Below are positions 1-64,000 of a DNA stretch of 64,000 nt, piece after piece. The position numbers were made by a program, and so were the translations under genes. The notes beneath the pieces were generated by a model. It was not told the DNA's origin. It searched no databases and saw only the letters and a list, made by a program, of their open reading frames with translations. Within the stretch, counting starts at the first letter, position 1. Every line of letters begins with the position of its first letter. The stretch is from Malachius bipustulatus (taxonomy: Eukaryota; Arthropoda; Insecta; Coleoptera; Melyridae): assembly GCA_910589415.1 (NCBI GenBank), contig OU342637.1, positions 27,744,162-27,808,161 of the forward strand. Reading direction: 5' to 3'.

Positions 1-206
1 AATCAAATATGGCTGCACAAAATCTGTTAGGTACCTACCTCAAAAATCTAAAGAAGCAATATGTCACCTTTATGAACTGACGTGATGAAAAAAGCCTTAA
101 TAGCTTCAAAGAAACCCTTACATAAGATATGAATGCATTGGAAAGATTTTATTTTATAATAATAACTTTTAGTTCTAATTTAAGTCACTCGTAGATAAAA
201 TTTTGT

Positions 207-337
207 ATGCAACATATGCATAAAGTGCCTTTTTTTCACTTCTGGGATTGCCGCATTCGCACTATATGAGCCGCAGGGCTCATGCGGTCAAACTTCCCAG
301 TCGTGAAAAAAAGTACCACTTTATGAACTTGTTGCAT
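207..337. repeat. Short hairpin element (MITE-like)
   Basis: The two ends are inverted copies of each other. The left arm starts ATGCAACATATGCATAAAG and the right arm ends with the complement, CTTTATGAACTTGTTGCAT. Each arm continues through a run of T or A and a GC-richer stem around GCCGCAT/ATGCGG. No coding content was seen. It could be a very small non-autonomous transposon or a hairpin derived from one. The rest of 1-929 holds no recognised gene and is the presumed upstream region of the first Gr exon. Confidence 0.6.
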
Positions 338-929
338 AAATAACTATTATTTAAACATAAAATCCATTTGTTACCTGCTCTCACAAATGACACAAATAAA
401 TCAGTTGGGAACAATTTGGGCACAGTTATTCCTCAATTATTATTCCCAGTTACTCCAAGTTGGCTAGATTTCTTAGCCAGGATGGTTGAACGACGGCTAG
501 GATCTCTTCTATCAACGATCTTGAGGGTGATTGGTAATTACATATAGAAAATTTGGATGGTGACACCCCTTGAAAGGCGTCAAAAAGTAGTTTTTTGACT
601 GCTTCTGGTAATTTTCAAATTTAACAAAATTACTTGGCATTAATTATTATTGTCGGCCACGTTTATCCTTCCTTTCTCCAGTAGTTGCAGGAATCACGGT
701 TATATGGTTGCAATCGTGCTCTTTGTGTCTAGCAATAAGTTATTCTGTCGAACTGAAATATTGTAAACATAATTCGCTTTTACTTGATCACTTTCTTTCA
801 TTATCAAATACAATTATTATGTAATATCTCTAATAAGCATAAATATATCGCCTGCTGTAATATAATGGATATTAATAATGTCAACTGCATAATCAATCAA
901 TTTTCAATAGAATTGTCGTCCATTACTGT

Positions 930-1874
930 ATGCAATCTACTCATAGCAAGCTGAAGATATTTTGTAAGAAAATGAAAACTCAAATTTCTCAAGAGCACAA
1001 GTCTTTGATAAAATTAACTCAAATATTTGGACTTTATCCGTCAATTTGTTCAGAGAGTAATCAATATATTAATGTTTTATACCCATTAACTCTAGTACTT
1101 ATTCATCTGTCTTTATTAATATGGTCTCTTTATCAAAGAATCTTTAACTTTATTAAAGCTGATTACAGCTATGATGAATTTTGGCATTATTATTATTTAT
1201 CTGCTACAAGCCTAACTTGCCTCCTAACATCAGTGATTTTTGTCGTTTGCGGATCAGCTATAATCAAATGTTCAATAATTTATAAAAGAAAGATACAAAA
1301 ACTGTTTCAAAAGTTAGATGAGCTCAGCGAACTGTTAGCAATCGATAACATGATTATAAAGAAGACTGAGAAACGTATGTTGTGGGAAATTATTTTAGTA
1401 AATTTTATAATAATTCTTTTAACTACTTACGATGTGACTGTAACTTTAATGACTTACACCTTGGAAAAACATAAATATATTCTATCGTCTATTTATTTTC
1501 AGTATTTGTTCTCTATTCTATCGTTTCAAATATACGCTACAGTTACGTCAATAAAACTTAGATTGAAGATCTTCAATACAGCTTTTGATCAATTTCTACG
1601 GTCGGGAGAAATGATAACCAGACGACCACGACAGAGAACTCTTACATTTCTATACAGCAAATTGATGAGTCTTTTTGATTTATTTAATAACGTTTTTGGA
1701 ACTCAAATTCTTGGAATTATTTCGGTATTGATTATATATTTGATAATGATGACTTTAAGATCCATCCATTTATTATCGAAATATTGGCTAAAATTTGGAT
1801 CTACAACCGACAATATGATCGACAATGTAACCAATCTTGGAATTTTGTACACTGTTATATTCTTTTACTATACG
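930..1874 (+). CDS. Gustatory receptor, alternative first exon 1
   Basis: This 315-codon N-terminal exon encodes an insect gustatory receptor (7tm_7), an inverted seven-pass membrane protein acting as a ligand-gated cation channel in taste neurons. Hydrophobic segments lie near residues 50-68, 88-110, 152-172, 185-205, 262-280 and 298-315, about six helices. The family landmark FGTQILG is at about residue 255. The reading frame stops soon after a GT donor at 1875-1876 (phase 0), before TM7. The missing C-terminus is best supplied by the exon at 31451, giving 418 aa. It is the most divergent of the upstream exons, sharing mainly the C-terminal third. No close 3' exon is visible before the next receptor exon. 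ATG 930 was chosen; a later Met at codon 15 is also possible. The family call is firm; the splicing partner is inferred. Confidence 0.8.
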
Positions 1875-2299
1875 GTAAGTTAATATTCTACCTAAAGGGT
1901 GAATCGACTTTTATTTGTTGTTGCTGATAACATCGCGAGGCTACCCGTGAAAGGAAAATCACAGGTTGTTGTGCTTAGAAATACAATTATTATTGTGCTC
2001 CAACTATTTTTTACTATGCCTGCATATAATTGAAAATTGCGAGGAAAATTGAGTTAGAAATTGGAAGAATATGTGAAATAAATTTGATTTTTCTACTGAA
2101 GCCTGATTTTAATTGCAACACTTGTGGTATAAAGATCACTTTATGCATGATTATAATTCAAGCATAATAAAAAAATTACTTTCAAACGATCTATGGATCG
2201 AAATACAGAAAAAGAAACTAAAATTGCTCATTAACTCAAGCTAGCTTTTCGGGCTTAATTTCATGTTGCATAGCGTGATTTTCCCAATTTAACCAATTC
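1875..2299. other. Intronic or intergenic DNA, nothing recognised
   Basis: AT-rich sequence between the donor of Gr exon 1 and a foldback transposon. No receptor-type 3' exon, RNA gene or repeat was recognised here. Confidence 0.5.
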
Positions 2300-3260
2300 T
2301 ACAGGCTGCACCATGTATCCTTCTCTATATTGCTATCTCTTAACGCTAACAGATACATGGTCGGTTAAACAAGTCCAAAGAAGCGCAATTTTGTGGCCAT
2401 CTCGAATCAGTCAAGACATAGAAAATATCTGTGACCGTTCCTGAAATATCCTGAAAAACTGAAAAATCGAGATTTCCTATTTTTGCCATATTTTTTTTTA
2501 TTATTGGAGATTAATGAATAATTTTTTGTGGGCTTACATAAGTCGGCAAGAGCTACCCATCTGATATTTCCAAAATTTTCAAAGCCGACTAGATCCCAGG
2601 ATTTTCATAGTCAACTTTCGTTTTTCTTATGGCCACCATATTGTTTTTTTTATGTTGTTCGCTATAAAAAAACCATCAAAACAAGAAATTGTGAAATTTC
2701 AAAAAATAAATTTAAAAAATTTTTATTCTTCTTTTTTCTTTGCAAAAAAGACAACTTTTAAGACCGAATTTCATAGATAGATTAAAAAACCATAAGGCAA
2801 GCACTATTTCGGCGTATTTTCCAAATGTTGACATTTTTCAACGATTTTTTTTTGGTTTTTCTTTGAAAAAAGAAGAATAAAAAATTTTTTTTTTAAGTTT
2901 ATTAATTTATGGTTTTCATTATTTTTTTCATATCGAACGACATAAAAAAATAATATGGCGGCCATAAGAAAAACGAAAGTTGACTGTGAAAACTTTTGGT
3001 TCTAGTCGGCCTTGAAAATTTTTGTAATGACAGATGGATAGATCTTAACGGCTTATGTAAGCCTACAAAAAATTATTTATTAATTTCTAATAATAAGCAA
3101 GATATGGCAAAAATTTGAAATCTCGATTTTTCAGTTTTTTTCAGGATATTTCAGGAGCAGTGCATATACTGCGCATATTTTCTCTAATTTAACCAACCCT
3201 GTTATCTCTTGGCGTTCAGGAGATAGCAATATAGAGAAGGATACATGGTGCATCCTGTAT
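2300..3260. mobile_element. Foldback transposon, family A, copy 1
   Basis: The left end (TACAGGCTGCACCATGTATC) and right end (GATACATGGTGCATCCTGTA) are inverted repeats. The inversion continues almost to the middle, so each arm is roughly 450 bp. A second copy lies at 61306-62306. No transposase was seen; the short ORFs inside are symmetric and low in complexity. The TACAGGGTG-type terminus is shared with several other elements in this window and suggests a TA-targeting, mariner-like mobilising transposase. That last point is inference. Confidence 0.85.
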
Positions 3261-3523
3261 AGAACTGACAATCAAAGATTCTAAAGTAGGAAGTAGGAAG
3301 TAACTTGATACCTAAATCAATAATTTGAGGTCCTAATGATAAATGACAACGTTATGATTAAACAGTTTCATTAGTCATATAAAACAAACAAGCGGTCCTT
3401 TCAAAGTTTTTATATCAACGAGCGACAATTATTATTAATAACCACCATTTCCATCAACACTTAGAGAATATGAATTCGCCCTAGGTCAGACCCAGCTGGT
3501 TAGTAGATGATAAAAATTTCACC

Positions 3524-4507
3524 ATGTCTCCACAAAAATCGATTCCTAAAATATGTGCTAGTAGTTCCGAGAGAATAGTTTTAGGCCCCCTTATTAAAAT
3601 TTTAACACTTTTAGCTCTACATAAAGAGAAACCAGAGACAGTTAAAAGTCAATCTTTTATTTATAATAATTGGTACCACATTGTTATTGCGACTTTTCTA
3701 TTGCTGATGACTACATGTGGAGTAACAGGAATACTTCTTCGGTTCCTGATCTATAGGAACTTTGACATCTTATACTTTTTTGATGTGACTATAATGCCAA
3801 TTTTTTGCACGGTTTGCATCTTAATAGTTTTACTTGCCTCCTCATCGAAAAGTAAGAAAAATATAAATCTTCTTTTTCAAAATATCGACTTAATTGATGG
3901 TAAATTAATGAAGAATTTTCAAGTTTATTTCAAAAATAGAAAATTGAACTTGTTTACCCAACTGATTATATATCATACTTCATTTCTTATTTTATTTAGT
4001 TACGATATATATTGCCACGCTAGAAGTCATGTAATAAGGAAATACAAATTTTACCTGCCCATTATATTCTTCAGGTACATGATAGGTATGTTCCTCTTGG
4101 AAGTATGCAATTATGTAATTGCGTTAAGGACAAGAATTAAATCATTACATAAACAAATAATTTCAAATTTTTATGAGACCAGAATCTCAGCTATTGAGAC
4201 ACAAGACACAGGAAATGTAACCTCATCTTTTGATGCAATCGAGGCCGGAAGAGGAAAATGTTTCACTAACGAGTCGTTCCAGTCTTTTATAGAAACCTAT
4301 GAACGTATCATCAATTGTATATTCCTAATAAATAACAATTTTGGTAAACAAATTCTAGGCTGCTTTTTGGTGATGTTTTTCAGTCTACTGTACCCATTGA
4401 ACCTGTGCATTGCACATTTTCAGGGTAGAATGGCCTATTTGGTTGGTGACAATACTTTATTCAAAGAACTGCTTATATTAAATATTACAAGAGTGGCATA
4501 TTTCTCG
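3524..4507 (+). CDS. Gustatory receptor, alternative first exon 2
   Basis: This 328-codon Gr N-terminal exon opens with the shared start block (PLIKILTLLALHKEKPE, about residues 23-39). Hydrophobic segments follow near residues 47-70, 85-106, 146-162, 180-204, 272-292 and 315-328. FGKQILGCF marks the helix before the last loop. The donor at 4508 (TTCTCG|GTAAGT) is in phase 0 and cuts just after Phe-Ser, as in the other copies. Joined to 31451 it would give 431 aa. It lies between a foldback transposon and the next receptor copy. Its upstream sequence contains TATAAAAC near 3380, so it may have its own promoter. There is no frameshift or internal stop, so it looks functional. Ligand class cannot be read from sequence. 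Confidence 0.85.
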
Positions 4508-5640
4508 GTAAGTACTTAATTATGTTCAATATTGCAATATGGTAATGAGACTTGACATAATGTTTTCTTTCACAATTGCTTGTTTATCGTTTGTTGCCCT
4601 TTAAAACGGACGTAAAAACTCATTGGCGGCCTGGGCCACGAAGTAATAGTTCGCAACGTATATTATAAGGCCTTCAAATTAAATATTTCGTGTATTATAG
4701 TATAAAAATAATATTATTTGCCGTTCTGACAAGAAAATTAAAATACACACTTGGCAGTAGGATTTAACACACTTTCAAGGCAGTTGCTTCTCTGAATTTT
4801 CTTAGTGTGCTTTGCTCTGATAGGTAAATATACATAATTATATTCGATAAAGATATTAAGGGTTCAAAAAATAACCCTTTTCCCTAAAATTCAAAAAGCC
4901 GCCATTCAATAGCAGACCACTCCTTGTGGATATCTCACTGCAACTAAAATTTCAGTCCCCTAGATTGAAAACTGCGACCAGAAACCGTGCCTCATGGACC
5001 GGATTTTTGGTATTTTTAAAAGAAAGTAGAAGTAACGCAACTTGTGGAATTTTTTCAACGAATATTTAACGTAATTTCAAGTTTTACAAGGATCCAAAAT
5101 TTCGTTCTCTAATCTTGAAAGACAAAGCTACAGGAGTTTTTTTAAAAGGACTAGTGAAGCAGATCTCCAAAGATCACGGCAAAGCAGCACCAAACTCATG
5201 TTCGATAACTTAAAAATAATTCTTTCTACATAAAGAATTGAATATTTAATAAAATAAACAGATCAATACGTTAAATAAGAGGTTTATGATATAAATTATC
5301 AAAAATCAATTTGATGACTTGTAATTTCTGAGTGTATATTAATTTATGTAGTAGGTGGTGGTGAAGTTTGATGGTGAACCGAGCCCGGAAAATTAATTAT
5401 GATAAGCGATAGTGATCCTGGTAGAGCATTCTTTGTGAAAATTTTATTTAAAAACAATAATAGAAATAACATAAACATAATTGTTTCCATGATGTAAAAT
5501 TTTCATTAATCAATATTTACATTGTCAGTTGCATCGTTATTAATCAATAATCATCAAGTCAGTAATGTTGCCACAGAAACTCTGACAATACATTTATTTT
5601 TCCTTACATGCATCCATGAAATTAACTTCGATTGACCACA
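4508..5640. repeat. Gr intergenic unit with dispersed repeat blocks
   Basis: No gene was seen. Two blocks recur in the window. About 4583-4660 (TTTGTTGCC...GGCGGCCTGGGCCACGAAG) matches the regions after the next Gr copies near 6940 and 11850. About 4905-5150 (CAGACCACTCCTTGTGGA through AATCTTGAAAGA) also occurs at about 42270-42505, outside the Gr array. The last 240 bp match the upstream regions of the 9040 and 12600 copies and are the presumed 5' flank or promoter of the next exon. Confidence 0.7.
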
Positions 5641-6609
5641 ATGTTTCCTAAGGAAAAGAAACCAAAAATAGGATCGAAGGTTTCGGAAAAAGAAGCTTTG
5701 AAACCACTTACAAATATTTTAACATTTTTGGCTCTTTACAAAGAAAAACCAGAGATTTCGTTGGTTTGTAACAATAATTGGCATCTTATTGCTATTGTCA
5801 CTGTTATATTGACAAATAGTATATGGAGTATGGCGGGAATATTTGTGTTTTCCATAAAAGACGGAGTGTTTGATGTTGTACGCTTATTTAATGTAATTAC
5901 CTTGCCGGTTTTTGGCGTGATTTGTATCATCTTTGTTACACTAGGCTCCTCATCGAAAAGGAATAACGTCGATCTCTTCTTTCATAACTTGGACCTCGTT
6001 GATGTTCAATTAATGAGCTACTGTCAGAATTATATTGGAACCCAAAAATTCTTCGTAACTGTACAGCTAATCACGTATCACATCACATTTTTACTCTTTA
6101 TATGTTACACTTTATATTGCTGTATTAATTTTTATGGACTAAGACATTGTATATATTTTCTTCCCCTTGAATTATTAAGATATATCATTGACATTTTCCG
6201 CCTCCAAATTTGTAATTATGTAGCAGCAATAAGAAAAAGAATGACATCGTTTAACATAGAACTGAGAAAGACTTTCTATGAGATAAAAAATAAAGAGTTG
6301 GTAAAACATAGTATAAAAGACAAATACATTTTTTTTAACAAAACAGATACAGAAAGGAAAACGGGTGACAGCGAAAAATCCATGCAATCATTTCTAAACA
6401 CTTATGAAAACATTAGTAACTGCATATCATTAATAAACGGTAATTTCGGCACACAAATTCTTGGCTGGTTCGTGGTGGAATTAGTGAGTCTACAGAAACC
6501 TCTATATTTATTTGTAACACTTCTTCATGGTGGATTCTCTCATTTATCTGGTGAAACGAAAGTCCTGTCTCTACTCGCTTTGAACATATCAAGGATGTTC
6601 TTATTCTCG
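5641..6609 (+). CDS. Gustatory receptor, alternative first exon 3
   Basis: A 323-codon Gr N-terminal exon. ATG 5641 (MFPKEKKPK) was chosen; an upstream TTG is in frame but not credible in a eukaryote. The shared start block KPLTNILTFLALYKEKPE is at about residues 23-40, and FGTQILGWFVVELVSL is near residue 274. Exon end and phase match the other copies (Phe-Ser, phase 0), but the donor reads GTAAAT instead of GTAAGT, a weaker +5 position. Translation reads on through the donor for about 20 codons before a stop. It is a close relative of the copies at 9040/10737 and 12600, with near-identical flanks, so this is a recent tandem duplication. Predicted joined length with exon 31451 is 426 aa. Confidence 0.85.
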
Positions 6610-7571
6610 GTAAATATTTCAGTATTTTTATATAGCGATCGTCTTTTTTTATCTCTCTCGTCAATGGGATCTTGAGGAGTAGGTAACGGAGAAACAGGAT
6701 CGGTTAAATTAAAAAAAAAAATTAAAAACAAATTAAAACAAAATTTTAGACATGCTCAGTTGTTGCTGCAATATCCTGAAAAACTGAGAAATCGAGATTT
6801 TTATTTTTTTAGAAGTTTCTGTAATGTGGGGCTCATGTTTGAGGCAGATAAATTGTTGCTGACATAGATGTCCATTTTGCTCTGTAAGACAGATGTAACA
6901 ATAGGTTACAACCGTGATCTACTTGATTATATTTGCCTGTTTATCGTTTGTTGCCATTTAAAATGGACGTAAAAACTCATTGGCGGCCTGGGCCACGAAG
7001 CAATAGTTCGCAATTTTTGGCCGGATTATTGGAATTTTTAAAGGGCAGTAGAAGTAACGCGACTTTTAGAATTTTTTTCAACGAAATCTAACGTAATTCC
7101 GAGTTTTACAAGGATCCAAAATTTCGTTCACTAATCTTGAAAGCTACAGGAGCGTTTTTGAAGGGGCTCGCGGAGCAGATCTCAAAAGATCACGGCAAAA
7201 CCGCACCAAACTCATTTTTGATAACTTAATTATAATTCTTTCTACATAAAGAATTGGATATTTAATAAAATTAACAAATCAATAAGTTAAATAGGCGGTT
7301 TATGATATAAAAATTCAAGAATTTCAATTAAATTATCAAAAATCAATTTGATTACTTGTAATTTCTGAGTATATATGTATTTATGTATTGGGTGGTGGTG
7401 AAGCTTGATGATAAACTGAGCCCTGAAAATTAATTATGATAAGCGATAGTGATCATGGTAGAGCTTTCTTTGTGAAACCTTTATTTAAAAACAATAATAG
7501 AAATAGCATAAACAGATGTTTCCATGATATAAAATTTTCATTCTTTCAATATTTACACTGTCAGTTGTATC
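6610..7571. repeat. Tandem-duplicated Gr spacer, copy A
   Basis: Nearly identical to 11523-12487 over its whole length, including the stretch after the Gr donor (AGCGATCGTC...), a remnant resembling foldback family A near 6770, the GGCGGCCTGGGCCACGAAG block near 6985, and the 5' flank ending GTTGTATC. No gene was seen. It is interrupted at 7572 by a P-like element that the other copy lacks. Confidence 0.85.
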
Positions 7572-8918
7572 CTTTGAATAGACAGTCAGGAGGAAGGAGC
7601 AAATACGAAGTCCCACTTGGACCGGGATGGGTTTTGCAAATGACGGATGACCCAGTGGCGTATCAAACTTACGAATTTGAAAGGCAAGCTTTGTTGATGA
7701 TTATTGGTACTCTATTAATATAATATGAGGCAAGAAAATGTTTGAAAATGACCAAAAGCTTGGCTAGTAATTAATGTGGAACTTAATTAAATAGGTTCCT
7801 CACGTAGTACTTTTAAAACTTAAAAATTTTTATTTTTTAGCCAAAACATGTTTTAAAATAATTATATCTTAGTTTTCATAATTATTACATAATTTAAATA
7901 AAATATTTTTTATATGAATTATTTATTTTAATAAAAAACATTTCGAACTACAGACAGTAGTATTTAAATATGAAATTTAATTTCGCATGAAAATTCTTTT
8001 GTCGCCAGCACAGCTTCTGTAATCTTCTTATTTTATGAGTCTTCAAATTATTGATATCTTTCAATTCAGAAATTTTTCTTTTAAGTTTTTTCTTTCTAGG
8101 AGTATCTATATTTGAAGATTCAAACTCTAATGTAGGATTCCTTAGCAAGTTTTCATCCAAAATACTAGTTGACTCCACTCCTTCTGCAGAACTTGCCGGA
8201 AGCACGCCTTGTGCATCTTTTTATATCTGTTGGATTAAAATTCCTCACCTAAAATTACGACAAACAACAAAATTAAAAAACATTATAGATAACAATCGAC
8301 TCAAGAAACTTACATATTTTAATCTATTCACTTCTTTAGTGGGTGTAGCATTGTGTAATAATCTAACTTTTAGTTTTGATGTTCGATCAAAGCAATCTGA
8401 AGTAAAATGCTGCGAGCAAAGAACACTACTCTTTTTCACGGTCCAATTCTGCTTTTTCACAAGACTCAACCAAATTTCTCTTATGTTTTCATTCTTAGGA
8501 AAACTGAAAACAATCATTATTTTAATAATTATTATTATCTTTTACCACTCCTAACAAACGCCTATGAACTTCAGCATAACCTCAACACCGAATCACACAC
8601 CAGCGTATTGCAAATATTTCCGTGTAAATGTGCATTTTTATAATTTGAAAACCAAAAAACAATACTTACTGATGGAATGTTATTCCCAAGAATTTGTTTT
8701 TTGCTGTCTGCGAACAGCCACATGCTGCACAGCTAACCATTTTAATCAAATAACGACGCGAAACTCAACAGAACGTGAACACAACCAAAGGTAAACAAAC
8801 CAAACCACCGAGCGCGAGCGCTGAGTCATAAATGGGGTTTCAAGATGGCCGACTGGTCTCACAGGATCGTGCGCTGTCGAAGGCAAAATGTTCCTTCCGA
8901 CTAACTGTCTATTCAAAG
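7572..8918 (-). mobile_element. P-superfamily-like DNA transposon with 8-bp target duplication
   Basis: A 1347-bp insertion whose ends are inverted repeats. The left end is CTTTGAATAGACAGT and the right end is its complement, with a further similar stretch (AGGAAGGAGC against GTTCCTTCC). It is flanked by identical 8-bp direct repeats, GTTGTATC at 7564-7571 and 8919-8926. The paralogous spacer at about 12478-12495 shows the empty site with one GTTGTATC, which proves the insertion. It carries the start of a THAP-domain protein on the - strand but no full transposase, so it is non-autonomous or a deletion derivative. An 8-bp duplication plus a THAP domain is what the P superfamily shows. Confidence 0.88.
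8314..8740 (-). pseudogene. THAP DNA-binding domain of P-like transposase (fragment)
   Basis: Two - strand exons together form a C2CH THAP zinc finger, the DNA-binding head of P-type transposases. The first (8740 down to 8670) begins at an ATG and contains Cys-x2-Cys as in MVSCAACGC, ending at a GTAAGT donor in phase 2. The second (8503 down to 8314) supplies HFPKNE, a Trp, and the Cys-x2-His of CSQHF, and ends at another GTAAGT. A further - strand open stretch at 8205-7948 is basic and Lys/Arg-rich (RKKKLKRKISELK) and could be the following zipper or nuclear-localisation segment, but its acceptor is not clear. The catalytic part is missing, so the protein cannot be an active transposase; it could still act as a DNA-binding competitor. 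Confidence 0.75.
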
Positions 8919-9277
8919 GTTGTATCGTTATTAATCAATAATCATCAAGTCAGTAATGTTACCACAGAAACTCTGACAATACATTTATTTTTCATTACAT
9001 GCATCCACGAAATCAATCAATAAGTTCGCATTGACCACAATGTTTTCTAAGGAAAAGAAACCAAAAATAGAGTCCAAGGCTTCGGTAAAAGAAGCTTTGA
9101 AACCACTTACAAATATATTAACATTGTTGGCTCTTTACAAAGAAAAACCAGAGGTTTCGTTGGCCTGTAATAATAATTATTGGCACCTTATTGTTATTGT
9201 CACTTTCATATTAACAAATACTATATGTAATATACAGGGTAATATATATATGTAATATATAATAACAAATACTATAT

Positions 9278-10736
9278 ACAGGGTTTGGAGGAGGGGATGC
9301 GCACTGTGGGCTGGCTTTTGGATCTCTCCAAGGCCTTCGACAGTGTGTGCCACGAGTGCCTCCTTCGGAAACTGGAGAATGTCGGAGTTCGTGGATTGCC
9401 CCTTTCTTGGTTTACCAGCTACCTACAGGGAAGAACACAGGCGGTTCAGATAACTGGGTCTGATGGCCGACCTGTGCGATCACCCTTTGCTCCAGTCTCC
9501 TCTGGGGTGCCACAGGGTAGTGTTCTCGGTCCACTTCTTTTTCTTATCTTCATTAACGATCTGGGCCCCAAAATTACCTCCCCAAATTCACTCTGTGTTA
9601 ACTATGCTGATGATACAACAATTCTTATTAGGATAAAACCAGGCGACCCTCCTAGTCTGATAGATACCATTCAACTCCCGTTGAAAAGAGCAAGTTTATG
9701 GCTCAGGGCCAATGAACTAAAACTTAACTTAGACAAAACTGAACTGATTGATTTTCACTCTAGCCGATCACGTCTTCCACCTTTACCCTCCATACCCACC
9801 GATGGTGCCTTGATCGAGCCGAAGGGCGTGGTGAAGTTTTTGGGCTTCCACATCGACCAGAACCTAAACTGGTCGGCTCACACAGATCATTTGTGCCGTC
9901 GTCTTGCTAGTGTCTGCTTCCTTCTTAGACGCCTTCAGCACACGGTGTCCCCTGAGGTTCTTCTCTTTGCTTATTATGGGCATTTCATCAGCCACGTGAA
10001 CTATGGGCTGGCCGTCTGGGGTGGGTCTGAGAGATCTCTGCGAAGGGTTTTTCTTCTTCAAAAGAGAGCGATTAGGATCCTGACAGGCTTGTCAATGCAG
10101 CAGTCATGCAGAGGCCATTTCAGGCGGCTTGGACTTCTTACCGTGCCTGCTTTGTATGTCTTCTCTCTGCTCAAACTGATCCACAAAAATCAGGATAGAC
10201 TTTTACCTTACCGATTCACGCATCACTACAGTACCAGGTTCAATTTGTTTAAACCTCCTACACACCATCTGTCGTCTTCAGAAAGGACATTCACATACGC
10301 ATCTATCAAATACCTGAACCACTTCAAAATAGATCCTGCAACTGTTGGGTTCTCAGCGTACAGTGCGTATCTCCGGAAACATCTCACGGAGTTGGAACCC
10401 TACACTACCTCTGATATACTGTCCTTCCACCCCCCATCCCTACCTGCAGTCTGATATTAAAACACCTAAAACCCAAAGCCTTGATCCATCCATCCTTATC
10501 ATAGAGATGGAACTATGCCTCGATCGAGAACTGATTTCTTTTGTGTCTCTGCGCGTCTCGACCCTCACTGTTCCCGGCGTTATGCTGACATGCTGTGTGT
10601 TTTAAAAATTTTTACTGTTTGTCTTTATGTTTGTTTTTATAATTTCTGTAATGACGCTGTTGTACTGAGCAATGACTGTTGTAATTCAAGTACAATAAAG
10701 AAATTTGTAATTGTAATTGTAATTGTAATTGTAATT
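9278..10736 (+). mobile_element. 5'-truncated non-LTR retrotransposon in Gr exon 4
   Basis: The insertion ends in a polyadenylation-type AATAAAG followed by about five TTGTAA repeats (10700-10736), then the Gr exon resumes. The left junction is messy: the target word AACAAATACTATAT occurs at 9212-9225 and again at 9264-9277, with AT-rich filler between. The 5' end lacks the endonuclease and the first part of the reverse transcriptase. Orientation is the same as the Gr exon. The 3' hexamer repeat tail is a feature of several insect LINE clades. Confidence 0.88.
9285..10454 (+). CDS. Reverse transcriptase fragment of the LINE in Gr exon 4
   Basis: About 389 codons are open, but the natural start is missing because the element is 5'-truncated; the first in-frame ATG is near the junction. 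Visible RT landmarks are DLSKAFDSV (first catalytic Asp), SGVPQGSVLGPLLFLIFIND, and NYADDTT (catalytic Asp pair). The connection and C-terminal region follow, including WSAHTD, AVWGG and LQKRAIRIL. These are typical of Jockey/CR1-type LINE proteins. It ends at TGA 10452-10454. No frameshift was seen within the remaining part, which fits a young insertion. It cannot mobilise itself without its endonuclease and N-terminus. Confidence 0.85.
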   Translation: MEEGMRTVGWLLDLSKAFDSVCHECLLRKLENVGVRGLPLSWFTSYLQGRTQAVQITGSDGRPVRSPFAPVSSGVPQGSVLGPLLFLIFINDLGPKITSPNSLCVNYADDTTILIRIKPGDPPSLIDTIQLPLKRASLWLRANELKLNLDKTELIDFHSSRSRLPPLPSIPTDGALIEPKGVVKFLGFHIDQNLNWSAHTDHLCRRLASVCFLLRRLQHTVSPEVLLFAYYGHFISHVNYGLAVWGGSERSLRRVFLLQKRAIRILTGLSMQQSCRGHFRRLGLLTVPALYVFSLLKLIHKNQDRLLPYRFTHHYSTRFNLFKPPTHHLSSSERTFTYASIKYLNHFKIDPATVGFSAYSAYLRKHLTELEPYTTSDILSFHPPSLPAV

Positions 10737-11522
10737 ATATGGAGTTTGGCGGGAATATTTGTGTTTTTCCTAAAAGACAATGTGTTTGATGTTGTATGCT
10801 TTTTTGATGTAATTACCTTGCCGGTTTTTTGCGTGATTTGTATCATCTTTGTTACACTAGGCTCCTCATCGAAAAGAAATAACGTCGATCTTTTCTTTCA
10901 TAACCTGGACCTCGTTGATGGTCAATTATTGAGCAACTGTCAGAATTATACCAGAACCCAAAAATTCTTCGTGATTGTACAGCTAGTCACATATCACATC
11001 GCGTTTTTACTCTTTATATGTTACAATTTATATTGCTATATTCATTTTTATGGACTGCATAGTACGTATTTTTTTTCACTTGAATTATTAAGATATATGA
11101 TAGATATTTTCCGCCTCCAAATATGTACTTATGTAGGAGCAATAAGAAGAAGAATGGCATCTTTTAACATGGAACTGAGAAAGACTTTCTATGAGATAAA
11201 AAATAACGAGTTTGTAAAACACAGTATAAGAGATAAGAACAATTTTTTTATCGAAACAGATACAGAAGGGGAAACGGGTGACAGCCAAAAATCTATGCAA
11301 TCGTTTTTAAACACTTATGAAAACATTAATAACTGCATATCATTAATAAACGGTAATTTCGGCACACAAATTCTTGGCTGGTTCTTGGTGGAATTAGTGA
11401 GTCTACTGAAACCTCTATATTTATTTGTAACACTTCTTCATGGTGGATTCTCTCGTTTATCTGGTGAAACGAAAGTCCTGTCTCTACTCGCTTTGAACAT
11501 ATCAAGGATGTTCTTATTCTCG

Positions 11523-12599
11523 GTAAGTATTTCAGTATTTTTATATAGCGATCGTCTTTTTTTATCTCTCTCGTCAATGGGATCTTGAGGAGTAGGTAAC
11601 GGAGAAACAGGATCGGTTAAATTAAAAAAAAAAAATTAAAAACAAATTAAAACAAAATTTTAGACATGCTCAGTTGTTGCTGCAATATCCTGAAAAACTG
11701 AGAAGTCGAGATTTTTATTTTTTTTAGAAGTTTCTGTAATGTGGGGCTCATGTTTGAGGCAGATAAATTGTTGCTGACATAGATGTCCATTTTGCTCTGT
11801 AAGATAGATGTAACAATAGGTTACAACCGTGATCTGTTTGATTATATTTGCCTGTTTATCGTTTGTTGCCATTTAAAATGGACGTAAAAACTCATTGGCG
11901 GCCTGGGCCACGAAGCAATAGTTCGCAATTTTTGGCCGGATCATTGGAATTTTTAAAGGGCAGTAGAAGTAACGCGACTTTTAGAATTTTTTTCAACGAA
12001 ATCTAACGTAATTCCGAGTTTTACAAGGATCCAAAATTTCGTTCACTAATCTTGAAAGCTACAGGAGCGTTTTTGAAGGGGCTCGCGGAGCAGATCTCAA
12101 AAGATCACGGCAAAACCGCACCAAACTCATTTTTGATAACTTAATTATAATTCTTTCTACATAAAGAATTGGATATTTAATAAAATTAACAGATCAATAA
12201 GTTAAATAGGCGGTTTATGATATAAAAATTCAAGAATTTCAATTAAATTATCAAAAATCAATTTGATTACTTGTAATTTCTGAGTATATATGTATTTATG
12301 TATTGGGTGGTGGTGAAGCTTGATGATAAACTGAGCCCTGAAAATTAATTATGATAAGCGATAGTGATCATGGTAGAGCTCTCTTTGTGAAACCTTTATT
12401 TAAAAACAATAATAGAAATAACATAAACAGATGTTTCCATGATGTAAAATTTTCATTCGTTCAATATTTACATTGTCAGTTGTATCGTTATTAATCAATA
12501 ATCATCAAGTCAGTAATGTTGCCACAGAAACTCTGACAATACATTTATTTTTCATTACATGCATCCACGAAATCAGTCAATAAGTTCGCATTGACCACA
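11523..12599. repeat. Tandem-duplicated Gr spacer, copy B
   Basis: Near-identical partner of 6610-7571 plus the 5' flank also seen before 5641 and 9040 (TCATCAAGTCAGTAATGTT and ACTCTGACAATACATTTATT). It lacks the P-like insertion and so defines that element's empty site. No gene was seen. The end is the likely promoter or 5' UTR of the next receptor exon. Confidence 0.85.
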
Positions 12600-12640
12600 A
12601 TGTTCCCTAAGGAAAAGAAAAGAAACCAAAAATAGTGTCG

Positions 12641-13570
12641 ATGGCTTCGGAAAAAGAAGCTTTGAAACCACTTACAAATGTTTTAACATTCTTGGCTCTT
12701 TACAAAGAAAAGCCAGAGATTTCGTTGGTTTGTAATAATAACTGGCACCTTATTGTTATTGTCACTTTCATATTAACAAATACTATATGGAGTTTGGCAG
12801 GAATATTTGTGTTTTTCCTAAAAGACAATGTGTTTGATGTTGTATGCTTTTTTAATGTAATTACCTTGCCGGTTTTTTGCGTGATTTGTATCATCTTTGT
12901 TACACTAGGCTCCTCATCGAAAAGAAATAACGTCGATCTTTTCTTTCATAACCTGGACCTCGTTGATGGTCAATTAATCAGCAACTGTCAGAATTATACC
13001 AGAACCCAAAAATTCCTCGTGATTGTACAGCTAATCACATATCACATCGCATTTTTACTCTTTATATGTTACAATTTATATTGCTATATTCATTTTTATG
13101 GACTGCATAGTACGTATTTTTTTCCACTTGAATTATTAAGATATATGATAGATATTTTCCGCATCCAAATATGTACTTATGTAGGAGCAATAAGAAGAAG
13201 AATGGCATCTTTTAACATGGAACTAAGAAAGACTTTCTATGAGATAAAAAATAACGAGTTTGTAAAACACAATATAAGAGATAAGAACAATTTTTTTAAC
13301 AAAACAGATACAGAAGGGAAAACGGGTGACAGCGAAAAATCTATGCAATCGTTTTTAAACACTTATGAAAACATTAATAACTGCATATCATTAATAAACG
13401 GTAATTTCGGCACACAAATTCTTGGCTGGTTCGTGGTGGAATTAGTGAGTCTACAAAAACCTCTATATTTATTTGTCATACTTCTTCATGGTGGATTCTC
13501 TCATTTATCTGGTGGAACGAAAGTCCTGTATTTACTCGCTTTGAACATATCAAGGATGTTCTTATTTTCG
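12641..13570 (+). CDS. Gustatory receptor, alternative first exon 5 (shortened start)
   Basis: A 310-codon Gr exon from ATG 12641 (MASEKEALKPLTN) to the phase-0 donor TTTTCG|GTAAGT at 13571. The ATG homologous to the sister copies lies at 12600. There an extra 5 bp in the AAAGAAAAGAAACC run shifts the frame into TAG at 12633, so the natural N-terminus is out of frame. Initiation at 12641 removes about 14 residues before the conserved KPLTN block and may still give a receptor. The rest matches the copies at 5641 and 10737 closely, with the six membrane segments and FGTQILGWFVVELVSL. Joined to 31451 it would give 413 aa. It could be a functional receptor with a shorter tail or an early pseudogene. 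Confidence 0.8.
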
Positions 13571-14739
13571 GTAAGTATTTCAGTAATTTGTCTATAGAGC
13601 TCGTCTTTTTTATCTCTCTCATCAATGAGATCTTGAGAAGTAGGTAACCGAGAAACAGGATCTTAAAACAAAATTTCAAACAATTTCAGTCGTTGCTGAA
13701 ATATCCTGAAAAAACTGAGAAATCGAGATTTTTTATTTTTTTTAAGTTTCTGTAATCTGGGGCTCATGTCTGAGGCAGATAAAATGCTGCTGATGATGTG
13801 GATGTCCATTTTGTTCTTGTAAGAACTCATCGACATGTCATATCAGCAAGTGTGATTTTCTACCTCTTGGCATAAGATCAATTCGTAGAATTACATTTGC
13901 TAATATGAAATGCCGATAAGCTCTTCTAACAAGAGCATAAACACAAGTTCATGACAAAATAACGCGTAAGTAAAAATGAAATAATCTGACAGTAGAAAAG
14001 CCGCAGCCATTTTAGACGAAAAAAAGGCAAACCCAACAGAAATTTTGGCAACAGAAATTTTTTGAGGAAGTTTTGTTCCCCCCTCCTTAGAGATGCTTAG
14101 TGTAAAGTTATCACAAATTACCCCAAGACCTTAAATTTATAAGGGGCTAGTTTGCTTTTTCTCATTAACTCGTTTGTTTTTGAGTTTTGGATGAAACACT
14201 TTTCAAAATTTGTGAGGAATTTTATTTTCTACATTTTATGTTTCCATAATTTTCTTGAAATTTGGTTGGTTATAAAAACTATTACGCATAATTAACGAAG
14301 AGATTAAAATGCAATTTTTGCATTTTTTGTTATTTTTTTTCGCCAAAATGTGCCATATGGGACAGTTGTTTCTTATAGAGGTTGCTTTTTAGAGTATAAT
14401 TTTATGAATAACGCTTTTAGTCCAGTAAAATTAGGATTTTATTATGCAATCAAAGAGGGCTAAACGGAGTTTTGTGTGGGTGTTGGGTGGTATCGAAGGT
14501 GAGTCTAAATCCAAAAATGCGACCTCCTACACCTTGTGGAAAAGCCGTCATTTTGGTTTGAGGGGAAGAATTATTTTTTTGAATTTTACGATGTTAGTTT
14601 CGAGTTACTTTTATGTTCAGCAATTTTTTTTTTTTCGTTATTGATGGCTTGAATGGATTATATATTTTTTTGTTGATAATAATAAATATTATTATAACAT
14701 TTTAGAGCTTTTTCAGAAAATTTTCAGTAAAAAGTTTGT
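13571..14739. other. Spacer, no gene seen
   Basis: The first 170 bp are a diverged copy of the spacer that follows the other Gr copies (TATCCTGAAAAAACTGAG). The rest is AT-rich with no recognised gene, RNA or transposon ends. Imperfect repeat-like text begins after about 14430 and becomes a clear tandem array from about 14740. Confidence 0.5.
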
Positions 14740-15780
14740 TTTTTCAGTTTATAAAGACCGCGACCGAAAACGTGGCTGGCCATTATTATGAATTTTGGAA
14801 CTTTTTGAGAAACATTGCAGCAAAAATTACATTTTTCAGTTTACTAAATCGTGGCCGAAAAAGAGGTTGGTCATTATTTTATAATTTCGGGCTTCTTCCA
14901 GCAAAATTTCTGTCAGAATTTTTTTTTCTTCAGTCGTGGCCCAAAGCGTGGCTGCACTTATTATGAACTTTTGGGACTTTTTTAACCAAAATTACAGCAG
15001 AAATTACATTTTTCAGTTTATTAAGTCGTGGCCGAAAGCGAGGTTAGCCATTGTTAAAATTTCGGGCTCCTTTCAGCAAGATTTCTGTCGGAATTTTTTT
15101 TTTCCAGTTTGTTAGGTCCGTGACCGAAAGCATGGCTGGCCATTATGGACTTTTGGACAAAATTATTACAGCAAAAATTACATTTTTCAGTTCATGAAGT
15201 AGTGGCCGAAAGAGAGGTAAATATTTTTTAATTTCGGACTTTTTCGGCAAGATTTCTGCCAGATTTTTTTTTCTTCAGTTTATTAAGTAGTGGCCGAAAG
15301 CGTGGCCGGCCAATATTATGTTTTCTTGGACTTTTTTGAGCAAAATTACAGCAAAAATTATATTTTTCAGTTTATTAAGTCGTGGCCGAAGGGCCAATAT
15401 GTTAAAATTTCGGGCTTCTTTCAGCAAGAGTTCTACCAGAATTTTTTTTCAGATTCTTAAGTCTGTAGCCGAAAGCGCGGCTGGCCATTATATGTTTTTT
15501 TTTTTACTTTTTTTGAGAAAATTGCAGCAAAAATATATTTTTCAGGTTGTTAAGTAAAGCGTGGCTAGCCATAATGAATTTTTTCGAGCCAAATTCAGCG
15601 AAAAGAATTTTTTCAGTTTAAGTTCGTGGCCGGCATTATGATAAAATTTCGCGCTTTTTCGAGCAGAATTTCCGCAAAAATGATTTTTAAAAATTTCTTA
15701 AGTCCATAGCTGAAAGCGTAGAATTTTTTTTCAAGAAAATTCCAGCAGAAATTATTTTTCGAAAGTGGAAGAAAGCTGGC
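14740..15780. repeat. Degenerate ~90-bp tandem repeat (minisatellite)
   Basis: About eleven or twelve units are marked by GTGGCCGAAAGCGTGGCTGG-like text near 14758, 14848, 14935, 15029, 15120, 15202, 15292, 15383, 15465, 15550 and 15630. Spacing is about 82-94 bp. Two alternating types can be seen: one with AATTACAGCAAAAATTACA, the other with TTTCGGGCTTCTTTCAGCAAG. The higher-order period is therefore about 180 bp. The array decays towards its right end. ORFs through it are by-products of the repeat. Confidence 0.8.
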
Positions 15781-16559
15781 TGTGGCGTTTCAATTACGAT
15801 TTTTTTTCACTTTACGATAACTTTATAGCAAGTCGAATATTTTTCATTAAAACCGTAAATAACGAAGTCCCTCTTTCTGACTGAAAGTGTGGTTGGTCGA
15901 AGCGTGGCTAACTTGACTTGGGTGGGATTCGAGTAGCAAATTAGCGCATCTGAGAAGGGAAAGGATTATATTTCCCTATATAACAATATTTTCAAATAAA
16001 CTGGACGCCTAACGCTAAAAAAGCGGGTTAAGTTGGGCGAAATGAAGGTCCTGCAGCAGAACCAGAGCAGCTATGGTCAGATTTGTTGTTAATTCGACAT
16101 CTAGGAAAGGTAAAGCGGTGAGTTATTATGCCCATGCGCTATTTCGTCGCAGCCCTATTTTGTCATGGACTGTTGTGTCATGCGCTGTTTAGTTACTGAG
16201 TCAAGACACTTAACAAAAGTGTTAAGTGTTAAGTGCCCCTATACTAAAAAAATGTACCATCTAAATTGATGGTAAAGTTCCATGACTAACCTATTTCTGA
16301 AAATTAATTATAATAAGTGATCAAATGGAAAAGCTTTCCTAATTTTAAATTTATTTTATAAAATAAATTTAATAAACTAAATGGGATATTGTCATTACTT
16401 CTCAAATGATAGGTACAACGTTATGACATTGATGAGTCAATAATAAATTAAATTGCTCTTATTTGCTATAAAAGACTATAGATACTCTGAATAATTATAT
16501 TTGTTTTTCCTTTATACAAGCAATAACAAAATCAATCAATAAGATTGCATGGTATCACT
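15781..16559. other. Spacer and upstream region of Gr exon 6
   Basis: No gene was seen. A TATA-like word (GCTATAAAAGAC, about 16467-16478) lies some 85 bp before the exon's ATG. It could serve an exon-specific promoter (inference). Confidence 0.45.
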
Positions 16560-17543
16560 ATGTCTTCAGCAAGACCTAAAATAAGCTCTAAAAATGGTTC
16601 CGAAAAAACAGCTTTAAAACATCTTACAAAGATATTAACGGTATTTGGTCTGTATAATGAAAAACCAGAGGGAACCAAAAGATGTTCATTTATTTACCAC
16701 AATTTCCACTCTATTGTCATTATTGCTTCCCTCTTAATAACATGCACTTGGGGTACGATAGGAAAATTTCTTTTTTTCCTAAATCAGAGAACAATCGACA
16801 GCTTTTACTTATTTGATGTAATTATGATGCCAACCGTTTGTGCGGTTTGTGTGGTAATAGTTACATTTGGTTCTTCATCAAAAGGAAACCATGTCCTTCT
16901 TTTCTTTCATAATCTGGATCTAATCGACGATAAAATAATGAAAAATTATCGGGAATACATAAAAAACAGAAAATTGCACTCGGTTGCACTACTAATTGTA
17001 TATCATATCGCGTATTTATCTTACTTATGCTTCGAAATATACTCTCATTTTAACCAAATCAAAGGTTTTGATTTATGGACGTACAAATTTTACCTACCAA
17101 TCATTTTGTACAGATATTTGCTCGATATGTTCCGCCTCCAAGTATGCAACTATGTAAGAGCTATAAGGACAAGAATTGTTTCCTTTAATAAGGAAATTAT
17201 CGACGTTTTTTATGAGATAAGAGTCACAGAAGTTGTTACAAATAATGCACAAAACATATCGTTACATTTCAAAAACCTCAAAGCTGAAAGGAACAAAAAT
17301 ATTTCAGGAATCTCGTTGCAGACTTTTATAGACACTTACGAACTCATCGACGATTGCATATCGTTAATAAATGATAATTTCGGGCGGCAAATTCTTGGCT
17401 GGTTCGTTGTGGAAATTTTGAGTCTTCTAGATCCTTTGAATTTCTCTATTGCATTTATTCAAGGTAGAGTGAGTTATTTAAATAATGGCGACCTTCTCAG
17501 GCGGATTCTCAGTGTACATATCACAAGAGTTGTATTTTTCTCG
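16560..17543 (+). CDS. Gustatory receptor, alternative first exon 6
   Basis: An intact 328-codon Gr N-terminal exon from ATG 16560 (MSSARPK) to the phase-0 donor TTCTCG|GTAAGT at 17544. The start block KHLTKILTVFGLYNEKPE is at about residues 20-37. Six hydrophobic segments follow, and FGRQILGWFVVEILSL is near residue 277. It shares the basic loop (NYVRAIRTRI) that precedes the variable intracellular segment in all the copies. With exon 31451 the product would be 431 aa. No breaks were seen. It is clearly related to, but well diverged from, the 5641/12641 group, so it is an older duplication. Confidence 0.85.
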
Positions 17544-17779
17544 GTAAGTGCTTAATCAAGTTTACTCGAAATGAATTTAACTTTTTTTTTATTATAATCA
17601 AAACGTGGCTCTGACCAGATACCGATTACCTAGAACCAGCTACCACTAGCTTACTAGCTACTACCGGCCACTATTAGCTACATAGAAAGTAAAATGATCT
17701 AGCAATCGTTTATATTCGATATGTTTTTATTCACACTCTGCTATCTTAATTTTATGCCAGCAGAGTCCATATTAGATAG

Positions 17780-18985
17780 AACGATCCATAGTAGAGAGGG
17801 TCTAACTTTCGAACCGCCTTGGACTCGAGAATTTTTTATTGATTTTTTTTTTCACAAAGTTGGACCCCCTCTTCATTTTGTTGGTATTTTCAAAAATTTA
17901 ATCGACGCCCTGGCGGAGAAATGTGCATGCGAAGACATCGGCAATGGGTTTTTTGCACATAACTCGCTTAATTCAACTCTGAGCATAGTAAATATAATAA
18001 ATAGCTCTCGCTGCTCCGCGGCTAGATTAATTGGTTTACATATCACGTCCGCGTGCAGGCCCTAATTGAGATAACGACATGGGGTAAGAAAATCTTGAAA
18101 GGGGACACTTAGCCCTAAAAAATGCCGGGTAGCGGAACCCGCTAACCCTAATCCTTCTCATTCTACAGGACCAAACGCGTTTGGTGACCCTGTGACCTTA
18201 ATAATGGTCCGATGGAGGTCTACTGGGGCTCAAATCAAAGATAAAAAAAATTCCCGTCTGATTACGAAAAATTTTTACCCCCACCCCCTACTTTCATGGC
18301 AAAAAAACAGTTTTAAGAAAAAAAGGGGGGAGGGAAATCGGTTTTTCTGCGGGCATCTTGCCAATATTGGCGGAATCGAAAAAAAAAACATTTTAAAGTA
18401 GGCATTCCAAAGTGTCATCTCCCATTGGTTGGGCCCGAGGCCCCAATATTAGCGAAAGTTATAGCAATTTGAATTTTAATTATGGTTTCCCCTCCCCCTC
18501 CCCCTCTAATCGAGATAGCGACTTCAAAATTTCAGGCATCATTGAGGACACTGCTGTCTGTCGATGAAAAAAAAATTAAGTCCCTAAGTCGATTTTTTCC
18601 ATGCAAAACACGCGAACACGGACGGCGGTGTATTCGCACCGCGGCGGAACCCTGAAGAAAGGGCCTTAAAATTGAAAATGCGATATCTCGAGAACCGTTT
18701 GACCGATTTGGACCAGTAAAAGTTCAAATTACGCGTCTTCGAGAGCTCTTCATTTTTCGACAGGGTATTTACTATGCTCAGAGTTGAATTAAGCCAGTTA
18801 TGTGCAAAAAACCCATTGCCGATGTCTTCGCATGCACATTTCTCCGCCAGGGCGTCGATTAAATTTTTGAAAATGCCACCAAAATGAAGAGGGGGTCCAA
18901 CTTTATGAAAAAAAAAATCAAAAAAAATTCTCGAGTCCACGGCGGATGGAGCCTTTTTTTGACAGACCCTCTCCACTACCATATT
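17780..18985. mobile_element. Transposon with ~210-bp inverted arms
   Basis: About 17785-17997 reappears inverted at about 18770-18980. The clearest shared text is GGACCCCCTCTTCAT, GACGCCCTGGCGGAGAAATG and GACATCGGCAATGGG. The outermost inverted words are GAGAGGGTCT and AGACCCTCTC. The word ATATTAGATAGA stands in the same orientation near both ends (17769-17780 and 18979-18990) and could be a target duplication. Between the arms is about 770 bp without a recognised transposase. The ORFs on both strands over the arms encode the same nonsense peptide and are not host genes. Confidence 0.75.
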
Positions 18986-18990
18986 AGATA

Positions 18991-19724
18991 GAGAAACTGA
19001 CATTGATTAAATCTCAAATACCTTATTTTTGAAGGCTCGGATTTGAAGGCTTGTATGTTTGGATCGTTTAGTGTTTGGACTTCTAGGACTTCTACGTTGC
19101 GTTTTGTTATTGGTTCTTTTATACACAGACATGAATCAAAAGGCGGAAGATTTGAGATGAATGAAACAAATGAATTTTAAAAAACCTACTTTATTCTACG
19201 TTACTTGAACTCCTTACAGGGGCAGGCTCGACCTGGAACTCCCGGGAATAGAGCCACAAGGAGAAAAACTCGCTCTCAATCCCAAATATGAAAAGAAGCA
19301 AAGGTTGATTCTAATGAAATCTAATGAATTCTCCTTCATACCGAGACGTTCGCGCTAATCATTTTAAACTGAAGCACTACCACTAAAATCTATGTCTTTA
19401 AGATAACTGTGGGGATGAGGTCTTGTTATTTTAAATGTTAAATATAATTGAGAATAGTCAAATGTAATTCAGAATGCATTAATTCTAATAGAGGCTATTA
19501 GTAATATCCAGTAGTACTCTAGTATTCTTATTTATCTTATTTATTTACATGACATTATTTATGTTCATTGTTATGATCGATTGTCACATAAACACTTATT
19601 ATTATTATTAATAATTTTCCTTATGTAAACGAATTAAGTTAATTGATGCTTACAGCATACAGCAGTATAGTAGGTACTAAGTCTGTAAGTATAGAACGAA
19701 TATCTAGAGAGTAATTGCGCCACA
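18991..19724. other. Spacer and upstream region of Gr exon 7
   Basis: No gene was recognised. The block around 19588-19650 (ACACTTATTATTATTATTAA through ATTGATGCTTACAG) resembles 24510-24575 upstream of exon 8. It is therefore likely part of a conserved exon-proximal promoter or 5' UTR. Confidence 0.5.
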
Positions 19725-20690
19725 ATGTATCCAGAAAACCAAAAACCGAAAATAAGTTCCTCTAGCTGCGAAAAAATAGCTTTGAAACCTCTTACAAAAA
19801 TTTTAACTTTCTTATCTTTGTATAAGGAAAACCAAGAATTACTCAAAGAACGCTCGTTTATTTCTGACAACTGGTACTTTCTTCTTGTAGTTTTCCTTCT
19901 ATTGGTATCGAGTGCATGGGGCACGATAGGAAAATTTTCTGTATTGCTGATCGACAGAAGGTTTGATAGCCTCTACTTATTTGATGTAATTATGCTGCCA
20001 ATTTTTTGCATAATTTGTATCATCCTAGTTACACTTGCTTCAGCATCGAAAAGAAACAACGTCTCTACTTTCTTTCATAATCTCGACTTTGTTGATCGTA
20101 AATTAATGAAAAATTATCAAGTATATATAAAAAGGAGAAAACTTAGAGTGGTTACACAACTAATTATCTATCATTTCCTAATTTTGTTTTACCTATGTTA
20201 CGATTTATATTGCCACAGCAATGGTGATGGTTATGGATTAAGGAGATATAAATTTTTCTTACCGATCACTTTTCTAAGATATTTGACCGATATCTTCCGC
20301 TTGCAAATGTACAATTACGTACAAGCAATACGTTCAAGGATTATGTCATTTAATGAACAAATGATCCAGACATTTCATGAAGCTAAAATCGTAGGAATCA
20401 AAACTTTATCTTCTGTTCGCAAAGCCGATGATATAAGAAGAAAGATGGTCGCAGATAAATCCTGGCAACCATTTATATGCACTTATGAACGTATCAATGA
20501 TTGCATATCCCTAATAAATGGCAATTTCGGTCCACAAATTCTTGGTTGCTACGTGGTTGATGTTTTGAGTTTAGTGGATCCTCTCAATTTATGCGTCGCT
20601 CACATTCAGGGTAGATTGAAGTCTTTAGTTGGTTTCACTTTCTTCAAACAACTATTTTTTTTAAATATATTTAGATTCTTTTTCTTCTCG
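19725..20690 (+). CDS. Gustatory receptor, alternative first exon 7
   Basis: A 322-codon intact Gr exon from ATG 19725 (MYPENQKPK). The start block KPLTKILTFLSLYKENQE is at about residues 22-39, with six hydrophobic segments after it. FGPQILGCYVVDVLSL sits near residue 269, followed by DPLNLCVAHIQGR, the loop before the sixth helix. The phase-0 donor is TTCTCG|GTAAGT at 20691. The closest relative is the exon at 24647 (shared CYVVDVLSL and C-terminal loop). Predicted full length with exon 31451 is 425 aa. No damage was seen. Confidence 0.85.
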
Positions 20691-20763
20691 GTAAGTATTC
20701 CTTTAATATTATTTATCAGTTTATGAATCACTTTCACTATTCAATCACTAGAATTACTATTCA

Positions 20764-23500
20764 TCTACTATAATAAAATAGAATAGAATAGAATAGAATA
20801 GAATAGAATAGAATAGAATTTATTTAGCACCAGGATGATACAAATAGTAGGTACAATAACAGTACAGTACCTTTGGCAAGTCAATTAAAAGTATACAAAA
20901 GGACTATGATTTACAACATTAACATACAAACACATATATTGAGTCATTATAACAGTCCTATACTACCTAAATTACACATAGCATACAGTCATTAAGAATA
21001 AAAAATATATCACGTGTACAAAACGTAAATAAATAATTAAACGTAAACAACAAATAAACGTAAAAAATCGACAAGCATACATACATTTACTAAGAACTTC
21101 AACATGAGGCATATCAGACCTGTGAAGTGACACAACAATATTCAAGTACAGTATCTTATTTTATCCATCTTTCAAGTAATCGTTCACACAATAGTAAGCC
21201 TTATCAATCAGAAACCTCTTTATTGCTGATTGAAAACTTCGACAGGCAAGCAACTTGAACTCATCAGGTAGTGCATTATAAAGTTTAATGTTTACTTTGT
21301 TCAATTCCGAAGTATTTGTTCTGGACCAGGGCACAAGCAACATGTTACGCCCTCTTGTACTATATTCATGCCGGTCAGCACCGGAACGTAAGGAAGGAAC
21401 CAACCTGTGTATATGCAGGCACGTTGCATACCTATATGTAAGATGCGGGCAACGTAAGTATTCTAAAGGACCTGAACCACTCTGTGCAGTGCTCACGTCC
21501 TCCTCTCCTTGCAAGGATTCTGATAGCCTTCTTCTGAATCCTGAATGCTCTCTGAGATTCACTGAATCTACCCCACAGCATAACGCCATAAGTCAGATGA
21601 GAGTGCACCAGAGAAAAGTAAGCCATCCTCAAGACGTCATCCTCAACTCTCTGCAGTGCTCACGTCCTCCTCTCCTTGCAAGGATTCTGATAGCCTTCTT
21701 CTGAATCCTGAATGCTCTCTGAGATTCACTGGATCTACCCCACAGCATAACGCCATAAGTCAGATGAGAGTGCATTAGAGAAAAGTAAGCCATCCTCAAG
21801 ACGTCATCCGAAACCAGATCAGCGAGTCTGCGTAGTGCATAGACTCCCCCGGATGCCCTTGCACAGACCTGATCTACATGCGAGGACCAGGTAAGCCTTT
21901 GATCTATTTTCATCCCCAGAAGAGAAACAGAACCCTGAGCCGGGGCACTCCTGTCCGTAGTCAAAGTAATTGTTTGCGTTTTGGAGACATTTAGTGATAA
22001 TCTATTACCACGAAAGCATGTCGCTGCCTGTTTCACTGCCTTGCTCATCATATATCTTGCATCGAGCACATTTCTGTGACTCGAGTAAAGAGTTGTATCA
22101 TCTGCAAACATGACCACAGATGCGTCCCTAACGCAATCTGGTAAATCGTTTATATATATATATATATATCAGAAACATGAGTGGACCCAGGACAGATCCT
22201 TGCGGCACTCCATGTCTCTGCAGCATAGTATCAGACGCCTGTCCATTTATCTCCACATACTGCTGTCTGTGAGTCATATATGAGAGAAGAAGTCTATGGC
22301 AAGAGCCCCTGATTCCATATCTATGAAGTTTCCGCAACAAGATGTCAGTTGAGAGACAATCGAAGGCCTTCGTGAGGTCACATAGGGTAACCTCAGTCCG
22401 ACATCCCATGTCAAAACCATTGACCACGTCATCCACAAGCTTCAAGACGGCATCGATCGTCGAACGCCCCTCCCTGAAACCAAATTGCCTACAATCCATC
22501 AAATTATGTTTGGCAAAAAAAGACTGAATTCTCTTTTTTATAATGGACTCGAACACCTTCGAAATGACGGGCGTGATAGCGATAGGGCGATATGCGCCAA
22601 CCTCAGACGCATTACCTTTCTTATTTATAGGGACAATCCTACTTATTTTTAGCGCGGCTGGGAAGATTCCCTCCGAAATGCATTTATTTAACAAATTTGA
22701 TAGTGGTTTGGATACGTGTCCGCATATACACCTCAACAGCTTCGAGTTCATATTATAACAGTCCAATGAGTTTTTATTTTTGAAATTCATTATTGTCTGA
22801 GTAACTTCATCCTGTGTCACTGGACTGAAAAAGAAAGATGAAGAAGACATATTCCTAGCTGGAGCATCTGAAAAACCCAGAAGACCAGCACCCCCGTCCT
22901 GCAGATCTGCCTCCGCCTGAATGCCCTGGAGAATCTTATCGGCTATACCGACGAAGTATGAATTGAAATCATTTGCCGTAATTGTGACATTCCTATCACC
23001 GCTGTGCTCCTTGGATGTTCTTTCACCGTTTATAAGTTTCCAACAGGTTTTCTGTTTATTTTTGGAACCAACAATAATATTATTATAGGCCGATCTCTTT
23101 GTTTCATTAACTAGTTTTAGATAGTATTTTCTATAGTTATTAAATATGTTCCAGTCCTCCGGGTTTTGCGAAACATTACATACAGTTTTCACTGCCTCGA
23201 GAGTATCCCTCGCGGACCTCAATTGTTGATTAAACCACACAATGCCGTCATTCTGAGCAACAGCAGTTGTTCGAATAACCATACATTCACTCATACACCC
23301 ACACAAAATCCCCAGAAACACATCTGCAGCAGTGTCAGCATCCATATCGCCCACAATCAGCTGACCCCAATCCAAGCCGGCTAACATATCCACCATTCTG
23401 GCCACACCACTCTGGGATACTATTTTTTTGTAACGTTTGATTTTTTTAATGGGAACTTTACAGTTCAAAACATAATAAATATTCAAAATATAATAAATTC
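20764..23500 (-). mobile_element. 5'-truncated non-LTR retrotransposon, opposite strand
   Basis: A LINE runs right to left. Its 3' end, on the left, carries a pentamer tail of about eight GAATA units (20774-20819, TTCTA on the element strand). The coding part enters at about 23486 in the linker between endonuclease and RT, so the 5' end is missing. It lies between Gr exons 7 and 8, inside the presumed long intron and antisense to it. It carries two kinds of damage, a dinucleotide expansion and an internal 168-bp duplication, described with the coding remnant. Confidence 0.88.
21161..23486 (-). pseudogene. LINE reverse transcriptase (broken)
   Basis: A - strand RT of the Jockey/CR1 type. In order: linker with a Trp-Phe-Asn-Gln motif; PIAITPVISKVFE; FGFREGRSTIDAV; LCDLTKAFDCLS (first catalytic Asp); HGVPQGSVLGPLMFLIYI; then, in another frame, MFADDTTLY (catalytic Asp pair) and the C-terminal region (LTYGVMLWG, QKKAIRILARRGG). 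Two breaks are visible. A TA dinucleotide run at 22150-22169 has expanded just before the catalytic FADD block, shifting frame into a stop at 22128. A 168-bp segment is tandemly repeated (about 21480-21647 and 21648-21815), ending one frame in CRELRMTS. No active protein is expected. Confidence 0.85.
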
Positions 23501-24646
23501 CGATTCCACACTAAATTCCTCTTTCAGATTCAGAGAACTTTCAGATTCTTCCACAATCGGTTCTCTTTCACACTACCATCCTTCTAAATATAGTAGATCC
23601 ACTTTTGCACTAATCATATATCTATTCGTTATACATGGCAGAAATGACAAGAGGCGAGAAAATGGCGAATATTGAATAACCTCAATTAATTCCAGAGTCC
23701 AGATCCAGACAGTTCTCCAATATTTCTTGATCACGCATAACACTGCCTCCCTCTTAATTCAGATGGACCAGCATCAATTTGTAACTTTCGGGCGCCCCTG
23801 TGCTGCGGCATCTGAATTATACACCACATCGTTGAGTCGATGATGGTGTATATCCTTTTCGCCTTCACGTTGTATCTTGCCTTCGTTCGATTGCTGACCC
23901 AGCTAGATTTCCTTTCTTGGCAAGATTTTACTTTTTCCTTGGTGTTTATCAGTCTTCGAATGACATAGTTCGTGATCTTGGATGGAGGGCTACTTGGTGA
24001 ACTGTCCCCCCAGTCACAGCAGAGTAGATTAGCCTCTTTTCAAAATTTCACCTGTGGTGAAGTTTGACGTTTGGCCTATCGTCTTCTTTAACAGATGCTC
24101 TGACTATTACTTTTCCTATTTTTTTTTGGCCATAACGCCATTTATATTTCTTTAAAGTAGGCAGAAATTAACTGTGGAAAAGTTCAAGTAATCAAGAGTT
24201 GCAAGTGATAAAATAGTAATCGCTCTTATGGTAATCTTATTCTTCAAAATAATCCCTCCAGGGGTAACGCGCTCAAAAGTTCTCTTGGAGTTAGTATCAG
24301 AAAGTAAGCCAGGAAAAAAATGTTAGGAGAAGTTCGTAAAAAACCGGATTGTTTTGAAACATAAATGGGGCAACCTGTATAAACATAAGTTTAATTAAAC
24401 ATTTCCATTAGTACTTGCTCTAGTAATAGAACTTTCATTCTTTGTTCTTCTTTCTATGGTTACTTTATTAGAAAATCGATATTTACAGCTAGTCGCAATC
24501 ATTTTCATTATACAAACACTTATTATTATCATTCCTTTACATTATGTACACGATTTACGTTGGTCGATGCTTCCAGTCTCGCTTGCATAGTACATACACT
24601 CATATAGTAATAGTATAGAACGAATACCTACTCTTGTTGCAACACA
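23501..24646. other. Spacer and upstream region of Gr exon 8
   Basis: About 23501-24200 is less AT-rich than its neighbours and holds no recognised gene or transposon end; it could be a decayed repeat. About 24510-24646 resembles the 5' flank of Gr exon 7 and is the likely promoter or 5' UTR. Confidence 0.45.
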
Positions 24647-25669
24647 ATGTCTCCAGAAAAAAAGAAAGCGAAAGTAATAAGTTCACCTAGTTGCGAAAAA
24701 ATGGCTTTAACTCCTCTCACAAAAATTTTAACCATCTTAGCCTTATATAAGGAAAAACGAGAATTAACCAAAGAACGCTCACTTATTGCTGACAACTGGT
24801 ACTTTCTTGTTGTAGTTGCCTTTCTATTGATAATAAGTGTGTGGGGTACGACTGGAAAATTTCTTGTGTTGCTGATTGACAGAACGTTCGATAGCATTTA
24901 CTTATTTGATGCAATTATGATGCCAATTTTTTGCTTAATTTCTATCGTCTTAGTTACACTTGCTTCCTCATCGAATAGAAATAACGTCTCCCTTTTCTTT
25001 GAGAATCTCGACTTTGCTGATGGCAAATTAATGAAGAATTATCAAGTTTATATAAAAAGCAGAAAAGTTAACGTGGTTACTCAACTAATTATCTATCACT
25101 TCTCATTTTTATTCTGCGTAAGTTACGATATATATGCCCACAGCGGTGGTGGTAGTGGTGGTGGTGGTGGTGGTGGTGGTGGTTATGGATTAGACAAATA
25201 CAAATTTTTCTTACCAATTTTTTTTCTAAGATATTTGACTGACATTTTTCGCCTGCAGATGTACAATTATGTGCAAGCAATACGATTAAGGATTACTTCC
25301 TTCAACCAAGAAATTATCAAGACATTTCACGAAACTAAAATTGCAGGAAGTGTTACATTATTCGATACACCAAACAAACCTTCATCTTCTATTGGTAAAG
25401 TTGAAGATAGACGAATAAGAGAGATTGACAAAGATAAGTCCTGGCGATCGTTCATATGCACCTATGAACGTATCATTGATTGCATATCCTTAATCACTAA
25501 TAATTTCGGTCCACAAATTCTTGGCTGCTACGTGGTTGATGTTCTCAGTTTAATGGATCCTCTGAATTTATCTGTAGCTCATATTCAGGGTAGATTGATT
25601 TATTTAGTTGATGTCACTTTCTTCAAGGAACTAGTAGTTCTAAATATTTTAAGAGTCACATTCTCCGCG
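24647..25669 (+). CDS. Gustatory receptor, alternative first exon 8
   Basis: A 341-codon intact Gr exon from ATG 24647 (MSPEKKKAK) to the phase-0 donor TCCGCG|GTAAGT at 25670. The start block LTPLTKILTILALYKEKRE is at about residues 24-42, and FGPQILGCYVVDVLSL is near residue 288. It pairs with exon 7 in sequence. Two oddities appear. A glycine-rich stretch (residues about 167-181, nine Gly in one run) interrupts the loop after the third membrane block, where relatives have a few residues. The junction residues are Phe-Ser-Ala rather than Phe-Ser. Predicted joined product is 444 aa, the longest of the set. Confidence 0.85.
25143..25184 (+). repeat. GGT trinucleotide repeat coding poly-Gly in Gr exon 8
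   Basis: An in-frame (GGT)n tract with one AGT and one A-containing unit, coding GGGSGGGGGGGGG. Because the unit is three bases, slippage changes loop length but not frame. Length polymorphism is expected. Confidence 0.9.
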
Positions 25670-26323
25670 GTAAGTATTGCTTTACTATTCTAATGGGAAT
25701 CCGGTAACTCTAGTAATCGATAGATCAATTATTACATCTCGAAGGTCTTAAAATGTAAAGCCATTTCTTCACGTGGCTCCTAAGTTTCGCTTTTCTCTAC
25801 CAGGGTTGCAGCTCACAAGACATGCCAACAGGTTGTAAAAATACTGTTAAGAATGATAATCAAATTTCCTACAGTGACAAGGTCACCGATTCCATCCAGT
25901 GAACAAATTATGTGGTTTACATAATTTGGATCATAGTTAAATCTCATCGTAAATAAGGAGAAGTCTCTCAAAGAATCGTGAATGAATGCAGCAAGACAAG
26001 TACTGGGCAGATGTAACCCTTTTGGTTTGAGCGATAATTGTGGGAGTAGGTTCTGTATTTTTGACAAAAGTAGGTATTGAGAAAGGCAATTGTTTTTTGA
26101 TTCTCATATTATGTAGACCATTTTTTTTTATGGAACCGCTTTGTGGTTCTTTAGCTTTTTCTAAATCAACTCCTCTTGCTCGGGTTTCGAAATTGAACTT
26201 TCCCCAGAGTGTTGCCGCTTTAACTTTTATTTAGCGATCGTATAGTTACTGTACCTATGTAAATAAAAGTTATTTGCACTGTACCTACAACGAAAATGGT
26301 AACCATTTGTGATTCATATATAC
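25670..26323. other. Spacer, no gene assigned
   Basis: A - strand open stretch (26067-25813, 84 codons, hydrophobic towards its end) has no recognised family, and its start and splice context are unconvincing. Nothing else was seen. Confidence 0.4.
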
Positions 26324-26604
26324 AAGTGTCCCAATCTTCTGCAGTCAACGCGCGTTAGCAAAAACCGCCGTGGTAGCTGTTTTTCGGCCTAGTTAAGTTG
26401 TTTGCTTTTCTATAATAAACGCGTCTGAAAGATTATTTGCGTAAAATGTTTTATAATTGGGCAATTTTATCGACTCCAGCTTATCTTGAAATATCATGAT
26501 TTCTCTATCAGCAATTATTAACAGTTTTCTTGTATCGATTGTGAATGTACCAAACACCATACATATGTACCAAAAGTTCTGGCTCCGTTAGTGGTTCATT
26601 CTTT

Positions 26605-27250
26605 TCACCTACATTTGCAGTGATTTTCGATTATTTGTGGCTCTATTACACGAATAACTCGATTGATGTTCTCCTTCAGTGAGTCAATTGTTTGTGGATC
26701 GTTGGAGTAAAAACGGTCCCTACCGTTGTGGCAAAAATCGATTATGTGATACGTTGCTCCATCCTGCTGGAACCAATGCTCGTCAAAATCCAAATCGTCC
26801 AATCGCGGCCACAAAAAATCGGTTAACATATCTTTGCAACGCGTTCCATTGACCGTAACACTGTTACCATCTTCATTTTGAAAAAAACACGGAGCAATGA
26901 TGCCACCACTCCAAAGCCCACTTACCAAGCTGTCACTCTGGCAGGATGCATTAATTTTTTTATAACTACAGATGAATTTCTTAAACCCCAAATCCTACAG
27001 CTCTGTTTATAAACATGTTCTCCAAGATGAGAATAGGCTTCGATTGAAATCGTCAATTTCAAACTCATTTAAAGCCCACATGGAGAAGCGATAACGAAGT
27101 GGATGGTCATTTTCTTGTCCTTTACCTCTTGAGTAAGATGCAACTTACTAATAAGCAAATAGTCCAAGGTCTTTATGCAATATCCTCCTCGGAGAAGTGC
27201 GACTGACATTTAAAGTTGTTGTGCTTTGTGATGAGTTGAGGTTCCTGGGT
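26605..27250 (-). pseudogene. Mariner-family transposase remnant
   Basis: The open part (26991-26605) shows the DDE-fold landmarks VTVNGTRCKDML, FLWPRLDDLD and HWFQQDGATYH, then NDPQTIDSLKENI. These are typical of Tc1/mariner-type transposases found in insects. Reading upstream, - strand stretches to about 27250 hold degenerate equivalents of the LTQEL and NKQNCRIWG region, in different frames. Part of the segment between the catalytic residues (the usual RRG...WPPRSCDLTPLD block) is absent. No functional protein is expected. Confidence 0.75.
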
Positions 27251-27380
27251 TTTGGGCAACAGCAGCAATTCTTTCAGCCGTGCGCACCTGACGAGCACGT
27301 GGATGTACATCAGGCGCTGACGGAGCTTAATTTCGACCAAAAATTATTCTCTATTCAAGCGTGAAAAGATCTATTTCTTA

Positions 27381-27706
27381 AGCCGGCCACTCATTACAAG
27401 GTACCTACTTGTCAAGTACTTGTGAATACTTGACAAGTGCCACTTGATTTGTATGACGATGCGACGTACAACTCGGCTCAACTCGGCTTTACTTGCCAGT
27501 TGAGTTGTCATGCCATTACTTATACTTCCTGATCGTTGTCGGTGAAGTTTCCCAGTCAAAAGTCATTATTTGCAAATGTTTTCAAAACCGTTATTTAGGT
27601 CGCCCGCTCTGCCGCGCGTATGCAAATGTACACGGTTTTAATTTGACTTGCACAAGTACTCCCCAAATAACTTACTTGTCAAGTACCGCCTAGTGAGTAG
27701 CCGGCT
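27381..27706. mobile_element. MITE with TTA target duplication
   Basis: A 326-bp element starting AGCCGGCCACTCATTAC and ending GTGAGTAGCCGGCT (inverted), with TTA directly on both sides (27378-27380, 27707-27709). A three-base T-A-rich duplication fits the PIF/Harbinger superfamily (inference). GTACTTGACAAGT-type palindromic words recur inside. It sits within the older mariner-like element and is therefore younger. Confidence 0.82.
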
Positions 27707-27732
27707 TTACAGCGAAGATTAGACACCACATA

Positions 27733-27834
27733 TATGTCAAAAATGTCAAAAGTGTCAGTGTTGGCAATGAAGAACCCTTTGATGAAGCCCACCCTTAAAA
27801 TCACATAGAAAAACCATTTAGCTCAACAATAATT
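27733..27834 (+). repeat. 102-bp exact direct repeat, copy 1
   Basis: Starts TATGTCAAAAATGTCAAAAG and ends CTCAACAATAATT. I found no difference from 28686-28787, 953 bp downstream. Copy 2 begins exactly at the right terminus of the mariner-like element. Confidence 0.9.
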
Positions 27835-27912
27835 GAAGACTTGAAATAAAAACCGGGCTAAGTGCCAAAATTTAATTTCTTAGATAATCGATTTTTTTAC
27901 TTATGACATTAT

Positions 27913-28557
27913 ACAGGGTGTATTGTAACGTCCGCATAATATTAGCACCACACGATTCTACATCAAAAACAGAACAAAAAAGTCCTCAACAGTTTTTTCT
28001 TGATGTACACAGATTTTAAGATATGGACAATTTACTTAACGTTCTTAAATTTTGCAACACTGGCGCTGGTATAAAAATTAAGATAACTTAGACGTGAAGT
28101 CACCTAACTGGGTATGGTGTGCCGTTGCTATGTGATCGAAAAAAGGTGCAACAAGAATGTCATGCTGCGACGTGTCACTCAATGATGCAATTTTTTACAG
28201 ATTTTTTATTTTTTCAATTTTTTATTCAACAATTAAAACGCGCAGTTGCAATATTGATTGGAAGTATTGGAACTCAGGAAATCAAATAATTCCTAGTTTT
28301 GAAATGTTAATTAAAACCATTTTTACCAAAAAAAAATCTAAAATTTTGGATAATTTGGCTATTTTACTTCTTACTTAAGAATTTTTTAATAATATTAAGC
28401 AATATTTTTGAGTATTAAAAAACTTCAAATTTAAACTACAATGGTCGATAACTTCGTTATTTGAGGTCTAAGAGCTAAACGGTATTAAAACTTTATGTTC
28501 TGTTTTTGATGTAGAATCACGTGGTGCTAATATTATGCGGACGTTACAATACACCCT
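27913..28557. mobile_element. TIR element (TACAGGGTG type)
   Basis: The first ~70 bp (ACAGGGTGTATTGTAACGTC...) and the last ~70 bp (...GACGTTACAATACACCCTGT) are nearly exact inverted repeats, including GTTCTGTTTTTGATGTAGAA. The total is about 645 bp. The interior is AT-rich with one short non-conserved ORF (28157-28378). Non-autonomous. Confidence 0.85.
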
Positions 28558-28685
28558 GTGTTATTGTTACACAGATATGAAAAAATAAGTCAATGAATAA
28601 ATCATTTCTGATAATTCTGGCACATTTTTGAAAAAGTCCATCGTTTGGCCTACAGAGACCGCTTCGAATAAGCTGGGACACCCTG

Positions 28686-28787
28686 TATGTCAAAAATGTC
28701 AAAAGTGTCAGTGTTGGCAATGAAGAACCCTTTGATGAAGCCCACCCTTAAAATCACATAGAAAAACCATTTAGCTCAACAATAATT
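28686..28787 (+). repeat. 102-bp exact direct repeat, copy 2
   Basis: Identical to 27733-27834. After both copies the sequence diverges immediately (CCTCTCATG here, GAAGACTTG after copy 1). Confidence 0.9.
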
Positions 28788-28921
28788 CCTCTCATGTAAA
28801 TTATGCCACATTTTCCTCAATGAAGACGCTGTGAGATTGGTAAAGGTTAGATATTTAAAAAATTTCTTTCCGTCATTGTCAAAATTTTGAGACAATTTGT
28901 TTACTGCATTTTGAATAAATA

Positions 28922-29777
28922 TACAGGGTGGCCAATTAGTGCGACAAAGGTCAATATCTCCTGTACCATTGAAGATAGCGGAAAACTTTTTTCAAGAAAG
29001 TTATTAAGGGTTAAGAGATGCATCTTTTAAAATTATTTTCGACTATACAGGGTGCTCCATAAAGGCGGGACGGTAAAAAGTTCATGTTTTTTAAATGGGA
29101 CGCCCTATATTTTATTGCATTTTCAGATTGTCTGAGAAAATGTAATAACAATAATGTTTATAGTTGCATTTTAAATTGAGTAGGCTATGAGTTATAAACA
29201 AGTGAAAATCGCAATTTTCCAACTTTAAACCCATTTACCACAAAAACGGCCCATAATATCAAAAAACGGCTTACATGTTTACTATCTTAACTTTTTATAA
29301 GGCATCCAATTATGCAGTTGAAATGTTTATACAAGGTGGTGAAAATTATCAGATTTTCCATCACCCTGCATAAACATTTAAACTATACAGTAGGATACCA
29401 GATAAAAATTTAAGATAGGGTCATGTAAGCCGTTTTCTGATATCTTGAGCCGTTTTTGTGGTAAATGGGTTTAAAGTTGGAAAATTGCGATTTTCACTTG
29501 TTTATAACTCATAGCCTACTCAATTTAAAATGCAACTATAAACATTATTGTTATTACATTTTCTCAGACAATCTGAAAATGCAATAAAATATAGGGCGTC
29601 CCATTTAAAAAACATGAACTTTTTACCGTCCCGCCTTTATGGAGCACCCTGTATAGTCGAAAATAATTTTAAAAGATGCATCTCTTAACCCTTAATAACT
29701 TTCTTGGAAAAAGTTTTCCGCTATCTTCAATGGTACAGGAGATATTGACCTTTGTCGCACTAATTGGCCACCCTGTA
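28922..29777. mobile_element. Nested palindromic element (three concentric inverted repeats)
   Basis: The outer ends are TACAGGGTGGCCAATTAGTG and its complement. Directly inside, the same symmetry is bounded by a second terminus, TACAGGGTGCTCCATAAAGG (29046), with its complement near 29652. At the centre a third inverted pair (ACAAGGTGGTGAAAATTATC near 29333 and CATCACCCTGCA near 29360) flanks about 20 bp. The arms run about 410 bp with few differences. No transposase was seen. This is either a true foldback element or a MITE nested exactly within another, then copied as a palindrome. Confidence 0.88.
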
Positions 29778-30187
29778 TATATTTTTTTCGAATTATTTGA
29801 TGCCCCATATTGCCTCGCCTTCTCTTGAAAGTATAGGTACTCTGTATAATGTAGTAATATTTAATTCATTAATTAGGTAATAACTCCAATGGAAAACTCA
29901 TTTACGTTCTATATTAATCAATAGTAAATAAACACTACACCTAGAGGTACATGATATAAATGGTTTCACTATATTGATATAAATTTCCTTTTGAACAGAA
30001 AACAAAGAAACACATAATGTTTAATGTAAAATGCATTAATTAATTTTTCCGTCAATAAATCAAATGGCTTTTCATTAAGAAACAACTACTCTTTGTCATT
30101 CTTTATACCGGCAAACAAACAGGTAAAAATGATTTCAAATAGTAGTCTGAATAAATTATTATCATCAGTGCCCCTACCTGTAAAGAT

Positions 30188-31762
30188 ATGTTCACTTCAT
30201 ATCCTGAAGAAAATTTCCAAAAACCGTTAACAAAAATGCTTCAGATCCTCGGTCTGCATACTTATAAAATGTTTGCAGATGATAATTTTCTAAGTCGTGT
30301 AATTATTCTAATACATATTGGGCTAACTGTAGCGATTTGGACCTTTATTAATGTATGGAGTTTTTTGGGAAAACTTGCAATGAATCCTTCCAACTCTCTC
30401 AGCAGTATATATTTAGAAGAAATTGTAGAAATGCCTTTTGCAACTATTATTTATTTTTATTCTATATTTCAAGCTATGTTTAGGGATATACATTTAAGAA
30501 AATTCCTTAAAGGTAACTATTTTACTTAAAGATACACTCATATTAGTATAAAACAAAGACCTTAGATAATATGTGTAATTTCTAACAATTCATTTTTAGC
30601 TTTATCCCAAATGGACCAATTTTTACAACTAAAACAAAATGATTTTAAAAGAAGGCATTGCATATTCTTATCAGAGCTGGGGGTATTCGTCATGGTTACC
30701 ATACCTTTAAACGTTTTCTCAAATTACTCGAATATAACAGCTTTTGGTATAAAAACACATCAATTCTTCGCACCTCAAATACTTCTAAACTGGTGCATGG
30801 CACTTACTTGGCTGCAGACTTACAATTGCATATTAGCAATCAGGTTCAGGTTGACGATCTTCAACAAGATCTTGAAGAAAACATACACAACTGAAAAATG
30901 GAAACACGAAAACTACAATCGTACGGAAAACTCTTTCCAGAACGTCCAATCCGAATTATTTGAGTTAATGGTTCTTGTAAATAGACATTTCGGTTTACAA
31001 ATAATGGGAATGATCAACTGGCAACTTTTGGTACTGATCAGGACCATCCACCAAGGTTCTATGTTTTTAACTGGGGGTTTCAAAACATTCAAGCCAGTTG
31101 ACTTAACGTATATTCTCGTGTTATTTGTAGCAAGGTTTTTGTATTATTTGGTAAGTTTGTTTTGAGAAAGAGCAATTTTTTTCTATACCTACACTCTACA
31201 CTAACTTAATCATGAATCATTAAGTGAACGCACATGCAGACTTACTTCGGTGCATGGAGACTTTGAATAATTAATTGGTCATGTTGCATATAGACTTTCT
31301 GTAACAGGTAGTGCCTAATGGTTAAAATGATTATCTACCAATGACATCCTTTTAGTGCAACCGTTTGCAATCTTTTAAATTTAGAATTGAGAAAGAAGTT
31401 AAAAAATAATAGTACCCTTATAATCAGTAATTGTTATATCTTTGTTCCAGTGTCTGGATATAATCCTGACAGTTTCATGCGGGCAGACTACTCAAGAAGC
31501 ACGTCACACAGGAACCATCTGCTACAAGCTCCTTCAAGACATACCCGTGCTCCCTACAAATCGTCAAGACAAACTGATCCGAGCCGAATTGCTCCAGCTG
31601 GCCGACCAGGTAGCGAAACGGGATCCTCATTTTAGCGCTGCAGGATTTTTCAATCTTGATAACAGGACCTTGTATGAGCTGTTCGCCTCGGTGATTATGT
31701 ACGTTATCATGCTGCTTCAGTTCGAAGGGGGTAGTACTGCTGAGTATAAACCCAACCATTAG
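30188..31762 (+). CDS. Gustatory receptor, complete downstream isoform (395 aa)
   Basis: A complete Gr in three coding pieces: 30188-30512, intron of 87 bp (AAAG|GTAACT ... TTTTTAG|CT, phase 1); 30600-31150, intron of 300 bp (TTG|GTAAGT ... TTCCAG|TGT, phase 0); and 31451-31762. The start block FQKPLTKMLQILGLH is at residues 10-24, six hydrophobic segments follow, then FGLQIMGMINWQLLVL. The last exon gives TM7 and the tail signature. The internal intron is unique to this copy; the upstream exons are continuous over the same region. It is the nearest partner of the shared exon and may be the founder of the array. Total length fits the family (about 350-450 aa). Confidence 0.88.
31451..31762 (+). 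CDS. Shared Gr C-terminal exon (TM7 and tail)
   Basis: 103 codons plus stop, opening in phase 0 right after a good acceptor (TTTGTTCCAG). The reading CLDIILTVSCGQTTQEARHT completes helix 6 and enters the intracellular loop typical of Gr 3' exons (TGTICYKLL). It ends with FSAAGFFNLDNRTLYELFAS and the TM7 signature MYVIMLLQF, where the usual TYhhhhhQF has Met instead of Thr. It is the only such exon recognised on either strand between 0.9 and 36 kb. Every upstream receptor exon ends in the matching phase. Sharing among isoforms is inferred; its use by the 30188 gene is nearly certain. Confidence 0.9.
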   Translation, partial: CLDIILTVSCGQTTQEARHTGTICYKLLQDIPVLPTNRQDKLIRAELLQLADQVAKRDPHFSAAGFFNLDNRTLYELFASVIMYVIMLLQFEGGSTAEYKPNH

Positions 31763-33224
31763 AGGGAGGGGGTAATTTTATGGAACCTAAAGTTGTGATG
31801 TAAGGAAGGAGAGATGAGAATATCCTAATTGTGTGCTTGCAGAAATATTTACAAATAATAATCACAGATTTCTTGATTGTCTCAAAATAGGTTTTTTTTT
31901 GTGTAATCACCCATTTAAAAAATGTATATATAGGTAGGTATAGACTCGTTATTATGGGCTTGACTTTTTTTAAATTCCAATGTGAACATTTACTTCAAGA
32001 ATCAAAATTTTAATAATTTAGGAAAAAAAAATCAGTTTTAATATAATAATAATAATACTTGTAGTATGTTACTTGTCATTGTTGTCAGCCTCTATCGTTT
32101 CTGATTGCAATTAATAAATAATCCAGTAATTGTATTAGTTGTGTCTTTACTTCATCCCTCATCTCATTTTCGGAAAAACACAACACCTGTAGTCTAAATG
32201 AACCAAAAGTCAAATTTGACAATTACAAAAGACACGTGACAGCTGGTTTGCATGTCAGTTGTCATCATTTTTAAAAGCACAAACTATAAACGAAGTCACA
32301 ATTTTCTTTCACCTAGAAGAATTTTCAGAAGAATATTATGAAAAAATTCAAGGGGAGATTCCTTGTCAAAAATTAACAGCGTTTTTACACCCGTCAAAAT
32401 GCGTAGGTTTTTATAAAATGTTTCAGATTTGAAGAAAGATGGAAGAATAAAATTTCCCGTATTACTTTATCTTATTTATCTACCCAACACCAATACTCTG
32501 TTTCTTCCCTCACCCTCAGAAGTAGTTTCTGCGTTTCAACAATAGCAGAATGGCAGCCAATTGCGAATACTTTGCTAGAGACGCAAATTCTCGAAACAAA
32601 GATAAACACTCGTCGGCCCTTCGGTCTCGGACGCGAATGTGGTTAAGATAATTTTGTAGAAGAAATTTAACTTCTTGTTAAATTCTTCTACATATCTTCT
32701 AGATTAAAATCTAGAAGATAATAGGTGAGATAAAATGTAATAGATAAAAATTCAGGTAATATGCAGGTGAGGCTTGCCGCCCTTAATCCACGGGACCCGC
32801 TTTCATTCACGGCCCCGCCTGACGTTTCACGTCTCTTCTCTACTTGCGCGCATCTAATACTGTTCTGTTGATCAATGTCCCTTATGTCATTTCTGGTCCA
32901 TGATATCCGCAAATCTAATGCGTATTTTCTCTTCTCTTTACAGATTATTGCTTTTGGTATCTGAGACTCACGCATCAGGTGATGTCGTAATCGATAAATC
33001 GCAACAGATCTAAGCTCCGTGAATTTAAACACGAGGTCCTTTCAGAAAAGGTTTTTAACAATTTTTGCTCGAGTAAACAATTTTTATTTTGAAGTTAAAA
33101 TACGCGTAGATAAAGCGTTAAGTAGATAAACGCCATAAATGCGTTACGAGTTTTAATTTCACAAAAATGCACAATGGAAAACTCATTGAGGGTTGCAATT
33201 TGAAACCTCTTCTGAGGGTGAGAG
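31763..33224. other. 3' flank of the Gr locus, with two small hairpins
   Basis: Likely Gr 3' UTR. AATAAA-type signals occur in the AATTAATAAATAATCC stretch (about 32107-32122). Two short hairpins stand side by side at 32657-32690 (TAGAAGAAATTTAAC with its complement) and 32693-32720 (TATCTTCTAGAT palindrome). No gene was recognised; - strand ORFs at 32.7-33.3 kb have no recognisable features. Confidence 0.5.
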
Positions 33225-35992
33225 CCCAACTAACAATTTTATATTTTATAAATGCTGTAAGAATGTTAATAAAACAAAATTTATAAAACAGCTTTATTCC
33301 TGAGAACATTTCTAAAACGTCTATACAGCAGTTATAAACGCAAATTGGGCGCAGGTTTATAAAACATATTGGCTTTTTAACTTGTTCTATAAGGTCAGCG
33401 TAGCACTAATATCGGATAGTTATGTAAACGTCTACTCAAGCCTTAAGAAACAAAGTCAAACATCTTTATAAAACTGTTTTATAAAGGTTATACCTATTAC
33501 CACTATGCAATGGTTATAAAATAAAGAGAACATTTTCAAGCAACAGTTTTATAACTTACTTCCAAGTTACATATTTGTTTTATTAGTGTGGTGGATCACT
33601 GCAAGCATAAAATATATTTGTTTCATAGGTGCTAAACAATTCCTTTACTATTAGGTAGAGTGTATAATATATCCTTAAAGAAACTAAAATGCTACGACTG
33701 GGTATTTTAATGAAAACGGGATGTTGTATAGCTACTCACTTTCGTACTTACAAGTCAAATTATCGTGGCTCCTAAGATCTCCTAAAAGTCAATTTTACTT
33801 GCGAAGTAAACTTTATTGTGGAATATATAGTATATATGTGGTAATATTTCAACGCGCCACAGTTAAAATTGATATTAGAAATATTAAAAATTTATAAAAA
33901 AAAAAAAAAAAAAAATCATGATAATTAAATAATAGGTACGTGTAAACTTTTTTTTTAAGAATATACTTCAACTGATATGTTTTTTATTGTTAAAAGGTGG
34001 TAACTACTGACTCAAAATTACACATAATTCAACAATGGCGCCTGTTCATAGGTGCTTAATTCTGTATCCAATATGGCTGGTACCTAATAAAACAATTTTG
34101 TATCTAAAGTCGACCTTATATGGCAAGAAAGCAGAATTAGTGACTTTTATAAAACAATATAGTTACGACATTCAACATATCCAAAATACAGGACCGTATT
34201 CGATGTTTATCAAACAATAATAATGATACCTATTATGTATGTTATTATTATTATTTTTAAATTACCCAACAGAAACATACAATTTCCAGTTACAGCGACC
34301 AGTTAAAGCACAATTGAAATCCAAATAAATAGCACAATACACAAAAACAGTATTATATTATATATCAGGTTGTTGATGAATAGGTGGTACTTGGGAAGTA
34401 CCGGCGTTCATACTACTTGAAGTGCCATTGCAGTAAAATGTTTATCATTAAAATTATAATATTACTTTAAATATAATATTATAATAATGAAATGCCGTTA
34501 AAGGATTTATAAAAAATTATTCGATTATTATTAACTGTGTAAATTTAATTTCTATTTGCTCACGCCATATTAAGCGACACTAGGGAAGAACGGCAACTTT
34601 GAATTGCAAAATATGAGTAAAATCGCGTATTTAAATATCCCACCATAGAAAAATAATAATACGGTTCTGCAATTGCCCTCTCCATAAGATGCTGTGTTCA
34701 AAATACGTTGTTGTGCATAATACAGTTGGTATGCAAGTCTTACCGAACAAATTTGTTGTATAACATTGGCTTGTATGACAGTTACAGAACAAATCTGTTT
34801 TATAACACTGAACTGGAGTCAAGTACAGAATACATTTGTTTTATAATCCTGTTCTCGGTGACCATTAGAAAATATAAGGCAAACAGGTTGCCAGTTAAAT
34901 AATATACAGAAGAAATCTGTTTTATAACACTGAACTGCGTGACAATACAGAACAAATTTGTTTTATAAGCCTGTTCTTGGTGACCATTAAAGAATTATGA
35001 TATTTGCAAAATTGATTTTAGTTTTATAACAGTAATGTTTCAGCAGTTATAAAATAGATTTGTTTTATTATAATGTGAAAGTATATCTTTAGAGAACAAT
35101 TTTATTCCCTTCTGAATCTGATAGGTAGTTGAATATCTAATTCTTCGGTGCATTCTAACTTTACAAGCCAGTCATTATTTGCTAAACTATTCGCTTCTGT
35201 TTCGTTTTCTGTCCTGAGACTAGACCAGTTGTTATTGAGTACAAAATGTCCTTCGCTTACAACCATTTCATTGCTTTTTCCAACAATTTTGTTTGTCTGT
35301 AAGCCTGAATGATCATCAGAGACAGCAGGAACCCTTTCGCCACTGCGTTTTATTTTTTCCAGCGACTAAAATATCCGACATTTTATTTGATTTTTGTAAG
35401 AATAAGCACCCTTGATCTTTTGAACAGGCACACATATATTAGACTTTTATTTATTTCTTTTTTTTTTATAAGTAGTTATCCTTTACAGGGTTATTTTATT
35501 TCATAACAGTTTTATTATTATTTCCTTTTTGCAGGTTCTTTAGTTGGTATATAACAGTTATATTTCGGCTTCTATTATGACAAATTTGCTGCGATAACAA
35601 AATTGCATTGTAAGATCACTTATATAACAGTTTCATAAGAACACAACGTCAATTGTATAAAGCAATTATGTAACCGAGCTTTCATTTTATGTTTTAAACA
35701 CTGCTAAATAACTCCTATAAATCAGTTTCGTTTTATAATAATTTATATCCTATAACGATAGTCGCATAAACGTTTATAAAACAGTTTTATATTTATTTTA
35801 TAAGGTGTTTTATAATTTAGCACTAAGAACGTTCTAAGCATTGTCTAAGAAAACAATTTTGTTCCCAAGAGCAAAATGATTTCCCTCACAGCTTAAATAC
35901 AACAAAATTATATTCTTGAAGCCGCAATATAATAATTATAAAACAAATCAGTTCTTTTATGAATATTTTATACAGCAAAATTGTTAGTTGGG
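33225..35992. mobile_element. 2.77-kb DNA transposon rich in TTATAA motifs
   Basis: Ends are perfect 16-bp inverted repeats (CCCAACTAACAATTTT at 33225, complement ending at 35992). The body holds more than twenty TTATAA hexamers, mostly as (T)TTTATAA(C/A)A in both orientations, spread from end to end. These look like subterminal and internal transposase-binding repeats. No transposase ORF longer than about 65 codons exists. A flanking target duplication is not clear (AGAG to the left, AGAC to the right). The superfamily is not assigned. Confidence 0.78.
34700..34995 (+). repeat. ~120-bp tandem units inside the TTATAA-rich transposon
   Basis: The word ACAGAA(G/C)AAATCTGTTTTAT followed by AACACTGAACTG, then AAATTTGTTTTATAA and CCTGTTCTTGGTGACCATTA, occurs twice about 123 bp apart. 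A partial earlier unit begins near 34740. The half-unit of about 60 bp is also visible. Confidence 0.75.
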
Positions 35993-36263
35993 AGACCAAT
36001 TAGAACTCCTATTGGAGGCGTTTTTTTGGAATACTCAACCTGTATACCTATCACAAAAATCAACAGAAAGAGCACTTTGACAAAAAAAAGAAGACTCCAC
36101 AAATATGTACAATGGGAAACTCATACAGGGCTGCAATTTTCAACCTTTTTTGAAAAGATGAGTAGATTGAAAACAAAAAATTGAACAAAATCAACACATT
36201 CATTGTACAGAAGTTAAGCAAAAGCTACGAATTTTGAACCTTTGGAAATCCAGTCATAAAGTT
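35993..36263. other. Spacer, repeat-like text
   Basis: About 36100-36150 (ATGTACAATGGGAAACTCAT...GGGCTGCAATTTTCAACC) resembles 33165-33215, just outside the other end of the TTATAA-rich element. The transposon may thus have landed in an older repeat. No gene was seen. Confidence 0.45.
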
Positions 36264-36640
36264 TACAGGGTGTTTCAGGGGGAAAAGGAAATATCAAAAG
36301 GGGCAATAGTATGGATCATTACAAGTATAAAAGTTCATATAAACATGTCATAAAATATCTCGGTTTCAAGATAGAGGGTGTTAAAATTTAGAGAAAAAAA
36401 TGTCTCAATATTCCTTTTTGACATATTGGTGAAATTTAGCAGTGTAAATGTGGAGCTCCTTCAGCCACAAGTAGATCAAAATTATTAACACCAGTGGCGT
36501 CCAGGGGGTCACCTTTATCAATATCATTGCAAATAAAAATGTACATTTAAGACACATGTTTATATAAACTTTTTTGCTTGTAATGACCCATACTAGTGCC
36601 CCCTTAAATATTTCCCTTTCCTCTCGAAACACCCTTTATA
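36264..36640. mobile_element. MITE with ~90-bp inverted repeats
   Basis: The left end TACAGGGTGTTTCAGGGGG and right end CTCTCGAAACACCCTTTATA are inverted. Matching inner words are GTATGGATCATTACAAG against CTTGTAATGACCCATAC, and TATATAAAC around ACATGT. Non-coding; TACAGGGTG-type terminus. Confidence 0.8.
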
Positions 36641-37067
36641 GGTCTCTTTAAATAATATATTTTGTGTAGGAATTACTCATACTACACCTTGAAATAAATC
36701 AATATAATCTGCTAGAAATGATTTAACCATGCAACATGAATAAAATTATTTCCAAACAAATTTTCCAGGATAGTACCTAGACCTATTGCTCATAATAGGC
36801 GTTTCTACAATTATGTATTGTTCTTCTATATAAACAGCGAACGATAACATTTTTTTCTATAAAGATTAGGTCTCTTACTACAATTGTAAAAAAAACGAAC
36901 GATTCCAGTAACCTTTCTCGCATAATCGCAATTCCGCAATCGTTATTGAACATTCGGTACTTTTCTGAAAACAAAAGGAACAACAAAAACAAAAGCGAAC
37001 GTGAAACTAACAACGGGATAGCGATTGCGGATGTGATTAATAGGATATTTGCAACTACGGGGGCTCG

Positions 37068-37077
37068 TATATATAAG
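37068..37077 (+). promoter_or_regulatory. TATA box of the secreted Pro/Ala-rich gene
   Basis: TATATATAAG stands 89 bp before the ATG at 37166. The expected start would be near 37097, where a TCAG initiator-like word occurs. The intervening sequence would be a 5' UTR of about 70 nt. Confidence 0.55.
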
Positions 37078-37165
37078 CGGCATGTCAAACCTGATCAGGG
37101 ACCACTCGAACTGAAGTTTCGGTTTGACAGGTTTATTGGGGCGGCTAATCAAGAACGCCGAGATA

Positions 37166-39350
37166 ATGACGTCACTGTCAGTAAAAGTCCTCTTTATGAC
37201 GGCAATCATAGCAGGAGTCGTGCAGGAGAATTCTGCAATCTTCTTCGATTGGGTAAGTTGGCAATATTCAAAGTTCAGTCACATTTTTTGTTGTTCTTCC
37301 AAGAACTATGTTACTCTTATTAGCGTACAAACAATAAATAACTAGGGGAGTAAATAATAATTATCAATAAGGAATTGCACTACTTTTGGTATAATTTTTC
37401 TTAAATTTAATTTTTTAGTAGGTACTCATTCCAGTACCGACTGCAAATCTTGCCTAAAGAGGCAAGAACAGTTCTGGCTGACTATATTCTGGTCATTATA
37501 GCCTAAAAAGTGATTAAGGGTAAGACTCAGGAGAGATTTTCATTTTATTAAAGTATAATCCTAAATAAAAACTGATCCTCCTTGTATGCTAACTCCGGGC
37601 ATGAAAGAACACTTTATATATTATATACTTTCCTATGAGCTGATTTTTTTCGATCTCATTCCACCTAAAGTCGCTTTCCGGAGACTCGTGAGACTCTTTA
37701 GTAAAATTTGAACAGTAATGTAAGCAAGATACCCACCTAATCTTCTTTATTTCAGTGTTCATGCTCATTTGCATCTGTCCTGCAGCGGGTTTTCGGGGTA
37801 TATGATTTTTAGCAGAGTTCATTCCTCAGTAATTTATCACACCTCATCAGCTAGTTACTATTGGATATCCTCAAAAATTAGGAACATTATTAACTGTATA
37901 CACCACAACAGCTTCTCCCGTTTGATCCCACCTAGAACAAGGCATGGCAGAAATACACGTAGAGCCGCAATAGCTCATCCAGAGCAGGTTCAGTTCGTAA
38001 CACTTCATTACACCTCGTAGTTACACCTCGTATCACCTTATTTCAGACTTCTTTCATGTATAGAACCGCATCCCTTTAAAATCGCATTCCAAGCAAAGTG
38101 TTTCCTGCATGAGGAATACAACCTGCGACGATTCAAAAGGTGATTGTGAATCGATATTTCCGCTCATGCACCACTCCCAGAGCGTGCAAGAGGAGCTATT
38201 ATTAGGATACCCAGTAAAAATAGCCATCCTCCACAAAACGTGAGAGATAATGTTAAATTTTTTTGCTTTTACTAAATTTATAAACCACTCTCGGAGATCC
38301 AATGTAAAGGGAAGTCCAACTTCGCTGGATTTGAAACTCTATTGTTTCTTTTTCCTGGTTACATGTTTCGGCGCTTAGGCCATCATCAGACCGAGTCAAA
38401 AAATATAAGAAGGAAACGGTAGACGGTTTGACCAAGTTGAATACCCATACTTCATTGATTTTCTTACCAGATTTTGTATTAGTCTGATGATAGCCCAAAA
38501 GCCGAAACATAATATAACGTCGAAGGAGAAGAAAATTGGGTCTCAAATTTTTCGTTAGACTTTCATTCCATGCAGTAGTGTAGACACTACTTAGAAGCTT
38601 GACGTTCTCTATATGAAGCCGTTCCAAAAACAAGTTTTCAAAATTGTAGGAAGTAACCTCTCTAAGTAAAAATTGTAGCGCCTAAACTTGTTGATGAATT
38701 TCTCATTTATTTTGAGCACGCATCAGATCTTATATTTATCTGATACCTTTGTCTTTTTATGTAACTAAAAAAAATTATTACGCTCAACTAAATATCTAAA
38801 AAAAATATTTTTTGATAAGCTCGGCTACGACTGTGAAGACTGCACTGAAGAAGACGACTATCCGTGGTCTTTTTGTAACCTTTTCTGCGAGGATGATGAT
38901 TGTGAAGACGATAATGAAAGACCCCAAAAGCCGTCTCTTCCGGACATACCTAAGCCAGAAATACCGGAACTTCCAAATTCGCCGGAAATACCAAGTGTAC
39001 CCAAGCCTGATCTTCCTGTTAATGTCACCGTTGATCATGTTAATAAAGTGACTCCTGCAGCCAATGCTACTTCATCTGCTGCAGTCAATGCCACTTCAGA
39101 ACCTGCGAACAACGCAAGTGCAGCTCGTCCTGCTGCTCCTCCTGCTACTGCTCCTGCTGCTGCTCCTGCTGTTCCTGCTGCTGCCCCTGCTGCGGTTCCT
39201 GCTGTTCCTGCTGCTGCTCTTGGTCCTGCTGCTCCTGCTGCTGCTCCTGCTGCTCCTGCTGCTGGTCCTGCTACTGGTCCTGCTGCTGCTCCTGCTCCTG
39301 ATGCTCCTGCTCCTGCTGCTGTTCCTGCAGCTCCTTCTGCAGGAGGTTAA
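37166..39350 (+). CDS. Predicted secreted acidic, Pro/Ala-rich glycoprotein (two exons)
   Basis: Exon 1 (37166-37252, 29 codons) codes a signal peptide: MTSLSVKVLFMTAIIAGVV followed by QENSA, ending at a phase-0 GTAAGT donor. Exon 2 (38820-39350) begins after an AG at 38818-38819, also phase 0. It codes about 176 residues in three parts: an acidic head with five Cys (CEDC, then FC, FC, DC); a linker of Pro-x-Ile/Leu-Pro steps (PDIPKPEIPELP); and an Ala/Pro-rich tail, opened by four Asn-x-Ser/Thr sites (NVT, NAT, NAT, NAS). The tail is built from repeated GCTCCTGCT-like codons. I do not recognise the family. It may be a mucin-like, cuticular or salivary protein (inference). The exon 2 acceptor has only a short pyrimidine tract, and additional exons in the 1.57-kb intron are possible. 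Confidence 0.6.
38355..38515. repeat. Inverted repeat in the intron of the Pro/Ala-rich gene
   Basis: TGTTTCGGCGCTTAGGCCAT (38361) with CATCAGAC, and its inverted partner GTCTGATGATAGCCC...GCCGAAACA (about 38481-38509). The pair encloses about 90 bp. Probable transposon remnant; the - strand ORF across it is not credible. Confidence 0.6.
39118..39340 (+). repeat. CCTGCTGCT/GCTCCTGCT coding repeat
   Basis: Imperfect GCT/CCT codon repeats in frame with the Pro/Ala tail. The other two frames read as poly-Leu/Phe and other low-complexity text. A long open frame in those is a by-product of the repeat. Confidence 0.85.
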
Positions 39351-41544
39351 TGCGGCTATATCTTCATAATTCTAGTACCTACGACTAGATTTTTTCAACT
39401 ATTAAAATATTACAAATTTTATGAACACAGATTAAAATAAGTCAAAAAATCTTGATAAACATGGGTCCGCAAATTGACGGTTTTTGAGATACCGAGGATT
39501 TTTTTCCATTTTGTATACCTACAATTCTTTAATCATAGGTAGGTAGGTACAAACAAACGGTAGAAACTTGTGGAAATAATGAAACAGTATATTAGGTAAT
39601 AAGCTGTAATAAAAAAAAAAAATTTCACAAGATATTATTCTTTTTTGATTTATTTGGAATTTGCAAAAACACCTGCATTGCTCATCACTTAATGTAATAA
39701 ATGCAAGTCTTTGTAACTTTGGATTCGTTCATAAGTTTCTATCATTTGTTCGTAGGTACTTAATAAAAAATTAACGATTAAAGAAAAATTATTTCCCCGT
39801 ATCTTCGAAACCGTTAATTTGCTGATCCATTTTTTTTATCAAAATTTGTTACAATTTTTAACTTTTTTGGGTAATACTATGCCCGCTCCAAGCATTCAAT
39901 TTTTTTTAACACCCTATATAGGTTTTTTGTTACGATGATCTGAATATTATAATACTTTTTGATGTAATTGTGTCTAAGTTTGTCTAAGTCTGTTGTTTAA
40001 CTTTTGTCTTTAAATAAATTCCTGCAATTCCGTTTATTTGTAAGACTGTAATGTACATTTTGTACCTACTGGCTAAATGCCAGCGACCCGTAGACAACCG
40101 CACTGCGCGCGTCGCATAAGTGAGTGATGGTGGCTTTTAGTTCGGTTAGTCGACGGCGGTGCAGACGCGCCTGGCAGCAGCCCTCGAGTTTCGTCGACCT
40201 CGATTGTCGAATTTCGATCTTGAACGCCGATACCTGAGATTTCATTTGCAATTGTGTAATTCTTTTCACCTTGGGAAGTCGCTGAAGGCGGACCTATTTC
40301 TGAACACCGGTCGCTAATTCACCATAATGGCGTCGTGAATAATTCTCGTAAAATACCGCAGACATCATCCACGTTTTTGGCTTGCTTTTTTCTACCGGCT
40401 TGATTTTCCCGACCAGTGCGATTTTGTTTCCGACCAGCTTGATTTTCGACCAGCCATATTGGAGGCCATTATTTTTCTTCATTCGTAACACACCTGGACT
40501 ACCGGAGCTCTGCCGCTTTCAACATCCTAGCCCGACCATATACCAGTAGCTAGCAGCCGAACCGGTAAAGTTCCTGTACCCCCGGCTGAAAAACCTCCAT
40601 CTTCCAGCGGCAGAGAACTCCTGAAGAGAAGTGCCTTCGCTGATCCATTTTATCAGACCAAGTCATTCTGCTGAACTCCACACTCTTGTCGTATTATTAA
40701 TTGTTAACCACGCTCAAGAGTTCCATTGTGATAGTAATAACTGTGATTTTTTTTAATAAACAGTACCTGTTGTTCTGCTGACCTGCTTGTTACTGTGAAC
40801 TCTCTTAGATTAGCCACTTAACCCACGACCCTTGTTGTCTTCTATTTGTCTCATGCTCCCAACGGTTATTTTTCCCCTCTAAGGGTAAAATAAATCGTTT
40901 CAAGACATCAGTTTAGTCAGGATTTGAATTGGGGATTGATATTGTAACGTTCTTACTCTTTATTGTTTCAAATTAAAAGTCTTGCAGTTGCTTATAATTA
41001 GTCTTCATTTAAATTAGTCACAACAATGACAATATTGTCGCAATCACTGAACTACCCTTTTCATCTTTTCCTCTGTTGTGGTCCAACCTCAAGTTAAGTA
41101 GCTACTGCCACGGCACTTTTATATACATTCCGGACGTGGATTTTAGACAGCTCTGGACATTTCACTAGTGGCTCCAGTCGCAGAATGTTATTCTGTCACG
41201 ACACAGCCATGAGCTTTCAAATAAGCAGGGAATTATTCTGACATTCTGTATTAGAATAATGACATTCCTGTCTAGCAACATTAGCTTGGAATGTAAACAA
41301 ATTAATATGAATCCAGATTACTTCGCCAGGGTTCCTTTATTACAATATTTTTACCAGGCTCGTATAAGCTGTCAGATTTATATAAAAAAACCTTCTTGCG
41401 CATCAATCGCAGAAATAGTGTATTTTTATGCGATTCAATAATAAATATTTTCTTCCTATTTTTTTTTTATAATGATTTTAATGAAAAATAATCCGATTTT
41501 TTTTTGGGAAAACTCCACCTACCTACAAAAAAAAAAAAGAATGA
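39351..41544. other. No clear gene; possible decayed LTR-like segment at 40.06-40.95 kb
   Basis: After the Pro/Ala-rich gene the sequence is AT-rich with AATAAATT (about 40012) as a possible polyadenylation signal. From about 40060 to 40960 base composition is clearly higher in GC. It contains AATAAACAG and a Lys/Arg-rich - strand ORF (40269-40066) that could be a gag-like fragment. I cannot confirm LTR ends. The remainder shows nothing recognisable. Confidence 0.4.
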
Positions 41545-41621
41545 TCCTCTCGTGGATGCGAACCCGCTCCAACAGTTAGCTAGTCAAGGATGTAACAAAC
41601 TGAGCCACACGGTGCGTTTCG
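41545..41621 (-). ncRNA. tRNA-like sequence or SINE head (A and B boxes)
   Basis: On the - strand the text GTGTGGCTCAGTTTGTTAC fits an RNA polymerase III A box. GCGGGTTCGCATCC, about 40 bp on, fits a B box. Arms do not pair well enough for a real tRNA (the T stem fails at three positions). The CAC/GTG ends and the flanking oligo-A run (41527-41538) suggest a tRNA-derived SINE fragment rather than a functional tRNA. Confidence 0.4.
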
Positions 41622-42565
41622 AATTTGTAGTGATGATGGGGTAGATATATGTAGTACGTCAGGTACCTACATCTACTCATTTTATTTTTTAAACTGGTCA
41701 TATCTTAGTTATTAAAAAACCAATTTGAATACTTTTTTCACCTGCATGTAGGTGATTTAATTGTCGTTGCGATTGCTCTTCTAATTTTCAGAACCATTCA
41801 TAATTGAATGTGAAAAAAAATAAAAAAGAAATTGGGAACCATTTCATCGATTTAATAATTTTATATAAGTGTAAGCTAATTTTGCACAAGCGAAAAACTT
41901 TTTTATCTTTCGTTTAAAGTGCTACATTAATCGAGGCGAATTGAATCTAAGACATCAAATTATATGTTAAAGCAAAAAAAAATGGAAGATTTCGGTTCAA
42001 CTTCTTCAAAAATGGACTCATAAACGGTTATAGAATTGACACATTTTCACCCTTTTTCCTACCCACGACACTGGCTTATTAATGGAAAATATGCTTATTT
42101 TATTGCATTAACTCAAATTTCCAATAATTTTCTTCAAATCCTGTTAATTTGATTTCAAAGTTTTTTTGCCATCTTGCTCATACAATGGTTCAAAAAATTG
42201 TCAATTTTCCGTTAATGTTCAAAAAATTCAAATGGCTGCCATTTTGAAACGGCTCGGCCGATTTTGCTCAAGTGCAATACCAGACCACTCCTTGTGGACA
42301 TCTTACTCTCACAAAAATTTCAGCCCCCTAGATTGAAAACTGCGGCCAGAAACCGTGCCTCAAGGACCGGATTTGGGGAACTTTGAAAGGACACCCTGTA
42401 GAAGTAACGTGACTTTTGGATTTTTTTTCAACGAAAATCTAAAGTCATTCCCAAGCTTTACAAGAATCCAAAATTTCGTTCACTAATCTTGAAAGATAAA
42501 GCTACAGGAGCGTTTTTAAAATCGAAAAATCGTGATTTTGGAGAAATAAATAAATATATATATAA

Positions 42566-42601
<36 letters not shown>

Positions 42602-43907
42602 CGTGGGCAGGTGAATTTTGGAAAACCACTTTTTCGTGATCTGGGGGTCATGATCGGTGGACATTTGATGAGATTGGGTGATTTTAGAAAAGTGATGTCG
42701 TCCTCAATAGTGTATTTTTTTGTTAAAAAATACACTAAAAAGTGAATTGAATAAATTATTATAGATTCACTGATTGTGTGTTAAAATAAGCCAAACAAGA
42801 AGAAAGTATACAAAAAAATACAAAAAAAAATCATAGAAACGAATTATTCATATTCGTAAAACTGCCAATAGTTCATTAAAGCCAAAGATTCGTGAGGTTT
42901 ATTAAAGTGAGCAAGGAAAATATGATAATCAACTCTATTTATGTTCTTCACTATATTTTAAATTTATCCTGAACGGATCCTACGCACCAACCTCTTAGCT
43001 ACTACTTGCAAGTAGGTAGTCTCATTATTTAAATTTTCAATAGTTCGTTAAAGACTGGGTTGGGCTTTCTTTTCAGTTACTCCCCTCCTATGTGTTCTTG
43101 TTTAATCTGCGTAAGTAGTGAATTATTATCGTTAAATATGATCGGTGCAGGGTAATTATCATAAAATAGGTACCAAAAATTAACACCAAAATGAACAGGA
43201 GCATAATCGTATTGGAACCTTATTTTGTCTTGAGGCATATTGTTGTGTCCATCATTCGTAAAAGAGGTGCTGAAGATGGAATTACTTCTTCATGTAAAAA
43301 AATAAAATAAACCTCATCAAAAAGACCGAGTTTTTCTATTCAGTCAATTATATCATCTAATAATTGTCTAACAATTTTTTTTATTTAATTGCATTGAGAG
43401 AGAAGAGAAAAATCGATCCATGGGTTGCTATCTAATAAAGACCATGATGACGTCACAACTCAAAATTTTATTAAAAAAATATTCTTCTGAAATTAAATCG
43501 AACTATTTCAGGATTTTGATGATGACTGCGTATTCGTTACCTAATCATCTTTATATTTGCTTTGACTATTCTGAAGAGTAAGGGAAATTGTAGGTAACTC
43601 TACGATGTCAATAATACATTTTTCTATCTACTATCTACCTACCTATTGATAATCCTAATGGTTATTCCGATTCACCTTACATAAAAAATACAGGCAACAA
43701 TTTACCTTCTCTATTCTAGTTCTAGCGTCTTTCTAAAGTCAGACTCGCTTTTCTACCGATTAAGTCATCAAATGAACACCTACCCCGTCAGCTGTTCATC
43801 AACTTCCACCACCCCCGCGATCAAATCTCTTCTCTTTGCCGGCGAAGTGGTACTCAGCCGGCCGGCAGTAGCCGTCCGGCTAGAAAACAGAGCTGTCCGG
43901 TGTGACG
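41622..43907. other. Repeat-bearing spacer upstream of Kal1
   Basis: About 42241-42510 is a copy of the dispersed block also present in the Gr array near 4905-5150 (CCCCTAGATTGAAAACTGCG, AAAATTTCGTTC). A TA-rich microsatellite runs 42545-42602. About 43740-43907 is GC-richer and is the likely promoter or 5' UTR of the gene that follows; no TATA box was seen. No other gene was recognised. Confidence 0.55.
42545..42602. repeat. TA microsatellite
   Basis: Alternating TA with a few interrupting AAA units, creating spurious IYIYIY frames on the - strand. Confidence 0.95.
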
Positions 43908-45511
43908 ATGTCCAAGTTCGGCGTTGTGTTGGTGTGCTGTGCGATCTTCGCATTTCGCGGATCCCCAGGACTTCGGTTGCAGGCCCGCTACCACCAGCAT
44001 AATCCCCTTGTGGTCACTAGGTGCGAGGCGAGCTGCTGGACCGAGACCAACAAGAAGCAAGTTAGTAGATCACACAAAAAATTACCATTTTCCAAATTTT
44101 CTAGAAAAAGTGTCATTTTTTTAGAGCCCTTATATTTTTTGAAAAAGTGTTCTACTTTACATTTATGGAGGATTTTATATTCCTTATAATTGGTGGAATT
44201 GGTTATTGAAACTATATAAAAGTTGGTTGTAAATTTGCATTTGCAGAAAATTTTCTTTGGGGTCGTAATGTTTTTGTCAGGGGTCGCAGTTGCAAGCCTG
44301 CTAAAAAAAAGGATCCCCGAACCTTAAGGAACCCCTGAGAATAATTCCATATCCCCAGACCCCCCGGTTTGATTTTATCGTTATCTGGACCACTATCTGG
44401 AAATAAATACACTTGGAGGGTAATTAACGTGTTTACAGGAAATGTATTATACTTTATTATTATACATTTTAGAGATTCTTAGAAGATTATTTACTTAAAA
44501 AAAGGTCGCATATTCATGAAGGTTAAAAACCACTGGTACTGGTCTAGGATAGCTTTTCTCAATCTCTGGTTACCAACCTCACAAAATCAAGTTTGGGAAG
44601 CCAGACCAAAGACATGGAGGCGGAATTGTGGTCAACAGCCACAATTTATGTGTGTTACCTACCATAACTCCTTAACTTTGACACGATATTTCTAAAAGTA
44701 CAACTAAGACTGACTTGAAACCTTGTAAGGGATAAATATAATAATTCGTCTCGGTCGTCCAAGACAGAAGCTATCCACAATTCTTTATTGAAAAAAACGC
44801 ATCATAAAAATACCCATACTCTTCTCTTCAGAGATACTTTTCAACATAGAAAAAAATTTCAAGAAGCTTGTTTGAACCTTTCATCGCGACTACTTAAGTC
44901 TCCTGTTTGTTAGTGATCAAGCTTTTGTGATGAGGATGAAGAATGATGCTTCAGATGATGCTTAAGATGATGAGAGAAAAGCTGCATTTCTGGGGACTTA
45001 TTGATGTAAAAGAGTCCAAGTTCATAGTTGAACGTTGATAAAAACATATTTTTTGGACCAGTTTCTTCCTGCGAGGATCCTTTTGTTGCACTTGATGTTA
45101 CTTCATCAAAGATTTTTGATGGGGGTGTTATATTGGTCCAAATTCGTCCAGGGAGGTCTCCCATTGGATGTTAAAGCTGCATGGGAGTGACTTGGTTGAC
45201 AATAGCGACTTCAACGTTTTTACATCTTTTTGAAGAGCGCGCTAGAAGAAATTTTTAAGCCAGCTAGAATGACAATTTTTTCAAGACGTGTGAAGTATAG
45301 CCTCAAGTTTGCGTAATTATAACGAGCTATAATTATTATTATTAAGGAAGTCTAGGACGAACATGCAACCTGTTTGTGAAAAAATTGGGTTTTATTGAGC
45401 TATAGTTAGCAAATTAAAAGCATCATGCTTACTCGTAATAACTGGCTGACATCAGAAATATCTCTCAACTAAAATCATGATCATAAATAGCATAAAATAA
45501 AAAAAAAAAAA

Positions 45512-45553
<42 letters not shown>

Positions 45554-48500
45554 GAATAGCTCACCTATAGATTTATTTTTGACCGCTTAGAAGACCACAA
45601 AATATTTATCAAATTGAATGATGTTTATTGGTTATTATTTATTATATCGATTTTCTCTTGCACCTCAATTAACCGGTGAGTAAATTATTACGGAATCGCT
45701 TTCAAGCAGGTAGATGAAGGTTCTCGTGTAGCGCATATTAAACCGGTGTTTTGTCTTCATTACATCTTATCGTGAGCCGACGACTTGCCTGCCAATAGAT
45801 CATAAGCTAAACTCTAACAAGATCTCACCAGGATCTCCTCTATATGATCTAGAACTGGATAAATCAATGAGGAATCGATTGGGGATAATACAACATGTAC
45901 AAGCTCTCCTGATTTTTAATGATCAACGTCTGATTTTAATCAATTATTACATGCGTACAAGAAGAATTTCATGTTAATGAAATTAATAAATTCTTAATAA
46001 ATTTTATACAACTCTTACAGTATTGTGAGAAATATTGCTGAGGTCTGTTTGTAAATTTTCAGAAACAAATAATTAGGCCAAAAATCTTCTGGAATTTGGA
46101 TTTTTATAGTAGTGACCAGTGACAAAAATCGATCTCAGGGGGTATAATAAAAAATGCTATAATAACAATATTATCTACCTATATTGTTTACTGGGCTTTT
46201 TAACGGTGACTTAAAGCAGCACCGTTAAATGTTGAACAGAATGCTTCAACCATATGTTTATATTCATTAATGAAACCAAATTTTAGGTAATATAAGTGAT
46301 TTGTTTATTGAGTGTTTTATTTAGTTTTTAGGGATATTCCGGGAAGTTCTGGATCAACTTTCAACATATTTTTGAATGCGGTAGCCTAAAAACAAATAAA
46401 TCTTATTAGTGTTGTAAATTTTTGTTGTAAACAGGATACCTTATTGTTTATTGGGCTTTATAATCAGGGAAAATGATCGGATCTTATTTATTTTATCAAT
46501 TTAACGGTGGTCAGTAACGCTGATTTAAAGCAGCACCGTTAAATGTTGAATAGAATTCTTCAACCACGTTAATATTCAAGAAAACTCGAAAATTGTTGAT
46601 TTCAGCAAAATTGGAGCCATTTTCAAATATAAGTGATTAGTTCTTTGGATGTTTTATTTAGTTTTTCGGGATTATTCCGGGAAGTCCTAGTACGGCTTTC
46701 AAAATATATTAATATGGTAGCCGAAAAACAAAGAAATCTTAATAGTATTGCAAATTTCGAAAATAGTACACAGCTATTGTTTACTGTGTTTTATAATCAG
46801 GGAGAACCACCTGACCTTTTTTTGCTGATTCTAACGGTGGTTAGTAACGGTGGTTCAGAGCATCACCGTTAAGTTTCGAATAAAATTCTTTAACCATGTT
46901 ATATTCAGGAAAACTCGATCAATTAGACTTTAACAAGTCTTAAAAAGCTAAAGCAATGGAACATTTTAGGGAATAATTTATATTTTATATTTACCTCTCA
47001 AGGTGGTTCGTATTTCTGGATATTAGTAAAATTTTTATTCACTAATTTTCATTTGTTAATTTCTTTATAGTAATGATTTTGTTTTCGCAAAAGGAACAAT
47101 GAGTAAGTAAAAATAATAGAATCATATTACAATATTTAAAATGTAAACTTACTTAACAGCTTAATAAGATAAAAAGAATAAAAACGAATCATGATTCTCA
47201 ATTCAGCCAGTTTTTTTAGAAAAACTCGTCATAATTAAAATCCAACAGTTCCGCTATTAATTGATTAATAAACGACGTAATAAAAACATCGATTGGAAGA
47301 TGCGATTTGTAGAAACTTAGCAGCGATTAATACATGGACTAATAAGGCAATATCTCTAGGAACTAGTCTTTCCATTGCCGCTGTTCGATGCATCCTAAGA
47401 TAAGCTAAAAAATACGCAGATAGATCGAGAATGACAACCTTTAAATGATGTCTACATTAACATTTTAACTGCTAACACGCTGATGTCTTCGCTCCAAAAA
47501 CAACTAAAACCTGACACGAAATTGCTTGTCCTAGTCCTGCTTGAATTTAAAGCAACCAGAGAGTTTGTCATTAATCATTGAAGGTTGAGCTAACTCGGGA
47601 CGAAGATCTGACACCCAAACATTGATCATGACACCTATGTTGAAAAATTGATACCAAAGAAGGTGCAAAACCTTCTCGTTCATTAGGTCATATCAGAACC
47701 GTTGCCTTGATTGTTGCCTCCACTTTCAAAAACAACTAAAAGCTCTAAATTGCTGGTCCTGGTTCTATTTGAATTTAAAGCAATCAGAACGTTTGTCATT
47801 AATCAGCGAAGGTTTGAACTAACTAGGGGAATAAAATCTGACACCCAAACATCGATCATGGCACCTGGGGTAAAACACTGAAAAACTGATACCAGAAAAG
47901 GTACAAAACATCACTTGGAGTTGCTATGGAGCTTAGATTGGTGAGCTTCTTTAAAAGAGTTGGTGTGAGTTATCTTCTAGCTCATATCACAACAGTTTCT
48001 TGTATTTAAGACGAGTTTATGTAAGATTAAGGCAGGGGTGGCCATGACTTATTTCGAATTGTGATAATTGGGCATCATTTTGATTGAGAAAATCTTTTTT
48101 CAACACAAACCTCGTCGACTGGCAAATGCTTCAGAAAAAACTTGTTCTGAATCTTCTGAAGAAGGTAGAAGGTAGAAGGAAGAAAGTAGCTTTTGAAGCA
48201 GAAACATTCTCACCCCCATCACTCCGTCCGGTTGTGCTGAACCAACAGATTTGGAGTAATTGAATGTAGACGCAGCAGAAGAACAGTTAAAGCCCGATGC
48301 TCACTTGCAGTTCTCCCAGTATTTCATCATAACAACTAATTTGCTACTTGTCTAGTCTTAATCTATCTACATAGAGGAATGCTTTCTAGGTATGTGTTAC
48401 TTTATTTATGTTATTTACGTTATTTACTCTTTACGTGTAATTGAAGATTCTATGTATTCTTATACAAACACACCGGAGGAAATATTTTCTGAGTAAGTAC

Positions 48501-51500
48501 CAGTACCAGTACCAGTACCAACCTACATAAAATCTCTATTTTTATAAGTCTACTTATAAGGCGTAAAATATTCTATAGAAACGTCTTCTTGAAGCTTAAC
48601 TTCCTGCAAGAGAGGGTGGTACGATTTTAGATTCAAACGATCTTGATGGGATTATGACAGCACTCTCTCATCGTATCTCGGGTTTTTTCAAAGTTTTGCC
48701 GAATTAGCAAACAGACAGACAAGTAAGCGAGTTAATGTCATCAAGTTCTAAGCTATGTTTAAAGCTTCAAATTTCTGGCTATTCGGGGAGTTAGTTTAAA
48801 ATTAATTTGTAGGGTTGTATGAAGACAGACAGACAGACAGACAGGGCTGGAAGCGACCTAATTTGCAGAAAAACGGAAACGCTAGAAGAAGTTGTACATG
48901 CAGGAAAGTTGTTTATTATTATATCGATAATGTAAATCCACAACGAAAATGATGTTCACAAATTAATTTATTTTTGTATTACATATTTCTTATTTCAAAG
49001 AACTTAATCCCTCAACAGGTAAATAAATATATTTCGCCATTACCGTGGATGCGAGCATTTAATTTTATTAAGCCGGCGGCCTTCGAAGACGTTTCAAAAC
49101 GTTACTCATGCATTGTTTGCTAATTCGTTACTTTGTATCTTGACCAGTTCTTAAGGCACAGAAACCTACTAATGAACCATCCTGTCAGTACCAGTACCTA
49201 CCTAATACATTAGTTTACTTAGTTTTCTTTAAAGTAAATAATTGAATAAAGATTCAAAGAATTTATCTGCAGTAGCAAAAAATACGCACCTGGTTCGTAT
49301 GAAGAAGTTAACACTCTTCATTGATTTCTAGTCACATTAATTAATACGATGTTCGTAATATAGAGGCCTTTTTCAAGAGGCTGGTCTCCCTAATTCGACA
49401 GCTTTATTAAACTGGGTATTATAGAAATATTTTGGTATAATATTTTCAAAAACTACAAAAAAAATTCAAAGAAACTCCTGTTTTGATCACTAGCTAAATC
49501 CCTTTATAATAATATAATCCAATCGTATACCCGTTAAAAGAAGGGGGGGTTTCTGGTAGTTTAAATTCAAAATAGCGATCAGTGAGCAACAGTCCGCCAT
49601 TTTGAGTTTTATGAAAATACATTCTTCTTGAATTTTTCAATTTTAAATTTTTTGCGTACAAATAACAAAAACTAAACTTGTAGGAAATTCAATTTCCTAC
49701 AACTTTGACCGTGAGAAATTCAATGAATATATTTTCAAGATGGCCGCGCTTCCGGAAATACCGGAAGTTAATATCTACTTCTTTATTTTAACCCGGTAAA
49801 CGGGGAACGACACTATAGAGACCCTACAAAATTTTTAATTATCGCAGTGTTCTATCAATTTCGTATTTTTTCTATAAATTTGGCCGGTTTTTTGTACGAT
49901 TATCTTACCAATAGATGGCAGTGCTAAGGCTAAAATCTATTTTGCTTAAAAATGCGAAAAGCAGCGAACGTAGATAAATATTTGCAAAATTATGAGAAAT
50001 TCAAGTTCCTACAAGCTTAGTTTTCGTTATTTAAAAAAAACAAAGAAGAAAGCCGAGTTATTCAAGAAAAACAAATTTTTAGGAAATTCAAAATTAAGGA
50101 TGACACCTACGCTCCTCGAATTTGTCCGCCATTTTGAATTTAGACTATCATCAGGTACCTCCACTCATAGGTATAACAAGAAAAATCGCGACAAGAATTT
50201 TCCTTATTTCAGGGCGATTATTTGGATACAATGACTGGGCATAATAATACCCCACGAAAAGGATACCAGGAATACTTCAAAATTCGGTAAATACCTACTT
50301 ATTCACAAATTTCGCATTCTGACTGCCGAAGTAAATGCGAGCTGGCAAGCTTTATACTTTCCAAACTAGTTTAAAAACATCATCAATTGAAATTCCAAAA
50401 TTTTCCTTTTAAAGGGCACGGAACTCAAAAAAGCAGTCCTCGATCTAACTCAACTACAAATAAAAGACAAACCATCAATTTTTAGATGGAATTAATAAAA
50501 ACTTAGAAAAATATTATAACCGAGCCGTTGTATGAAAACACAAAATAATAATAATAACGGGCTTGGCTCTTCGAGCTCTCCGGCAGTCTACAAATCAGAG
50601 CCTTCCAAATAATCCTTCGAAATCACAGACGGACCGTTTCGCTCTTATTATGAGCTCATCAGTGTGGTATATCGAAATAGATACATCTGGAGGATGAATT
50701 GCAGACTGCCAACACCTCGAGACCGATGGCAGTCTGCAATTCATCCTCCAGATGTATCTATTTCGATATATCACACTGATGAGCTCATAATAAGAGCGAA
50801 ACGGTCCGTCTGTGATTTCGAAGGATTATTTGGAAGGCTCTGATTTGTAGACTGCCGGAGAGCTCGAAGAGCCAAGCCCGTTATTATTATTATTAATAAA
50901 AACGTTAAGTGAAAAGTTTAAAAACAAAACCAAACGAGTTTTCCCGACAAAATACCACCATCTTCAGAGAAACAATGTTTTCCTACCGCATAGTCCATGG
51001 TTAGTTTCCGTACCCTTTGAAATTTAACACTACTCGGGTGTCTCATTACAACTTTTTAACTAGACGGCTGTATTTGGAAGACCTTGCAAAAAGTTATCCG
51101 ATTTCAAATCGATCTACACCTTCTGAATTAAAACATCTACTTAGATTACAGAGGTAGAAGCCGATGAGGGTGACATTTGAGCCTGCTCAGCGCCAGGATT
51201 CGGTGCCATCAACGACGACTTCTTCGGCTGCCACACCGCAAGATCCTGGAGGTACCTCAGAGCAAGCAATATAATGTGACTGGTATTATAATATGAACCC
51301 AATCTGTTTGCTTATAAAAACACATCACTTATACAGAATGGTTTTGATCTACTTTTGATCCAATTTTTTGAGATCTTGGAGCATGAAATAAGGAAATATA
51401 AATGTTGAGAGCTGTTTCTGTGCAGCTTTTTAAAATAATACTCCTCCCTGTATATTGCTTGCTCTAAGTGTAGGCCAGACCACCGTGACTGGTGTATTGT

Positions 51501-54500
51501 AATGATTTCATGCGAGATTTCATGTTTCCTCCTTTGCAGATTGGCATGCTTTATTACAACAGACCGTACCGACTTAATTTCCTGTAAGAATTATTATTAA
51601 ACTTCAAAAACCGCTCCCGTTGTTTGAGACTCTCATCTCATGCAACTCACGCACACACCATCCTTCTATTTCTGGGCAAGGATTAGTATTGCGTCAAATG
51701 ACACGACCTCTGATTCTGTGGACTTTAAATTATAACGTTCTTTTGCAGTGTGTGCAGAAATGTCTAGCCAAAGGTGCAGACAAACCAGGATCTTGCCCTA
51801 ACGGCCAGGCTGAGGTTTCCTCTTTCGACACGGTATGTCTGAACGCATGTAAAAGGGATTCGCAGTGTCCTGGAGTCAGTAAATGCTGCCCACATCGGTG
51901 TGGTATCACATGCAAGAAACCGCAAGGATTGAACTATGCAGAAGGTGAGTATTTTTAAATTTATCGTGAAGATTTTTCAACTCCTAACTTATCTTCACTT
52001 ATACAGACATCTGACTAATATCAAAACTAGAAAAATTACTTCTGTTTATTAGTAGGACTAATCCAGGACGGTCAATTTATATAAGTAAAAAACCTGCCTG
52101 AACGAAAAAAATCATCAAAAAGTTTTCAATCTTATCTAAAAATCTCTGGATCTCATATGAGTAACTGTATACTGCGATTCGTTCAATTTCTCGATCAAAT
52201 TTTGACATTGCTAATTGATTTTCGGCAGGCAAATGAAACTGGTTTAAATATCCGACTAATGGCCTAGTTTTTTGTAGAGCAGCTACCGACTCCCATGTGG
52301 AATTTCAATAGGACCACCGGGGCACAGCGAGTGGTTTATTAACGTCATTATGCGTTGTCCGCTGATCGGTCCCAGTTCGACAACTCTTCAAATTAAGTGC
52401 AAATATGATAATGCTACCTCGAGGATCTACTGCGGACAACCCGCACCAACGGTATCATTATCGTCATTAACTCAGATCAATTTAAATGCTAATATTTGCA
52501 TTCTGTCAATGATCGAATATTTTCTACCACTGTTCCTGTCCATTTTACCCACTATTTTGAATACCTAATTGGCATCTAATTGAATAATTATTCAATTACA
52601 AATTATGAACTGAGACTTTTCGGTAACTAAGAAATAATCTTCCATCTTATACATAACTTTAAGGATAGGATTAAATCTTTTTTAATCTCAAACCAAACAA
52701 TTAGAATGTAAAAAATATACTGATGATGATTTTTTGACGTTTGGCAACAACTACCTATCCCATGAAATAAAAATCAACTGGTTTTCGTTCCTTAAAAATT
52801 AAGTCAAACAAAATATCAACTGTTTTAAAAGCTTTGAAATGAGAACCTGGGTGCTATAAAATTAAAATAGTAACACAAGCTCATGGGCTCAACTACTGGG
52901 TAATTGCGTGACCTTGAACACTGAAAATTTTTTACTCATCGCAGGAAGCAGCGACCTAATCACACGTGATTAAAACGTCATATTTTGGTCATAATTGCTC
53001 ACTGACGTCATCAACCGATAAGTGACGTCGAAAGTACGTCGTTTAAGTACCTGATATCTCACGTAGGTACGCTCTTAAAGGCAACTAATAGGTGACATCC
53101 AAATGACGTAACTTGGCTCTAAGTAGGTAACGTGTTTTTAACGTCACATATACGTGAAAATTTGGATAAAGTTTCTTTTTAATGTTCCAAACAAGTCAAT
53201 GTGGGAAACTGAGACCAGAGCTACGATAATTCTTCGTTAATGTGGCCTCAGTGCAACGGACTTGTTCTGCCCTCCTAAGAATCCAGAAACCAGAATTATT
53301 CCATTCTTTCATGGAATGAAAAGGTATCGAATTCGTAATATTGTTATTCGCAAATGGTCTCGTCATCTTCACATCAAAAAGTACGCGTTATTCACGTCCC
53401 AAATTACGTGTTTTTTTAGGTCAGTATAACGTTTTTAATTTGGTCGTTTTTACGTCGTTTTTCGACGTGATTTTTACATGAAAAAAAAATTTATCTGTGA
53501 CATTTACCGGGAGATTCGAGGTATTTTTGAATCGGCTATGCTAACGAATGTTTTCTGCAGTTTTCCTTCGTGACTCCAGATAAATATCGGCATAGTTCCC
53601 AATAAAAAGATGGCTGCAGACGCATTACCTTTCCACGACATCCTTCCCATCCCAGTACCTATACGCACAGTTTCCCAGTTCCCCCAGGAACCCACTTGCA
53701 ATACATGCATACTGTAAGCAGAAAAAAAATTGTTCGTCATTATTATCTCATTCTCACGTCACTAAATTCGACATTCGACGTCGGAGAACACCAAAAAATG
53801 ACGTCATATTGACGTTACTCTACTTTATGGGATCTTAGGTGGGTTTAACCACCTGAACCCGTCATTAAATTTATTTGCGCAGAACCGCATGTTCAAAACC
53901 TCACAAGCCACTAAATGAGAGGGGGGCGCTACTACAATAAATAGTTGCCTATGGACGAGAAAATTCATAATCCGGTCCTGATTAGGTTTAACTTTCGTTA
54001 GCAAGCGTCCACTCGGTTCAAAATTTACTCTTCAAAAATGTACACGCTTTAAATTATTCCGCGACAGCTTTTACTCTTCAGTTGTGATGGCAGCACAGTT
54101 TGACAAGTTTTCAGACTTTTGTCTATTTATTCCTGATAATTTTCTAGGCACTCAAGAACAATTTGGAGCTGAATCGAAGCTCTGTTAACCAATCAATTTT
54201 TTTCTTGGGGGTGAGTATATTAAATCTTGAGTTTCTTCACAACTGCATCATCGTGAGCTCAAGAAGCGCAAGCTCGTTGATATTTCCTGGCAATGCTGTG
54301 AGGTTGGGTCTTTCGAGCTTTGTTGGAGGCCAAGATGCGATCGCCATCACTCAGACTTTGCTGACCAGCGCTTCAAAGAGTTCCATGGTGTTCGAGGAGA
54401 ACCATTTACGTAAATTCTGGAGTCAAGAGTTTCTTCTCCGTTCTGGGCCTCTCTTGCCTAGCACATTTCCTTCATTCTTCATTACACGGCCCAAGTATTC

Positions 54501-57314
54501 CAATTTTCGCCTCTTCACATCGAACATGAATGATCATCGTCATTCCACACTACTAGTGTATAACTTGGCACTGTTGCATCAACAGGCATAGCTTACTACT
54601 GTGTAAGGATCCAGTCATAATCCTTTTCTATTTTTTTGTTACTTATCATGCCATTGAACAAAAACCATTGGCTGAAATCAAAAAATTTGGATAAGTAACC
54701 GGTACCAATTATTTGAAGACCTTCAATATTTCCAGATTAATTAAACTTTTTTTGGTCAGCTCATCTATGACCACTGTTAGCAAAAGACCGTTCCACATGG
54801 ATATCTGTGCGGTCTCCTTGATAAACTGACAAATTAAAAAAGTCGTCGACGCTGATTCTCTGACAAAATTTTCATTTTTCTCATTGCGGTTCAGTCATTC
54901 GGTTTAAATATTTGAATTGAATATTTTGGTGAAAAATCATTAGAGAAAATAGTTTTAGCAACGCTAAGAAATAATTTTTTTAAGGAGGAATTAATAGATT
55001 GTCGTTTAAGACATAAATTACCGCTCATGCATAATAATTCAAAATATCAAAAGCAAGTAAGATTACAGCTTACTATTACCTACCTGTATATAATTTACGA
55101 AGATGATAGTCGTGAAGATCAATCTTCCAACACTTTATAGGAATATGTAAAATAGACAACATTATAAAATCATTTAACACTGCATTTTCTCAGCTAAGAT
55201 ATTAGGTATGCTATGCTTAATGATAGGACAGTAATCAATGAACAATTTCGTTTTGAAATAATTATCTCTTCCCAGGAAAGGTGTGCTGAAATATTAATTT
55301 CAGCGCAACTTATTTACTTGTTTTAATGCTAATCAGCTTATTTCAGTTGCACCTTTTTTAACAGAAATTTCAACAAACTTCGCTTGATCTAAACAAAGAC
55401 TTCGACAAAGTCAAACGATCAAGATCAACACTGTTGCAGCAAATGAGAGTGTGGCCATAAATCTACCTAACTTCTGAACAGGTCGTATTTCTTACACTTT
55501 AATGGGGGTGCTGAACTCGTAGACGCATAAGGTAAAGGCATCCTTCAAAAATAATAAGCTGTCCCCGTCCATTTCTACTTGCCTTGACCGTCTCCGCGAA
55601 TTATTTTATATTTAGTTTTATTGGCATTGTACGTGAGAACGTGACCAAACTTTGGAACCGAACTTGGTGTGTCTAATTTTTGCTCATTAATTCCCCGGAG
55701 TCGCTGCTCTTGTGAAAGTTTTTAGATCGCACACGGTTTCCTTCGAGAAGTTATGTCTACTGCTTATTGTTTTGTTTCCACAGTAAAATTATTCAATAAT
55801 TACACAACCGTCAACAATGAAACTTTTCAAGATTGATTTTCTATTATTCAATTTATTTTAAGAGCTACTAAAATTTAATAAGAATACTTGAGTCATTTTA
55901 AAATCAATTTGGCAAGGTTCATAATAAAGTGGATTTTGTTTAGTAAAGTCTAAGTTGCAAGAATTTAGATTAGAATAGTATGGCCATTAGATAAATGCCC
56001 CATTACCTAATAGAACTGAAAAAGTTCTTAACACCGTTAAGGAATATGGTAATTATCAATTTCCCCTTACTCTACTGCTTCCCATGACCCAAGAGACTTT
56101 GCTGTAGTAAGCCCTAAACATGCGTGTTCCGCAGCCATGATGGCTTATTCTGGATGAACGTAAAAACATCAGCCAAAAAGCAGAAAATCAAAATCGACAC
56201 CTCCAATATAATTATTTCTAAAAGACATAAATCACTCTTGTTCCTCGACAGGTCTTCCTTCCATTCCACAAAACATCACCATCACCGAAGGACGTCGCCG
56301 TCGCACCGTCCACGTTGAATGGGACCCAGGGACGTCATCTTCCGGAACCGGGGGAGGTGGTACAGTTCTGTATCTTCTCGAGGAGCGGCACTACTCGGGG
56401 CAGCCTTTCATCGCAAGACGAATGACAGATTGGCGTCCCTGTGCCAGGACTCCTGCTCGCAAGTACGCTTTGAAAGGGTTCGGCAAGCCGGGGAGATGGT
56501 ACCAATTCCGAGTGGCGGCGGTTAATGGGAATGGCAGTCGAGGATGGAGCGAGGCGTCCACTTTTAGTATTACTAGAAGTAAGTATTATGAATCCCAAAT
56601 CCCATTAGAGAATTATTATTTTAATTAATAACCAAGTCATTAGCTCAGTTGCGTCCACTGCTGGACATAGGCCTCCCGTGAATTTTGCCGCTCCGTTCTA
56701 TTTTGCGTAGTTTGTATCCAGTTTCCTCGGATGCGGTTAATCTCGTCAGCCCATCTGGTCGGTGGTCTTCCTCTGCTCCTGTGAGCCTCTTGTCGTGGTA
56801 TCCGCTCGATTATCTTCTTGGTCCACCGTTCGTCTGTTGTTCTAGCTATATGACCAGCCCAGTTCCACTTGATTAAATAAGAAATAGTCTGTCGACCGGT
56901 TTCAGGTATTAACACCCATCTTCAGGACAGCTGAAAGTGAGGTAGAGATAAAAGATGGTAACAAGAATCATGTCTCTGTATAGATTCCAGATTGATTTAT
57001 GAAAACTATTTTGATTAGTCTACTCATTCGTGGGTTTCATTAGTCTAATTTTTTTATGAATAAATAATTTTATAATTAATTCTTTGACGTGGTAATTTTT
57101 ATCAAAACTTACAGATCCAAAGCCTCCAAAAGCGCCCCAAAATATGACGGTAGGTCCGCTATGGGCCAACAACGGGACAATAGACACCGAATTGAAGTGG
57201 TCACCGCCAGCTTCAGATTTACCTGTGCAAAAATACAGGGTGTTTTGGAGTCGCAGACTACAAGGAGCTACAGTCTTAGATTCAGTACTGGTTCAGCAGC
57301 AAGTTGTTCCTGGG
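43908..57314 (+). CDS. Kal1: Anosmin-1 / Kal1 homologue, first four coding exons
   Basis: Secreted extracellular-matrix protein of the Kallmann syndrome family, which binds heparan sulfate and acts in FGF signalling, axon branching and epithelial shaping (family knowledge). Exons: 43908-44060 (signal peptide MSKFGVVLVCCAIFAF, then RCEASCW); 51749-51944 (WAP core with CVQKCL, VCLNAC, QCPGVSKCCPHRCG); 56252-56578 (first FN3, with RWYQFRVAAVNGNGSRGW); 57115-57314 (start of the second FN3, with DLPVQKYRVFWSRR). Junction phases 0, 1 and 1 match at each splice, and the last donor (GGG|GTGAGG) is phase 0. WAP then FN3 with the RWYQFRVAAVN block identifies anosmin. First intron 7.7 kb, second 4.3 kb. 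The remaining FN3 exons were not found and should lie beyond the window or across the next gene. Confidence 0.9.
45512..45552. repeat. CA microsatellite
   Basis: About twenty uninterrupted CA units directly after an A run. Confidence 0.97.
46150..46930. repeat. ~320-bp tandem repeat, about 2.5 copies
   Basis: The words AGCACCGTTAAATGTTGA (46219, 46535; variant near 46862), TTATTTAGTTTTT and ATTCCGGGAAGT (about 46333 and 46671) recur at 316-338 bp. No coding content. Confidence 0.85.
47493..47915. repeat. ~233-bp tandem duplication
   Basis: CAAAAACAACTAAAA, GAATTTAAAGCAA, GTTTGTCATTAATCA, and CTGACACCCAAACAT with TTGATCATG recur with an offset of about 233 bp. Copies are diverged. Confidence 0.8.
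48498..48521. repeat. GTACCA hexamer repeat
   Basis: Four GTACCA units in a row. Confidence 0.9.
48822..48844. repeat. GACA tetranucleotide microsatellite
   Basis: Five to six units of AGAC. Confidence 0.95.
49545..50155. mobile_element. Imperfect inverted-repeat element in Kal1 intron 1
   Basis: The left part (TTTAAATTCAAAATAGCG, CCGCCATTTTGA, AACAAAAACTAAACTTGTAG) reappears inverted on the right (CTACAAGCTTAGTTTTCG, CCGCCATTTTGAATTTAGAC). The interior carries AATAGATGGCAGTGCTAAGG. It is an old foldback or MITE with diverged arms of about 150-200 bp. Exact ends are unclear. Confidence 0.6.
50544..50894. repeat. Near-perfect 168-bp-arm hairpin, 15-nt loop
   Basis: Left arm 50544-50711 and right arm 50727-50894 are reverse complements with only one mismatch that I can find (a G opposite T, which would still wobble-pair in RNA). 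The loop is ACACCTCGAGACCGA. The outer ends run into AATAAT/ATTATT. If transcribed, as it would be in the Kal1 primary transcript, it would form a very long dsRNA stem of the kind processed to hairpin siRNAs. It could equally be a fresh inverted duplication or a palindromic MITE. Confidence 0.93.
52960..53830. other. Cluster of ACGT/ACGTCA words
   Basis: About eighteen ACGT cores in about 870 bp of AT-rich DNA, many as TGACGTCA, CGACGT or ACGTCAC, in two groups (52960-53160 and 53385-53830). Perfect TGACGTCA octamers resemble CREB/ATF sites. It may be an enhancer-like cluster in a Kal1 intron, or the repeated-motif interior of an unrecognised transposon. Confidence 0.5.
54240..54600 (-). pseudogene. 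LINE C-terminal remnant
   Basis: The - strand gives broken text equivalent to the common LINE tail: KRGPERRRNS, LQNLRKWFSSNTMELFEAL, VSKV. It is interrupted by stops. The + strand ORF over the same bases (54163-54591) is its antisense shadow. Confidence 0.65.
56626..56920 (-). pseudogene. LINE 3'-end remnant between Kal1 FN3 exons
   Basis: The - strand ORF (56915-56640) reads KWNWAGHIARTTDERWTKKI, then RSRGRPPTRWADEINRI and REAYVQQWTQ. This is the C-terminal signature of a widespread insect LINE. It is still open for about 90 codons, so it is a young 5'-truncated insertion in intron 3 (56579-57114). Confidence 0.85.
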
Positions 57315-58176
57315 GTGAGGATACTTTTTTTATATTTTTTTTTGTTTTTTTTTTTTGTTTTTTGGGCCTCTGAATTTGTGAATTTGAAGTTTGCAGGCAA
57401 ACATTTGGCCCCGAACTTTCGACATATTGACACTTTTTCAGTGTTTGGCCTCAGATCTCAGAAAAGAAGCTTTTTTGGACAAGCCGATGGAGACAATTTT
57501 TTCTATTTCTCATGTGAAACGGTTTTTTTAAGGTACAAATTTAAAAAAAAAAATCAAAAAACATTGAAAAATCTACCGTTTTGTATCTGTTGGTCTTTGA
57601 AAACGAGAAAAACGTATATTCTTCCTGAAACAGGAAAAGGGAAACATTTCTCCAACCTCCATGCATACTCTCCTGTGCGCACACTTTGCGAAATAAAACC
57701 ATCAAAGAGTACATCAAGAGTACATCAAAGTACGCATCATGTTTATTCCCTCATGAGTACCTATAGGTACTTAATAGTATAAACTTATAGGTATCACAAT
57801 TTGGGCAAAAAGTACAAAAAAAAACAAAATTACGGGCCAAATTTTTGCCTGAAAAATTAGTGTTGCTCAAAAAAACCTGCAGGCTGAGAAAATCAAAACT
57901 ATAGCTATACTTTTCTCTGAGAATTCTCATTATTTTTCGTAACTCAAGGACGCGGAATATCTGGGAATAATTATATCTTGCAGGGAACATCTAAGTAGGG
58001 AATATTATAAATAGTTAGGTAGGTACTTATAAAAAATCTGATGAGTTCAGCTTAGACTAGGAAGCAATAGTTTTAAGTCTTCTATAATTGATCTCATTTT
58101 TTATATAATAAGAATACTAATATTACAAATAAGCCTCTAATTATTTAATATTACATTTAAAACAATAACAAGTCAC
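57315..58176. other. Gap between Kal1 exon 4 and the Torso-ligand gene
   Basis: T-rich stretches follow the Kal1 donor. No further FN3 exon was recognised on the + strand. Both genes point towards each other here, unless Kal1 continues past the - strand gene. Confidence 0.5.
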
Positions 58177-59721
58177 TTATGAATAAAGTGACTGCATGTA
58201 AGGGGCACATTCACAGGCAACAACAACATCGATCGGTATAGACGTCCAAAATTCCTTCAACGTTTCGGGCATAATTGACTCATCATCATTATCCTCTTGA
58301 ATAGCCATTTCGCGTTCTTTTAGCACCGTCATCTTGTACAATTTTTCTGTGCAGTAACGCTGGGGACCGCAGTTCTCCTTGTTGCAAATGCCTGTGCGGA
58401 TGAACCTGTAAAAATATTATATTTATTTAAGGGTGGTCGTATCATTTTGTTTGAAAGAAAAATTTTAAATCTAAGTCTAAGAAATCTGATGTCAATAAAG
58501 TAGAGTCAAAAATAGGAGAGGAGTTGCCTTAATTTATTATCTCAGTAGCAGAAATATAGTTTCATACTCAGTAGGACAGTTTCATAGTTTTTTTGAATAT
58601 TTTTTTAATACAAACAGATTCCTGCGCATTTTTTACTTATCGACATTCGACGAGGAAAATATTTTGTTGATATCAAATTACCTGGGGAAGAACTCTGGAC
58701 CCAAGTCCTCTAGCTGGTACTCCATTTTGCAAGAGCATGCTCCAACTTTCACTGGGCGATAATGTGGAATTATGTTCGCCTTGTTTCTTTCTGTTAGTTG
58801 CATCTGCAGAAAAAAATTTCATGAATATATAAAAAAATTATAAGTCGCTTTCATGTAGCTCAGTCATAAATAGACTCATCGGTTTGCTTAAAACAATTTT
58901 TACCACTTAAATAAGCAACGATGATAACGTACTCATTTTTTTGTTCCTGCACCAATAACGGATAGCTTTTTCTCTAATAAAACAAAATCAAATAAATAAA
59001 AATAAAAATGAAACGAATCCCATGCAGGTCACCGTGATAGCTTATTGGCAGTGCTTTTGATAACTTTAAGAGACAAAAAATATCTTCTTGTTACCATTTT
59101 TTTTTCTTTCTTTTTTTCTTTCCACTCTTTTTTGTGTCTATGTTTGCTTTTTTTGTATTATTTATTACTTCTCGGTTATTGAGCATCTCTTTTTGATCTG
59201 ACGATATCATAAATTTGTGTCTTGTAGTGATGGGGAAATTATTATCTACATATTAATCGCAAAACCAAAAAATAAAATTGACCCATCCGAGCTTTCTCGA
59301 AAATTCAATAAAAATGAAATTATAAATTCTCTCCCGGGCTCTTGAAAAACTCACTGACTATAAAAAAAACTACTCATTTAATCAGAAATTTCTGAATTCA
59401 AAAAACCTAACTTGATCTATTCTCAGATATAATTTATTCACAAGAGACCAATTTAAGCGATAAAAATAATAAAAGCCATCAATTTAAATCCATCAACTTA
59501 CTTACGTTGGCTAGGGCTGAAGGAGAAAAACTGTGATATTGGTTTTTCTTCATGGCGTGTTTGAAAAGCTCCTCTGGATAGGGAGAACGCCCTTCGCATC
59601 CCTCCGGGTCACTGCATTTCATTTTCTGTAACCCCTCGTTTCGAAAAAACTCCCAATTCGGTTCCGAGAATTTTTTCCAGTTCTCGACACAATTAATAAT
59701 TTGAACGAGTGTTATCAACAT
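58177..59721 (-). CDS. Torso ligand, Trunk/PTTH-type cystine-knot hormone
   Basis: Secreted growth factor of the Trunk/prothoracicotropic hormone family, which activates the Torso receptor kinase (embryonic termini or ecdysone release). Three exons on the - strand: 59721-59506 (phase 0, GTAAGT), 58803-58682 (phase 0 to 2), and 58405-58177, ending TAA. Exon 1 has SPYPEELFKHAM. Exon 2 has VKVGACSCKME and EDLGPEFFPR. Exon 3 continues FIRTGICNKENCGPQRYC, YKMTVLKERE, and ends VVVACECAPYM. The Cys pattern (CSC...C...C...C...CEC) and PRFI block match PTTH/Trunk C-termini. ATG 59721 gives about 188 aa with a short hydrophobic start; an acceptor at 59740-59741 suggests an extra 5' exon supplying a longer signal peptide. 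Choosing between Trunk and PTTH needs a phylogeny. No clear dibasic processing site precedes the knot. Confidence 0.83.
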
Positions 59722-59795
59722 TGTGGCAACAACTTTTCTCTGTATAACAAAATTTTCATTTACGATAAGAATATAATAACAATACAATAACAATA

Positions 59796-60890
59796 TACAG
59801 GGTGTATCTAAATAACACCGAAAAAAATTAAGGGGTGATTCCGTGATGAAAATTAAGGGGGGTATTTGGTATAGAATTTTTCGGAAAAACTCTCCCAGAA
59901 AAAGTTACACCCCTCCGAAGAATAAAAAAAAATTGTTTTTATTTTTTATTTTCCCTGTATAGTAAGCTAAAGACACGAAAATTGGTAAATATTACTTGTC
60001 AATGAAACTACATATTTTGAATTTTTTTCAACCCTGAAGTATGCTTAGAAGGGATTGAAATAGTCAACCCCTAAGATATTTTACCATACAAATTTTTTTT
60101 TTTTAGATTAAAAATTTTCTCTAAAAAAACACGGCTGAATAGCTCAATGAATCTACAAACTTTTTTATCTTCACAAGTTGTTTCGAAAACTTAAGCATTT
60201 ACGAGAAAAAAAAATAAAGGAAATGCATTTTCACAAAGATGAGCTAACGCGAAGATATTTTGCCTTAAGGTCTAGTGGTCTGTGCTTTGCAGTGACATTC
60301 ATAAAAACAATAATACTGATAGCATTATTATTGTATTGTGGACCTTCGACAGTTTCTTTTTTCATTCTTTGTTTACTATTGTTTTAGTTGTAAGAATCTT
60401 TGCCTAATTTTTTGGTTGACTGTTATTCAATAAAACACTAGTTATAACATGAGCTTGCAATACATTTACTTTTTTTCTCTTAAGTGCGCAAGTTTCAGAA
60501 AAAACTTATGAAGATAAAAAAGTTTGTAGATTAATTGAGCTATTCAGCCGTGTTTTTTTTTTAAAGAAAAATTTTAATCTAAAAAAAATTGTAAGGTAAA
60601 ATATCTTAGGGGTTGACTATTTCAATCCCTTCTAAGCATACTTCAGGGTTGAAAAAAATTCAAAATATGTAGTTTCATTGACAATTAATATTTACCAATT
60701 TTCGTGTCTTTAGCTTAATATACAGGGAAAATAAAAAATAAAAACCATTTTTTTTTTAATTCTTCGGAGGAGTGTAACTTTTTCGGGGAGAGTTTTTTCA
60801 AAAAATTCTATAGGTACCAAATACCCCCCTTAATTTTCATCACAGAATCACCCCATAATTTTTTTCGGTGTTATTTAGATACACCCTGTA
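59796..60890. mobile_element. Foldback element with unique centre
   Basis: Arms of about 375 bp: TACAGGGTGTATCTAAATAA at the left and its complement ending at 60890, with few differences. Between them about 300 bp (60185-60490) are not inverted. This centre contains an AATAAAACA signal and a 69-codon frame starting at TTG. It lies about 75 bp upstream of the Torso-ligand start codon region, so it abuts or interrupts that gene's promoter or first intron. Confidence 0.88.
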
Positions 60891-60988
60891 TAATAACAAT
60901 AACATTAGTACTATAAGAACAATAAAAACTAAGATAAATAAAATGAGACAATAAAATGGTCAAAATGATAATTTTTTATTGTAAAAAT

Positions 60989-61003
60989 CTCTCTCTCTCT
61001 CTC
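60989..61003. repeat. CT microsatellite
   Basis: About seven to eight CT units. Confidence 0.9.
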
Positions 61004-61305
61004 CTACCTATGGCAATGGGATAACTGTGCTAACTAATAAAAAACTCATTTTTTACACCAAGTGAAGTTTTTACCCTTGTTAATTTGGCTTCAATTTTTT
61101 TCCATCTTGTGTTAAAAAAATATCAATTTTTACGAACCACTTCTTCTAGACATCTGACTTTTACAAAAAATTCAGTTTGATGGATTGATAAATTCGACCT
61201 GTAAGCTAAGAAGCTAAGAAGCTAAGCACGAAAGAGTCCCCCATAAGTTTCACAAGAATTCAAAATTTCCCGTAATAATCTTGAAAAGTTAAGTAGTGAT
61301 ACATT

Positions 61306-62306
61306 TACAGGGTGCACCATGTATCCTTCTCTATATTGCTATCTCCTGAACGCTAAGAGATACAGGGTCGGTTAAATTAGAGAAAAGATGCGCAGTTTTG
61401 TGGCCATGTCGAATCCGTCAAGACGTGCAAGATATCTGGGACTGCTTCTGAAATATCCTGAAAAAACTGAAAAATCGATATTTCTTATTTTTGCCATATC
61501 TTTCTTATTATTGGAAATTAATAAATAATTTCTTGTAGGCTTACATAAATCGTCAAGAGCTACCCATCTGTCATTACAAAAATTTTCAAGGCCGACTAGA
61601 ACCAAGAGTTTTCACAGTCAACTTTCGTTTTTCTTATGGCCGCCATATTATTTTTTTATGTCGTTCGATATGGAAAAAATAATGGAAACCAAAAATTAAT
61701 AAACTTCAAAAAAAATTTTTTTTTTAATTTTTATTCTTCTTTTCTCAAAGAAAAACCAAAAAAAATTGTCGAAAAACGTCAACATTTGTAAAATACGCCA
61801 AAATAGTGCTTGCCTTATGGTTTTTTAATTTATCTATGATATTCGGTCTAAAAAGTTGTATTTTTTGTAAAGAAAAAAGAAGAACAATTTTTGTTAATTT
61901 ATTTTTTGAAGTTTAACAATTTTTAGTTTTTATGATTTTTTTTATACCGAACAACATAAAAAACAATATGGTGGCCATAAAAAAAGCGAAAGTTGACTAT
62001 AAAAATCCTGAGATCTAGTCGGCTTTGAAAATTTTTGAAATGTCAGATGGGTAGCTCTTGCCGACTTATGTAAGCACACAAAAAATTATTCATTAATCTC
62101 CAATAATAAAAAAGGTATGGAAAAAATACGAAATCTTGATTTTTCAGTTTTTCAGGATATTTCAGGAACGGTCACAGATATTTTGTATGTCTTGACTGAT
62201 TCGAGATGGCCACAAAATTGCCCTTCTTTGGACTTGTTTAACCGACCATGTATCTGTTAGCGTTAAGAGATAGCAATATAAAGAAGGATACATGGTGCAC
62301 CCTGTA
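61306..62306. mobile_element. Foldback transposon, family A, copy 2
   Basis: Full-length relative of 2300-3260: ends TACAGGGTGCACCATGTATC and complement, then ATATTGCTATCTC, GGTCGGTTAAA, TTGTGGCCAT, and internal ACTTTCGTTTTTCTTATGGC in both arms. Its arms are complementary almost to the centre. No transposase. Confidence 0.87.
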
Positions 62307-62571
62307 TATTGCTACTCAGTATACGTAGGTAGGTACTCATCATGAAGATAAATAGCAAATTTTGCTTTCAATTTGAAATAATCAAACTGTAGAGTAAAAT
62401 TAACTTAAAAGTGTTTCTCCAAAACTTGGGCAAATTTTTAAAATTAGTAGGGTAGTAAAAAAATTGCTAAAATTGACAAAATACTTCATAGGCGTCTTTA
62501 TTGTTCTTCGAAGCACTGCTGAATAAACCATTTGATAAAAAAATTACACACTATTTTGTATAAAACTATAC

Positions 62572-63032
62572 CGGGTGAGTCACCTAAGACGAAAAACTCG
62601 ATTAAGCTTACACCGTTAAAAATATCGAAATGAACCAAAAAGCGCTGCAAACGAGAGGCCAAAGTTAAGTTTGTAAATTTTTTTTCAGGTATACAGGCTA
62701 GCCCAATATCGTTGTATGGCATGCAACTTTGTTATTTTATGAAGGACATCCTGTATATTATTACATTTTCAGATTTTATGAGAAAATCCAGTAAGAATTG
62801 TTTTTAAAATTCAAGTTTTGTAAAATTTTGTGAGTGACTAAGCAAATGAAAATCGCGGTTTTCCATTTTCCAAGCACCTTATTACATCGAGAACGGCTCA
62901 AGATATCGGAAAACGGTTTACATGTCCCTATCTCAACTTTTTTTAGTCTTCCGTTTGCCGTGCTTTTTGGTTCATTTCGATATTTTTAACTGTGAGGGTG
63001 TAATAGAGCTTTCCGTCTTAGGTGACTCACCC
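62572..63032. mobile_element. TIR element, GGGTGAGTCACC type
   Basis: The left end GGGTGAGTCACCTAAGACG and right end CGTCTTAGGTGACTCACCC are inverted. The repeat continues through ACACCGTTAAAAATATCGAA and ATGAACCAAAAAGC to about 75 bp. The interior is about 310 bp, non-coding. Confidence 0.87.
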
Positions 63033-64000
63033 AAGGACGTTAAAAAATTGAAAATTTCCTTTGAAATTATTAATTTTCATAGCCGACTACTTTAAATAAT
63101 TAAATTATCAAAACAGAAATTTAATGGACATCAAAAATTGAAACTAAAACTTCGTTTTATATTTTTCAAGAACAATCGTCTCTGAACCGAATTATGATTT
63201 TTGAAATTTGAATTTATTCTTTATGTACCTACCCTTATTTAAACCAATACCTACACTGTCTTTACGCTGAAAAGTGAACTAATATAATTAATGTTCTCAT
63301 AAAAGAAATAATTTTTGTATTATTTTACTGAAATTATTTTTCTTCTTCCGACAACAAAACAAAAAATTTAATTAATTATTAATAATTATTTTATCTCACC
63401 ATTCTGAAGAGAATTGATATAATGTAATCTTCCAAGGACCTGGGAGCACTGAAATATGTACGGCTTAGAGCCTTTATTATATAGAAAGGTTAAACAAAAG
63501 ATCCATTAGGTCTGTAGGTAGATATATTAAGTTACATGATATTTTTTCTGTATTTTTGCTTGTCTGTAATAATAGATAATTCTTATAATATTATAGCTCT
63601 AGATATAATTTCAATGAAAATAGACACTGACTTTCTTTAATATTTAGGAGATAATAACATTTTGTCTCGTTATATCATAAAAGCTCGCAGAATTGTGTCA
63701 ATAAATCCAAAAAAACCTTGAACTTGTCTTTGCATTAAGAATTAAACTTTCTGAGATATTATTAGGTATTTTCAAGCACAATAATTGTGGACGATCTATA
63801 AAATATGTCTTCAATATATTTTTTTTTAATAATATTTCATTTTTATTAATCTTAAAATATATTTTTTAATCAAATAAATGTTGAATTGAATCAGCGCTCA
63901 CAAAAAAGCTCAAGGAAAGCTTATTACTGAGTTTGCACCCCTTTTTCCAGAAAAATGAGTCTCGAAATATCTTTCATTGCTTCGAGACTGACTTCTCGAG
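63033..64000. other. AT-rich end of window, nothing recognised
   Basis: No ORF, RNA gene or repeat end was recognised in the last kilobase. Confidence 0.5.

Follow-up and report, generated by a model that had tools for sequence, protein, structure and literature searches.

Our analysis points to a single gustatory receptor (Gr) locus in Malachius bipustulatus, in which nine 5' coding units, designated E1-E9, very probably share one 3' exon, however the first exon is chosen. The original prediction of alternative 5' exons with one 3' exon is supported by intron phase, by the lone 3' exon, by joins made in silico, by tandem units and by signs of selection. All nine units lie on the plus strand of the window, that is, the whole 64-kb stretch of DNA analysed. 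The features of the locus are the following:

930-1874, plus strand: E1, divergent first coding exon, 315 aa, phase-0 donor TATACG/GTAAGT
3524-4507, plus strand: E2, first coding exon, 328 aa, donor TTCTCG/GTAAGT
4576-13824, plus strand: tandem array of three units (E3, E4, E5), an 81-bp repeat marking the unit starts
5641-6609, plus strand: E3, first coding exon, 323 aa, donor TTCTCG/GTAAAT
9040-11522, plus strand: E4, first exon with LINE insertion, donor GTAAGT kept (5' part 9040 to about 9230, LINE about 9231-10735, 3' part about 10736-11522)
12641-13570, plus strand: E5, doubtful first exon, 310 aa from a downstream ATG
16560-17543, plus strand: E6, first coding exon, 328 aa, phase-0 donor
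19725-20690, plus strand: E7, first coding exon, 322 aa, phase-0 donor
24647-25669, plus strand: E8, first coding exon of 341 aa; positions 25145-25183 code a glycine tract
30188-30512, plus strand: E9a, first coding exon of E9, the variant closest to the 3' exon, phase-1 donor GTAACT
30600-31150, plus strand: E9b, second exon of the E9 variant, phase-0 donor GTAAGT
31451-31762, plus strand: putative shared 3' exon, coding the end of presumed helix 6, the next stretch, helix 7 and the stop

A phase-0 GT donor terminates every one of the nine units, the broken E4 included (positions 1874, 4507, 6609, 11522, 13570, 17543, 20690, 25669 and 31150). The eight phase-0 donors proposed originally are all present, and that of E4, at 11522, adds a ninth. 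GTAAGT is found in eight units and GTAAAT in E3. The residues at the donor, expected to be Phe-Ser in most cases, are so in six of the nine units (E2-E7), being Tyr-Thr in E1, Ser-Ala in E8 and Tyr-Leu in E9. In-frame stops lie 5-17 codons 5' of the ATG in all seven units tested (E1, E2, E3 and E5-E8), which suggests that the units are initial coding exons. A tRNA search of this DNA found none, and no Rfam family reached its gathering score.

At least eight receptors had been foreseen. Nine units do exist, but this count has to be lowered: the strand carries in tandem seven clean long 5' exons with compatible donors, a doubtful one (E5) and a broken one (E4), which makes seven clean receptors, or eight if translation of E5 begins at the downstream ATG. 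In E4, a LINE whose open reading frame matches RVT_1 (E=2.5e-20) lies between the two parts of the exon, and we therefore reject E4 as a functional exon. E5 keeps its donor and not its usual start, as a 5-nt insertion lies 3' of the usual ATG (12600) and the reading frame is open only from 12641. E9, previously described as one exon, consists of two, joined across a phase-1 intron.

The 3' exon at 31451 starts in phase 0, preceded by ..TTTGTTCCAG, and by itself it matches the Pfam family 7tm_7 (PF08395) with 56.2 bits (cut-off 26.6, E=4.8e-15), in line with the phase-0 Gr exon predicted downstream of all units. No second Gr 3' exon was detected by tblastn in the 64-kb window on either strand, the best non-self match having E=1.2 with the whole exon as query and E=0.39 with its TM7 part. 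At E<0.01, simulated copies of 30% identity were recovered in 59 of 60 cases for the whole exon and in 51 of 60 for the TM7 part, and copies of 25% identity in 54 of 60 (whole exon, about 100 codons) and 15 of 60 (TM7 part), rates which are optimistic because the substitutions were conservative and indels absent.

Very weak tblastn matches lie just 3' of three donors, those of E3, E4 (E=31) and E5 (E between 11 and 42). When 100 shuffled queries were used as the null, the best bit score in the 1.2 kb 3' of the donors of E1-E8 stayed under the shuffled 95% level in 8/8 cases, with the whole exon and with the TM7 part alike. The frames 3' of the E3, E4 and E5 donors contain stops and no Gr-like exon. 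As the matches do not rise above shuffled queries either, we reject them as remnants of lost 3' exons. A separate 3' exon close behind the donors of E1-E8 was thus sought and not found above chance, in support of the claim that no unit has a TM7 exon of its own. Within what sequence search can detect, there is one downstream 3' exon and none behind single 5' exons.

When joined to 31451, the eight units other than E4 give proteins of 395-444 aa, matched by 7tm_7 from profile positions 2-32 to 367; in control joins with reversed exons (4/4) the match begins only at 251-285. The match spans positions 2-367 for E1 (E=9e-26) and 26-367 for E2 (E=2.4e-15), with E values of 1.2e-16 for E3, 1.3e-17 for E5, 3.1e-17 for E6, 4.4e-19 for E7 and 1.2e-18 for E8. 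E9a and E9b together with the 3' exon match positions 2-367 (E=2.2e-20), and only 113-367 if E9a is omitted. Summed scores of two domain halves are no proof of partnership; the E2 join gains only 1 bit over the lone 3' exon (57.2 vs 56.2). With 31451 as the acceptor, the frames of E1, E2, E3 and E5-E8 run open as far as the stop codon (7/7). All seven units meet a stop after 10 codons when joined to the internal acceptor of E9 (30599), and splicing of upstream first exons into this acceptor is therefore rejected.

None of the nine first-exon pieces alone matched PF08395 at E<=1, and all matches from the Pfam search with these pieces were below the respective cut-offs. Therefore, their N-terminal assignment rests on the joins, on homology among the exons and on a weak fold match. 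Since the profile covers both halves, a PF08395 match of a first exon would not be family-defining. In a protein database search with joined E6, 5563 candidates shared words with the query and none had E<=10.

According to a hydropathy scan, in all eight joined proteins the junction falls within the last hydrophobic segment but one, presumed to be helix 6, and not after helix 6 as first described. Consequently, the shared exon would code half of that helix, the next stretch and helix 7. At its threshold, the scan returned 5-8 segments per protein rather than seven throughout. An AlphaFold model of E6 from a nine-row alignment is of low confidence (pLDDT 55); its best Foldseek match in the PDB is BmGr9 (E 7.2e-3, prob 1.00, TM 0.61, with no match at E<=0.001), followed by the insect odorant receptor AgamOR28, and we take this fold comparison as supporting evidence only.

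E2-E8 are clear homologues in tblastn searches with E1, E2, E6, E8 and E9 as queries, with E as low as 2e-139 and 38-70% identity in the queried pairs. E1 and E9 show a weak relationship to certain members of this group (E 0.006 to 4e-9) and do not match each other at E<=0.1. Identity to the remaining units is about 21-27% for E9 and about 19-25% for E1, and because of this low value E1 could come from another, decayed gene. We calculated dN/dS for 10 pairs chosen from E2-E8, so that E1 and E9 occur in none; the values of six pairs, with dS >1, are rough. The ratio lies at 0.24-0.35 for the eight pairs that do not contain E4, and at 0.58-0.66 for both pairs with this broken exon. The purifying selection on the 5' exons fits sharing, as it would serve no purpose in exons that could never be completed.

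The duplicated unit can be seen in the E3-E4-E5 array, where the 81-bp repeat occurs at 4576, 6933 and 11848. In each unit a first exon is present and no 3' exon could be detected, which indicates that the exon, and not the gene, was duplicated. Only about 325 bases separate the E3 and E4 donors from the next unit start. Unit 2 contains inserted sequence (about 7575-8918); for unit 3, a mark of its end was not found. Because the flank match takes in a dispersed repeat (about 4907-5147; another copy lies at 42275-42521), the left boundary, placed near 4999, is known with less certainty than the 81-bp marks.

The locus might instead be an array of separate Gr genes, the upstream members being pseudogenes that lost their own 3' exons and only E9 with 31451 being functional. 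The LINE that breaks E4, the N-terminal frameshift of E5 and the repeat-rich array would agree with this, as would the position of E9 nearest to 31451 and its extra intron, unlike the other units. However, E1, E2, E3, E6, E7 and E8 each keep an open frame of 315 codons or more and end in phase-0 donors, the low dN/dS of the eight pairs without E4 (E1 being in none) speaks for constraint, and the 1.2 kb behind the donors of E1-E8 holds no above-chance 3' exon remnant; we consider such decay very unlikely. It is scarcely credible that the search missed a short, diverged 3' exon belonging to each first exon. A TM7 exon at 25% identity would indeed be found in just 15/60 cases, but the queried pairs among E2-E8 keep at least 38% identity, an exon of about 100 codons at the same intron position would be found in 54/60 cases even at 25%, and the translations of the about 325 bases between the E3 and E4 donors and the next unit contain no such exon.

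A variant within the sharing architecture is that the units, instead of having separate promoters, are mutually exclusive cassette exons that follow a shared non-coding leader. As the window starts 929 bases before E1, such a leader could lie upstream of it. Nevertheless, inspection by eye of the sequence upstream of the units, the way in which promoters were assessed, revealed no clear pyrimidine-tract acceptor directly ahead of the ATGs, and GAL4 drivers of Drosophila Gr28b isoforms are reported to differ in expression (PMC3237578). We regard a common leader as rather improbable.

Under the preferred reading, in which E1-E9 share the exon at 31451, the 5' units would be mutually exclusive, each providing its own ATG, the helices before presumed helix 6, the first half of that helix and a phase-0 donor. 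The donors would be spliced to the acceptor at 31451 across 0.3 kb (E9) to 29.6 kb (E1), and the exon there would add the remainder of presumed helix 6, the next stretch and helix 7. A receptor would most likely be chosen through the active promoter of one first exon, with the first exons downstream of it skipped within the intron. We hypothesize that the locus grew by unequal crossing-over between adjacent units, which would duplicate a first exon plus flanks while the 3' exon remained single. The outcome would be receptors with differing presumed ligand-binding parts and an identical end, the ligands being probably of the bitter type by analogy with other beetle loci.

In solved insect Gr and Or channels, the corresponding end region makes much of the pore and the subunit contacts. 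As all products would share half of helix 6, the next stretch and helix 7, one may speculate that products of different first exons form mixed tetramers in one neuron, and that selection for interchangeable subunits keeps the 3' exon single; we give this idea only a slim chance. If true, the locus would be a combinatorial ligand-sensing unit, beyond a compact gene cluster.

The comparison with Drosophila Gr39a, Gr23a and Gr28b and with Tribolium, made in the original prediction, is consistent with published descriptions, which also show the shared-3'-exon arrangement to be frequent among beetles. TcasGr214 of Tribolium castaneum joins alternative long 5' exons to a common 3' sequence that codes the C terminus, as proposed here, but with 30 variants and three shared 3' exons instead of nine units and one (PMC6307266; PMC6720082). 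The two-exon Grs of Dendroctonus ponderosae, with a unique N-terminal exon and a single common C-terminal exon, resemble our locus in that common exon, but have just two or four variants per gene compared with nine units over 31 kb (PMC6720082; PMC11302349). By their variant counts, AglaGr99 (17 variants) and LdecGr48 (13 variants) are further large beetle Gr loci with alternative splicing (PMC6720082). Drosophila Gr39a is similar in architecture: its long 5' exons are duplicated in tandem, with gain, loss and decay under purifying selection, and its 3' part is conserved and common (PMC2204066; PMC3011837), although helix 7 and the C terminus are coded by three small shared exons (PMC6307266) and not by one. 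Since the arrangement is known from beetles and fruit flies, the Malachius locus is a new example and not a new kind of gene.

In summary, the locus adds a well-defined example of Grs diversifying through the duplication of exons, and the unit that was copied is itself visible: a first exon together with flanks and donor, and no 3' exon. Annotation might easily label such upstream exons as C-terminally truncated pseudogenes. The split within presumed helix 6 hints at a natural border between a variable, presumably ligand-binding part of the receptor and a constant end.

The + strand from 930 to 31762 carries nine gustatory receptor (Gr) 5' coding units (E1-E9) and one Gr 3' exon, 31451-31762, which the nine very probably share; G+C of the window is 29-39% in 4-kb steps. 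As stated in the original prediction, the units lie on one strand and end at a GT donor in phase 0 (9/9). The acceptor before 31451 is standard (78% pyrimidine over the 18 bases preceding AG), translation of the 3' exon begins CLDIILTVSCGQ and its stop ends at 31762.

Donors of the Gr 5' units (all + strand, GT, phase 0) and Pfam 7tm_7 bits of each unit joined in silico to 31451
1874, +, donor of E1; 91.5 bits
4507, +, donor of E2; 57.2 bits
6609, +, donor of E3; 61.4 bits
11522, +, donor of E4; left out
13570, +, donor of E5; 64.6 bits
17543, +, donor of E6; 63.4 bits
20690, +, donor of E7; 69.5 bits
25669, +, donor of E8; 68.0 bits
30188-30512 and 30600-31150, +, two exons of E9 with a phase-1 intron between, donor 31150; 73.7 bits

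Joined to 31451, E1, E2, E3 and E5-E8 stay open to the final stop (7/7). An in-frame stop lies 5-17 codons ahead of the ATG in all seven, suggesting that they are initial coding exons. Splicing of these units to the internal acceptor of E9 was rejected, as a stop follows after 10 codons in 7/7. Hydropathy scanning (5-8 segments per protein at the threshold used) placed the junction within one hydrophobic segment in 8/8 joined proteins, for example with ILSVHITRVVFFS before and CLDIIL after it. This penultimate segment of each protein was taken as helix 6. Thus, "after helix 6" in the original prediction is to be read "inside helix 6". The expected total of at least eight receptors becomes seven clean and one doubtful, with E4 split by a LINE and E5 having 5 extra bases past the usual ATG (open frame from 12641). 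Within E8, (GGT)13 at 25145-25183 encodes a glycine run missing in its closest relative, E7, and its length could differ among individuals.

On its own, the 3' exon gives a Pfam 7tm_7 match (4.8e-15, 56.2 bits), while none of the nine first-exon pieces does so by itself at E<=1. The joined products (8/8, without E4) cover the profile from position 2-32 to 367, whereas controls made of four reversed first exons, each with the same 3' exon, gave 51.3-53.8 bits and a match starting only at 251-285 (4/4). Thus, the first exons hold a real but weak receptor signal, very small for E2. The AlphaFold model of E6 alone had a pLDDT of 55.1 and a pTM of 0.40. Its best PDB match was the gustatory receptor BmGr9 (E 7.2e-3, probability 1.00, TM 0.61); next came two AgamOR28 structures and then a fourth match of probability 0.10, and 0/349 PDB matches reached E<=0.001.

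A search of both strands of the window (tblastn) with the whole 3' exon found only the exon itself (next match E=1.2), as had been claimed of a single phase-0 Gr 3' exon downstream of all units; the best other match to its TM7 part had E=0.39. At E<0.01, simulated copies were recovered in 59/60 (30% identity) and 54/60 (25%) cases with the whole exon, and in 51/60 and 15/60 with the TM7 part; true power is lower, since the simulated copies carried conservative substitutions and lacked indels. Some very weak tblastn matches immediately follow the E3, E4 and E5 donors, at positions that a lost 3' exon could occupy. In the 1.2 kb behind the donors of E1-E8, the best score fell short of the 95% level set by 100 shuffled queries (8/8, whole exon and TM7 part), and the best score across the eight regions was equalled by 69/100 (whole exon) and 58/100 (TM7 part) shuffles. 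These matches are thus at chance level and were rejected as lost 3' exons; a separate 3' exon behind each first exon, which the original prediction had named as a refutation, was not detected in these regions.

E2-E8 form one family (38-70% identity, E down to 2e-139; tblastn, queries E2, E6, E8), and E1 and E9 are distant (~21-27% identity to some other units, E 0.006 to 4e-9; tblastn). An 81-bp stretch at 4576 is repeated at 6933 and 11848 (95%), marking positions 69 bases past the E2 donor and ~325 bases past those of E3 and E4. Moreover, 5820-7574 is copied at 10736-12489 (95%) and 4999-6889 at 11936-13824 (87%). Each of the tandem units 1-3, which carry E3, E4 and E5, consists of one first exon, its upstream flank and its donor, with no detectable 3' exon. 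Unit 1 has ~340 bases from the mark to 4999 that are missing in the others, and unit 2 is broken up by later insertions (about 7575-8918, plus the LINE). Consequently, judging by the sequence, it is the first exon and not the gene that was multiplied by duplication, and we consider the tandem units the strongest structural argument for a common 3' exon. By Nei-Gojobori, dN/dS was 0.24-0.35 in the eight pairs without E4 and 0.58 and 0.66 in the two with it, values that are rough in the 6/10 pairs with dS >1. Constrained first exons are useful only with a 3' exon, and the sole one found is 31451. The interpretation as alternative first exons with a common last exon is very probably right in outline.

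The N-terminal part of E4 lies near 9040-9230 and the remainder restarts near 10736. Between these two parts are a reverse-transcriptase ORF at 9243-10454 (+; Pfam RVT_1, 2.5e-20) and, 3' of this, a (TTGTAA)n tail at 10705-10736. The six-base TATATG stands on both sides of the insertion and TATATGGAG is present once in each of E3, E4 and E5, the pattern expected of a short target duplication.

Other features of the window
2300-3259, weaker palindrome (71%)
4907-5147 (inside the E3 tandem unit) and 42275-42521 (beyond the locus), dispersed repeat, 85% identical
14683-15720, in the E5-E6 interval, imperfect tandem array with units of ~92/177 bp
17814-17994 and 18766-18945, in the E6-E7 interval, two inverted copies of a ~180-bp sequence (97% identity), probably the termini of a single mobile element
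21479-21809, 167-bp tandem duplication
21629-23510, -, second LINE-type reverse-transcriptase remnant in two overlapping frames (RVT_1 3e-22 and 2.4e-06, the latter below cut-off)
27733-27834 and 28686-28787, 102-bp direct repeat (100%), bounding a stretch with the inverted pair 27913-27980 and 28492-28559 (96%)
28919-29780, near-perfect 862-bp palindrome (94% identity between the two strands' readings), probably a fold-back element
38769-39350, +, ORF containing a long repeat rich in Ala and Pro; Pfam gave no match at E<=0.01
51578-56628, +, WAP domain (1.4e-10), then fibronectin type III domain (1.9e-8), a gene presumably of anosmin-1 (Kallmann) type

The arrangement is ordinary in kind and already known. 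According to the available text of PMC2204066 and PMC3011837, Drosophila Gr39a has four large exons alternatively spliced to three small ones, with gain, loss and decay of exons across species; our locus resembles it, with one very probably common 3' exon in place of three. By contrast, Agrilus planipennis (PMC6720082) and Trypodendron lineatum (PMC11302349) are reported to lack genes of this sort, and the available sections of PMC5792627 and PMC9840275 hold nothing on Gr splicing. In PMC8956072, alternative splicing was inferred from receptors without terminal exons arrayed with one having them, approximately the criterion applied here; for its alternatively spliced odorant receptors, transcriptome confirmation was not possible, according to that paper.

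Additional first exons may lie upstream of window base 1. We propose that each first exon would have its own predicted promoter, and that the transcript from the chosen one would extend to 31762, everything between being removed as one intron of 0.3-29.6 kb. Upstream flanks are common to E3 and E5 over ~640 bases, to E4 with them over ~120, and to E7 and E8 over ~130, consistent with predicted promoters moving along with their exons. In Drosophila, drivers for Gr28b isoforms differ in expression, as described in the available part of PMC3237578.
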